DNA of 64,000 nucleotides from Callipepla californica brunnescens. Lineage: Eukaryota > Chordata > Aves > Galliformes > Odontophoridae. Shown here one piece after another: positions 1 through 64,000 of this stretch. The translations under genes and the position numbers were made by a program. Under the pieces are notes generated by a model that was given only the letters and a program-made list of their open reading frames with translations, searched no databases and was not told the DNA's origin. The first letter of the stretch is position 1. Each line of letters begins with the position of its first letter. The stretch covers positions 62,001-126,000 of the forward strand of contig JALIRH010000121.1 in the NCBI GenBank assembly GCA_023055505.1. The letters run 5' to 3'.

Positions 1-856
1 CTAACCCTGTCCCTAACCCCAACCCTACCCTAACCCTAACCACAACCCTACCCTAACCCTAAACCTAACACTAACCCCTAACCCTACCCTAGCCCTAATC
101 CCTAACCCATACCCTACCCTAACACTACCCTACCCTTACCCTAAACCTACTCTAACTCTACCCTTACCCTAACCCTACCCTAAACCTAACTATAACCCTA
201 CCCTAACCCTAACCCTAACCCTAACTCTTACCCTATCCCTAACCCTAACCCCTAACCCTGACACTGACCCTAACCACTAAACCTAACCCTTACCGTAAAT
301 TCTAATCCAACCCTAACCCTAACCCTACCCTAACCCTACCCATACCCCTACCCCTAACCCTAACCTAACCCTAACACTACCCTAACCCTAACCCCTAACC
401 CTAACCCCTAACCGTAGCCCTACCCTAACCCTACCCCTCACCCTAACCCTAACACTACCCTAACCCTAACCCCTAACCCTAACCCCTAACCGTAGCCCTA
501 CCCTAACCCTACCCCTCACCCTAACCCTATCCCTTACCCTAACCCTTACCTATCCCTAACCCTAACCCTAAACCTTAACCCTACCCTAACCCTACCCTAA
601 ACCTAACCCTAACCTTAAACCCTAACCCCAACCCACCAGATCCCTAACCCTAACTCTAACCCTAACCCTACTGATTCCTTACCATAACCCTACCCTAACC
701 CTAACCCTACCCTAAACTTAACCCCTAACCCTAACCCTTACCCTAACCCTAACATTGACCCTATCCCTGACCCTAACCCCTAACCCTAACCCTTACCGTA
801 ACCCCTAACCCTAAACACTAACCCTAACACTAACCCTACACTAACCCTAATCTAAA

Positions 857-891
<35 letters not shown>

Positions 892-3800
892 CCCTACACT
901 AACCCTAATCTAAACTAACCCTAACCCTATTGATGGACCCAAAACCTAACCCTAACACTTACCCTAACCCTAACCCTGACCCTAACCCTGACTCAAACCC
1001 AACCCTTAACCCTGACCCTAACCCTACCCTAACCCTCACTCAAACCCTACCCTTAACCCTGACCCTGACCCTAACCCTACCCTAACCCTTACCTATCTCT
1101 AACCCTACTCTAACCCTAACCCTAACCCTACCCTAACCCTACCCTAACCCTCCAATCTAACCCTAATTCTACTCTAACCCTAACCCCTAACCCTAACCCT
1201 ACCCTAACCCTAATCCCTAATCCTACCATAACCCTGTTGATGGACCCTAATTCTACCTTAACCCTAACCCCTAACCCTAACACTAACCCTACACTAACCC
1301 TAATCTAAACTAACCCTAACCCTATTGATGGACCCAAAACCTAACCCTAACCCTACCCTAACCATAACACTTACCCTAACCGTACCCTAACCCTAACCCT
1401 ACCCTAACCCTCACCCTAACACTACCCTAACACTACCCTAACATTTACCCTAACCCCTAACCCTTACCCTAACCCTTACCTGACCATAACCCTAACACTA
1501 AACCTAACCCTAACCCGTAACCCCAACCCCTAAGCCCTAACCCTAACTCCTAAGCCCTAACCCCACCCTAACCCTAACCCTGCCCCTAACACCTAACCCT
1601 ACCCTAGCCCTATCCTCGCCCTAACCCTACCCTAGCCCTAACCCCTAATTTTAACCCTAACCCCTAACCCTAACCCTACCCTAACCCTAACCCTGCCCCT
1701 AACCCTAACCATACCCTAACCCTAACACTGACCCTACCCCTATCCCTGACCCTAACCCTTACTCTAACCCTTACCTATCCCTAACCCTACCCTAACCCTT
1801 AACCCGAACCCTACCCTAAACCTTACCCTAAACCCTAACCCGAACCCTACACTAACCCTCAAATCTAACCCTAATTCTACCCTAACCCTAACCCCTAACC
1901 CTACCCTAACCCTAACCCTGACTCAAACCCTACCCTTAACCCCGACCCTAGCCCTACCCTAACCCTTACCCTGACACTACCCTAACATTTACCCTAACCT
2001 TTAAACCTTACCTAACCATAACACTAATACTAAAACTAACCCTACCCTAACCCCTAACCCTACCCTAACACTTTCCCTAACACTAACCCTAACCCTGCAC
2101 TAACCGTGACCCTAACCCCCAACCCCAACCCCTAAGCCCTAACCCTAACCCTGCCCCTAACCCCAACCCTACCCTAACCCTAACCCTGCCCCTAACCCTA
2201 ACACTAACCCCTAACCCTACCCTAGCCCTAACCCCTAACCCCTAATTTTAACCCTAACCCTTAACCCTAGCCCTACCCTAACCCTGCCCTAACCCTAACA
2301 CTGACCCTAACCCTATCCCTGACCCTAACCCTTACCTATCCCTAACCCTACCCTAACCCTTAACCCTAACCCTACTCTAACACTTACCCTAACCCCTAAC
2401 CCTAACCCTATCCCTTACCTAACCCTATCCCTACACTAACCCTCAAATCTAACCCTAATTCTACCCTAACCCTAACCCCACCCTAAACCTAACCCTGACT
2501 CAAACCCTACACTTAACCCTGACCCTAACCCTACCCTAACCCTTACCTAACCCTAACCCTACCCTAACCCTAACACTACCCTAACATTTACCCTAACCCC
2601 TAACCCTTACCTAACCATAACACTAACACTAAAACTAACCCTACCCTAACCCCTAACCCTACCCTAACCCTTACCCTAACACTAACCCTAACCCTGCACT
2701 AACCGTGACCCTAACCCCTAACCCCAACCCCTAAGCCCTAACCCTAACCCTGCCCCTAACCCCAACCCTACCCTAACCCTAACCCTCACACTAACCCCTA
2801 ACCCTACCCTAGCCCTAACCCCTAACCCCTAATTTTAACCCTAACCCTTAACCCTAGCCCTACCCTAACCCTGCCCTAACCCTTACCATACCCTAACCCT
2901 AACAGTGACCCTAACACTATCCCTGACCCTAACCCTTACCTATCCCTAACCCTACCCTAACACCTAACCCTAACCCTAACCCTATCCCTTACCTAACCCT
3001 AACCCTACACTAACCCTCAAATCTAACCCTAATTCTACCCTAACACTAACCCCTAACCCCTAACCCTAACCCTAACCCTACCCTACCCCTGACTCAAACC
3101 CTACCCTTAACCCTCCTTAACCCTACCCTAACCCTTACCTAACCCTAACCCTACCCTAACCCTTAACCCTAACCCTACCCTAACATTTACCCTAACCCCT
3201 AACCATAACCCTAACACTAACCCTAACCCTAACCTTACCCTACCCTAACCGTGACCCTAACCCCTAACCCCAACCCATAAGCCCTAACCCCAAACCCTTA
3301 CCAAACCCAAACCCTACCCTAATCCTAACCCTAACCCTGCCCCTAACCCTAACACAAACCCCTAACCCTACCCTAGCCCTACCCTAGAACTAACCCTACC
3401 CTAGCCCTAACCCCTAACCCCTAACCCAAACCCTAACCTTACCCTAAACCTACCCTAACCCTACCCTTACCCTAACTCTAACCCTAACACTAACCCTACC
3501 CTAACTCTTACCCTATCCCTAAAGCTAAGCCCTAACCCTGACACTGACCCTGACCCTAACCCTGACTCAAACCCAACCCTTAACCCTGACCCTACCCTAA
3601 CCCTCCAATCTAACCCTAATTCTACTCTAACCCTAACCCTACCCTAACCCTAAACCCTAACCCTACCATAACCCTATTGATGGACCCTAGTTCTACCCTA
3701 ACCCTAACCCCTAACCCTAACACCTAACCCTAACACCTAACCCTTTGCTAACCCTATTGATGGACCCTAACTGTAACACTAACCCTACCCGTAATCCTAC

Positions 3801-4157
3801 CCCTAACCCTTACCCAACCCTAACCCTAACCCTTACCCTACCCTAACCCTAACCCTTACCCTAAACCTAACCCTACCCTAATTCTAACCCTAACCCTGAC
3901 CCTATCCCTAAACCTAACCCCTGACCCTAACCCCTAACCTTAACCCCTAACCCTAACCCTACCCTTACCCTAACCCTACACCCTTACCCTAAACCCTACC
4001 CTAACCTAACCCTAACCCTACCCTAACCCTAAAACCCTAACCCTACCTCACACCCTACCCTTAACCCTGACCCTAATACTTACCCTAACCATTATCTAAC
4101 CCTAACCCTACCCCATCCCTACCCTACCCCTTAAACCTAACCCTAACCCTACCCTAA
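1..4157. repeat. Degenerate telomeric repeat array, CCCTAA sense (family 1)
   Basis: Almost all of this stretch is CCCTAA and one-base variants (CCCTAC, CCCTGAC, CCCCTAAC). It is not an intact telomere because perfect runs are short. A longer order is visible: marker phrases such as TATTGATGGACCC (near 930, 1226, 1323, 3669, 3751) and CAAATCTAACCCTAATTCTAC (near 1859, 2446, 3021) recur, the latter about 575-590 bp apart. The block near 2240-2820 is followed by a near-copy of itself about 579 bp further on. The whole array is repeated at 59855-63500. No gene is seen. Confidence 0.93.
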
Positions 4158-5141
4158 CGGTGTCAGAATGTGACAGTCACAATATCAAAGTATCACAATG
4201 TCAGAATGTCAGTGTCACAAGGTTAGAATTTCACAATGCCAAAATATCACAATGTGAGAATCTAAAAATGTCACAGTGTCAGAATGTCACAATGCAAAAA
4301 TGAAAGACTGTCACAATACCAGAATGTAAAAATTTCACAGTCAGAATATTACAGTGTCACAATGTCAGAAGGTCGCATTTTCAGAATGTCAGTACGTGAG
4401 GATGTCAGAACGTCACAATGTCACAAAGTGAGAATATGAGAATGTCAGAATAACAGAATGTCAGAATGTGAGAACGAAATGATGTCAGAATGTGATTATG
4501 TGAGAATGTCCGAATTTCAGAATGTCAGAATGTCACAACGTCAGAATGCAAGAATATCAGAATGTCCTAAGTTGAGAATGTCACAATGTATCTGAATAGA
4601 AGAATGTAACATTGGCACAATCTCAGAATGTAACAAAGACATCACATCATAATGTCAGAATGTCAGAATTTCACAACTTCACAATGTCACAATGAGAGAA
4701 TTTCAGAACGCAGCAATGTAACAACCTGAGAATGTCACAATATCAGATTGTCAGAATGTGAGAATGACAAAATGTGAGAATATCACAATATCACTATGCC
4801 AGATTCCCAAAATGCCACGATGTCACAATCTCAGAATGTCAGAATCACAGAATTTGACACTGCGAGAATATCACAAAGTCACAAAGCCACAATGTCATAA
4901 TATCACAATATCACAATGTCAGAATGTCACTATGGCAGATTGTCAGAATGCCAGAACATCAGAAGGTGAGAATATAAGAATGTCAGAATGTCACAATGTC
5001 ACAATGAGAGAATATTAGAATGTCACAATGTCAACATGTCAGAATGTGAGAAAGGGAGAATGTCATGATGTCAGAATGTCTTAATGTCAGAATGTCAAAT
5101 CGTCACAACCTCCCAATTAAAATTCAGGGAATATGACTGTG

Positions 5142-6064
5142 TGTGAAAGACAGAAACTGTTTTTTACTTTTGTTGTCTCAAAGCTTGCTTCATGAGGTCT
5201 TTCTGGCTAGAAGACTCTAATTGACAACTGCTTGGAGAAGCTGATCATCACAAAGGACAATAATACTTGTATGGCACCGAAAGTACTACTCCTGTTGATT
5301 TATCTGTTGGGCCAGATGTGTTGGGTGGGCACAAATCAAACTAATGCCAGAACACGGAGGCAGCTAAAGAAAGCAGGATAGACACCCTGTTGTCCCTACA
5401 AGACAAGCCTCTCTTAAAACAAAACACCCACATGAATGGTGAGGAGCTTTCCTCCTTCAAGGTTTGAAAATTTAAAGCAAAACTGACCTTTAGGTTTAAT
5501 CCCCTCGATAACCAGAGTCTGGAATGTGATGAATATGCATGTGCTATACCTTTAAATAGCTATTCATTTCTCTCTTACGTGCGCATGTTTGGTGAAGCAA
5601 TCCCCCATGTACCCAGCGCGCCGCTTGACAGAACTCATTGGTGTGTCGAGTTGCTCAGTTGGTTTTCTCGACACCACTAAACCAAAGACTTTGAAGAAGA
5701 GACTTTCCTGAGGGAAAAACCTCTTTGGAAGAACCCCCCTGCACAGCGCCTGCTTGCTGCAAAACTTCCCGGCTTTCTCCCATCCCCCGCGGAGACCAGA
5801 CGAATTCCTGAGACCAACGGACTACGGACCTCGCCAGATCCACGGTGCTGATGCTCTCTCTTTCTCTTTCTTGCTTTCTGCCAAGTCTCTTCGCTTTTCA
5901 TCTCTTTTCTATCACCCATCTTCCCTTCCCCATATCCCTAAAAAACTACTTATTGTAATAAACTGGTTGGGCTAAAATTTGAACCATTGCCTTTTAATCT
6001 CACCATCGGGTATACACATACATATAAAGAACCTCATCTCCCTCCTTTATTTTGGAGCGTGACA
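5142..6064 (+). mobile_element. Solo LTR with 5-bp target duplication
   Basis: A 923-bp non-satellite segment starts TGTGAAAG, ends GCGTGACA and is flanked by the direct repeat CTGTG (5137-5141 and 6065-6069). Removing it restores the satellite phrase GGGAATATGACTGTGTCA seen elsewhere in the array, so the insertion boundary is well supported. An AT-rich TATA-like stretch lies near 5545-5560 and AATAAA is at 5957-5962, both on the plus strand, as expected for U3-R-U5. It has no retroviral coding sequence. Short open frames inside it are not considered genes. Its proviral family is not recognised; the 5-bp duplication does not settle the class. Confidence 0.82.
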
Positions 6065-7245
6065 CTGTGTCAAAACGTCACAATGAGAGAATATGAAAAA
6101 GTGAGAACATCACAATGACCGAATGTCAGAATGTCGCAATTAGAAAATCGGGGAATATCAAAATGTCACAACGTCACAATGAGAGATAATAACACCAAGT
6201 GAATGACAATGTCACAGTGTCACAATGAGAGGATCTCAGAATGTCAGAACTTCAAAATGTCAAAATGTCACAAAGTCCAAATATCACAATGACAGAATGT
6301 CAGAATGACAGATTCCCACAGTTTCAGAATGTCAGAATGTGGTAATGAGAGAAAGTCAAAATATCGGAATGTCAGAATGTCACAAGGAGAGAATGTCAGA
6401 GTGTCACAATGCTATAATGTCAAAATGTCAGAACATCAGAAGGTCAGAATATCACAATGTCACAACGAGAGAACCTCAAAATGTCACCAAGAGAGACTGT
6501 CAAACTATCAGAATGTGAGAATGAGTGAATGTCACAATGAGAGATGGCCACAATTTTAGAATGCCAGATTGTGAGAATGTCAGAATGTGAAAACGCCAGA
6601 ATGGGAGTGAGTGAATGTCACAACATCAAAATGTCATAACGTCAGAATGTCAGAATGAACCAATGTGAGAGTGCCTGAATGTCACAGTATGAGAACGTCA
6701 CAATATCACAAATCTCAGAATTTCAGTGTCAGAATGAGAGAATGTCACAATGCCACAATGAGAGAATGTCGCAATTACAGATTATTGATAGATCAGAATG
6801 TCAGAATACGAGAAAGTGAGAATGTCCCAATGTCAGAATATCAGAATGAGGGAAAGAGAGAATGTCATGATGCCAGAATGTCAAATTGTCACAAAGTCAC
6901 AATATCACAATGAGAGAATATCAGAAAGTGAGAATATGCCAGTGAATGAATGACACATTGTGAGAATGTCAGAATGTCAGAACGTCAGAATATCAGAATT
7001 ACAAAATCAGGGAATATGACTGTGTCACAATGTCACAAAGAGAGAATATGAAAAAGTGAGAATATCACAACGACCGAATGTCAGAACGTGACAATGTCAC
7101 AATGTCAGAATGAGGGAAAGAGAGAATGTCATGAAGTCAGAATGTCAACTTGTCACAATGCCACAATAGCACAGTAAGAGAATATCAGAAAGTGAGAATT
7201 ATGACAGTGACTGAATGTCACGATGTGAGAAAGTCAGAATATTAG

Positions 7246-7578
7246 TATAGGGCAAATAACCCCCAAAAAAGCACTCCATGGAAATTGTGCGAAAGGCGGT
7301 ATATTTTAGGTAGGCTTAAGAAAATGGTATACAAACAAGAAGAAAAGAGAGGAGCTCACCTTGATGATGGTCGAGGCTCGCTAATAACTCCAAAAGGGAG
7401 GGATCTCTAACAAGAGAACCTTCCCTGCTGGAGGTCAGCCCTTAAATGGGGTCTTGGCAGAGGTGGAGTCAAACTCCACCCCTTCCAATCACACTCACTT
7501 GTGCCCCTGCAGCTGACTCAGGGCTTGCCTCAGGTGATCAATCAGTGGTTCAGGCCATGATTCAACAGTTCCCATACA
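7246..7578 (-). mobile_element. Short solo LTR with 5-bp target duplication
   Basis: A 333-bp insertion in the 8-bp satellite is flanked by ATTAG (7241-7245 and 7579-7583). Read on the minus strand it starts TGTATGGGAACTG and ends GCCCTATA, giving imperfect terminal inverted repeats with a TG...TA ending. The minus strand carries a TTTAAG TATA-like element (around 7445). No coding potential is seen. Orientation is inferred from the TG start and the TATA-like element. It could alternatively be another small LTR-type non-autonomous element. Confidence 0.72.
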
Positions 7579-9895
7579 ATTAGAATGTCAGAATGTCACC
7601 ATGAGAGTATCTCAGAATGTCACAATGTCAGAATGTCACAACGATAGAATGTCAAAATGGCAGCATGTGTCTGTGAGAGAATGTCACAATGACAGAATAG
7701 AAATATGTCAGAATATAGCAATGAGAGAATGTTAGAATGCAACAATGTCAACATGTCAGAATGGGAGAAAGTGAGAATGTCATGATGTCAGAGTGTCTTA
7801 ATGTCAGAATGTCAAATCTTCACTGTGTCACAACTACAAGATTAGGGAATATGACTGTGTCAAAAAGTCACAATAAGAGGAGATGAAAAAGAGAGAATAT
7901 CACAATGACCGAGTGTCACAATGTAAGAAAGTGAGAATGTGAGAATGTCAAAATGTCAGAATGACAGAATATCACTATGTCACAATGTCGCAATGTCTCA
8001 ATGTCAGAATATCAATATGTAACAGTGTAAGAACGTCACAAATACCACAATGGGAGAATGACAGATTGTCACGATTACAGAATTTCAGAATGTGAAAATA
8101 TCAGAATGTCACAATGTCAGATTCTGAGAATGTCACAATGACAGAATGTCAGAATGAAAGATTTTCCAAATTCCAGAATGTCACTATGTCACAACGTCAG
8201 AATGACGCATTGTCAAAATGCTAGAATGTCACAATGTCACAAGGTGAGAACATCACAATGGCAGATTGTCATAATGCCAGAACATCAGAAGGTGAGAATA
8301 TTAGAATGCCACAATGTCACAATGTCACCATGAGAGTATCTCAGAATGTCACAATGTCAAAATGTCAGAATGAGGGAAAGAGAGAATGTCATGATGTCAG
8401 AATGTCTTAACGTCAGAATGTCAAATTGTCACAACGTCACAATATCACAATGAGAGAATATCAGAAAGTGAGAATATGGCAATGACCGAATGACACATTG
8501 TGAGAATGTCAGAATGCCAGAATGTCAGAATGTCACAATGTCAAAATGTGTGAATGTCTGAATGTCACCATGAGAGAGAGTCAGAGTTTTACAATGTCAC
8601 AATGTGAGAATGTCTGAACGTCAGAATGAGGGAGAGTTAGAATTTCAGAATGTCACAGTGTCACAATGTCATCATGTCACAATATCAGAATGTTGCATTG
8701 TCACAATGTGAGAATGACAGGTTGTCACAATTCCAGAATTTCAGAATGTCAACATGTCTGAATGTCACAATGTCACAATTTCACTATGTCACAACGCTAG
8801 AATGTCATAATATCAGAAAGTGAGAATATCACAATGGCAGATTGTCATAATGCCAGAACTTCAGAAAGTGAGAATATTAGAATGTCACAATGTCACAATG
8901 TTACAATGTGAGTATCTCAGAATGTCACAATGCCAGAATATCAGAATGGCAGAATATGAGAAAGTGAGAATGTCACAATGTCAAAATGTCAGAATGAGAG
9001 AAAGAGAGAATCTCATGATGTCGGAATGTCTTAATGTCAGAATGTCAAATTGTCACAACGTCACGATATCACAATGAGAGAATATCAGAAAGTGAGAATA
9101 TGACAATGACCGAATGACACAATGTGAGAACGTTAGAATGTGAGAATGTCAGAATTGGAGAATGTCACAGAGTCACAATGACAGATTGCCACAATTTCAG
9201 AATGTCAGTGTATCACAATGCCACAAAGTCACAATATCAGTATGTCATGAAGATAGAATGTCACAATGACAACATATGACTGTGACAGAACGTCACAATG
9301 TCAGATGATAAATATGGCCGAAAATCACAATGAGAGAATGTTAGAATGTCACAATGTTAACATGTCAGAACGTGAGAAAGTGAGAATGCCACAATGCCAC
9401 GATGTGAGAATCTCACAATGTCACAATGAGAGAGAGTCAGAATTTCACAGTATCAGAATTTTGCATTGTCACAATGTGAGAATGACAGATTGTCACATTT
9501 CCAGAATTTCAGAATGTCACAATTCCAGAATTTCAGAATGTCCAAATATCTGAATGTCACAATAGCAGAATGTGAGAGTATCACAATGACAGAATGTCAG
9601 AATGACAGGTTGTCACAATTCCAGAATGTCACTATGTCACAATGCTAGAATGTCAGAATGTCAGAATGTGAAAATAGCACAAGGGCAGGTTGTCATAATG
9701 CCAGAACTTCAGAATGTGAGAATATTAGAATGTCATAATGTCAGAATGGGAGAATGTCACAACGGCAGGTTGTCATAATTCCAGAAGTTCAGAATGGGAG
9801 AATATTAGAATGTAACAATGTTGCAATGTGACAATGAGAGTATCTCAGAATGTCACAATGTCAGAATGTCAGAATGCCAGAATAAGAGAAAAGAA

Positions 9896-12800
9896 AGGTA
9901 TGAGGAGGCTATGGGGAAGCTATGGGGCAGCTATTGGGCAGCAGTGGGGCAGCTATGGGGCAGTAGTAGGGCAGCTATAAGGCAGCTATGGGGCAGCAGT
10001 GGGGCAGCTATGGGGCGGCTATGAGGAAGCCATTGGGCAGCTATGGGGCAGAAGTGAGGCAGCAATCAGGCAGCAGTGAGGCAGCTATGAGGAGGCTATG
10101 GGGCAGCTATGGGTCAGCTATCGAGAGGCTATGGGGCAGCTATGGGACGGCGATGAGGCAGACATGGGGCAGCTATGGGGGAGCAGTGAGGCAGCTATGG
10201 GGAGGCTATGGGGCAGTAGTTGGGCAGCTATAGGGTGGCTATGGGGAAGCCATTGGGCAGCTATGGGGCAGTAGTGAAGCAGCTATGGGTCAGTAGTTTG
10301 GCAGCTATGACGAGGCTATGGGAAGGCCATGGGGAAGCGATGGGGCAGCTCTGAGGCAGACAAAATGTAGCTATGGGGGAGCAGTGAGGCAGCTATGGGG
10401 TGGCTATGGGGCAGTAGTGGGGCAGCTATGGGGCAGCTATGAGGTAGCCATGGGGCAGCTATGGGGAAGCAGCGAGGGAGCTATGGGGTAGCAGTGAGGC
10501 AGCTATGATGAGGCTATGGGGAGGCTATGGGGCAGCCACGGTGCAGCTATGGGGCAGCAGTGGGGCAGCTATGGGCAGCAGTAAGGAAGCTATTGAGAAG
10601 GCTATGGGGGCAGCTATGGGGTGGCTATGGGGCAGCTATAGAGCGGCAATGTGGCAGTAGTGGGGCACCTATAAGGCAGCTATGGGGCAGCAGTGGGACA
10701 GCTATGGGGCGGCTATTAGGCAGCCATGGGGTGGCAATGGGGCAGCAGTGAGGCAGCTATGGGGCGGCTATGGGGCTGAAGTGGGGCAGCTATGAGGAGT
10801 CTCTTGAGAGGCTATGGAGCAGCTATGGGGCAGCAGTGGGGTAGCAGGAGGAGACTATGGGGAGGCTATGAAGCAGGTATGGGGCAGCAGTGGGGCAGCT
10901 ATGGGGCGACTATGGGGCAGCAGTTGAGCAGCTATGGGGCAGCCATGGGGCAGCTATGTGGCAGTAGTGAAACAGCTATGGTGTAGCTATAAGCGAGCCT
11001 TGGGGCAGCAAGGGGCAGTAGTAAGGCAGCTTTGGGGCAGCAGTGGGGCAGCTATGATGAGACTATGGGAAGGCCATGAGGAAGCTATGGGGCATCTTTG
11101 AGGCAGACAAAAAGTAGCTGTGGGGCTGCAGTGAGGCAGCTATGGGGCAGCTGTGGGGCAGCTATTGTGTAGCAGTGAGGCATCTATGAGGAGGCTATGG
11201 GGAGGATATGAGGCAGCTATGGGGCAGAAGTGAGGCAGCTATGGGGTGGCTATAGGGCAGCAGTGGGGCAGGTATGGGGCAACAAAGAGGCAGCCATGGG
11301 GCAGCAGTGGGGCAGCTTTGAGGCTACGGGGCGGCTATGGGGCAGTAGTGGGGTAGCTATGGGGCAGCAGTGAGGAAGCTAAGGGGAAGCAATGGGGCAG
11401 CTTTGAGGATGCTATTGGGAAGCCATGGGGCAGCAATGGGGCGGCTATGAGGCAGCGACGGGGAAGCTATGGGGCAGCAGTGAGGCAGGTATGGGGCAGT
11501 AGTAAGGCAGCTACGGGGCAGCAGTGGGGCAAATATGAGGAGGCTCTGAGGAAACTATGGGGCAGCTATGGGGCAGCAGTGAGGCAGTTATAGAACAGGT
11601 ATGAGGCACTTATCAAGCAGCTATGGGTCAGCTATGAGGAGGCTATGGGGCAGATGTGGTGCAGCAGTGGGGCAGCTAAGGCAGCTATGGGGAGGCTATG
11701 GGGCAGCAGTGTGGGCAACTATGAGGAGACTATGGGGAGGCTATGAGGCAGCTATGGGGCAGTAGTCGGGCAGCTATTGGACGGCTATGAGGCAGCCATG
11801 GGGCAGCTATGGGGCAGCAGTGAGACAGCTATGGGGCAAGTATGGGGAGGCTATGGGGCAGCGACGGGGTGGCTATGGGGCAGTAGTGGGGCAGCTATGG
11901 TGAGGTTATGAGGCAGCCATGGGGTAGGTATGAGAAACCAGTGAGGCAGCTATGGGGCAGTAGTGGAGCAGCTATGAGGCAGCGGTGGGTCAGCTATGGG
12001 GTGGCTATGAGGCAGCAGTGGGTCAGCTATGGGGTGGCTATGAGGCAGCCATGGGGCAGCTATGGGACAGCAGTGGGGCAGCTATGAGGTAGCCATGGGG
12101 CAGCTATGGGGAAGCAGCGAGGGAGCTATGGGGTAGCAGTGAGGCAGCTATGAGGAAGCTATGGGGAGGCTATGGGGAGGCTATGGGGAGGCTATGGGGC
12201 AGATATGTAACGGCTATGAGGCAGCCACGGTGCAGTTATGGGGCAGCCACGGTGCAGCTATGGGGCAGCAGTAAGGAAGCTACGAGAAGGCTATGGAGGC
12301 AGCTATCAGGTGGCTATGAGACAGCTATGGGGCAACTATGAGGCAGCCGTAGGGCAGCTATGGTGCAGCAGTGAGGCAGCAATTAGGCAGAAGTTGGGCA
12401 GATATGGGGCAGCAGTGAGGCAGCTATGAGGAGGCTATGGGGCAGCTATGGGGCAGCAGAGAGGCAGCTATGGGGCACGAGTGAGGCAGCTATGGGTTAG
12501 CTATGAGGAGGCCTTGAGGAGGCTATGGGGCAGATATGGGGCAGCAGTGGGGCAGCTAAGGCAGCTATGGGAAGGCTATGGGGCAGCAGTGTTGCAGCTA
12601 TGAGGAGACTATGGGGAGGCTATGAGGCAGCTATGGGGCAGCAGTCGGGCAGATATAAGGCAGCTATTGGGAAGCAGTGGGGCAGCTATGGGGCGGCTAT
12701 TAGGCAGCCTTTGGGCACCTATTGGGCAGCAGTGAGGCAGGTATGGGGCAGCTATGAGGACGTTATGGGGCAGCTATGGGGCAGCAGTGGGGCAGCAATA

Positions 12801-13949
12801 ACGCAGTAGTGGGGCAGCTATGGGGCAGTAGTGGGGCAGCAATGAGGACGCTCTAGGGAGACTATGGGGCATGTATGGAGCGGCTAGGAGGCAGCTATGG
12901 GGCAGGTATGAGGCAGCCATGGGGTGGCTGTGGGGCAGCAGTGAGGCAGCTATGAAGAGGCTATGGAAATGCTATAGGGCAGCAGTGGGGCAGCTACGGA
13001 GCGGCTATGAGGCAGCCATTTTGCATCTATGGGGCAGCAGTGGGGCAGCTACGAGGAAGCTATAGGGCAGCTATGGGACAGCAGTGGGGCAGCTATGGTG
13101 CGGCTATGAGGCAGCCATGAGGCAGACACGGGGCAGCAGTGGGGCAGCTATGGTGCGGCTATGAGGCAGCCATGAGGCAGATATGGGGCAGCAGTGGGGC
13201 AGCTATGAGCAGGCTTTGGGGCGGCTGTGGAGCAGCAGTGGGGAAGCTATGGGGCAGTAGTGGGGCAACTATAAGTTAGCAGTGGGGCAGCTATGGGGCG
13301 GCTATGGGGCAGCAGTGGGGCAGCTATGAGGAGGTTATGGGGCAGCCATTGGCAGCTATGGGGCTGCAGTGAGGCAGCAATGGGGCAGCAGTGGGGCAGC
13401 TATGGGGCGGCTCTAAGGCAGCAGTGATGCAGATATCGGGCAGCTCTGAGGAGGCTATGAGGCCGCTATGAGGCAGTAGTGGGGCAGCTATGGGGCAGCA
13501 GTGGGGTGGCTATGTGGCAGCAATGGGGCAGCCATGGGGCAGGTATGGGGCTGCAGTGGGACAGCTATGAGGAGGCTATTGGGCAGGTATAGAGCGGCTA
13601 TGTGGCAGTAGTCGGGCAGCTATTGGGCAGCTATTGGGAAGCCGTGGGGCAGCTATCGGGCGGCTATTATACAGCCATGGAGCAGCTATGGTGCAGCAGT
13701 GTTGCAGCTATGAGGAGGCTATGGGGAGGCTATGGAGCAGCTATGGGGCGGCTATCTGGTGGCTATGAGGCAGCTATCGGGCAGCTCTGAGGAGGCTATG
13801 GGGCCACTATGAGGCAGTAGTGGGGCAGCTATGGGGCAGCAGTGGGGTGGCTATGGGGTGGCAGCGGGGCAACAGTGGGGCAGCCATGGGGCAGCTATGG
13901 GGCTGCAGTGGGGCAGCTATGAGGAGGCTATGGGGCAGCAGTGGGGCTG
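9896..13949. repeat. 11-bp G-rich satellite, left part
   Basis: The array is made of 11-bp units with consensus GGGGCAGCTAT and variants GGGGCAGCAGT, GAGGCAGCTAT and GAGGAGGCTAT. The plus strand has a run of GGG or GGGG in nearly every unit, so G-quadruplex potential is high. Three units (33 nt) make an 11-residue peptide repeat in all three plus frames without stops, so the many open frames here are artefacts. Longer copies occur: a phrase beginning GAGGTAGCCATGG at 10441 recurs at 12086, and one beginning GGTGCGGCTATGAGG occurs twice near 13100-13170. Confidence 0.94.
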
Positions 13950-14265
13950 CTGGTTTCCCCCCGCTTCTTTTGTTGGAGTCCTCGCCCCTTCCATGGTTGC
14001 CCACCAATGAGGACTGGCTGATCCCTCCCCCACATCGACGGCCCCAGCCCCACAACCCCGACCCCACATCTGCAGCCCCAGCCCCATAACAGAGCCTTCA
14101 GACCCCTAACTGAGCACCCGGACTTAGAACCGAGCATCGAGCCCCATTAGCCCCAACCCCAGCCCCACATCCCCGTCCCTCACCCAACTCCGCCCCACCC
14201 CACCCACACCCTATTCCCCCCTTCTCCCTCCGCCACCCCACTCCTCCCCCCCTCCCCTTTCCCAC

Positions 14266-14341
14266 CTGCGTGTGCGCGAGCAGCCGCTGTAGCTCCCCCA
14301 GGAGCTCCACGTTGCGCGACTTCCCCCCCCGCCAACGCCAT
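14266..14341 (-). pseudogene. Candidate first coding exon of an unrecognised gene (frame-disrupted)
   Basis: On the minus strand a CCATGG-context ATG (14341-14339) follows the ETS/NRF1-like cluster. The 76-nt stretch ends at a good donor, CAG|GTGGGA (14266/14265). From the ATG the frame reads MALAGGEV and then a low-complexity Ala/Gly run. After the eight-G tract (14323-14330 on the minus strand) the neighbouring frame reads RNVELLGELQRLLAHTQ up to the donor, which looks like a natural helical segment. The tract is thus one base out of register with that frame, either a real lesion or a homopolymer error. A second exon is not certain; a frame containing VGNHGRGEDSNKR near 13960-14010 (minus) is a weak candidate. 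I do not recognise the protein. Confidence 0.3.
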
Positions 14342-14344
14342 GGC

Positions 14345-14440
14345 CGAACAGCCCCACCCCCACTGCGCGCGGCTCTGGGAATAGCACTACGCGTGCGCCG
14401 GTCCCGGAAGCCGGAAACGGAAGTCCCCCCCCCCCGCAGA
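14345..14440 (-). promoter_or_regulatory. TATA-less CpG-island promoter with ETS and NRF1-like sites
   Basis: Read on the minus strand, the ~95 bp upstream of the ATG at 14341 holds ACTTCCG, TTTCCGG and CTTCCGG (three ETS/GABPA-type sites, around 14405-14430) and an NRF1-like GCGCACGCG (about 14390-14398). No TATA box is seen. This clustering is typical of vertebrate housekeeping promoters. Function in this heterochromatic setting is inference. Confidence 0.45.
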
Positions 14441-14787
14441 TGAACGGAGCGGTGGAGTACTATGGCGGCGGCGGTGGCGGCGCCGCGGAAACCGCGGAAA
14501 CCGCGCGTTGGAGCGGCGGCGGCGGCGGCGGCTCCGTTGCCGTGGGAACCGCGGAAACTGCGGAAACTGCGGAAACCGCGCGTTGGAGCGGCGGCGGCGG
14601 CGGCGGCTCCGTTGCCGCGGAAACCGCACGTTGGAGCGGCGGCGGCGGCTGTACGGGAGGCACTGTGAGCTTTGGGGGTGGGGCTGGGCAGGGGCAGGGG
14701 CAGCGGCAGCGGCAGCGGCAGCGGGGGAGGGGCGGGGCAGGATTCCGGGGCCGCGCGGCGCTCTCTTTTTTCCCCTAGCACTTGTAA

Positions 14788-17700
14788 CATCTATGAGGAG
14801 GCTATGGGGAGGATATGAGGCAGCTATGGGGTGGCTATGGGGCTGCAGTAAGGCAGGTATGGGGCAGAAATGAGGCAGCCACGGGGCAGCAGTGGGGCAG
14901 CTATGGGGCAGCTATGGGACAGAAGTGGGGCAGCTCTAAGGGTAGCCATGGGGCAGTTATGGGGCAACAGTGGGGCAGGTATGGGGCGGCTATTAGGCAG
15001 CCATCAAGCAGCTATGAGGCAGTAGTGGGGCAGCTATGAGGAAGCAGTGATGGAGCTATGGAGTAGCAGTGAGGCAGCTATAAGGAGGCTATGGGAGGCT
15101 ATGGGGCAGCTATGGTGCATCAGTGAGGAAGCTATGGGGCGGCTTTGGGGCAGCATTTTGGCAGCTATGGGGCAGCAGTGGGACAGCTATGAGGAGGCTA
15201 TGGGGAAGCTATGTGGCAGCAGAGAGCTAGCTATGGGGCAGCTATGAGGAGGCTAAGGGGAGGCTATGGGGCAGCTATAGAGCGCCTATGTGGCAGTAGT
15301 TGGGCAGATATAAGGCAGCAGTGGGGCAGCTATGGGGCGGGAATTAGGCAGCCATGGGGCACGTATGGGGCAGCAGTGAGGTAGCTATGGGGCAGCTATG
15401 GGTCAGCTATGAGGAGGTTATGGGGAGGCAATGGAGCAGCAGTGGGGCAGATATGGGACGGTTATTAAGAGGCTATGTGGCAGCTATGGGGCATTAGTGG
15501 GGCAGCTATGGGGAAGTAGTGGGGCAGATATGGGGCAGCAGTGAGGCAGCTATGGGGTAGCTATGAGAAAGCTATGGGGCAGTAGTGAGGAAGTAGTGAG
15601 GCAGCTATGAGAAGGCTGTGGGGAAGCTATGGGGCAGCTATGGGGCACCAGTGAGGCAGATATGGGGCACCAGTGAGGCAGCTATAGGGAGGCTACGGGG
15701 CAGCAGTGAGGGAGTAGAGAGTCAAATATGGGGCATTAGTGCGGCAGCTATGGGGCATTAGTGGGGCAGTTATGAGGAGGCTATGGGGAGGCTATGGAGC
15801 AGCTATGGGGCAGCTATAGGGCAGCAGGGAGGTAGCAATGGGGCAGCAGTTGGGAAGCTATGATGAGGCTATGGTGAGTCTACGGGGCAGCTATGGTACA
15901 CCAGTGAGGCAGCCATGGGGCAGCTATGGTACACCAGTGAGGCAGCCATGGGGCAGCTATGGGGCACCAATGGGACAGTTATGAGGAGGCTGTGGGGAAG
16001 CTATGGGGCAGCAATGAGGAGGGTATGGAGAGGCTATGGGGCAGCTATGGTGCAACAGTGAGGCAGCTATGGGGTAGCTTTGAGGAGGCTGTGGGGAGGA
16101 TATGGGGTAGATATGTGGCAACGGTGAGGTAGCTATGGGGAAGCTATGGGGCAGCAATGAGGGAGTAGTCGGTCAGCTATGGGGCATTAGTGCTGCAGCT
16201 ATGGGGCCGAGTGGGGCAGTTAAGAGGAGGCTATGGGGAGGCTATGGGGCAGCTATCGGACAGCATTGAGCTAGCTTTAGAACAGCTATGAGGAGGCTAT
16301 GGGGCAGATATGGGGCAGCAGTCGGGCAGCTATGGGGCGGATATGGAGCAGCAGTGGGGCAGGTATGGGGCAGTAGTAAGACAGCTATGTGGCAGCAGTG
16401 GGGCAGATATGAGGAGGCTATGAGGAGGCTATGGGGCGGCTATGAAGCAGCAGTGAGGCAGTTATGAGGCGGCTATGGGTCAGATATGTGGCAGCAGTGA
16501 AGCAGCTATGGTGCGGCTATAAGGCAGCCATGGGGCAGCTATGGGTTAGCAGTGAGTCAGCTATGGGGCAGCAGTTGGGCAGCTATGAGGAGGCTATGGG
16601 GCAGCTATGGAGCAGATTTGAAACAGCTTTGGGGCGGCTGTGGGGCAGTAGTTTGGCAGCTATGAGGCAGCAGTTGGGCAGCAGTTGGGGCAGTAGTGAG
16701 GCAGCTATGTGGCAGCTCAGGAGAGGCTATGGGGCAGCTATGGGGCATTAGTGGGGCAGCTATGGGGAAGTAGTGGGGCAGATATGGGGCAGCAGTGAGG
16801 CAGCTATGGGGTAGCTATTGGGCAGTAGTGGGGAAGCAGTGAGGCAGCTATGGGGCAGCAGTTGGGCAGCTATGAGGAGGCTATGGAGAGGCTGTGGGGC
16901 AGCTATGGTGCATCAGTGAGGAAGCTATGGGGCGTCTTTAGGGCAGCAGTTTGACAGCTATGAGGCAGTCACGGGGCAGCTATGGGACAGCAGTGGGACA
17001 GCTATGAGGAGGCTAGAGGGCAGCTATGGGGCAGCTATGAGGAGGCTATGGGGAGGCTATGGGGCAGGTATATAGTGGCTATGTGGCAGTAGTCGGGCAG
17101 ATATAAGGCATCAATGGGGCAGCAGTGGAGCAGCTATTGGGCGGCTATTAGGCAGCCATGGGGCGGCTATGGGGCAGCAGGGAGGTAGCAATGGGGCAGC
17201 AGTGGAGCAGCTATGATGAGGCTATGGCGAGGCTCTGGGGCAGCTATGGTGCACCAGTGAGGCAGCTATTGGGTAGCTATGAAGAGGCTGTGGGGAGGCT
17301 ATGGGGCAGATATGTGGCAACGTTGAGGTAGCTATTGAGAAGCTATGGGGCAGCAGTGAGGCAGTAGTGGGTCAGCTATGGGGCATTAGTGCTGCAGCTA
17401 TGGGGCCGCAGTGGGGCATCTAAGAGGAAGCTATAGGGAGGCTATGGGGCAGCTATGGGGCAGCAGTGAGCTAGCTATAGAACAGCTATGAGGAGGCTAT
17501 GGGGCAGCTATGGAGCAGATTTGAAACAGCTTTGGGGCGGCTATGGGGCAGTAGTTTGGCAGCTATGAGGCAGCAGTTGGGCAGCTATGGGGCAGTAGTG
17601 AGGCAGCTATGTGGCGGCTCAGGAGAGGCTATGGGGCAGCTATGGGGCATTAGTGGGGCAGCTATGGGGAAGTAGTGGGGCAGGTAAGGGGCAGAAGTGA

Positions 17701-20205
17701 GGCAGCTATGAGGTAGCTATGAGGAGGCTATGGGGCAGTAGTGGGGAAGCAGTGAGGCAGCTATGGGGCAGCAGTTGGGCAGCTATGAGGAGGCTATGGG
17801 GAGGCTATGGGGCAGCAGTGAGGCAGTTTTGGGGCACCAGTGAGGCAGCTATGGGGAGGCTACGGGGCAGCAGTCGGGCAGCTATGGGGCGGATATGGAG
17901 CAGCAGTGGGGCAGATATGAGGTAGCTATGAGGAGGCTATGGGGCAGCTATGAAGCAGCAGTGAGGCAGCTATGGGGCGTCTATGGGGCAGCAGTGGGGC
18001 AACTATGAGGAGACTATGGGGAGGCTATGGGGCAGCTATTGGGCAGCAGTGAGGCAGCAATGAGGCAGCTATGAGGAGGCTATGGGAAGCCGATGAGGCA
18101 GCTATAGAGCGGCTATGGGGCAGTAGTGGGGCAGCTATTGGGAAGCAGTGGCAAGGCTATCGGGCGGCTATTAGGCAGCCATTGGGCACCATGGGGCAGC
18201 AGTGAGGCAGCTATGGGACGGCTATGGGGAGGCTATGGGGCAGGTATGGGGCAGCAGTGGGGCAGCTATGGAGCAGATATCGAGAGGTTATGAGGCAGCT
18301 ATGGGGTGGCGATGAGGCAGACATAGGGAAGCTATGGTGGAGCAGGGAGGCAGCTATGGGGTGGCTATGGGGCAGCAGTGAGACAGCTATGGGGCAAGTA
18401 TGGGGAGGCTATGGGGCAGTAATGGGGCAGCTATGGGGCGGCTATGAGGCAGCCATGGGGTACGTCTGGGGCACCAGTGAGGCAGCTATGGGGAGGCTAT
18501 GGGGCAGCCATGGGGTACGTCTGGGGCACCACTGAGGCAGCTAAGGGCAGCAGTGAGGCAGCTATGGGGAGGCTATGGGGCAGCAGTGAGGCAGTAGTGG
18601 GTCAGCTATGGGGCATAAGTGCTGCAGCTATGGGGCTGCAGTGGGGCAGCTAAGAGGAAGCTATGGGGAGGCTATGGGGCAGGTATTGTGCATCAGTGAG
18701 GAAGCTACGAGGCGGCAATGGGGCAGCAGTTTTGCAGTTATGAGGCAGCTATGGGGCAGCAGTGAGGCAGCTATGAGGAGACTATGGGGAGGCTATGGGG
18801 CAGAAGTGGGGCAGCTATGGGGTAGCCATGGGGCAGCCATCAAACGGCTATGGGGCAGCAGTGGGGCAGCTAAGAGGAGGCTATGGACCAGCTATGGGGC
18901 GGCTACAAGGCAGCCATGGGGCAACTATGGGGAAGCAGTGAGAGAGCTATGAGGAGGCTATGGGTAGGCTATAGGGCAGGTATTGGACAGCTATGAGGCA
19001 GCCATGGTGCAGCTATGGGGCAGCAGTGGGGCAGCAATGGGGCGGCTATTAGGCAGCCATGGGGTGGCAATGGGACACCAGTGAGACATCTATGGGGTGG
19101 ATATGTAGCAGCAGTGGGGCAGGTATGGGGCAGTAGTGGGGTAGCTATGAGGAGGCTACGGGGCAACTATGGGGCAGCAGAGAGGCAGCGATGGGACAGG
19201 TATGAGGAGGCTATGGGGAGACTACGGGGCAGCTATGAAGCTGCAGTGAGGCAGCTATGGGGCGGCTATGGGGAGGCTATGGGGCAGCTATGGAAAAGCT
19301 ATGAGGCAACCATGGGGCTGCAGTTGGGCAGCTCTGGGGCCGCATTGAGGAAGCTATGGGGCAGCTCCGAGGAGCCTATGCAGCAGCTATGGAGCGGCTA
19401 TGAGGCAGCTATGGGGCAGGTATGAGGCAGCCATGGGGCGGCTGTGGGGCAGCAGTGAGGCAGCTATGAAGAGGCTATGGGGAGGCTAAGGGGCAGCAGT
19501 GGGGCAGCTACGGGGCGGCTATGAGGCAGCCATTGGGCATCTAAGGGGCAGCAGTGGGGCAGCTATAAAGAGGCTATGGGGAGGCTATGGGGCAGCTATG
19601 GTGCATCAGTGAGGAAGCTATGGGGCGTCAATGGGGCAGCAGTTTGACAGCTATGAGGCAGCCACGGGGCAGCTATGGGGCAGCAGTGGGACAGCTATGA
19701 GGAGGCTATAGGGCAGCTATGGGGCAGCTCTGAGGAGGCTATGGGGAGGCTATGGAGCAGCTATGGGGCAGCAGTGAGGAAGCTATGGGGTGGCTATGGG
19801 GCGGCTATGAGGCAGCTATGGGGTAGCAGTGAGACAGCTATGAGGAGGCTACGGGGAGGCTATAGGGCAGTTATGGGGCGGGTATTAGACAGCCATGGGG
19901 CGGCTATGGGGCAGCAGGGAGGTAGCAATGGGGCAGCAGTGGGGCAGCTATGATGAGGCTATGGTGAGGCTCTGGGGCAGCTATGGTGCACCAGTGAGGC
20001 AGCTATTGGGTAGCTGTGAGGAGGCTGTGGGGAGGCTATGGGGCAGATATGCGGCAACGGTGAGGCAGCTATTGGGAAGCTATGGGGCAGCAGTGAGGCA
20101 GTAGTGGGTCAGCGATGGGGCAGCAGTGAGGCAGCTATGGGGCTGCAGTGGGGCATCTAAGAGGAAGCTATGGCGAGGCTATGGGGCAGCTATGGGGCAG
20201 CAATC
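14788..20205. repeat. 11-bp G-rich satellite, right part
   Basis: This continues the GGGGCAGCTAT-type array. A higher-order repeat of about 903 bp (roughly 82 units) is visible: a phrase starting AGCAGATTTGAAACAGC at 16611 recurs at 17514, and one starting GGGGCATTAGTGGGG at about 16742 recurs at about 17645, with an older copy near 15487. Another long phrase (CAGGGAGGTAGCAATGG...) near 17178 recurs near 19915. The array ends abruptly at 20205 within the ERV-L RNase H region. No genes are seen. Confidence 0.93.
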
Positions 20206-21760
20206 GGGCTTTCCCACAAAGCGACACAATCCATCTGTGAACAGGGCGTATCTCTTTTCATCTTCTGTTAGTTCATTATATGGTGAGGCTTCTTTAGCAC
20301 GTGACACCTCCTCTGCTGGGGTTGTTCCAAACTTTTTACCTTCAGGCCAGTCCATGATCACCTCCAGGATTCCTGAACGGTTGGGGTTCCCCATCCGAGC
20401 TCGCTGTGTAATCAGCGCAATCCACTTACTCCAAGTGGCATCAGTAGCATGATGGGTAGAGGGAACTGTTCCTTTAAACATCCAGTTCAGTACTGGCAGT
20501 CGAGGTGCCAGAAGGAGCTGCGTTTCAGTACCGATTACTTCAGAAGCAGCTCGAACCCCCTGATATGCGGCTAAGATCTCCTTCTCAGTTGGAGTGTAGC
20601 GCTCCTCAGACCCCCTGTATGCTCGACTCCAGAAACCAAGGGGTCGGCCTCGGGTCTCTCCAGAAGCTCTTTGCCACAAACTCCAAGTGGGACCTTCCTT
20701 TCCAGCAGCAGTGTAGAGGATGTTCTTTACATCCTGTCCCGTCCGCACTGGCCCCAGGGCCACGGCACGGGCTATCTCCTGCTTCATTTGCTCAAAAGCC
20801 TGCTGCTGCTCAGGGCCCCACACAAAATCATTCTTCTTCCAGAGGTCACCTGATAAAGGGGGCTCACAATGAGGCTGTAGTTTGGAACATGCAGTCTCCA
20901 AAATCCCACTACACCCAGAAAAGCTTGGCTCTCTGTCTTACTGGTGGGTGGAGACATGGCAGTAATTTTGTCAATCCCATCTGTTGGGATGTGACGATGT
21001 CCATCTTGCCACTTTATGCCTAGGAACTGAATTTCTTGTGCAGGTCCTTTCACTTTGCTTCGCTTAATAGCGAAGCCAGCTCGCAGGAGGATCTGTATTA
21101 TTGTCTCTCCTTTCTTAAAAACTTCCTCTGCTGTATTGCCCCATACAGCAATATCATCGATGTACTGCAGATGCTCAGGAGCAGCACCCTGTTCCAATGC
21201 AGTTTGGATCAACCCATGGCAAATGGTTGGGCTGTGCTTCCACCCCTGGGGCAAACGGTTCCAGGTGTACTGAACGCCTCTCCAGGTGAAGGCAAACTGT
21301 GGCCTGCATTCTGTGGCCAAGGGAATTGAAAAGAAGGCGTTAGCAATGTCAATGGTGGCATACCACTTGGCTGCTTTTGACTCCAGTTCATACTGGAGTT
21401 GAAGCATGTCTGGCACAGCAGCACTCAGTGGAGGTGTGACTTCGTTCAGGCCACGGTAATCTACCGTCAACCTCCATTCTCCGTTGGCTTTACGCACTGG
21501 CCATATGGGGCTGTTAAACGGGGAGTGAGTTTTGCTGATCACTCCCTGGCTCTCTAGCTGACGAATCAGATGATGAATGGGGAGCAAGGAATCCCTGTTG
21601 GTGCGGTACTGCCGTCTGTGCACCGTTTTTGTAGCAATTGGTACCTGTTGCTCCTCCACTTGTAGCAACCCCACAACAGATGGATCTTCTGACAGGCCAG
21701 GTAAAACAGATAGTTGCTTAATGCTATCTGTGTCCACAGTAGCTATTCCAAAAGCCCATC
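20206..21760 (-). pseudogene. ERV-L-like reverse transcriptase and start of RNase H
   Basis: One frame (21737-20784) carries RT: a TVDYRGLNE segment, catalytic Asp in TIDIANAFF (about residue 130), LPQGWKHSPT (162-171) and the YIDD catalytic box (192-195). A single frameshift near 20850 moves the reading to a second frame (about 20901-20206) with the connection region (VWGPEQQQAFEQM, GRPLGFWSRAY). That frame reaches the first RNase H active-site Asp in ALFTDGLCR, and within about ten residues the sequence becomes 11-bp satellite. The enzyme is therefore non-functional. Integrase is absent. Confidence 0.85.
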
Positions 21761-21761
21761 G

Positions 21762-22020
21762 CTACCCCTTGGGATCCTTAAAGTGCCCCCTTCTGAGATA
21801 GTCTATACCAAGTATGCGTGGGGCCCCCTGTCCAATCACTATAAGATGCTTCTGCCAGTCTTTACCCGTGAGGCTTATTTCTGCCTCCAGCACAGACAAT
21901 TCCTGAAAGCCGCCAGTCACTCCAGAGAGATGAATCAATTCTGCCCCTTTATAACTTGAAGGCGTTAGAGTACATTGTGCACCAGTATCCACCAGTGCCT
22001 CCTATTTCTGTGGGTTTGAT
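21762..22020 (-). pseudogene. ERV-L-like aspartic protease
   Basis: The minus-strand frame contains the active-site motif VDTGAQCT, followed about 60 residues later by an RILGIDYL segment, the usual C-terminal landmark of a retroviral aspartic protease. A TAG codon sits just upstream of the EALVDTGAQ segment and another TAG just after the KDPKG segment (about 21761). Protease is thereby cut off from both gag and RT. It would have processed Gag and Gag-Pol. Confidence 0.72.
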
Positions 22021-22196
22021 GTGCCAGGCCACCGAATCCACACAGTCCAATACACTCTATTATCCCTCTCCCTCCTCTGGCTGAGGGCAGGGCCCCTCTA
22101 TTCATTACCTGTAGTGACGGGAACAACTTCGCTGGTAGTTGGTCTGTGTTGTAATTCTCTCACCCGTACTCGCAGTGCAGGGGTGGGTTTTTGATG

Positions 22197-23306
22197 TCAT
22201 TCCTTCATATCTTCTCCATTTGCACGTAAGTAACTCCACAAAGCCGCACGCGACATGAAGTTAGTGAAGTTAGTGCTGTCATTTGCTCGAGCAGGATGGC
22301 GTTTGCTTCTGATAGCTGCAACCGATTCAACCCTATCAATCAGTTGGGATAATTTTCCCAGTATATCTTCCATTTGTCCTTCTAACTTTGATATGGCTGA
22401 AATGGACGTGTATGGCGGCGGAAATTTTTGTTTGAAGTTTTGAAGTGTAAGAATTAGTTCAAAAACTGGGGGTTTTCTGTCTTGGTCCTCATATCTGTTG
22501 AACGTTGTCACTAGTGTACCGGCGTACCTTTCTGGTGCTGACTTTGAAAGCTTCTGACATATTTCGGGTGTACTCCTTACTTTCTCCGGATCATGGTCCC
22601 GATCGTCAGGATCAAAGGTGGGATCATACAGCATTTCCGCCACAGCTGTTTCTCTCAAATACTGGATGCCTTCCTCAATAGTTTTCCACCTTTTCACTTT
22701 AGGTGCCAGGTCACTCTTGTAGGGATATCTTTCCCTCACAGCTACTAGCATTCGTTGCCAGAGGCTGGCGATTCCATCCATATACCTGCTGATTCCTCTG
22801 TCGACAGCCGGATCTCGGGCAATGTTTCCTAGTTGGCGAGCTTCGTTACTATCAAGGGACACACTGTTGGCCCGGTTGTCCCAACACCGAAGCAACCAAG
22901 TGACAATACTCTCATCTGGACGTCGAATAAACTCCTTTCTTGAGCCTTGGATCTCAGACATTTTCACGGGCCAACGAAACGTCGTAACTTTAACTTTCTC
23001 TTCACCTTCATCATCACTTTCTTCTCCATGTCTCTCACTTTTCTTTGTTGCCTTTCTCGATGGTGATGGGGTTGTGGCCACCCCCTCACCTATATCTTCC
23101 TCTTCTTTCGGCACCTCTTCTTTGCGTTCTAGGCGCGAGGACACACGTTTCCATTTCTTGCCTTCCACAGGGGCAACTGACTTTGATACTGGTGCTTCCT
23201 TTGGCTGGTCAGGTGTGACCGGGAGGTTTTCCTCTTTGGTTTGGGCCTCAGTTTGGACACTCTCTCTCTTCATAATAGTATATAAACCTCGGTAAGCATA
23301 GGCCAA
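22197..23306 (-). pseudogene. ERV-L-like gag (369 codons, open)
   Basis: The open frame runs from Met at 23306 to TGA at 22197. The first ~115 residues are highly charged (Lys/Glu runs, Pro-Ser stretches), followed by a capsid-like region. ESIVTWLLRCWDN (about residues 133-145) is the kind of segment found in ERV-L-type capsid. No CCHC zinc knuckle is visible: the only cysteines are in WLLRCWDN and EICQKL. The product would be the structural polyprotein. Met12 is an alternative start. It lies between the leader ORF and protease in the minus direction. It is called a pseudogene because the provirus is truncated and pro-pol is interrupted, although this frame itself is intact. Confidence 0.7.
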
Positions 23307-23437
23307 GCCCCAGATAAGTGTTCCACCTCAGATCTTTCTGAGCCGCAGCACCCTTTACTCAGATACAGGCCTAGCTCCTCAGGATCCTGCAATTGTTCAG
23401 GAGAAAGATCCCATGACACCGGGTGTCCCCATCCTTC

Positions 23438-23959
23438 TCATTTCTTTCCTAAAACTCTCCACTCTCCCTGCCATTCAACATTCTCTGTTTCTGGGAGAAG
23501 CTTCCTGCACATGATGTAAAGTGCTACTACATGCAGGAGGACTAATATCCCAATTATTAACACCATCCCTAAGCTGTGATCTTGAAAATTCATAAAAAAC
23601 TGAGAGGGGAACCTGGATACCCATTCAAACATCACATGGTTCGTTAACATGTTATCCTTTGTTCCATTAGCTGGGGTGCCCTGGGATCTGGCAGGTTCCT
23701 CTATCATTGCTTTTAATTTATCATACAGGGACCAGACCCAATGGAACAGAATGGCAAACTTAACCAAGTTCCAGTACGTTTTGAGCATTAAGAGGGAAAA
23801 AGCGGTGAAGTACAATCCCTGTAAGGGCAGTTTTAACAGAAACAGAAAAGACATCTTTTTATTATTTTTTTTTTTTTTTCTTGTACTAAAACAATCTGGC
23901 AGTACCCAAAAGAAGTTTACAGATATCCCAAAACAACTGACAGTACGCCCGGACTTCAA
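23438..23959 (-). CDS. ERV leader ORF encoding a putative two-span membrane protein
   Basis: A 173-codon ORF lies between the primer-binding site and gag, where a retrovirus normally has only a non-coding leader. The first Met (23959) is followed by a Lys/Asn run encoded by the A-rich tract (plus-strand T run at about 23864-23880); an alternative start is Met36 (23854). From Met36 there is a hydrophobic segment (about residues 37-65), a polar middle with one possible N-glycosylation site (NGT), and a second strong hydrophobic segment (about 132-153, containing LIIGILVLLHVVALYIM). A short charged tail follows. No signal of homology is recognised. It may be a captured or element-specific membrane protein, or a remnant of an inserted sequence. 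Its intact length in an otherwise lesioned element is notable. Confidence 0.45.
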   Translation of the reverse strand: MKSGRTVSCFGISVNFFWVLPDCFSTRKKKKNNKKMSFLFLLKLPLQGLYFTAFSLLMLKTYWNLVKFAILFHWVWSLYDKLKAMIEEPARSQGTPANGTKDNMLTNHVMFEWVSRFPSQFFMNFQDHSLGMVLIIGILVLLHVVALYIMCRKLLPETENVEWQGEWRVLGKK

Positions 23960-24064
23960 GGTCGTGTTTTGTTGTACAGCACTTGCAGTACAGATAAGCT
24001 TGTTAACAGCAGACAGAGATGTACTCTAAAAGTTTGTCTCTGTCTGGCTAAGGCAGCTGGTTGT

Positions 24065-24082
24065 GTCCCACGTTGGGCGCCA
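24065..24082 (-). promoter_or_regulatory. Primer-binding site, tRNA-Lys type
   Basis: The minus strand reads TGGCGCCCAACGTGGGAC four bases after the LTR end. This is the pattern expected for a primer-binding site complementary to the 3' end of tRNA-Lys (Lys1,2 type). It fixes the provirus orientation and the LTR boundary. Confidence 0.8.
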
Positions 24083-24086
24083 AAAA

Positions 24087-24329
24087 TGTCAGGGGTTTGT
24101 GAGCCGGTTCAGCCCGGCCCTGCGACAACCGAGGAAGGAGACCCACAGGCCCACACCCCGGACAAGGGGAAGGGGGAAAGGGAAAAAGGGAGATAAGCCC
24201 CAAAACAAAACAGCGGCAACGATCTGAGGGGGAAAAGCTAATTTACTAAATAAGACATCAGGAAGTAAATAACACAGTATAATGCAATACAATTTGGAAT
24301 TAAGCCCAATGAATCAAACAAAACGAGTA

Positions 24330-24369
<40 letters not shown>

Positions 24370-24627
24370 CCTGATAAACCGAAGGCCTTGCGCTAACGCT
24401 GAAGGCGGACGGCAGCGAGCACCCACTCCTAAGTGATCCTAGAGGAAAGAGAGAATGTCCCGTGACCGCAGAGAGTTTTTATCTGTTCCCTCTGAGCGGA
24501 AAACACGTGAAAAAATACAAAGCATTGCCAAGTCCTCTGGGGAATGTAGTTTTCTCCCTGACTCCCAATGCACCACATGATGCCATGATGTGGAATACCA
24601 GTACCAAAAAATCATAAAACCATGACA
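24087..24627 (-). mobile_element. 5' LTR of the ERV-L-like provirus
   Basis: This 541-bp segment reads on the minus strand from TGTCATGG to CCCCTGACA, a TGTCA...TGACA inverted terminal repeat. It is followed by four bases and the primer-binding site. An AGATAAAAAC TATA-like element lies near 24480. An (AG)n microsatellite occupies 24334-24367 on the plus strand. The far edge (24628 on) continues directly as CR1 sequence, so the LTR probably landed in CR1; the matching target duplication cannot be checked because the 3' end of the provirus is gone. Confidence 0.82.
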
Positions 24628-25160
24628 CTTCCTTACGGTCTTTTTTGTAGATGGGAGTCACATCGGCAAGCCTCCAATCTTGTGGGACCTCTCCAGATGA
24701 CCAGGAATGCTGATAGATGACAGAAAGCGGCTTGGCAATCACCTCTGCCAGCTCCCTCAGCACCCTTGGTTGGATCCCATCTGGTCCCATGGACTTGCGG
24801 CAGTTCAGATGGAGGAGCAGGTCTCTGACTGTCTCTGCTAGGATCACAGGGGGTGTATGATGCGCTTCGTCCCAGACTTCCAGGTCAGGGCAAAAAGTAT
24901 CCTGAGTTAACTGATCTGTCTATTGAAGAGAGACGTGAAGAAGGCATTGAGAACCTCAGCCTTTTCCTTATCCTCTGTGGTTCCATTCCCTGCCGCATCA
25001 AGTAAAGGAGAGAAATTCTCCTTAGATCTTTTACTGTTAATATATTTGTAAAAGGATTTTTTGCTCTGCTTTACTGCAGTAGCCAGTCTAAGTTGGAGCT
25101 GGGCTTTTGCATTTCTAATTTCCTGCCTGTATTGGAGGGGAGCAGAGGCTTGCTTTAAAT
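24628..25160 (-). mobile_element. CR1 LINE fragment (ORF2 reverse transcriptase part)
   Basis: The minus strand encodes a recognisable non-LTR reverse transcriptase segment: KSMGPDGIQPRVLRELAEV and a GEVPQDWRLADVTPIYKKD motif, typical of avian CR1 ORF2. Upstream sequence (24880-25160) is more eroded CR1-like ORF2. The element has neither its 5' part nor its 3' end here, and the ERV-L LTR cuts it at 24627. It marks the locus as sauropsid, most likely bird. Confidence 0.85.
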
Positions 25161-25321
25161 GTGGAGTAAGGAAGGAAAGGATGGAGAAGGATCTTGTGAA
25201 CTGAGGTGGGAAGTGGGTATTTAGTCATTGGAAAGCCATTTTGAACTTTTACTACCTGAACGCTGTACATTTTGGGTTAGTCTTCCTTAACTTTCTGTTG
25301 GACTTCTTGTTTTTCAATCAG

Positions 25322-25420
25322 GTGCATCCGTTCTGTGGAGCAGTAGGATACGTGGTTGGGGCGCAGACAGACCGGACTGTACAGGAGCATCTGATAGAAA
25401 AACACATGCAGGCAACAAAA
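25322..25420 (+). CDS. XPO1-like exon A
   Basis: This is a 33-codon exon between the acceptor TCAATCAG and a GTCAGA donor. It contains AQTDRTVQEHLIEKHM and then QATK. An in-frame gap of about 12 residues relative to exportin-1 lies between these two pieces. The donor is weaker than the other three. Confidence 0.75.
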
Positions 25421-25736
25421 GTCAGACGGTACATTTTGTGTATTCAACTAAAGTAAAAGTGCTGAATGTTTGTTGTTATTCCATTTTTTTTCATCTGTGG
25501 AATGAAGTGAACTTGGCTGTGCTGAACTTTTATAAAGCAATGGTTGATCTGGCAGTAGAAGTGTTGAAGGAGACCTAAACAACTGAGACTGGTTTAAATC
25601 CAGTTGAAGAACTTGACAGAACATGCTTTAACACAGCGTGTAAGATAACCCTAAACGTGAAAGTGACCGTTTTTGTATTAGAAGATAAATGGCGTTTTCA
25701 TTGACTGAATGGAGTTAGCTCAGTTCTTTTCCACAG

Positions 25737-25920
25737 AATGTTGATGTTCTGAAGGATCCTGAAGCCGTTACGCAGCTTGGTAGCATTCTGAAAAGCAGCG
25801 TAAGGGCATGGAAAGCAGCTGGCCGCCCCTTTGTGATTCAGCTGGGAAGAATTGATTTAGATATGCTGAATATGTCCAAGTGCCCAAGTGAAAACATGTC
25901 TGCAGCTCTTGAGGCTGACG
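25737..25920 (+). CDS. XPO1-like exon B
   Basis: This is a 184-nt exon after acceptor TTCCACAG, ending GACG|GTAAGA (phase 1). It includes FVIQLGRIDLDMLN, a clear exportin-1 HEAT-repeat match. It is the most diverged of the four exons, with about a quarter of residues changed. Confidence 0.82.
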
Positions 25921-27318
25921 GTAAGAAATTGCACGTCCTTCCTAACAGCGGGATGGGCAGTGCACGTGATCAGGTTGTGAATTTGCTGGGCTTATCTCAT
26001 TGCGTGTCTGTTGGTGGTGGTGGTTTTTGTTGCTTCTTTGTGTGTGCGTTTGGGCAAGAGAATGCCTGAAAATGTGCTTGCTTAGGTTCTTGTTTTTGTT
26101 AGCCAGATGTTTTGTTCAAAGAAACTCTGATTCCGGAAGGAGGAAAGCTCTTCAAGTGTGAGTTTAGGAAGGGTACCGGAGACTGCTGACTAATAGCAGT
26201 CTTGTGGAGACACAGTTGTAAGTTCTGACTTCATCGTTTTAGATAAGAAAAGACCCTAGGACGTTGGCAGAGTTTTGGTTTGGTGATATTCTACTACTGA
26301 AACAGCTTTCTTACAGAAGTGTAACTTCAGTGAAGGCGCCTCAGATTTGTCACAAACTAGACTGGTAATCACTGAGGAGGAATTAGGAGCTACTCGAGTT
26401 ACCTAACCACTGTTACCTGGAAAAAATTGGGTCTGTGATATCCAAGTAGAATGTGCTGCTGGAGCATCCCTTGAGGAATGAAGTGACTCGGTTATTGGAG
26501 CTGTGTTCTGACAGACTTTCTTACCCATGCAATGAATACACCTTGACGTAGCTTCTCAGAACTTAATGCATTCTTTTGATTCTGCAGCTCTAATTGCCAG
26601 AAGGTGCTTAAAACAAAAAGAAAACACAACGAGAGAAATAGGAAGCAGTTGCTAGGACTTGTAGTGGTGAGATTTTACTCGAGCAACAGCTATTGAGATG
26701 GCACTCGGCTCAGAGTGTGTTCTCACAGTTGTTATCTCTGATGGCAGCAGGAGCAGTTCTGCCTTTGTTTCCCTGGCTGCAGTCTGGTGAGGTTTTCCTT
26801 GGATGTACTGTTATGAGTGTGTGTCTGTGCACTCAGTTAGGGCAAGTTCTACTGACGAGACTTGCATGGACTTGGACGTGAGAAAATGAAGTAAGAATTA
26901 GGCTCCTTGTAGTAAAGACAAGTTGGAACAATTCTGTTTGTGACCAAATCAGGAGCGTGCTTTAGAACACTGTATAGGTTGGTTCTTCTCATCACGCAGT
27001 GAGAGCCAGAGGTAAGCATGATCCTGAGAGCTGAAGGAACATTCCCTTCCTTGAAAAAGAAGCTGCAGCATTGTTTCTGAGTTGTACTGGCAGAGTGTGC
27101 TGTCAGCAGTAGCAGTGGAATACTAAATTGCAACTTGGATCCATGGAGCTGAAGTAATGGGAAAATGGTTTTAATCTGCATAATATGAACGAGAGATCTT
27201 CCTTCTTTGTCATTTGGGTATAAAAATGAAACATTCTCAATCTTCTGGAAGGAGTTGAGGGGAATCTGTTTGTTGACGCATCTTAACCCAGATTCAGTGC
27301 AGCTTTGCTACCTTTCAG

Positions 27319-27425
27319 GCGAAGTGGAAACCAAGCAGCCCTTGGTTAGAAGGATGAGGACTGTAAAAAGGGAAAGTTTAGAACTGATTTCTGGCTGGGT
27401 GAGCAGGTCCAACGATCCTCAGATG
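27319..27425 (+). CDS. XPO1-like exon C
   Basis: This is a 107-nt exon after acceptor CTTTCAG. It completes the Gly codon split with exon B and ends ATG|GTAAGT. It includes MRTVKRESLELISGW and SRSNDPQM. The phase matches exon B exactly. Confidence 0.83.
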
Positions 27426-27803
27426 GTAAGTAAATATGGCATCCAAAGAGTTGATAGGACACATTCAGGAGGAACTCTGCTCTTTTGCTGCAGTGCAGTT
27501 AACACTGTTCTGTTCACAAGAACTGGCTTCAGAACTGCAATATCTGCAGGAAGGATGATAAGCTGTGACCATACAGGGGTAGGCCTGAGCTGTGTTTTGA
27601 GTGCTTCAGGTAGTGTCAGCTGAGAGCAGTCCTAAGGGGAAGCAGGAAGGTGTAGGAGAGCCCTCAGGCAAGCACTGCTGGATGAACACAGTGTGTGGGA
27701 AGCATGTGGGCGTGTAAGTTCATTTTTAGCTTCTTTCCGAACTGCTGTGTGAGGCTTTGTTGGGTAACTGCACTGCTCTAAGCATGTCTTGCTCTTGATG
27801 TAG

Positions 27804-27998
27804 GTTGCTGAAAACTTTGTTCCTCCCTTGTTGGGTGCCGCTCTCATTGACTACCAGAGAAATGTTCCAGCTGCTAGAGAGCCTGCAGTACTGGGTGCTG
27901 TGGCTGTGGCTGTAAAGAAGCTGGGTGGGCACATCGCTGCTGAAATACCTCAGATCTTTGATGCTGTTTTTGAGTGCACGTTAAATATGATCAAGAAG
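27804..27998 (+). CDS. XPO1-like exon D
   Basis: This is a 65-codon exon after acceptor GATGTAG, ending AAG|GTATTC. It includes LIDYQRNVPAAREP and IPQIFDAVFECTLNMIKK. The expected following exon is not found before the TTAGGG array at 28742. Confidence 0.84.
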
Positions 27999-28741
27999 GT
28001 ATTCCTATGTAAATTTTGGATAACGGAAAAAAAAAGAAAAGGGATTTTATATTCAGGATATTGCAAGAAAGGGGGCAGGGCGTGTTATGCTATGTAGTTT
28101 ACATAGCATTATTCTGTTGGGTGGAAATGAAGGTGAGGTTGATGAGCTGTGGCTGTCTGGGTGAATGTCTTGATCTCACTGACTTAATTTCTTGATCCAG
28201 TTCTGGAATTAAATTCGGAGTTGTTTTTCTGTTCCAGGACCTTGGGATGTCGTGGTCCTGGAAGCTGAAGTCTACTTGAAGTATATTCATACGTCCTTTG
28301 AGTAGAAGTATTGATTAGTTCTTGAAGTATTTCTTTCCTGATTTCCGTAGCTGCTAGAGTTTCTGTGTTACGGTTTACAGCAGGTACTTGCACAATAGAT
28401 GGGTGCCGTTTTGCAGCAGTGTGAATCAGAAAGTGTATCCCTGTAGTGGCTGGGTGCTTAACCGCTGAGGCCGTCTGTCCTGTGCCTGTGGAGCAAGTGG
28501 TAATTAATGTTGTGCACTGACCAAATGTGGTTCACCCTGCTGACACTGTGTAAGTCCAGCAAATGGTCTTCTCAATCTATGGTGGTGAAAGTATGGGGAA
28601 AAATGTTGCTGGGAATCTGGGAACTGCATGCTTTGTTTTGTTTTTAGATTTCCTTAAAGCTGAGATCTCCATGGTAAGCCAGATTTTCTCTCCCAGATTT
28701 TCCCAGTGAAAAGGCTGTATGGATTCAGGCCTTTTCTGCGA
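27999..28741. other. Single-copy-looking sequence without recognisable gene
   Basis: This follows the last XPO1-like exon and looks like intron or flanking DNA. I found no exon continuing the XPO1 reading and no repeat family. It ends abruptly in the TTAGGG-sense array, which probably marks a rearrangement breakpoint. Confidence 0.6.
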
Positions 28742-30110
28742 CTGGTTAGGGTTAGGGTTTAGGCTAGGGTTAGGGTCAGCTTCAGGGTCAGGGTTAGGGC
28801 AAGGGTTAGGTTTTGGTGTAGATTTCGGTTTAGGGTAAGGGTTAGGGATAATTTGAGTGTTAGCGTCAGGGACAGAAGTAGGTGAAGTGTTCATGTTAGG
28901 AGTAGCATTAGGGTTAAGTTTAGGGTTAGACTTAGGATTGGATTTGTATGTAGGGTTAGGGGTAGGGTTAGTTTGAGTGTCAGGGTGAGGTAAGGGGTAG
29001 GCCTCGGGTTTGGCTTTGTGTTAAGTAAAGGTTTAGGAATAGTTGTAGGGTTAGTGTTTGGATTAGGATTTGGTTTAATATTAGGAACATGTTTTGGGAT
29101 AGATTTAGGTGAGGGTTGTGGTGATCTGATGCTTTTGGTTAGGTTTAGGGTTGGGCTTAAACTTGGGTTTTGTGGTAGGGTCTGAGTTTGGGTTAGGGTT
29201 AGGGTAGAGTTAGAATTAGGATTTGGGAAATGCTTCGAGTTCTGTTTAGGGTAAGGATTAGTGTTAGATTTAGGGTTTGAGTTAGGGTTAGGATTATGGA
29301 CTAGGGTTCTGTTAGGTTTTGGGTTAGGGTTATGGGTAAGTTTGTTTTAGTACTAGGGTAAGGTTATGTTTAGGGTTAGGGTTACGATTAGGGAAAGATT
29401 TAGTGATACAGTGTTAGGGTAAGTTTAGGTTATGGAATAGGGTTAGGTGTAAGATTGGGTTTAGTAATAGGGTTAGGTTTAGATTCTGGGTTAGGGTTAG
29501 AGATAGGGAAAGGGTTTGGGATTGTTTTAGGTTTTGGATTAGGTTTAGGATTAGGGTTAGGGAAAAAGTTTTTCTCAGTTTTATGATTGTGTTTAGAGCT
29601 AGGATTAGGTTGAGTGTTCATGTTAGCATTAGGGGAAGTTTTAGGTTTAGGTTTAGGTTTAGGATGCGATCTGTGTTTAGGGTTAGGGGCAGGGTCAGTT
29701 TGAGTGTAAGGGTCAGATTAGGGTTAGGCCTCTGGTTAGGGTTAAGGTTAGGAATAGGATTAGGTTTCAGGTTAGTGTTAGGGTTAGGCCTGGGATTGGT
29801 GTTAGGGTTAGGTTAAGGTAAGTCTTGTGGTTAGGGTTAGGTGTAGGAAAAGGGTTTTGGGGATAGGGATAGTGTATAGGTAAGGGTTAGAATTCGATTT
29901 AGGATTAGGCTTAGGGATAGGGTTTGTTTGAGTTCTAAGGTTAGATACAGCATTAGAACTAGGTTGAGTGTCAGTGTTAGGATTAGGGTTTGGGTTACTG
30001 TTGAGGATAGGAATAGGGATAGGTTTAGGGTTATGCTTAGGGTTCAGGCTAGGTACAGGGTTAGGGTTAGGTTTAAGGTGAGTGTTAGGCTTAGGGTAAG
30101 GATTGTGGTA
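28742..30110. repeat. Degenerate telomeric array, TTAGGG sense (family 2)
   Basis: TTAGGG with many variants (TTAGGT, TTTAGG, TTAGGA) fills this stretch. It contains the recurring marker GTGGTGATCTGATGCT at 29118, which links it to the arrays at 35795, 43770 and 47876. The Arg/Val-rich or Asn/Pro-rich open frames here are repeat artefacts. Confidence 0.9.
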
Positions 30111-30114
30111 AAAA

Positions 30115-30651
30115 TGAGTTCTCTACTTGTTAATCAAACCGACTCGAGACAGATGTGTCCGTGTTTTTCAGCGTGTTTTTTTTTCTGAGAACTATGTAGT
30201 TTGTAGAAGTCTCAAAAGAGATATATCGATGTTTTGTCTAAAAACTGTAGTTTGTGCAAGTTGGAGCCACAGCGCTTAGTTCTAACACCTGGACAATGAA
30301 CAACAGATAGCAGTGACCTTTGGAGAAACTGCAAAAGAAAAAGAAGTGAAAATCTCCTCTTGAGCGCGCGTGATCGGAGCTGAGGAAAACTATGGCCTTC
30401 ATCATCTCGATCGCCAGGAGGCAGAGAACGACCCCCAGATAACAGCCAGCGCAGCCCAGGAAGAGAAAGATAAGACATGAATGCAGAGATAAGGGACAAT
30501 GAAAAGAGGGGTTGGGGGGCCCTGTTGAGCACCTCTGGTGCAGAGGAGACTCCCAGCCGCCCAGCGCTGTTCCGCTCATTTCTTGCTTGCTCAATAAATT
30601 CCTTACTGTTGGCAACAGTTGGTGCGTATCGTTCTCTTCACACCTCTAACA
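30115..30651 (+). mobile_element. 5' LTR of the class I provirus
   Basis: The 3' edge is well placed: CTCTAACA at 30651, three bases before the primer-binding site. AATAAA lies at 30593-30598 and would be the R-region polyadenylation signal. The 5' edge is uncertain; I place it at the TG just after the telomeric array (30115), but no clean match to the inverted terminal sequence is seen. Confidence 0.6.
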
Positions 30652-30654
30652 ATT

Positions 30655-30672
30655 TGGTGCCGTGACTCGGAT
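30655..30672 (+). promoter_or_regulatory. Primer-binding site, tRNA-His type
   Basis: TGGTGCCGTGACTCGGAT matches the expected complement of the tRNA-His 3' end, as used by RTVL-H/HERV-H-type class I elements. It sits three bases after the LTR. Confidence 0.75.
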
Positions 30673-30749
30673 CCAGGCGACTCTGCTGTGGAATTCCCAC
30701 TCCAGGGGAGCACCCCGTCTTCGGACGGCCCCTGGGCTGGGGAACTTCT

Positions 30750-32215
30750 GTGCAGAGACCTGTAGCTCCGAACTCTAGGTACAGCTCGCAGGTAAAGCTA
30801 CCGGACATACCACTAGAAAGTCCCCTAGGTTTAATGTTAAAACATTGGGGTGATTCTCCCTCTAGACGAGGAAAGAGTGAGGTGAAGATGGTACATGACT
30901 GTATGGAGGTATGGGGAGGAAAGCAGAGAAGGGCAGATCAGCTGTTCTGGCCAGTATTTGGGTCCTTTGAGGACCGGATCTGCCAGGCTCTAAACGCTTA
31001 TGCAAATGAAAAACAGCCTTTGAATCTGGAAGATGGTGAGTATGCAAATGATGTGTAGAATCTGATATTGGAACCTTTCTGTTCCCCCTAATTAAAAAAA
31101 GGAATACAACAGAGGAGGACATTATACACTATCCCCCCGCCTTACGCTCCCCCCGAACAGAATCCAGCGGCTCCGCCGGAGCAAGCTGAATCTGACTTGG
31201 GAGATGAACCTGAATGTGAACCCCTAGACTTCCCTAGGAGAAGGATCACTAGAAGGCAAGCTAGGCAGGAGAGAGGTCAAGGAGGAAACGTTCTCCCTTT
31301 AAGAGAAATACCTGTAGCTACCGGAGGATCAAAGCCAGGAGCTGGCTATGTTTCAGTTCCCTTCAACTCAGGAGATACATAAGGGAATTTCAGAAGGAGA
31401 TGGGGAATTTGCTGGAGGATCCTTGAGGGGTCTCCGAGAGGCTAGATCAATCTTCAGGTCCCAACCATTAAACTTGGGATGAAACACAGGCAATTTTGGG
31501 CATACTATTTAGAGCAGAAGAAAGGGATATGATCAGGAGGGCAGGTACGTGAATCTGGGATCAGCAACACCCGGCTGGCCCAGGAGCAGATCTAAAGTGA
31601 CCCTTACAGCGGCCCAATTGGGATAATCAGAGCCAGGAACATGGTACTCACATGGCAGATTTGCGAGTTCTTATTATTCAAGGGATTAGAGAATCTGTCC
31701 CTCGGGGACAGAATATCAATAAGGCAAATAAGGCAAGCAACGGAAAAAAGATGAAACTCCTACTGAGTGGTTAGAGAGACTATGCAGAAATGTACAGTTC
31801 TATTCAGGATTAGATCCTGCTACCCCGTGGGGCGAGCTCTCCTGAAAACGCGGTTTGAAGCTAGGTCCTGGACAGATATTGGAAGGAAACTAGAGAAGCT
31901 GGAGGACTGGCAGGAGAGAGGATTAGATGAATTGCTGAGAGAGGCTCAGAAAGTATACGTTAAGGAGAGAGGAGGAGACTCAGAAGAGGCAAGCTGGAAG
32001 TCTGATAGCCGCGGTAAGAGAAGGACAGAAGGGGGCGTTCCAGGCAAGGAGAAGAGGGAATATTCCTCGGGCAGAAAATGCGCTTCAACCCAAGCAGAAC
32101 AGACCCAGAGATATGAGGACAGTTGAATGCTTCTACTGTCAGAAAAAGGGACACATGAAGAAAGACTGTAGAAAGAGAATCTGGGACGAGCAAATGTTTC
32201 AGGAGGACTGAGGGG
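30750..32215 (+). pseudogene. Gag remnant of the class I provirus
   Basis: A matrix-like start with PLGLMLKHWGD and FEDRICQALNAYANE (up to a stop at 31058) is followed by broken capsid-like frames. Near the end, CFYCQKKGHMKKDC (32128-32169) is a single CCHC zinc knuckle, the nucleocapsid signature of gamma-type viruses. Several stops and frameshifts separate these parts, so no Gag polyprotein can be made. Confidence 0.7.
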
Positions 32216-32229
32216 GTCAGGGACTCTAT

Positions 32230-32640
32230 GTGCTGGGGACCTGGGAAAGAAACAAGCCCTTGATCAAATTGAAATTGGGTTCTCAGCGTCAGGAAATGGA
32301 ATTTTTGGTAGAGTCTGGGGCAGAAAGATCGACTGTTCAATATTTACCTCGAGGATGTTCTTTATCCTCGGAAGAGCTACAAGTAATTGGAACAAAAGGG
32401 GAACCTTTTATGGTACCTGTTGTAAAGCAGGTAGAAATAGAATCACCTAGCACCTATGGAACTGAGTCTTTTTTATTGGTACCTGAAGCAGAATAGAATT
32501 TGCTAGGGAGAGATTGAATTGTGGAGTTAGGAATACATTTGGAAGTAAAAGATAGAGAATTAACTGTTCAGCAACGTACTCTAACGATAGAAGATGAGGC
32601 TAGAATTAACCCAGAAGTTTGGTAGAGTCCAGAATCAGTA
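32230..32640 (+). pseudogene. Protease remnant of the class I provirus
   Basis: The frame contains FLVESGAERSTV (about 32302-32337), the position of the aspartic protease active site. The catalytic Asp is replaced by Glu (ESGA). A flap-like region follows. A stop at about 32494 falls just before a LLGRD-like segment, and a further stop follows. The enzyme is dead by sequence. Confidence 0.68.
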
Positions 32641-34460
32641 GGGAAGTTAGACATAGAACCCTTTGAAGTGATTCTAAAGGACCCAGGCATTCCAATTAGG
32701 GTGAAACAATATCCCATTTCACAGGAAGGTAAATCAGGGCTACAACCTGAAATGGAGAGATTAATATCTAAAGAACTATTAGAGCCTTGTATGTCTCCCT
32801 AGAATACTCCCATACTCCATGTAAAAAAAAAAACCTTATGGCACATACAGATTGGTCCACGACTCAAGGGAAATTAAGGAGAGAACAATTCCCCGCTTCC
32901 CAGTAGTGGCAAACCCCTATCCGCTGCTCGGTCAATTGAAGCCAGAATCTCAGTAGTATAGTGGAATTGATTTCAAGGATGCTTTTTGGACCTGCCCCCT
33001 GACGGCAGAATGCAGAGACTACTTTGTCTTCGAGTGGGAAGATCCAAACCCCCATAGAAAACAACAACTCAGAGGGACAGTGCTCCCACAGGGATTCACA
33101 GAATCCCTAACTTGTTTGGGCAAGCCCTTGAGCAAGTACTAAAAACTGATGAACTAAACCCACAGGCAACCTTAGTGCAATATGTAGATGACTTACTATT
33201 AGCTGGAGCAGGCGAGGAGACAGTTAGACAGGAGAGCATTAAACTATTGCATTTCTTTGGTTCAAAGGGGTTCCAAGTTTCAAAGGCAAAATGCCAATTT
33301 ACAGAAGAGGAAGTGAAATATTTGGGACATTGGTTAAGCAAGGGAAATAAGACATTAGATCCAGAACGGGCAAATGGGATTTGATCTTGAAAAGCCCCAA
33401 GAGGCAAGAGGCAGGTGAGGCAGATGTTAGGGCTGCTAGGATGCTGTCGACAATGGATTGAGAATGATAGCAGTAAGGTAAAGCTTTTATAGCAGAAACT
33501 AGTACAAGATGGCTGAAGAAAGTGGAGCCAGGAGGATGAGCAAAGATTAGAAGACTTCAAGGTAGATCTTCTTCATGCACCAGCGTTAAGCTTACCTGAT
33601 CTAAAAAGCCCATTTTACCTTTTTGTAAATACAGACGAAGGGATCGCTTTTGGAGTAGTGAGCCAGGAATGGGCCGGGAAGAAGAAGCCAGCAGGATACT
33701 TTTCAAAACTCTTGGATCCCGTTAGCCGTGGGTGGCCTACCTGTCTACGAGCAATAGTTGCTGTAGCTCTGTTAGTAGAAGAAGCAGGGAAGATGACTTT
33801 CAGGGGTGAATTACAAGTGTATAGTCCACATGACAATAAGGGGAGTACTCCAAGAAAAAGCAGAGAAGTGGATTACAGATGCTAGACTATTGAAATAGGA
33901 AGGAATCCTAATCCATTCTCCTCAATTAGAAATAGAAACTCCAAGTTTGCCAAATCCTGCTCAATTTTTCTATGGGGAACCAGATGAAGATTTAAGCCAT
34001 GATTGCATTCAGTGTATAGAGTATCAGGCTAAAAGAGGGGAGGACTTAGAAGAGGAGAAGTTCTTAGAAGGGGGCAAATGATTTGTAGATGGCTCCTCCC
34101 GGGTGGTAGAAGGAAAAGGAAAATCAGGGGATGCTCTACTAAACGGGAAAACATTTCCAGTAATTGAATCGGGACCATTGGACAGAACGTGGTCAGCTCA
34201 GGCTGTGAAATTCTATACAATCCTTACAGCCCTTCAAATGTTGAAAGGAAGCATTGGGACTATCTCTACAGATTCTAGGTATGCGTATGGGGTAGTCCAT
34301 ACCTTGGGAAAAAGATGGGAGGAAAGAGGATTGGTAAACTCACCCGGGAAAGGGTTAATTCACCAGTCGTTAAGAAGACAAACTCTGAGGGCAAGAAGAG
34401 AACCAGAGAAAAGTGCAGTAGTACACGGAAAGGCACCAGAGGGCGATGTCGGCTGAAATA
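32640..34460 (+). pseudogene. RT-RNase H remnant of the class I provirus
   Basis: RT begins with a PGIPIRVKQYPIS-type segment near 32690 and has several in-frame stops (for example near 32802 and 32956). The catalytic box LVQYVDDLLLAG is intact at 33175-33210. RNase H starts with FVDGSSR at 34082, just after a TGA, and retains a STDSRYAYG segment. Numerous lesions make it non-functional. Confidence 0.75.
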
Positions 34461-34589
34461 AGGGGAACTAATTTTGCTGATGAAGAAGCGAAAAGAGCGG
34501 CTCCGACAAATGGAGGTTGAGGAAAAGGAGGGAAAATGGTTATTAGCTGATGGAAGAGAGGTAATCCCTAAAGCTTGGAGAAGATGAGG

Positions 34590-35605
34590 AGAATTTCCTA
34601 AGCAGACTCATTGCGGGCTTCAGGCCTTGGTGGACCAATTCACAATGAAATAGATGTGTATAGGCATTTCTAGCATAGCCAAAGGAATTGTAGATCATTG
34701 TATGATTTGGAGGAAAGGAAAGAAACAACAACTGAGGGAAAAAATACAGGGAGGAAGGGAATGGGCTGTCAGACCTTTTGCTCAAATGCAGATAGACTTC
34801 ACAGATCTCCCCAGGGTTGGAAGATAGAAGTACTTCTTAGGAAGAATCGCCCATTGAACACATTTTCTGGAGGCCTACCCCACCGCTAGGGCAACAGCCC
34901 AGACAGTAATCAAGACATTGTTCGAACATATTATCCCCAGATATGGGAACATGGAAGTTGCAGATTCAGCTAGAGACCCTCACTTTGTATTAAAGGCAGT
35001 GTAAGAGGCTTTAGCTCCAATGGGGACCAAATGGGAATATCGCACCCCATGGCACCCACAGAGCTCTGGAAAAGTAGAAAGGTCGAATGGGGAACTTCCA
35101 AAGCGGCTTACTAAAGGAATGATTGAAACCAAGATGTCTTGGATGAAGTGTTTGCCACTGGCACTACTTAACTGAAGAACAGAACGAAGAAGAGAGACTG
35201 GAATATCACCTTTTGAAATGGGATATGGAATGCCATATGATTTAGAACTCCCATCGGAACATCCCAAGGTAGAAGAAAATACAGGAATATTGAATTGAAA
35301 TGAATAAGAGAAGGAATGAATGAAGAATGGAAGGACTGGTGGTCCAACGGCCTCCGCTAGATATGGCAATACATGGAATCAGTCCAGGAGACAAGGTTTA
35401 AATTAAAACGTGGAAAGAGTCATCTCTAACTCCCCGCTGGGAAGGACCTTTTCTTGTTTTATTAGCAACAGAAACAGCCATCCGGACAGCTGAGCGCAGA
35501 TGGATCCATGCAAGCCATGTGAAAGGACCAATCCGTGACACAGGACCCCAGTGGGAGGTGTCCAAGACTTCGGACGATCTACAAACCACTCTAAGAAAAA
35601 TGTAA
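34590..35605 (+). pseudogene. Integrase remnant of the class I provirus
   Basis: It retains the first core Asp in AQMQIDFTDL, a damaged second-Asp region (VADSARDPHF) and the core Glu in PQSSGKVERSNGEL. Near the C-terminus, WEGPFLVLL is a GPY/F-type module characteristic of gamma-type integrases. There are several in-frame stops. The ORF ends near 35604, where env would be expected but is absent. Confidence 0.72.
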
Positions 35606-35611
35606 AACGTT

Positions 35612-35643
<32 letters not shown>

Positions 35644-35794
35644 TAACAGACGAGAAAACTCAGTCATTTCCTTGTACGCTTTGTATGTATATTGTATATG
35701 TATTGTGCATTGTATACGATGAAGATTGGTGAATTTGCTCTTCCTATGAATTCCATTTAGGATTTCACTTTGCTTCAAATAAGGGGAAGGATGC
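35606..35794. other. Junction sequence with (TTTTG)n
   Basis: A TTTTG pentanucleotide run (about 35611-35645) is followed by ~150 bp of unassigned AT-rich sequence before the TTAGGG array. No LTR signals are seen. Confidence 0.5.
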
Positions 35795-37231
35795 ATTTGA
35801 GTGTAGGTGTCAGGTTAGGGTTGTGGTAATCTGATGCTTTGGGTTAGGTTTAGGGTTTGTTTTAGGATTAGGTTAGGGTTATTTTTTTGTGTAGCTGAAG
35901 GTTTAGTGCAAGGGCTAGGGTTCTCTTTAGTTTGAGGTTCAGAGAAGGCTTAGGGTTAAGGTTAGGCTTAGGGTTAGGGTAAGGTTTAGGTTTAGGATTA
36001 AGGTTAGAGTTCGGGTTAGGTTTAGGGTTAGGTTTTGGATTAGGGATAGGGTTAGGTTTTGGTGTAGATGAAGGTTTAGAGTATGGGGTAGAGCTCTCTT
36101 TAGTTTTAGGATCAGAGAAGGGTTACGCCTTGCTTGGGTACAGGATAGAGTAAGGGGGAGGGTTAGGATTTGATTTAGGGTTGGTTTTGGGTCTAGGTTA
36201 GTTTGAGTGTTAGGCTGAGAGAAGGGGTAGGCCTTGGGTTGGGTTCTGGCTTAGTGTTAGGTTAGGAATAGGTTTGGCGTTTGGATTGGGTTTGGGGTTA
36301 GAAGTAGGGATAGGTTAGGTGAGATCTGCAGTAATCTGATGCTTAGCTTTAGGTTTAGGGTTGGGCTTTGAGTTGGGGTTGGTTTTAGGGTCAGATTTCG
36401 ATTGAAGGCAGACTTAGAGTCACAATGAGGCTAATGGTCAGGGTTTGATATACGGTTAGAGTAAGGTTTAGGTTGACTTTAAGTTTCAGGTTTGGAAAAT
36501 GGTAGGCATTGCTTTTGGTGTGGTGTTTGCCTTGGGTTTAGGAATTGGAATAGGGTATGAGGACCATCAGATAGCTAGGGTAAGTCTTAGTGTTAGGGTT
36601 GGGGTTAGAGTTTAGGTGAGGGTTGTGGTAATGTGATGCTATGTGTCAGGTTTAGGCTTGGGCATCAACTTGGGGTTGGTGTTAAAGTAGGAGTTTTTGC
36701 TTGGGTTCCGCTTCTGCTAGGGATAGATTTCTGTTTAGGGAAAGGGTTGGTCTTAGGGTAAGTGTTAGGTTTCCGGTTAGGGTTCAGAATAGAATGAGGG
36801 GCAAGGTAAGGCTTTGTGCTCGGGTTAGGGCTTGGGTTTTGGTTCGGATTAGGGTAAGTGTTTGGGTTAGGGTTAGGATAAGAATTAGTGTTAGGTTTAG
36901 TGTCAGGGGTGGGTTTTGGTGTTGATTGAGTTTTATGGTAAGGGGTAGTGAAAGTGGGTCAGGGTAGGGTTCAGCATTGGGTTAGAGCTATGGAAAGGGT
37001 TTGGGATTCTTTGAGGTTTCGGATTCGATTTCGGATTAGGGTTAGGGAGAAAGTGTTTCTCAATGTGATGATTCTATTTAGGGATAGGATTAGGTTGAGT
37101 GTTGATGTTAGCATGAAGTTGAGGTTTAGGGTTAGGTTTAGGTTTCGGATTTGATCTGTATGTAGGGATTGAGGCAGGGTTAGCTGGTGCGTAAGGGTGA
37201 GAGTAGGGTGAGGTTTAGCTTTAGCGTATGT
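35795..37231. repeat. Degenerate telomeric array, TTAGGG sense (family 2)
   Basis: TTAGGG variants carry the marker GTGGTAATCTGATGCT at 35823, with variants at 36328 and 36625. The array runs directly into the 590-bp satellite at 37232. It was probably continuous with the 28742-30110 array before the provirus arrived: the left arm ends in TTGTGGTAA and the right arm resumes around the same phrase. Confidence 0.88.
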
Positions 37232-40200
37232 GTTGGAATAGGACCGATGCCGGCTGATTAGAGAAGGCGCTATTGAGTGCACGGCAGCCGGCTGACTGGC
37301 GTCTTTCTTCAGCGGCAAAAGCAGCAGGAGCCGCGATTGATGCGATTGAATCGGAATCCGCGGCTAAGCGCGGTTCGAGCATCAAACTCTCGGCCGCTTT
37401 TTCTCTGCTTCTTAAAGGGGGCTATTCCGATGCTCCGGTGACAAGGTTTTCTGGGGAACCCTTAGAAGCGGTGGAATCACACACGCCTTTGGGAGAGGAA
37501 CCAGCTTTCCGTACTTAACGCCTCTCCATTGCTTCCATAGTTCTGAAAAACATACCTTTTTGAGAGAGAATGAGAAAGATCCGCGGGTATTGTAAGAAAA
37601 TTGAAGTGAATGTGTTAGATTGAGGAAGTAAAAAGGATAACAGCACTGGTCAGAGAAAAGAATGAAAACGTGCTCGCAGATGAATGAACGATGAAGACAT
37701 ACGTTGCACTCAGTAGCAGAGCAGAATGAGAATCAAAACTTTCCTTCCCATTAACACTGGGATCCAGCACACATTCTCTTCCAACTCCAGAAACCGAGTC
37801 ACTTTCACGTGTAAACCGCGAATTGTTGGAATAGGACCGCTACCGGCTGATTTTTGAAAAGCCGCGATTCAGTGCACTGCTGCCGCCTGACTGGCGTCTT
37901 TCTTCAGCGGCAAAAGCAGCAGGAGCCGCGATTGATGCGATTCGAGCCTGAGACGCGGTTCTTCGCGGTTCGAACATTAACACTCTGCCGGTTTGCTATG
38001 TTTGTTAAAAGTGGCTTTTGCAACGCTCCGCTGACAGTGTTTTTGGGGAACACTTAGAAGAGGTGGAATCAAACATACATTTGGTAGAAGAAAAAGTTTA
38101 ACGTACTTAACGCTACTATTTGACTTTTTAGCTCTGAATACCATACCGTTCCAAAAGAAAAAGGGAATGAATTGTTTGTTTGGCAAGAAAAACTTGTGTG
38201 ACGATATTAACTAGAGGTAGGAAAAGGAATAACAAGACTGGTCAGAGAAAGGAATGAAAACGTGCTCGTAGATGAATGAATGATGCAGACATACGTTGCA
38301 TTCAGTAGTAGAGCAGAATGAGAATCAAAACTTTCCCTCTCACTGACACTGGGATCCAGCATCCATTCACTTACAACACCAGAATTGGAGTCACTTTCAG
38401 GTGTAAACCGCGATTTGTTGGAATAGAACCGCTACCGGCTGATTACTGAAGACGCAATTCAGTGCACGTCTTTCAACTGACTGGCTTCTTTCTTCAGCGG
38501 CAAAAGCAGCAGGAGCCGCGATTGATGCGATTCGAACATGATTCACGGTTTTCCGCGGTTCGAACATTAGCTCGCTACCGGTTTGCTATGTTTGTAAAAG
38601 GTAGCATTTGCAATGCTCAGAACACAGTGTTTTTGGGGAACACTTATAAGCGGTGGAATCACACATCCATTTGGTAGAGGAAACAGCTTTCCTTAATAAA
38701 CGTTTCTCTTTTGCTTCTTTATCTCTGAATACCATACTTTTGCAAAAGAGAATCGAAAGATACTTGTGTTCGACAAGAAAAAGTTTTTCCATGTATTAAC
38801 TAGAAGTACGAAAAAGAATAACAACACTGGTCAGAGTAAAGAATGAAAACGTGCTCGTAGATGAATGAATGATGCAGAGATACGTTGCATTCAGTAGTAG
38901 AGCAGAATGAGAATTAAAACTTTCCCTCCCACTAACATTGGGATGCAGCATACATACACATACAACTCTTGAAACCGAGTCACTTTCACGTGTAAACCGC
39001 GATTTGTTGGAGAAGAACCGCTACCGGCTGATTACTGAAGCCGCGATTCCGTGCACTTTTACCGGCTGACTAGCGTCTTTCTTCAGCGGCAAAAGCAGCA
39101 GGAGCCGCGACTGGTGCGATTGAATCGGAATCCGCGGCTAAGCGCGGTTCGAGCATCAAATTCTCTGCCGCTTTTTCTCTGCTTCTAAAGGGGGCTATTC
39201 CGATGCTCCGGTGACAAGGGTTTCTGGGGAACCCTTAGAAGCGGTGGAATCACACACACCTTTGGGAGAGGAATTATCTTTCCGTACTTAACGCCTCTCC
39301 ATTGCTTCCATAGTTCTGAAAAACATACCTTTTTGAGAGAGAATGAGAAAGATCCGCGGGTATTGTAAGAAAATTGAAGTGAATGTGTTAGATTGAGGAA
39401 GTAAAAAGGATAACAGCACTGGTCAGAGAAAAGAAGGAAAACGTGCTCGCAGATGAATGAACGATTCAGACGTACGTTGCATACAGTAACAGAGCAGAAT
39501 AAGAATTAAAACTTTCACTCCTATTAAAACTGGGATCCAGCACACATTCTCTTCCAACTCCTGAAACCAAGTCACTTTCACGTGTAAACCGCGAATTGTT
39601 GGAGAAGAACCGCTACCGGCTGATTTTTGAAAAGCCGCGATTCAGTGCACTGCTGCCGTCTGGCTGGCGTCTTTCTTCAGCGGCAAAAGCAGCAGTAGCC
39701 GCGATTGATGAGATTCGAGCGGAATCCGAGGTTCTGAGCGGTTCGAATATTAACACTCTGCCGGTTTGCTCTGCTTGTTAAAGAAGGCTTTTGCAACGCT
39801 CCGATGATAGTGTTTTTGGGGAACACTTCGAAGAGGTGGAATCAAACATACATTTGGTAGAAGAAAAAGTTTAACGTACTTAACGCTACTATTTGACTTT
39901 TTAGCTCTGAATACCATACCGTTCCAAAAGAAAAAGGGAATGAATTGTTTGTTTGGCAAGAAAAACTTGTGTGACGATATTAACTAGAGGTAGGAAAAGG
40001 AATAACAAGACTGGTCAGAGAAAGGAATGAAAACGTGCTCGTAGATGAATGAACGATGCAGACGTACGTTGCATTCAGTAGTAGAGCAGAATGAGAATCA
40101 AAACTTTCCCTCTCACTGACACTGGGATCCAGCATCCATTCACTTACAACACCAGAATTGGAGTCACTTTCAGGTGTAAACCGCGATTTGTTTGAATAGA

Positions 40201-43200
40201 ACCGCTACCGGCTGATTACTGAAGACGCAATTCAGTGCACGTCTTTCAACTGACTGGCTTCTTTCTTCAGCGGCAAAAGCAGCAGGAGCCGCGATTGATG
40301 CGATTCGAACATGATTCACGGTTTTCCGCGGTTCGAACATTAGCTCGCTGCCGGTTTGCTATGTTTGTCAAAGGTAGCATTTGCAATGCTCAGAACACAG
40401 TGTTTTTGGGGAACACTTATAAGCGGTGGAATCACACATCCATTTGGTAGAGGAAACAGCTTTCCTTAATAAACGTTTCTCTTTTGCTTCTTTATCTCTG
40501 AATACCATACTTTTGCAAAAGAGAATCGAAAGATACTTGTGTTAGACAAGAAAAAGTTTTTCCATGTATTAACTAGAAGTACGAAAAAGAACAACAACAC
40601 TGGTCGGAGTAAAGAATGAAAACGTGCTCGTAGATGAATGAACGATGCAGACATACGTTGCATTCAGTAGCAGAGCAGAATGAGAATCAAAACTTTCCCT
40701 CCCACTAACATTGGGATGCAGCATACATACACATACAACTCCTGAAACCGAGTCACTTTCACGTGTAAACCGCGATTCGTTGGAGAAGAACCGCTACCGG
40801 CTGATTACTGAAGCCGCGATTCCGTGCACTTTTACCGGCTGACTGGCGTCTTTCTTCAGCGGCAAAAGCAGCAGGAGCCGCGACTGGTGCGATTGAATCG
40901 GAATCCGCGGCTAAGCGCGGTTCGAGCATCAAACTCTCGGCCGCTTTTTCTCTGCTTCTAAAGGGGGCTATTCCGATGCTCCGGTGACAAGGTTTTCTGG
41001 GGAACATTTAGAAGCGGTAGAATCACACACGCCTTTGGGAGAGGAACCAGCTTTCCGTACTTAACGCCTCTCCATTGCTTCCATAGTTCTGAAAAACATC
41101 CCTTTTTGAGAGAGAATGAGAAAGATCCGCGGGTATTGTAAGATAATTGAAGTGAATGTGTTAGATTAAAGAAGTAAAACGGATAACAGCACTGGTCAGA
41201 GAAAAGAATGAAAACGTGCTCGCAGATGAATGAACGATTCAGACATACGTTGCATACAGTAACAGAGCAGAATGAGAATCTAAACTTTCCTTCCCATTAA
41301 AACTGGGATCCAGCACACATTCACTTACAACTCCTGAAACCGAGTCACTTTCACGTGTAAACCGCGAATTGTTGGAATAGGACCGCTACCGGCTGATTTT
41401 TGAAAAGCCGCGATTCAGTGCACTGCTGCCGCCTGACTGGCGTCTTTCTTCAGCGGCAAGAGCAGCAGTAGCCGCGATTGATGCGATTCGAGCGGAATCC
41501 GAGGTTCTGAGCGGTTCGAATATTAACACTCTGCCGGTTTGCTCTGCTTGTTAAAGAAGGCTTTTGCAACGCTCCGATGATAGTGTTTTTGGGGAACACT
41601 TCGAAGAGGTGGAATCAAACATACATTCGGTAGAAGAAACAGCTTGACGTACTTAACGCTTCTATTTCACTTCCTCAGCTCTGAATATCATACCGTTGCA
41701 AATGACAATCTGAGTTGTCCGTTTGTTTGGCAAGAAAAACTTGTGTGACTAGAGGTGCTAAAAAAGGTAACAAGACTGCTCAGAGAAAAGAATGAAAACT
41801 TGCTCGCAGATGAATGAATGATGCAGGCATACGTTGCATTCAGTAGCAGTGCAGAATGAGAATCAAAACTTTCCCTCTCACTAACACTGGGATCAGGCAT
41901 CCATTCACTTACAACTCCTGAAACCGAGTCACTTTCACGTGTAAACCGCGATTTGTTGGAGTAGGAACGCTACCGGCTGATTATTGAAAAGCCGCGATTC
42001 AGTGCACTTTTACCGGCTGACTGGCGTCTTTCTTCAGCGGCAAAAGCAGCAGGAGCCGCGATTGATGCGAGTGAATCGGAATCCGCGGCTAAGCGCGGTT
42101 CGAGCATCAAACTCTCGGCCGCTTTGCACTGCTTCTTAAATGGGGCTATTCCGATGCTCCGGTGACAAGGTTTTATGGGGAACATTTAGAAGCTGTAGAA
42201 TCACACATACCATTGGGAGAATTAAATTTTCGTACTTAACTCCTCTCCATTGCTTCCATAGTTCTGAAAAACATCCCTTTTTGAGAGAAAATGAGAACGA
42301 TCCACGTGTATTGTAAGAAAATTGAAGTGAATGTGGTAGATTGTGGAAGTAAAAACGATACCAACACTGGTAGGAGAAAAGAATGAAAACGTGCTCGCAG
42401 ATGAATGAATGATGCAGACATACGTTGCATTCAGTAGCAGAGCAGAATGAGAATCAAAACTTTCCCTCCTATTGACACTGGGATCCAGCACACATTCTCT
42501 TACAACTCCTGAAACCGAGTCACTTTCACGTGTAAACCGCGATTTGCTGGAGAAGAACCGCTACCGGCTGATTATTGAAAAGCCGCGATTCAGTGCACTG
42601 CTGCTGTCTGACTGGTGTCTTTCTTCAGCGGCAAGAGCAGCAGGAGCCGCGATTGATGCGATTGAATGGGAATCCGCGGCTAAGCGCGGTTCCAGCATCA
42701 AACTCTCGGCCGCTTTGCTCTGCTTCTTAAAGGGAGCCATTACGAAGCTCCGGTGACAAGGTTTTATGAGGAACATTTAGAAGCGGTAGAATCACACACG
42801 AGAATCAAATCTTTCCCTCCCACTAAGTTTGGGATCCAGAATGCATTCTCTTACAACTCCTGAAACGGAGTCACTTTCACGTGTTAGACGCGATTGGATG
42901 AAATTTGACCGCAACCGGCAATTATTGATGCCGCTATTCAGTGCACGTCTGTCGTTTTATTGGCGTCTTTCTTCAGCGGCAAGAGCAGCAGTAGCCGCGA
43001 TTGATGCGATTCGAGCCTGATACGCAGTTCTTCTCGTTTCAAATAGAAAGCTCGCAGCCGTTTTGCTCTGCTTTTTAAAGAAGGCTTTTGCAATGCTCCG
43101 ATGACAGTGTTTTTGGGGAACATTTCGAAGCGGTTGAATCACACAATGCATTTGGTAGAAAAAACAGCTTGACGTATTCAACGCTACTATTTGACTTCTT

Positions 43201-43760
43201 TAGCTCTGAATATCATACCGTTCCAAATGAACATCGGAATGATCCGTTTCTTCGACATAAAAACTAGTGTGTCGGTATTATCTAGAGGTACTAAAAAGGA
43301 GAAGAACACTGCTCAGAGAAAAAGAATGAAAACGTGCTCGCAGATGAATGAATGATGCAGACATACGTTGTATACAGTTGCAGAGCAGAATGAGAATCAA
43401 AACTTACCCTCCCATTAATATTAGGATTCAGCTTCCATTCACTTCCAACTCCTGAAACGGAGTCACTTTCACATGGAAACCGCGATTTGCTTGATTAGGA
43501 CCTCTGCCGGCTGATTCTTGAAGCCGCTATTCATTGCACGGCACCTTGATGACGCTCGTCTTTCTTCAGCGGCAAAAGCCGCAGGAGCCGCGATTGATGC
43601 CATAGAATCGGAATTCGCAGATCAGCGCCATTCGAACAGAAACCTCGCTGCTGGTGTGATCTACTTGGTAAAGGGGGCTTTTGCGGTGCTCTGATTATAG
43701 GGTTTCTTGCTGAACATTTCGAAGCAGTGGAATCACACCTGATTTGTCTAGAGGAGAAAT
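37232..43760. repeat. ~590-bp satellite with ~1773-bp three-monomer higher-order repeat
   Basis: Twelve monomers start near 37232, 37825, 38417, 39006, 39598, 40190, 40779, 41371, 41955, 42546, 42895 (internally deleted) and 43489 (diverged, partial at the end). Full spacing is 584-594 bp. Three types alternate. A has the GAATCCGCGGCTAAGCGCGG block, B has GAGACGCGG or GGAATCCGAGG variants, and C has ATGATTCACGG. A-B-C repeats with a period of 1773-1774 bp for the first eight monomers, then A-A-B-diverged. Each monomer has a conserved core (TCTTTCTTCAGCGGCAA) and a conserved tail (GAGTCACTTTCACGTGTAAAC). Short open frames recur but differ among monomers. I do not recognise this satellite. Confidence 0.92.
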
Positions 43761-43769
43761 GACACCTAA

Positions 43770-46700
43770 GACTATTGCTAACCCGAAACCTAATCCAAGC
43801 TCCAACCTTTACCCTATCCACAATCTTTGCCCTAACTCACAACCTAACCCTCAACCTCAAGCTAAGCATAACCCTAAGCCTTACTTGAAATGCTAAACCT
43901 AACCCTAACCCTAACCTCAAACCTAGCACTAACCCTACTCCCAACCAAAACCACAACTCTAATCCTAAACCTAAAGCTAACTCTAAATCTAAAGCTAAGC
44001 CTAATACTTACCCTTGACCCAAATCGTCTCCATAAGAATCACTGTAGCTATTAGCCGAATCCTAACTCTACCTTCAAGCTATCCCTAACTCTGATCCTAA
44101 TCCAAAACCCAAATTGAAGCCCAACCCTAAAACTTGAACAAAGCATCAGATTACCACAACCCTCACCTAACTCGAAACCAAAACCAAAACCTAGCCCTAA
44201 AGCTAACCCCAAACCCAATCCAAACCCCAAACCTACTCCTATTCCTAAACCTTATCTTAACCCTAAACCAAACCCAAACCCAAGGCCCTCCCCTTCTCTC
44301 AGCCTAACACTCAAACTAACCTAAACCCGAAACTAACCCTACATTTATCCTAATCTTATCCATATTCTAAGACCTAACCCTACTCTGACCAGAAAGCTCA
44401 TGTTGTCTAAAATCTACCCCTTACCTAAAACCTAAATCGACAAAAAAACCTAACCCGAAACCTCAACCTAACTCTTCTCCTAACTAGAACACCAGCACTT
44501 CACCTTACCCTAACTGGAAACCTAGGACTAAATCCTTACCTTGTCCAGAACCCTATTCCTAACCCAAACCAGAATTCTAACCTCTACCCTAACCAAAACC
44601 CTTCCCCTAAACCTAAACCTAATGCTACCCTCAACCAAACCCTAGCCCTAAATCCTACCCTAAAACCAACACCACGTTTAAGCTCAAACCTCAAGCCTCA
44701 AAGAAAGCATCAGATTACCGCAGATCTCACCTAACACTAACCCCAATCCAATCCCTACTACTAACCCCAAACCCAATCCAAACACCAAAACTATTCCTAT
44801 TCCTAAACCTAACACTAAGCCAGAACCAAACCCAAGGCCTACCCCTTCTCTCAGCCTGACACTCAAACTAACCTAGACCTGAACGCAACGATAAATCAAA
44901 TACTAAAACTCACCCTTAGCCAAGGCCCTTTTAGGACCCTTCCCTGGTCCTAAAACTAAAGAGAACCCTACCCCTTCCACTAAACCTTCATCTACATCCC
45001 TAACCCTTACCCTAAACCTAAATCTACACCAAAACCTAACCCTAACCCTAACATGTCTTCTAACTGTAAAACTAACGCTTCACCTAACCCGAACTGAAAC
45101 CCCAGGACTAAACCTTACCTAACACCTAGCTATATTCCTAACCCTATCCTGAAACCTAACGTTAACCCTAACCCTAAAAACAACTTGGAACCAAACCCTA
45201 ACCCTAACCTAACCCTTATCAGAACCCTAAATCTAATCCTAACCGTTACCTCAATTTAACTCCAATTCTTCCTGAAATCTAAATGGGACCTTAAAACCAA
45301 CCCCAGATTGAAGCCCAACCCTAAACCTAACACAAAGCATTAGATTACCACAGCCATCACCTAACTCTAACCCCAGCCTTAACGCTAATACTATCCCAAA
45401 CACTATTCCAATTCCTAAACCCAACACAAACCCAAAAACACAAAGCCTACAATTCTCACAGCCTAACACTGAAAGGAAACCTAAATCTTACCCTAACTCT
45501 AAAACTAATCCAAAGCATGACCACAATTTCAACTCTAAATCTACCTTCAAACTAAAGCTGACCCTAACACCAACCTCAAGTAAAAGCCCAACCCTAAGCC
45601 TAACACAAAGCATTAGATTACCACAACGCTCACCTAACTTCTAACCCCCACCCTAACACTAATACTAAAGCAATCAGATTCCAAATACTAACCCAATTCC
45701 TATTCTGAAACCCAAAACTATTCCAAAAACAAACCCAAGGCCTAACCTTTCTCTCACCCTAACAATCAAAGAAAACCTATTCCTAAACCTAATCCTAAAT
45801 CTAGTCCTAACCCTAACCCTCACCCTTAATCTAACCCCAACCCCCACCCAGAAGCTAACACTTAGCATTGTACAATACCTAAACGTACCCCTAATCCTTA
45901 TCACTAAACCTAAAAGGAACCTGAAACATAGTGCTAAATCCGAACCCTAACCCTGAAGACTAACGCTAACAATGAACCAATTCCTATACCTTTTCCTTCC
46001 TCCAAATTGATTCCTAGCACTAACCCTAACCCTACATTAACCCTATCCTAACCCTAACCCTAACCCTAGCCCTAAACTACATTAACCCTAACCCTAACCC
46101 TAACCCTAACCCTAGCCCTAACCTAACTCTAACCCTAACCCTAACCCTAAACCTAATGCTAACCCTTACCCTACCCTAACCCTAACCCTACCATACCCTA
46201 ACCCTAACCTACCCTAACACTAACCCTAACCCTAACCCTAAACCTAAACCTAAACCTAACCCTAACCCTAACCCTAATTCCTAACCCTTACCTTAACTGT
46301 ATCACAATCCCTATCATAATTCTTACCCTAACCCTAACCCTTACCTAACCCTAACCCTAACCCTAACCCTAACTCTAACCTTAACCCTAACCCTAACCCT
46401 AACCCTAACCTAACCCTAACCCTAATCCTAACCCTAACCCTAACTCTAATTCCTAACCCTTACCTTAACTGTATCACAATCCCTATCCTAATTCTTACCC
46501 TAACCCTAACCCTTACCTAACCCTAACCCTAACCCTAACCCTAACCCTAACCCTAACCCTAACCCTAACCGTAACCCTAACCCTAACCCTAACCCTAACC
46601 CTAACCCTAACCTCAACCCTAACCCTAACACTAACCCTAACCCTAATTTTACCCTAACCCTAAGCATACCCTAACCCTAACCCTAACCCTAACCCTAACC

Positions 46701-47865
46701 CCAACCCTAACCTAACCCTAACCCTAACCCTAACCCTAACCCTACCCTAACCCTAACCCTAACCCTAACCCTAACCCTAACCCTAACCCTAACAATAAAT
46801 TTAACCTTAACCCTAACACTAACCCTAACCCTACCCTAACCCTAACCCTAACCCTAACCCTAACCCTAACCCTAACCCTAACCCTAACCCTACCCTAACC
46901 CTAACCCTAACCCTAACCCTAACCCTAACCCTAACCCTTACCCTAACCCTAGCCTAACCCAAACCCTAACCCTAACCCTTACCCTTACCCTAACCCTAAC
47001 CCTAACCCTAACCCTACCCCTAACCCTACTTTACCCTAACCCTAATCCTAACACTAACTCTAACTTTATTCCTTACCCTAACACTAATCCAATCCCGAAC
47101 CCTAACCCTAATCCTAGCCCTAACTCTAACTTTATTCGTAACCCTACCCCTAATCCAAACAATAACCCTTACCCTAATCAAACCCTATCCCTATTCCTAA
47201 CCCTTACCCTAACCGTATCACAATCCCTATCCTAACTCTTACCATAACCCAAACCCTAACCTAACCCTAACCCTAACCCTAACCCTATCCCTAACCCCTA
47301 CCCTAACCCTAACCCTACCCTAACCTTAACTCTACCCTAACCGTATCCCTACCCTAACCCTAACCCTAATCCTGGCCCTTACTCTAACTTTATTCCTAAC
47401 CCTACCCCTGATCCAAACACTAACCCTAACCTTAATGTAACCCTAACCCTATTCCTAACGCTTACCCTAACTGTATCCCATTCCCTATCCTAACTCTTAC
47501 CATAACCCTAACCCTGATGCTAATGCTAACCCTAACCCTGAATCTAACCCTTACCCTAACCCTATCCCTTACCCAGAAGCTAACACTTAGCGTTGTACAA
47601 TAACCCTGATGCTAATGCTAACCCTAACCCTGAATCTAACCCTTACCCTAACCCTATCCCTAAACCTAAAAGGAACCCAAACTCTAACCCTAAATCTGTC
47701 CCTGAGCCTAACCTTCAACCTTACCCTAACCTTAACCCTAACCCTGTTCCATTCTCTAAACATATCTGTAAGCATTACCTTCATCCTAACTCGAACTCTA
47801 CCCTAACCCTATCCCTTTGACCCCAACACAAAACCCAGATTGAGCCTGACCCTAACCTAGGTAGC
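43770..47865. repeat. Degenerate telomeric array, CCCTAA sense (family 2) with near-perfect core
   Basis: From 43770 to about 45950 the repeat is strongly degenerate and carries the reverse-complement marker AGCATCAGATTACCAC at 44142, with variants at 44706, 45336 and 45609. From about 46019 to 47050 it contains runs of up to about nine perfect CCCTAA units (for example 46516-46569). Then it becomes degenerate again with local duplications, including two copies of a TAACTGTATCACAATCCC-containing block about 170 bp apart near 46295 and 46465. Confidence 0.92.
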
Positions 47866-47875
47866 ATCAAGTGTA

Positions 47876-49350
47876 TGTAGGGTGAATTTGAGTTTTAGGG
47901 TCAAAGTTAAATTGTTAGTTTTAGGGTTAGGGTGAAGGATTGCTTTAGTTCTAGTATTAGGGTGTTTGGGGTTAGGGTTAGGGTAAGGATTTTGGAGTGG
48001 ATTAGGTTTAGGGTCAGGTTTGGGGGAGTTTTGGGGTTAGGGTTAGATTTAGGATTAGGGTTAGCAAAAAAGTTGTTTTAGTTTTAGTTTAGGTTAGTGC
48101 TAGGATTAGGTTGAGTGTTCTTGTGAAGTTTAGGTTTAGGGTTAGGTTTAGGTTTAGATTGAGGTTTAGGGTAAGGAGTAGGGTTCATTTGACTTTTAGG
48201 GTCAGAGTAGAGTTAAGTCGTGTTAGGGTTAAGGTTAAGAACAGGATTCAGATTCCAATTAGGTTTTGGGTTCCTACTAGGGATAGGCCTCAAATTAGTG
48301 TTAAGGTTAGGGTTAGGGTTAGGTATAGGGAAAGGGTTAGTGTTAAGGCCAGGGCAAGTGTATGGTTTAGGGTAAAGATTGGATTTAGGGTTAGGTTTAG
48401 ATGTAGGTTTGGTTTGATCGTTAGGGTGTGAGAAGGCACCGGCCTTGGATTTCATTTGGAGATTGGGTAAGATTTAGGAATAGGAATAACATTGGTGTTT
48501 AAAAGATGATTAGTGTTAGTATTAGGGATAGGGTTACGGTTAGAGTTTAGTTAGGGTTGTTAGTTTTAGAGTGAGGGATAGGGGTATGGTTTGGTCTAGT
48601 ACTTGGGTTAGGGTTTGGGATAGTCATAGCATTAGTGTTAGGGTTAGGGTTCCGTTAGGGTTGTGGTAATCTGATGCTAGGTGTCGGGATTAGGGTTGTG
48701 CTTAAATGTGGGTTTGGTTTGAGGGTCAGAGTTAGGGTTAGGGTAGAGTTAGAATTAGGGTAAGAGTTAGGATTAGGTTTAGGATTAGGATAAAGATTAG
48801 GTTAGGATTAGTGTTGGCTTTAGGGTTGTGTCTGGGAGAAGGGTTAGTGTTAGGGATAGACTTAGGGTAAGAGTAAGTGTTAGGAATAGGCATAGGTTTT
48901 GGGAAAGTTTCAGAGTTTGGACTGGATTTATGATTAGGGTTAGGGACAAAGATTTTTTGAGATTTGTGATTAGATTTAGGGAGAAAAGTAGGCTGACTTG
49001 TGGTCTTAGCAGTAGGTTTAGGTTTAGGTTTAGGTTTAGGATTCCATTTGTATTTATTGATCGAGGTTGGGTTAGTTGGAGTGTAAAGGTCAGAGTAGGG
49101 TTAGGCCTTGGGATAGGGTTAAGGTTTGGAATAGGATTAGGATTCAAATGATGTTACGGGTTGGTGTTAGGGTTAGGGAAAGGTTAGGATCAGGGTTGAG
49201 GTCAGGGTTAGGTATAGGAAAAGGGTTAGTGTTAGGGCTAGGGCAATTGGAAGGGTTAGGCTTAGGCTTAGATATTAGGGTTAGGTTTAGGCGGAGGTTT
49301 GGTTGGAGTGTCAGGGTGAGAGAAGGGGTAGGCCTGGGGTTTGGTTTTGG
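47876..49350. repeat. Degenerate telomeric array, TTAGGG sense (family 2)
   Basis: The strand sense flips near 47860-47880, just after a CCTAGG palindrome, so CCCTAA sequence on the left meets TTAGGG on the right. Marker GTGGTAATCTGATGCT is at 48663. The array ends at about 49350 in retroviral sequence. Confidence 0.9.
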
Positions 49351-49399
49351 GTTACATCATACAAATCATCCCATACATTAGCTGGGGTGGGAGGTGCAA

Positions 49400-51020
49400 G
49401 GAACAGCCAGCAAAGTGCTGAGTTCATTCCAATCAGAGGACCTGAAGATCGGGTAGCTACTATCAAACCGTTTGTGTTGCCAATTCCGATGATATTTATG
49501 GGGCCCTGATGTTATGGTTCAGTGGGGAGTCACTATCAAGTCAGATTTTCGGGAGGGGCCATTGAGAGGTGCGACGCCCTTAAGCTAATATGGAAAACAG
49601 ATACCCCTAGATGGGTGGATCAATGGCCCCTTCCGCTAGAAAAACTTGGCGCCCTCCAAGACTTGGTAGCGGAACAATTAGCAAAAGGACATACTGTACC
49701 TCCACTAATCCTTGGAACTCACCTGGATTTGTCATTAAGAAACAAACTGGTCAATGGCGCTTGTTCCATGACCTCAGAAAAATGAATGATGCTCTGGAAA
49801 ATATGGGAGCCCTTCAACCAGGCCTCCTGTCACCCACTATGATTCCCCGAGACTGGCATTTGACTGGCACTGATCTTCAAGACTGCTTTTTTAATAGTCC
49901 ATTACACCCTGAGGATGCCCCTCCATTTGCTTTTTCAGTTCCAAGCATCAACATGCAAGCCCCGTTGCAGAGATACCAGTGGGTTGTGCTGCCACAAGGA
50001 ATGAAAAATAGCCCCACCATTTGTCAGTGGTATGTAGCTAAAGTGCTTAGCCCCATTCCAGACACAATGCCAAATGTTTTATTGTATCATTAGATGGACG
50101 ACATCTTAGTAACCGCGCAACATCACGAGATCATGGAGGAAGCAGTAGCCCTCCTTACAACTGCTGTTAATTCGGCAGGTTTCTGTATTGCGCCTGAAAA
50201 AATGCAGAAAATATCACCATGGAAATATTTAGGCTGGTGCATCAGAGCCCAGACTATCATTCCCTAGCCCTTACAAAGACAAACTGATGTGAAAAATTGA
50301 CACGATGTACAAAAATGGTTGGGATCAATTAACTGGGTCTGAGCGCTCTTGGGTATCTCTAATGCAGACTTGTATCCTCTTTTGGAACTACTGAAAGGGG
50401 ATTCTGATTTACACTCTCCCTGCCGTCTTGGCTCTGAAGTGGCTAGTGCCTTGCAAAAAGTTGCTGCAGCTAGCACTAACAGACAAGCTCATCGGTGTGC
50501 CCCGGAGTTACCTTTTTTTCTAATGATCCTCAACCCTGCTCGACAACCTCATGCGCTAATTTTTCAGTGGGATTTTCAAAGGCCAGACCCACTATTCATT
50601 ATTGAATGGATTTTTTTGCCAAACCAGTTGACAAAGACAATCCTGACACAGCATGAGATGTTTGCTTCCCTGAGAATCAAAGCTAGGCAGCGCTTGCTGA
50701 TGTTATCAGGGGTAGACTTTTCCTCTAGTTGTTTACCTGTGACAAATGTGTATTTACAATGGCTTGATCAGCAAGCAGATGCCTTTAGCATGGCATTGGC
50801 AAGCTATACAGGCAGCCTTACTTCCCACGCACCGTCACACAAGCTATTGAACCTCAATGTTCACTTCACATCCACACCAAAAAGAAGTGATCAGCTGCTG
50901 CAGGCCCTTACCAGATTACGGATGGGTCTGGAAGATCACACAAATCAGTTATTTGATGGTGGGATAATCAACAGAAGCAATGGGATTCGGATATTGAAAT
51001 TGTTTCTGGTTCTCCACAAA
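49400..51020 (+). pseudogene. Class II protease end, reverse transcriptase and RNase H remnant
   Basis: After a protease tail (around 49500), RT starts in one frame (WVDQWPLPLEKL, about 49616) and shifts frame near 49695 to WNSPGFVIKKQTGQWRL and WHLTGTDLQDCFF. LPQGMKNSPTICQW then leads to the catalytic box, where the Tyr codon is a TAG (50091-50093) directly before MDD (50094-50102). Downstream frames include a thumb/connection-like region (PWKYLGWCI) and a long open frame (50349-51023) with RNase H-like character but no motif I can firmly place. Polymerase activity is excluded by the lesions. Confidence 0.8.
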
Positions 51021-51319
51021 TAGTGGAACCAGCTGCTGTTGTCCGAGTTTTTTGGAAATGGTCCACACCTTTCAATCCTATTACCGACTCAGCTTCTGTT
51101 GCAGGAATTGTTCAGCGAGCAGAAGCATCCATATTACGCAATATTTCTCACTCTTCATTGTTTATTTTGTTCCAGGAACTTTTTTTTTTTTAGACTCCCA
51201 CACTCATCCTTATTTTGTAATGCACATCCGCTCACACACATCTTTACCTGGTTTCACGGCAGAAGGGAATCTCAAGCTGATATGTCCGTGTTTTACCAGA
51301 CCGAATAGCGCAAGCTAAA

Positions 51320-52148
51320 CTTAGCCACTCCTTCTTTCATCAGAATGCTGGAGGTCTTAAACGACAGTCTGGGCTTACCTCCCAACAAGCATCAAACATT
51401 ACAGCGGTATGTCCCGACTGCCAGAGGCATTCTTTCCCATCAATAGCAGGGGGGGTTAACCCCAGAGATCTGCAGAGCCTCCAGCTATGGCAAATGGATG
51501 TCACACATTACCCATGGTTTGGTAAGCTGAAATATACACATTCCTCGATTGATACTTTTTCCGGAGCTTTATTTTCCTCTTGTCATACAGGAGAAAAGGC
51601 ACGAGATGTTCGCAAGCGTTTGCTGCGTGCTTTTGCTACATTAGGTATCCCTTCCCAATTAAAAACAGATCATGGTCCTGCATATACCTCTGCTGCGACA
51701 AAAGCCTTCCTGGATTCTTGGGGCATTATGCACATCACCGCGATCCCTCATTCCCCTCCAGGTCAATTGAGCGGTCACACCAATCTTTAAAGCGTCTATT
51801 AGCACAACAGAAAGGGGGAATGGGAGCTTCCCCTCCTGAGGAGCGACTACATAAAGCTCTTGATGTTTTCACTTTTTGAATTCTTCTCTGCTAGATACCA
51901 ATCCCCCGATAGTCCGACATTTTAGTTCGAATATCACATTGGAAAGAAGAATCAAGGCTCCGGTGTTGATTCGCCACCCAGAAACAGGTATGATAATGGG
52001 GCCATATCCTCTTGTCACATGGGGGAGAGGTTATGCTTGTGTCTCCACAGGAAAAGGCCCCAGGTGGATTCCTGCGAAGAACGTGAAACCATACCGGGAG
52101 GAACAGACTTCGTTGACAACAGATGAAAACACAACCAAGGAAGGATGA
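51320..52148 (+). pseudogene. Class II integrase
   Basis: The N-terminal zinc-binding HHCC pattern is visible: His pair at 51326 and 51338, and CPDC at 51410-51421. The core has Asp in MDVTHY (51497), Asp in LKTDHGPAYTS (about 51668), and the region with Glu (SIERSHQSLKRLL) in a different frame after a shift near 51755. A second shift at the T-run near 51872 leads to the C-terminal domain (51876-52148) with PYPLVTWGRGYACVSTG and GPRWIPAKNV. All catalytic positions are present but split over frames. Confidence 0.8.
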
Positions 52149-52180
52149 GACCAGCTACTGTATGGACTTGACTTCTTGAA

Positions 52181-53312
52181 ATGTCAGGACTCTCTACTGG
52201 TTTTATTACCCTCCCAAAAACGAATGTGTGGCTTACACTTGCTAATATTACTCATCAGGAAACACTTTGCTTAGCCACTGCAACTGCGCAAAATCCCTTC
52301 TCTACCCGCTTGGTGGGCTTTCCCATAGACGAGTGGCCAATCCCTGGTCCCTCACGAGCAATCTTTACTGGCACAAATTCAGTAGATAATTGGGATGGAT
52401 GGGTTCCATATCTTCCGTCAGCCAAATTAGAGCCACAAGAAATAGATTTCTTAGGATCTATAAAAATGGACTTCTGCCTGAGATTCCATTCTACTGGAAA
52501 AAATAAAACCAAACTATGGGATGTCAGTCCCGTAGACACAGCCATCAATAACCAAACTCTGTGGTGTAATTACACCTCACCCAGCCTTTCAAAATCAGTA
52601 AATGCTCCTTTACAGTTACCAGATGGAGTTTTCCGTAGTTGCGCTGACCGGGCATGGCCTGCCATTCCTTCTTACATTAGAGGTGGGCCATGTAGTCTCG
52701 GGCGTTTAACTATCCTTACCCGAAATGAGACAACTGTCTTGCAGTGGAGAAAGAAATATTCTCATCACCGTTTTAGGAGAATGACCCACACCTTCAGATC
52801 AGATTGTGATGATAACATGAAGTTTTGGAACAGGGAGACCATAGGAGCCGTTTCCTTTTTCACACCGCAGGTTGCTGTTGCTAAAGCTTTGGCAACACTG
52901 AACAAACTGGGATCTTGCTTAGCAAAACAAGGAAATGCCACTAGTTTAGCTTTAACAGGTCTTTTACTTGATGCGGACAGTGTCAGACATGCTGCGCCAC
53001 AAAATTGCGCTGCTACTGATTTCCTACTTCTGGCGCAAGGCCATGGCTGGGAGGATTTCGAAGGAATGTGCTGCATGAACCTGTCAGAACATTCCGTTTC
53101 AATTCAAGCAAGTATCAAGACCATACGGGATGGAGTGAAGAAACTGCAGGAACAGAGGGATTGGGACTGGTTGGACAAATGATTCTCGGGATGGGGGTCT
53201 CACCGGATGGCTCCACAGTATCTTAAAAATGATGTGCTACATTGCGATGATCGTTGTAACGCTTTTGCTGTTACTTCCTTGCATTTTACAATGTGCGCAA
53301 AAAGATGATTGA
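52181..53312 (+). pseudogene. Alpharetrovirus-like env, frame-broken at the membrane anchor
   Basis: A 333-codon open frame (52181-53182) covers most of the surface subunit and the transmembrane-subunit ectodomain. It has about seven N-glycosylation sequons (for example NITH, NKTK, NQTL, NYTS, NETT) and a basic RFRR cleavage-like site near residue 205. A Cys-flanked fusion-peptide-like region and a heptad region ending LLLAQGHG follow. The disulfide motif before CCMNLSEHS lacks its first Cys: a Trp stands in HGWEDFEGMCC. The frame stops at 53182, and the hydrophobic anchor with a short tail lies in another frame (about 53196-53312). The N-terminal signal peptide is not present in this frame. 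It is not a functional glycoprotein gene as it stands. Confidence 0.78.
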
Positions 53313-53354
53313 CAATGCTACAAAGAAAATATTCATAACAGAAAGGGGGAGAAG

Positions 53355-53721
53355 TGGGTGATGGCAAAAGTGGGAGTCAGACGGAACTGTTAGCTAAGCA
53401 GGAATCAGGCCATAAACCTTGGACGTAGGCTGTGTAAAGATAAGCTGATAAGCTTGAGACAACCATGTCTAAGGAGTGAAAAGAAACAGAAGACAGTAAT
53501 GGATAGCAATAAGAAACTGTTTGTTTAGATGACTAGGAGTGTTTTATATTCTTGACCTGTTAACACTGAGGAGTGTAAATTCCCTCAATTAGATCCTTGC
53601 AGCTTCCCCCAGTTAGATCCTAACACACACTGCTTCTCTGTCTATCTAAGCTTTGAGTTGTTGCTTAATAAATGGAACATTAGCTAGCATCAAGCTGGGT
53701 TCCCGACCCTTCATTGTAACA
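53355..53721 (+). mobile_element. 3' LTR of the class II provirus
   Basis: A purine-rich tract AGAAAGGGGGAGAAG (53340-53354) directly precedes TGGGTGATGG, taken as the LTR start. AATAAA is at 53667-53672 and the LTR ends TTGTAACA at 53721. Length is about 367 bp. The next base begins the 10-bp satellite, so the flanking target duplication cannot be confirmed. Confidence 0.7.
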
Positions 53722-53855
53722 GTCTGTGGGTCTCTCTGGGTCCCGCTATGGGTCCCAATATGGTTTGCTGTGGGTCACTGTGGGTCCTGCTATGGGTCGC
53801 TGTGGGTCTCTATATGCCCCAGGAGATCCCTAAGGGGCTGCAGTTCCCCTCCACG

Positions 53856-53875
53856 CCACCAGGGGAGGGGGCGCT
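53856..53875 (+). promoter_or_regulatory. CTCF-like motif, copy 1 (with insertion)
   Basis: CCACCAGGGG followed by AGGGGGCGCT resembles the CTCF core with a few extra bases inside. A TCACGTGA (USF/E-box) palindrome follows within a few bases. Confidence 0.35.
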
Positions 53876-54167
53876 CTCACGTGATGTCTCTGTGCCTTCC
53901 TATTGCTCTCTGAGGTTTTCTATGGGTCGCTGTGGGTCCCGGCATGGGTTGCTTTGGGTCAAGCTGTGGGTCACTGTGGGTCGCTGTGGGTCTCGCTATG
54001 GGTCACTGTGGGTTGCTGTGGTTTGCTATGAGTCTCTATGGGTTGCTGTGGGTCGCTGTGGGTCACGCTATGGGTCCCAATAGGGTTCGCTGTGGGTCGG
54101 TGTGGGTCCTGCTATGGGTCTCTACGTGCCCCAGGAGATCCCTAAGGGGCTGCAGTTCCCCTTCACG

Positions 54168-54182
54168 CCACCAGAGGGAGCT
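54168..54182 (+). promoter_or_regulatory. CTCF-like motif, copy 2
   Basis: CCACCAGAGGGAGCT matches the CTCF core (CCASYAGRKGGCRS) at all but one position. The adjacent E-box is altered (TCACATGA). Confidence 0.4.
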
Positions 54183-54414
54183 CTCACATGATGTCGCTGT
54201 GTCTCTACGGCTTCCTATTGCTCTCTGTGTTTTCCTATTGGGCGCTATGTGTCGCTATGGGTCCCAATATGCTTCGCTGTGGGTTACTGTGGGTCACTGT
54301 GGATCGCTATGGGTTGCTATGGATCGCTTTGGTTTGCTGTGGGTCCTGCTATGGGTCTCTGTGGGTCTCTAAGGTTCCCAATGGATCCCTAAGGGGCTGC
54401 AGTTCCCCTCCACG

Positions 54415-54429
54415 CCACCAGGGGGCGCT
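54415..54429 (+). promoter_or_regulatory. CTCF-like motif, copy 3 (consensus)
   Basis: CCACCAGGGGGCGCT is a full match to the published vertebrate CTCF core. The neighbouring E-box is altered (TCACGTAA). Confidence 0.55.
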
Positions 54430-55201
54430 CTCACGTAATGTCGCTGGGTCTCTAGGGCTCCTTATTGCTATCAGTGGTTTCCTATTGGGCGCTATGGGTC
54501 GCTGTGGGTCACTATGCGTCGCTATCGATCTCTGTGGGCTGCTACGTTTTGCTGCGGGTCTCTATGGGACGCTATGGGTCACTGTGGGTCTTGCTATGTG
54601 TATCCATGGGTCGCTATGGGTCGATGTGGATCGCTATAAGTCTCTACATGTTGCTAAGGGTTGCAATGGGTCGCTGTGGGTCATGCTGTGGGTGTCTGTG
54701 GGTCCAGCTATGGGTCATTGTGGGTCGCAGTGAGTCGCTACGGGTCTCTTCGGGACGCTATGGGTCACTCTAGGTCCTGCTATGGGTCGCTGTGGGTCGC
54801 TTTGGGTCTCTATGGGTCTCAGTGGGTCTCTGTGGGTCACTGTGGGTTGCTATGGGTCGGTGTGGGTCGCTGTGTGTCGCGGTGGGTCGCTATCGGTCAC
54901 TATTGGTTGTAATCGGTCTCTGTGGGTTGCTGTGAGTCGCTGTGGGCCCCCCTATAGGTTGCTGTGGGTCGGCTGGGTCGCTATGGGTTGCTGTGGATGG
55001 CTGTGTGTCGCTGTGCCTCTATGAGTCGCTATGGGTTGCAGTGCGTCGCAATGGGTCAATGTGGTCTGTTACGGGTCGCTGTGGGTTACGCTGTGGGTCC
55101 CAATATGGTTCGCTGTGGGTCAGTGTGGGTCCTGCTATGAGGCGCTGTTGGTCTCTATGTGCCCCAGGAGATTCCTAAGGAGCTGCAGTTCCCCCTCCAC
55201 G

Positions 55202-55216
55202 ACACCAGGCGGCGCT
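55202..55216 (+). promoter_or_regulatory. CTCF-like motif, copy 4
   Basis: ACACCAGGCGGCGCT keeps the CACCAG and GGCGC parts of the CTCF core. The TCACGTGA E-box follows. Confidence 0.4.
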
Positions 55217-55695
55217 CTCACGTGATGTCGCTGTGTCTCTGTGGCTCCCTCTTGCTCCCTGTGGTTTTCCATGGGTCGCTGTGGATCGCTATGGGTCCCA
55301 ATGGATCGCTGTGGTTCCTGGCATGGGTCGCTATGGGTCAAGCTGTGGGTCACTTTGGGTTGCTGTGGGTGTCTGTGGGTCCAGCTATAGGTCACTGTGG
55401 GTCTCAGTGAGTCGCTGTGGGTCTCTATAAATCGCTGTGGGTAACTATGAGTCTCTATGTGTTTCTATGGGTCGCTGTGGGTCTCTATGGGTCGCTGTGG
55501 GTCCCGCTGTGGGTCACTGTGGGTCGCTGTGTGAGCTATCGGTCTCTGTGGGTTGCTGTGGTTCCCCCTATAGGTTGCTGTGGGTCGGTTGGGTCGCTGT
55601 GGGTCCCGCTATGGGTCGCTGTGAGTCTCTATGGGTCGCTGTGGGTCTCTATGAGTCAGTGTGGGTCACTGTGGGTCAGTGTGGGTCGCTGTGGG

Positions 55696-56700
55696 TCCCG
55701 CAGAAGGCGGTGTGCCCAGAGCGAAGCCACGCCCAGCTATGGGGCGGATGTGGGGCAGCTACGGGGCAGCCATGGGTCACCATGGATCTCCATGGGGTCC
55801 CTACGGATCTCAATGGGGTCTCCACTGATCTCAGTGGATCTCAATGGGGTGGCTATGGGGCAGCTGTGGGGCAGCAATGGGGCACTGACCTATTCCCCTC
55901 AGAATGCCGCCACTGCATCTCCTCCACCTCCTGCGGGAGCACCTCTGTGGGGCAGAACTCTGCCCCACACCTTCACCCCAAACATCCACACCACAGCTCA
56001 GCCCCACAGCGCTGCCCCACATCCCACACATTTGCCCCACATCTCTGCCCCTCATCCCCTGGCCACACAGCTCAGCCCCACATCCCACAGCTCAGCCCCT
56101 CATCCCACACCTGGCCCCAGAGCTCAGCCCTGTGGCTCTGCCCCACACATCTGCCCCAAACCCCACACCTGGACCCACAGCTCAGCCCCACATCCCTCAG
56201 CTCTGCACCACAGCTCAGCCCCTCACCCCACACCTGGCCCCAGAGCTCAGCCCTGTGGCTCTGCCCCACACATCTGCCCCAAACCCCACACCTGGACCCA
56301 CAGATCTGCCCCACATCCCACAGCTCTGCCCCACGGCTCAACCCCAATCTGCACATACCTGCCCCACATCCCACAGCTCTGCCCCACATACCTACCTGCC
56401 CCACAGATCAGCCCCACATTCCACAGCTCTGCCCCATGGATCAGCCTCACATCCCGCAGCTCAGCCCCGCATCTGAGCCCCACATCTGCTCATACCTGCA
56501 CCACACCTCCGCCCCCCAACCGCCACAGCTCTGCCCCACAGATCCACCCCACAGCTCAGCCCCGCATCCCACAGCTCTGCCCCAATCAGTGCACCTGGAC
56601 CCACAACTCTGCCCCACAGCTCTGCCCCAAGCCTGGACCCCACACCCACGACCCCAGCCCCAAATCCCTGCCCCATAACCCCATAACCTGACCCCGGCCC
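55696..56700 (-). other. C-rich minisatellite region, probable intronic DNA of a minus-strand gene fragment
   Basis: The plus strand is dominated by CCCCACAGCTCTG/CAGCCCCACATC-like units. A tandem duplication of 123 bp is visible (ACCTGGCCCCAGAG at 56109 and 56232). Near 55735-55885 a few 11-bp units like those of the 9.9-20.2 kb satellite occur. Read on the minus strand it resembles a short-repeat intron of an avian microchromosomal gene. A 424-codon plus-strand open frame (55417-56691) crosses it together with part of the 10-bp satellite and is an artefact. Confidence 0.65.
55890..55942 (-). pseudogene. Candidate second exon of an unrecognised gene
   Basis: Minus strand: acceptor CCCCACAGAG, then 53 nt encoding VLPQEVEEMQWRHSEGNR (last codon split), then donor AG|GTCAGT. 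It is the only stretch in this C-rich region with protein-like composition. Its phase fits the candidate first exon at 56731-56763. The product is not recognised. Confidence 0.35.
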
Positions 56701-56730
56701 CATAACCGCCCCTCCCGCCCTGCCACTGAC

Positions 56731-56763
56731 CACGTGCTCTGCTTCCAGCTCCGCTTCCACCAT
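56731..56763 (-). pseudogene. Candidate first coding exon of an unrecognised gene
   Basis: Minus strand: ATG at 56763, 11 codons (MVEAELEAEHV), then donor GTG|GTCAGT (56731/56730). It lies about 35 bp downstream of a CCAAT box (ATTGG on the minus strand, 56796-56800) inside a CpG island. Ends in phase 0, compatible with the candidate exon at 55890-55942. The short length makes chance possible. Confidence 0.33.
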
Positions 56764-57110
56764 GCGGCCGCTTCCGGCCCCACGGCACAGCTCGGCCAAT
56801 CACAGCACAGATCGGCAGCGGAAAGGGCGGGGTGTGGGGTAGCGAGGCGGAACAGTGCCACTGGAACGAGGCACGATGACCGGAAATAACTGAAACGTCT
56901 GGGAGCGCGGATTTCCGGCAGCGAGCGGGGCATTGTGGGTAAGGAGGCGGAAGCACGCCTGGAAGTGGGAAACCGGAAGCCAGTGGGAAGCGAGTGGGTG
57001 TGGCCAACGTTAAGCCTCGCATTCGAGCCACGCCCCAACGTGCAATGACCCGAAGTGACCCCGATGTGACGCAAAATGACCGCAAATATCCCAGATTACT
57101 TCCAACACTT
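56764..57110 (-). promoter_or_regulatory. CpG-island promoter with CCAAT, GC-box and ETS sites
   Basis: This is unique, CpG-rich sequence with a CCAAT box (56796-56800), a GC box GGGCGGGG (56825-56832) and several ETS-type sites (CCGGAAAT near 56880, TTTCCGGC near 56910, ACCGGAAGCC near 56972). A GCATTGTGGGTAA element lies near 56931. No TATA is seen. It could act bidirectionally. It is followed at 57145 by the telomeric array. Confidence 0.45.
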
Positions 57111-57144
57111 CTTGGAAGCGCTGCGCCCCAAAGGGCCCCAAAAT

Positions 57145-60100
57145 GACCCCAAACCTAACCCTAACCCTACCCTAACCCTAAAACCCTAACCCTGACTCAC
57201 ACCCTACCCGTAACCCTGACCCTAATACTTACCATAACCATTATCTAACCCTAACCCTACCCCTTAAACCTAACCCTAACCCTACCCTAACCTTTACCCT
57301 AACCCTAACCCTTACTTAACCATAACCCTACCCTAACACTAACCCTAACCCTACCGTAAACCCTATCCCTTACCCTACCCTAACCCTTACCCTAACCCTA
57401 CCCTAATCCTAACCCCTAACCCCAACCCCTAAGCCCTTATCCTGCCCCTAACCCTTACCCCACCCTAACCCTAAACCCAACCCTACCCTAGCCCTAAACC
57501 TACCCCAGCCCTAACCCCTAACCTTAACCCTAACCACTAACCCAAACCCTACCCTAACCCTAACCCTACCCTAACCCTACCCTAACTCTAACCCTAACGC
57601 TTACCATAACCCTAACCCTAAACCTTACCCTAACACTAACCCTACCCTAACCCTAACCCTGACACTGACCCTAACCCCTAACCCTAACCCTTACCGTAAC
57701 CTCTAATCCAAACCTAACCCTAACCCTACCCTTACCTTAACCCTACCCATACCCCTACCCTTACCCCTACCCCTACCCTAACCCCTAACCCTTACCCTAA
57801 CCGTACTATAAGCCTAACCCTGACCCTAACACTGACCCTAACCCTAACCCTTACCCTAACCCTTACCTTTCCCTAACTCTTACCCTAACCCTACCCTAAC
57901 CCTTACCATAAACCTAATCCTAACCCCTACCCTAACATTAACCCTACACTAACCCTGACCCAAACACCTAACCCTAACCTAACACTAGCCCTACCCTAAC
58001 CCTAACCCCAACCCTATCCTTAACCCTAACCCTAACCCTAACTCCTAACCCTACTCTAACCCTAAACCTTAACCTAACCGTAACCCCTGACCATACCCTA
58101 ACCCCTAACCCTAACCCTACCCATACCCCTACCCCTACACTAACCCAACCCCTAACCCTAGCCCTACCCTAACCCCTAAACCTAACCCTAACCCTAAACC
58201 TTAACCCTACCCTAAACCTAACCCTAACCTTAAACCCTAACCCTAACCCACCAGATCCCTAACCCTAACTCTAACCCTAACCCTACTGATTCCTTACCCT
58301 AACCCTACCCTAACTCTAACCTAACCCTAACCCTATTCCTAACCCCAACTTTAACCCTACCCTAACCCTAACCCTTAACCGTAACCCCTGACCCTACCCT
58401 AACCCCTAACCCTAACCCTACCCTAATCCCAACCCAACCCTAACACTAACCCTACCCTAACCCTACCCTAACCCTAACCCCAACCCTATCCCTAACCCTA
58501 CCCTTACCCTAACCTTAACCCTAACCCCTAACCCTTATCCTAACCTTAACCCCTGACGCTACCCTAACCCCTAACCCTAACCCTACCCTAACCCTAACCC
58601 AACCCTAACCCTACCCTAACCCTTACCCTAAACCAAACCCTACCCTAACTCTAACCCTAACCCTTACCCTGACCCTAACCCCTAACCCTAACCCTTACAG
58701 TAACCCCTAACCCTACCCTAACCCTAACCCCTAACCTTAACCCCTAACCCTAAACCCTAACCCTAACCCTACACTAACCCTAATCTAAACTAACCCTAAC
58801 CCTATTGATGGACCCAAAACCTAACCCTAACCCTACACTAACCATAACACTTAACCTAACCGTACCCTAACCCTAACCCTGACCCTAACCCTGACTCAAA
58901 CCCTACCCTTAACCCTGACCCTAACCCTACCCTAACCCTTACCTAACCCTAACCCTACCCTAACATTTACCCTAACCCCTAACCCTTACCTAACCATAAC
59001 CCTAACACTAAAACTAACCCTACTCTAACCCCTAACCCTACCCTAACCCTTACCCTAACACTAACCCTAAACCTACCCTAACCGTGACCCTAACCCCTAA
59101 CCCCAACCCCAAAGCCCTAACCCTAACCCTGCCCCTAACCCCAACCCAACCCTAACCCTAACCCCAACCCTACCCTAACCCTAACACTAACCCCTAACCC
59201 TACCCTAGCCCTAACTCCTAACCCCTAATTTTAACCCTAACACTAACCCTAGCCCTACCCTAACCCTAACCCTACCCCTTACACTAACCATACCCTAACC
59301 CTAAAACTGACCCTACACCATCCCTGACCCTAACCCTAACCCTTACCCTAACCCTTACCTATCCCTAACCCTACTCTAACCCTTTACCCTAACCCTACCC
59401 TAACCCTTACCCATACCCCTACCCCTAACCCCTACATCTAGCCCTACCCTAAGCCTAACCCTTCCCTATCCCTAACCCTTACCCTAACCCTTACCTATCC
59501 CTAACCCTACCCTAACCCTAACCATACCCCTACCCCTAACCCCTACATCTAGCCCTACCCTAACCCTAACCCTACCCTATCCCTAACCCTAACCCTTACC
59601 CTAACCCTTACCTATCCCTAACCCTACCCTAACCCTACCCCTAACCCTACCCTAACCCTGACCCTGACACTAACCCTACCCTAAACCTTACCTACCCCTA
59701 ACCCATAACCCTAACCCATAACCCTAACCCTAACCCTACCCTAACATTTACCCTAACCCTTACCTAACCATAACTCTAACACTAACCCTAAACCTAACCT
59801 AACCCTACCCTAACCGTGACCCTAACCCCTATCCCCAACCCGTAAGCCCAAACCCTAACCCTGTCCCTAACCCCAACCCTACCCTAACCCTAACCACAAC
59901 CCTACCCTAACCCTAAACCTAACACTAACCCCTAACCCTACCCTAGCCCTAATCCCTAACCCATACCCTACCCTAACACTACCCTACCCTTACCCTAAAC
60001 CTACTCTAACTCTACCCTTACCCTAACCCTACCCTAAACCTAACTATAACCCTACCCTAACTCTAACCCTAACCCTAACTCTTACCCTATCCCTAACCCT

Positions 60101-60697
60101 AACCCCTAACCCTGACACTGACCCTAACCACTAAACCTAACCCTTACCATAAATTCTAATCCAACCCTAACCCTAACCCTACCCTAACCCTACCCATACC
60201 CATAACCCTAACCCTAACCTAACCCTAACACTACCCTAACCCTAACCCCTAACCGTAGCCCTACCCTAATCCTACCCCTCACCCTAACCCTAACACTACC
60301 CTAACCCTAACCCCTAACCCTAACCCCTAACCGTAGCCCTACCCTAACCCTACCCCTCACCCTAACCCTATCCCTTACCCTAACCCTTACCTATCCCTAA
60401 CCCTAACCCTAAACCTTAACCCTACCCTAACCCTACCCTAAACCTAACCCTAACCTTAAACCCTAACCCCAACCCACCAGATCCCTAACCCTAACTCTAA
60501 CCCTAACCCTACTGATTCCTTACCATAACCCTACCCTAACCCTAACCCTACCCTAAACTTAACCCCTAACCCTAACCCTTACCCTAACCCTAACATTGAC
60601 CCTATCCCTGACCCTAACCCCTAACCCTAACCCTTACCGTAACCCCTAACCCTAAACCCTAACCCTAACACTAACCCTACACTAACCCTAATCTAAA

Positions 60698-60732
<35 letters not shown>

Positions 60733-63500
60733 CCCTACACTAACCCAAATCTAAACTAACCCTAACCCTATTGATGGACCCAAAACCTAACCCTAACACT
60801 TACCCTAACCCTAACCCTGACCCTAACCCTGACTCAAACCCAACCCTTAACCCTGACCCTAACCCTACCCTAACCCTCACTCAAACCCTACCCTTAACCC
60901 TGACCCTGACCCTAACCCTACCCTAACCCTTACCTATCTCTCACCCTACTCTAACCCTAACCCTAACCCTACCCTAACCCTCCAATCTAACCCTAATTCT
61001 ACTCTAACCCTAACCCCTAACCCTAACCCTACCCTAACCCTAAACCCTAATCCTACCATAACCCTGTTGATGGACCCTAATTCTACCTTAACCCTAACCC
61101 CTAACCCTAACACTAACCCTACACTAACCCTAATCTAAACTAACCCTAACCCTATTGATGGACCCAAAACCTAACCCTAACCCTACCCTAACCATAACAC
61201 TTACCCTAACCGTACCCTAACCCTAACCCTACCCTAACCCTCACCCTAACACTACCCTAACACTACCCTAACATTTACCCTAACCCCTAACCCTTACCCT
61301 AACCCTTACCTGACCATAACCCTAACACTAAACCTAACCCTAACCCTAACCCTTAACCCCAACCCCTAAGGCCTAACCCTAACTCCTAAGCCCTAACCCC
61401 ACCCTAACACTAACCCTGCCCCTAACACCTAACCCTACCCTAGCTCTAACCCCTAATTTTAACCCTAACCCCTAACCCTAACCCTACCCTAACCCTAACC
61501 CTGCCCCTTACCCTAACCATACCCTAACCCTAACACTGACCCTACCCCTATCCCTGACCCTAACCCTTACTCTAACCCTTACCTATCCCTAACCCTACCC
61601 TAACCCTTAACCCGAACCCTACCCTAACCCTTACCCTAACCCCTAACCCTAACCCTACACTAACCCTCAAATCTAACCCTAATTCTACCCTAACCCTAAC
61701 CCCTAACCCTACCCTAACCCTAACCCTGACTCAAACCCTACCCTTAACCCCGACCCTAACCCTACCCTAACCCTTACCCTAACACTACCCTAACATTTAC
61801 CCTAACCTTTAAACCTTACCTAACCATAACACTAATACTAAAACTAACCCTACCCTAACCCCTAACCCTACCCTAACCCTTTCCCTAACACTAACCCTAA
61901 CCCTGCACTAACCGTGACCCTAACCCCCAACCCCAACCCCTAAGCCCTAACCCTAACCCTGCCCCTAACCCCAACCCTACCCTAACCCTAACCCTGCCCC
62001 TAACCCTAACACTAACCCCTAACCCTACCCTAGCCCTAACCCCTAACCCCTAATTTTAACCCTAACCCTTAACCCTAGCCCTACCCTAACCCTGCCCTAA
62101 CCCTAACCATACCCTAACCCTAACACTGACCCTAACACTATCCCTGACCCTAACCCTTACCTATCCCTAACCTTACCCTAACTCCTAACCCTAACCCTAC
62201 ACTACCCCTCAAATCTAACCCTAATTCTACCCTAACACTAACCCCTAACCCTACCCTAACCCTAACCCTACCCTACCCCTGACTCAAACCCTACCCTTAA
62301 CCCTCCTTAACCCTACCCTAACCCTTACCTAACCCTAACCCTACCCTAACCCTTAACCCTAACCCTACCCTAACATTTACCCTAACCCCTAACCATAACC
62401 CTAACACTAACCCTAACCCTAACCTTACCCTACCCTAACCGTGACCCTAACCCCTAACCCCAACCCATAAGCCCTAACCCCAAACCCTTACCTAACCCAA
62501 ACCCTACCCTAATCCTAACCCTAACCCTGCCCCTAACCCTAACACAAACCCCTAACCCTACCCTAGCCCTACCCTAGACCTAACCCTACACTAGCCCTAA
62601 CCCCTAACCCCTAACCCAAACCCTAACCTTACCCTAAACCTACCCTAACCCTACCCTTACCCTAACTCTAACCCTAACACTAACCCTACCCTAACTCTTA
62701 CCCTATCCCTAACGCTAAGCCCTAACCCTGACACTGACCCTAACTCCTAACCCTAACCCTTACCGAAAATTCTAATCCAACCCTAACCCTAACCCTACCC
62801 TAACCCTACCCATACCCCTACCCCTAACCCTACACTAACCCTTACCTATCCCTAACCCTAGCCCTACCCTAACCCTAACCCCTACCCTATCCCTAACCCT
62901 AACCCTTACCCTAACCCTTACCTATCTCTAACCCTACCCTAACCCTTAACCCTAACCCTACCCTAACCCTCCAATCTAACCCTAATTCTACTCTAACCCT
63001 AACCCTACCCTAACCCTAAACCCTAACCCTACCATAACCCTATTGATGGACCCTAGTTCTACCCTAACCCTAACCCCTAACCCTAACACCTAACCCTAAC
63101 ACCTAACCCTTTGCTAACCCTATTGATGGACCCTAACTGTAACACTAACCCTACCCGTAATCCTACCCCTAACCCTTACCCAACCCTAACCCTAACCCTT
63201 ACCCTAAACCTAACCCTACCCTAATTCTAACCCTAACCCTGACCCTATCCCTAAACCTAACCCCTGACCCTAACCCCTAACCTTAACCCCTAACCCTAAC
63301 CCTACCCTTACCCTAACCCTACACCCTAACCCTAAACCCTACCCTAACCTAACCCTAACCCTACCCTAACCCTAAAACCCTAACCCTACCTCACACCCTA
63401 CCCTTAACCCTGACCCTAATACTTACCCTAACCATTATCTAACCCTAACCCTACCCCATCCCTACCCTACCCCTTAAACCTAACCCTAACCCTACCCTAA
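57145..63500. repeat. Degenerate telomeric array, CCCTAA sense (family 1), next copy
   Basis: This is the same family as 1-4157. From 59855 the sequence follows position 1 onward closely, with scattered single-base differences and some block differences. The part 57145-59854 corresponds to array sequence that would precede position 1. Markers TATTGATGGACCC (58803, 60769, 61154, 63041, 63122) and the other family 1 phrases are present. No gene is seen. Confidence 0.93.
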
Positions 63501-64000
63501 CGGTGTCAGAATGTGACAGTCACAATATCAAAGTATCACAATGTCAGAATGTCAGTGTCACAAGGTTAGAATTTCACAATGCCAAAATATCACAATGTGA
63601 GAATCTAAAAATGTCACAGTGTCAGAATGTCACAATGCAAAAATGAAAGACTGTCACAATACCAGAATGTAAAAATTTCACAGTCAGAATATTACAGTGT
63701 CACAATGTCAGAAGGTCGCATTTTCAGAATGTCAGTACGTGAGGATGTCAGAACGTCACAATGTCACAAAGTGAGAATATGAGAATGTCAGAATAACAGA
63801 ATGTCAGAATGTGAGAACGAAATGATGTCAGAATGTGATTATGTGAGAATGTCCGAATTTCAGAATGTCAGAATGTCACAACGTCAGAATGCAAGAATAT
63901 CAGAATGTCCTAAGTTGAGAATGTCACAATGTATCTGAATAGAAGAATGTAACATTGGCACAATCTCAGAATGTAACAAAGACATCACATCATAATGTCA
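63501..64000. repeat. 8-bp satellite, start of next macrorepeat copy
   Basis: The sequence matches 4158-4657 at a constant offset of 59343 with no difference noticed in the stretches compared. It marks the beginning of the next unit and is cut by the window end. Confidence 0.93.

Follow-up and report, generated by a model that had tools for sequence, protein, structure and literature searches.

The two ends of the window, by which we mean the whole stretch of 64,000 nucleotides that was analysed (C121:62001-126000), carry the same sequence. Is the window one unit of a very long tandem repeat, or was a piece of DNA duplicated during assembly? A sequence-only reading had claimed the former, with a unit of 59.3-59.9 kb. 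All counts below come from one assembly of 1.085 Gb in 321 contigs.

Comparison within the window agrees with that reading in that 1-4657 recurs at 59855-64000. Global alignment of the two covers 3964 aligned columns, with 35 substitutions. It is broken by 10 gaps, of which one leaves 587 additional bp in the left copy, two leave 153 and 23 additional bp in the right copy, and the others measure 2-29 bp. With gaps included, 1-3672 is 89% alike with 59855-63501. The base differences and block indels are all confined to the degenerate telomeric part, where they had been reported. The junction between the telomeric array and an 8-bp satellite at 4158/4159 is found again at 63501/63502, and past it 4159-4657 equals 63502-64000 in 499 of 499 bases at an offset of 59343. 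Because the absence of substitutions in 499 bases has P ~0.006 at the array's rate, the telomeric array diverges faster than its flank. The window by itself shows 4.66 kb twice; repetition of the whole unit rests on the neighbouring DNA. The parts of the unit are as follows, with strands where assigned.

1-4158, plus strand: 3′ part of the previous unit's degenerate CCCTAA (telomeric) array
4159-9883: 8-bp TGTCAGAA satellite, the unit start, interrupted at about 5098-6069 and 7250-7580
5098-6069: insertion in the 8-bp satellite, labeled solo-LTR-like by eye
7250-7580: second insertion in the 8-bp satellite (insert 2)
9908-20209: 11-bp GCTATGGGGCA minisatellite, flanking CpG island 1 on both sides
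13951-14790: CpG island 1, promoter-like (GC 70%, CpG o/e 0.86)
20179-23327, minus strand: provirus remnant 1, broken ORFs with fragments of RVT_1 and RNase H
25322-25420, plus strand: XPO1 exon Z, in frame; its 33 codons are 12 fewer than in the parent exon
25737-25920, plus strand: XPO1 exon A
27319-27425, plus strand: XPO1 exon B
27804-27998, plus strand: XPO1 exon C
28744-30101, minus strand: degenerate telomeric block, TTAGGG orientation
31767-34456, plus strand: provirus remnant 2, Gag_p30 end (below the Pfam curated cut-off) and RNase H pieces
35841-37135, minus strand: degenerate telomeric block, TTAGGG orientation
37231-43750, plus strand: 592-bp satellite, A-B-C higher-order repeat
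43778-47857, plus strand: degenerate telomeric block, CCCTAA orientation
47861-49350, minus strand: degenerate telomeric block, TTAGGG orientation
49611-53182, plus strand: provirus remnant 3, separate ORFs with fragments of RVT_1, RVT_thumb (below cut-off), integrase and Avian_gp85
53724-56675: GC-rich minisatellites, 10-bp CTGTGGGTCG and then CCCACAGCTCTGCC type
56690-57145: CpG island 2 (GC 62.5%, CpG o/e 0.88)
57146-63501, plus strand: degenerate CCCTAA array, end of the window's unit
63502-64000: start of the next unit, 499 bases

Besides six satellites, the composite unit holds three dead proviruses, a pair of CpG-rich stretches and an XPO1 fragment of four exons; the earlier reading had named all these kinds of parts, the XPO1 fragment as XPO1-like exons. 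Provirus remnant 1 also has an open gag-like stretch that matches no Pfam family. The solo-LTR-like insertion has no database match, BLAST found no LTR pairs in the non-satellite sequence, and no known RNA genes appear at Rfam gathering scores. When a 24-mer of the 8-bp satellite was searched in public contigs, one viral contig (L001) was hit; it is alike across 30-40 bp only, which was taken as chance, and it was rejected as a relative.

The neighbouring DNA, C121:1-256000, carries the window's parts in matching order with units head to tail, and the unit following the window continues collinearly past 63502. Proviruses 1, 2 and 3, the XPO1 exons, CpG island 2, insert 2 and the 8-bp/LTR start are each found at 4 places there, and CpG island 1 at 3. 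The unique segments of adjacent units are 99.6-99.97% alike. One unit is only 22.7 kb, as it jumps from unit position 10,997 to 48,240 by a large internal deletion; the 592-bp monomers number 13, 10 and 12 per unit; and the two telomeric blocks at 43778-47857 and 47861-49350, which together form a sub-block of 5.1-6.0 kb, are re-amplified to six copies at C121:219-256 kb. Units thus vary in two ways, through large deletions and through the re-amplification of sub-blocks, namely of the higher-order 592-bp satellite and of the telomeric block.

Copy number was probed with exact matches to a junction-specific 38-mer at the left junction of the 5098-6069 insertion (pattern at 5091). There were 306 forward and 259 reverse matches, 565 genome-wide, and 0 + 0 for the reversed control. 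The first 1142 bases of the 8-bp satellite are found at at least 40 places (40 of 2133 candidates scored, these 40 lying on 22 contigs), and CpG island 1 gave 643 first-look candidates genome-wide, of which 40 were scored. Copies lie in the end parts of the long contigs C6 (42.15 Mb) and C28 (10.31 Mb) and of C47, and C6, C47, C76 and C121 terminate inside the repeat. Contigs C3 and C63, for their part, terminate in a GGGCAAGGCA-type repeat.

Among the 100 junction places listed, there are 2 orientation flips and 85 same-strand spacings, with a median of 81.8 kb and a 5-95% range of 62-144 kb. The length of 59.3-59.9 kb therefore stands for this unit and pair, but not for the family; with neighbours listed at a median of ~82 kb, 59.3 kb is a short unit. 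Spacings of the junction copies listed range over 30-320 kb, the largest being inflated by unlisted units. Of 53 junction intervals on C76, C79, C81, C49 and C63, 41 contain a single listed XPO1 match; these span 53-146 kb each, and their median of 84.9 kb upholds the overall one. Because 11 of the 53 hold none listed and one 238-kb interval holds three, some spacings conceal unlisted units; a copy of the 8-bp satellite start at C63:493170 is likewise absent among the exact junction matches listed. The distances between units were also tested for periods of 5950, 5200 and 1774 bp, none of which stood out clearly (Rayleigh R 0.16, 0.04 and 0.06). Multiplying the whole junction count by the spacings of the listed exact matches extrapolates to an array total of ~46-52 Mb, 4-5% of the assembly.

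Of the features of a macrosatellite, kilobase-scale units in a tandem array are found here, and so is sequence likeness between units, the XPO1 segment being 98.5-99.97% identical over 36 pairs of nine copies from seven contigs; unit length is not uniform, as the spacings vary. We consider it very likely that the window covers one unit of a genuine, giant avian macrosatellite, arranged mostly head to tail, probably heterochromatic, and kept alike by unequal exchange. Heterochromatic DNA may have captured satellite, provirus and XPO1 pieces, and the captured composite would then have multiplied in tandem. Unequal exchange and gene conversion would keep the units alike, with telomeric and satellite stretches serving as easy pairing partners, and the products of such exchange are seen as the 22.7-kb unit, the uneven monomer counts and the six sub-block copies. 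Constitutive heterochromatin is the array's probable location, and a host function at the protein level is improbable. Counted against the macrosatellite reading were the orientation flips and the likeness of CpG islands 1 and 2, which are 98.4-100% alike between units on C121:1-256000.

That the genome has one or few units, multiplied by haplotype or graph duplication in the assembly, could be suspected from the contigs ending within the repeat, which is what failed assembly would leave, and from the identical 499-bp flank. The junction copies and the copy-specific differences speak against it, the latter including ~1% divergence among C47, C28 and the main group as well as private indels and differing sub-array numbers, and we regard it as extremely improbable. 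A local duplication is excluded by the head-to-tail order on C121 together with the 565 junctions and the empty control, bearing out the earlier claims of a tandem macrorepeat and of no mere assembly duplicate: the copy count rules out a two-copy duplication, and the collinear neighbours rule out duplication of the telomeric array and flank alone. A reading that keeps the proposed structure places the bulk of the array on the W chromosome, with the copies on other contigs as small outliers. Consistent with it, the XPO1-segment copies on C76, C79, C81, C49 and C121 are 99.6-99.97% alike, those on C47 and C28 are ~1-1.5% away from that group and from each other, and excerpts of one report describe the chicken W as satellite-rich with tandem amplicons (PMC9974502). 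Because copies also lie at the ends of C6 and C28 and on C47, we hold this placement to be possible but doubtful. It is unlikely that the 592-bp satellite is a present or recent centromere sequence and the unit centromeric or pericentromeric. The satellite has the A-B-C monomer pattern of a higher-order repeat, its CpGs are kept (o/e 1.05) where most other segments have lost them, which bears on methylation only indirectly, and telomeric blocks flank it on both sides; chicken centromere cores are described, in excerpts of the same report, as poorly methylated, some with (TTAGGG)n (PMC9974502). The 592-bp core has 6761 exact matches genome-wide (control 0), but the first 100 listed fall on C6, C20, C27, C28, C37, C40 and C47 and none on C1-C5, so that it is no general centromere repeat. 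Neither the core nor the satellite's end motif has a match in viral_contigs, and a slightly relaxed core has none in genome_contigs.

The XPO1 exons, of which the assembly holds hundreds of copies, could instead be a transcribed, fast-changing germ-line gene family whose copy number is driven by selection or meiotic conflict. The fragment is not a processed pseudogene, which is ruled out by introns of near-parental length (1398 and 378 bp; 1376 and 387 bp in the parent). In the window's unit exons Z, A, B and C form a single reading frame with GT/AG splice signals, and no stop or exon indel is found in the exons scored of the 17 copies fetched (17/17); given 16 gap events in 1733 bases of window-parent introns, the absence of exon indels has P ~0.011. 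All 150 exon-C matches scored are open, but they are the best 150 of 785 candidates, and the open frames alone are weak evidence because 24% of neutral-decay simulation runs also keep no stop. The unit contains just these four exons and lacks the remainder of XPO1, and one copy (L059) has a damaged donor site. Between the window copy and the parent, dN is 0.098 and dS 0.181, with the amino-acid change entirely on the copy branch; the ratio on that branch is near the neutral value of 1 by dS/2 (P 0.52) and ~1.6 by the intron rate (P 0.02). Excerpts of another report tie nuclear-transport genes to a Drosophila drive system (PMC8645118). An active amplicon seems quite unlikely. We would give similarly little credence to a broader proposal, by which ~50 Mb (extrapolated) of a bird genome is tied to XPO1-derived amplification, the four-exon macrosatellite standing beside a second amplicon with further XPO1 exons, and their open coding parts and fast-changing protein being what a conflict over nuclear export in the germ line, through drive or suppression, would lead to.

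If the count holds for the macrosatellite that we favor, 4-5% of the assembly is one composite repeat with units mostly of 52-150 kb. With hundreds of copies at hand, one could compare within a single repeat how units evolve in concert, how satellites re-amplify, how proviruses age and how CpGs decay. The retention of CpGs in the 592-bp satellite leads to a prediction on germ-line methylation that can be tested, and germ-line RNA would put the drive hypothesis to a direct test through the hundreds of XPO1-like exons. In a literature search of partial coverage, no paper was recognised that reports this repeat or an amplified XPO1 in birds.

Among known systems, the macrosatellites compared (DXZ4, D4Z4 and the chicken Z-macrosatellite) would have much shorter units. 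As excerpted, one report describes amplicons on chicken dot chromosomes, within pericentromeric heterochromatin, such as OR29G with 386 intact copies, and HINT1W on the chicken W, a 5,648-bp unit repeated 52 times (PMC9974502). Like the present array they combine tandem gene-bearing blocks with satellite DNA in a bird genome, in hundreds of copies, but the HINT1W unit of 5.6 kb contrasts with units here of mostly 52-150 kb, in which a partial gene is combined with six satellites and three proviruses. Sequence stuttering of dot-chromosome genes is described, again in excerpts, as local and within introns of single genes (PMC12954441); minisatellite-like motifs expanded around genes may be akin to those around CpG islands 1 and 2, whereas such stretches here recur within a larger unit. 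Chicken Z-macrosatellite clusters lie, by the excerpted account, on Zq and at the ends of GGA1, 2 and 3 (PMC7397634). Compared by description rather than by sequence, this too is a bird macrosatellite clustered on several chromosomes. Its unit of ~24 kb is shorter than the units here. The human macrosatellites DXZ4 and D4Z4, as partly described, have units of 3 and 3.3 kb and share the tandem array of kilobase-scale units, variable copy number being a trait of the human arrays and one assembly being counted here; their units are ~20-fold shorter, and the present array has hundreds of copies on many contigs with uneven unit length.

The two ends of the window carry the same sequence, as a sequence-only reading had claimed; 59855-63501 aligns with 1-3672, and 63502-64000 is identical to 4159-4657 (499/499 bases). 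The base differences and indels described for the telomeric part were also recovered. Global alignment of 1-4657 with 59855-64000 (3964 aligned columns) gives 35 substitutions (25 transversions and 10 transitions) and 10 gap events, none of them outside the telomeric array. Because the transition share is low and the indels are small, shuffling of variant telomeric hexamers would fit better than point mutation. The unit is composed of the following parts, in order.

8-bp TGTCAGAA satellite, first in the unit, carrying two inserts
11-bp minisatellite, flanking CpG island 1 (13951-14790) on both sides
Provirus remnant 1, strand (-)
XPO1 exons Z, A, B and C, 25322-27998, strand (+)
TTAGGG block
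Provirus remnant 2, strand (+)
TTAGGG block
592-bp satellite, 37231-43750
CCCTAA block, then TTAGGG block
Provirus remnant 3, strand (+)
Two GC-rich minisatellites
CpG island 2 (56690-57145), then CCCTAA array, closing the unit

The window has an Avian_gp85 domain match, which suggests an avian source, in agreement with the kind of minisatellites present and the assembly size. Its provirus domains are split among separate ORFs, and outside the satellites no pair of LTRs was detected. An ORF at 24479-24919 (-) resembles by eye a piece of CR1 LINE reverse transcriptase, with no Pfam match at E 0.05.

The window corresponds to C121:62001-126000, forward strand. Neighbouring units were examined by mapping twenty 10-kb stretches of this contig, C121, onto the window. 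C121:1-43,951 aligns collinearly with 21,906-64,000 of the window. A shortened unit, in which ~42.9 kb to 50.3 kb corresponds to window 3,575-10,997 before a jump to 48,240, is followed by the window's unit and then by a complete, in-order unit to ~191 kb. The last unit mapped is normal up to unit position 32,706, and tandem copies of a telomeric block run from 219 kb. In C121:1-256,000, four places were found with each of the probes for proviruses 1, 2 and 3, XPO1, CpG island 2, insert 2 and the 8-bp/LTR start. The probe for CpG island 1 found three, because the contig start cuts the first unit and the shortened unit lacks the island. With the 8-bp/LTR probe, successive unit starts lie 22.7, 59.3 and 65.1 kb apart. 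Thus mapping and probes bear out tandem repetition of the whole unit, with the same parts in the same order. Within one unit, at C121:219250-255369, the telomeric block 44209-49542 (44.2-49.5 kb) is itself tandemly repeated with periods of 5,140 and 5,968 bp, in six copies by a probe for unit positions 47.9-49.3 kb.

In the whole assembly (321 contigs, 1,085,249,470 bases), a 38-bp pattern at the satellite/insert junction (window 5091), with ≤1 mismatch allowed, has 565 matches (306 + 259 by strand), and its reversed control has 0. Among 100 exact matches listed, there are 85 same-strand spacings (minimum 30 kb, median 81.8 kb, maximum 320 kb; 5-95% range 62-144 kb) and two orientation flips. 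Orientation flips within C67:2.17-2.27 Mb and C82:0.84-1.26 Mb are either true inversions or assembly joins. The proposed length of 59.3-59.9 kb therefore describes this unit (59,343 bp from junction to junction) but not the family, whose median is 81.8 kb among the matches listed. Exactly one listed XPO1 row lies in 41 of 53 junction intervals on five contigs (53-146 kb, median 84.9 kb); 11 have none listed, and one of 238 kb has three. Thus the median spacing is sound, while the largest spacings conceal further units. By extrapolation, 565 times the median or mean spacing would total 46-52 Mb, 4.3-4.8% of the assembly, and a lower reckoning at 59.3 kb per unit would give 33.5 Mb. The 592-bp core has 6761 exact matches (3319 + 3442; control 0), ~12 per junction. 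CpG island 1 has 643 first-pass candidates, of which 40 were scored.

Contigs C6, C47, C76 and C121 terminate within the repeat, and no match was found at the start of C76. Unit markers occur from 42.035 Mb onward on C6 (42.15 Mb), and sequence sampled at 41.85, 41.95 and 42.00 Mb has no match in C121:1-256000. C28 (10.31 Mb) has markers at 9.82-9.96 Mb, with no match at 9.60, 9.75 and 9.80 Mb or at the contig end. On C47 (4.20 Mb), junctions lie at 3.45-4.18 Mb among the matches listed.

Nine copies of the XPO1 segment are 98.5-99.97% identical over 36 pairs. Between copies on C121, 1-3 of 2872 bases differ; relative to these, copies on C76, C79, C81 and C49 show 0.1-0.4% difference, and those on C47 and C28 differ by ~1% from the others and by 1.5% from each other. 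Hence the copies form one uniform main group and two or more diverged ones. Over 3.1-3.2 kb starting in the 8-bp satellite, six further contigs match the window at 98.8-99.6%.

The four XPO1 exons (33 + 162 codons) keep a single frame and GT/AG splice sites, exon Z being 12 codons shorter than in the parent gene. Parent exons A-C translate to the human letters (exon C, at C3:65.5 Mb, 65/65 residues). The parent aligns with the window over 2.9 kb including introns, at 84% counting gaps, with dN 0.098 and dS 0.181; introns are 11.3-12.0% different, with 16 gap events in 1733 aligned bases. Because the parent protein is unchanged, all amino-acid change falls on the copy branch; the ratio for that branch comes out close to 1 (P 0.52) when dS/2 is used and at ~1.6 (P 0.02) when the intron rate is used. 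Stops and exon indels are absent in 17/17 copies fetched, seven of them scored on exons B and C only, full exon A not being found in the stretch. Absence of stops alone has P ~0.24 by simulation, and absence of exon indels at the intron rate P ~0.011. One copy (L059) has a damaged donor site. In a genome search with exon C, 150/150 scored matches (best 150 of 785 candidates) are open. Judged from these sequences, protein-level selection on the copies is possible.

At a telomeric-block edge, 70 bases at 28675-28744 (-) share 90% identity, in inverted orientation, with part of the parent XPO1 region (L043:4452-4521); this may be a mobile element present in both. A second amplified XPO1-like group, whose copies lie on either strand, carries exons D1/D2, for which the window shows no counterpart. 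Sites of this group include C71, C59, C123, C136, C37, C49:1-4 Mb, C47:0.3-1.9 Mb and C3:68.0-68.1 Mb; C76, C79, C81 and C121 have no row among the 150 that were scored out of 461. Many rows contain a stop, but one also shows up in the parent row, whose match overruns the exon end.

Monomers of the 592-bp satellite are arranged in an A-B-C higher-order pattern; members of one class share 90-98% identity, and monomers from different classes 73-85%. The satellite's CpG o/e is 1.05 at 45% GC, compared with 0.86-0.88 in the CpG islands; the other segments measured (provirus, XPO1, LTR-like and minisatellite) have 0.20-0.55. Across ten monomers, transitions are 3.9% at 31 consensus CpGs versus 7.4% at other C/G sites; thus CpG loss is no faster here. 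The simplest reading of this composition would be low germ-line methylation, with conversion or selection preserving the CpGs as alternatives.

We propose that a composite heterochromatic block could have been multiplied in tandem, its units being kept alike through unequal exchange and conversion, and that sub-blocks would have been re-amplified within a unit. One unit is shortened, satellite numbers vary, and a secondary array and local groups exist, all of them products expected under exchange; the amplification and exchange process behind them is what we infer.

CpG islands within minisatellite stretches may recall dot-chromosome genes with 'stuttered' repeats (PMC12954441). The ends of C3 (L066) and C63 (L068) consist of GGGCAAGGCA-type simple satellite, perhaps centromeric; it resembles, though no more than that, the (GCCTT)n that PMC9974502 reports for some centromere cores of chicken.
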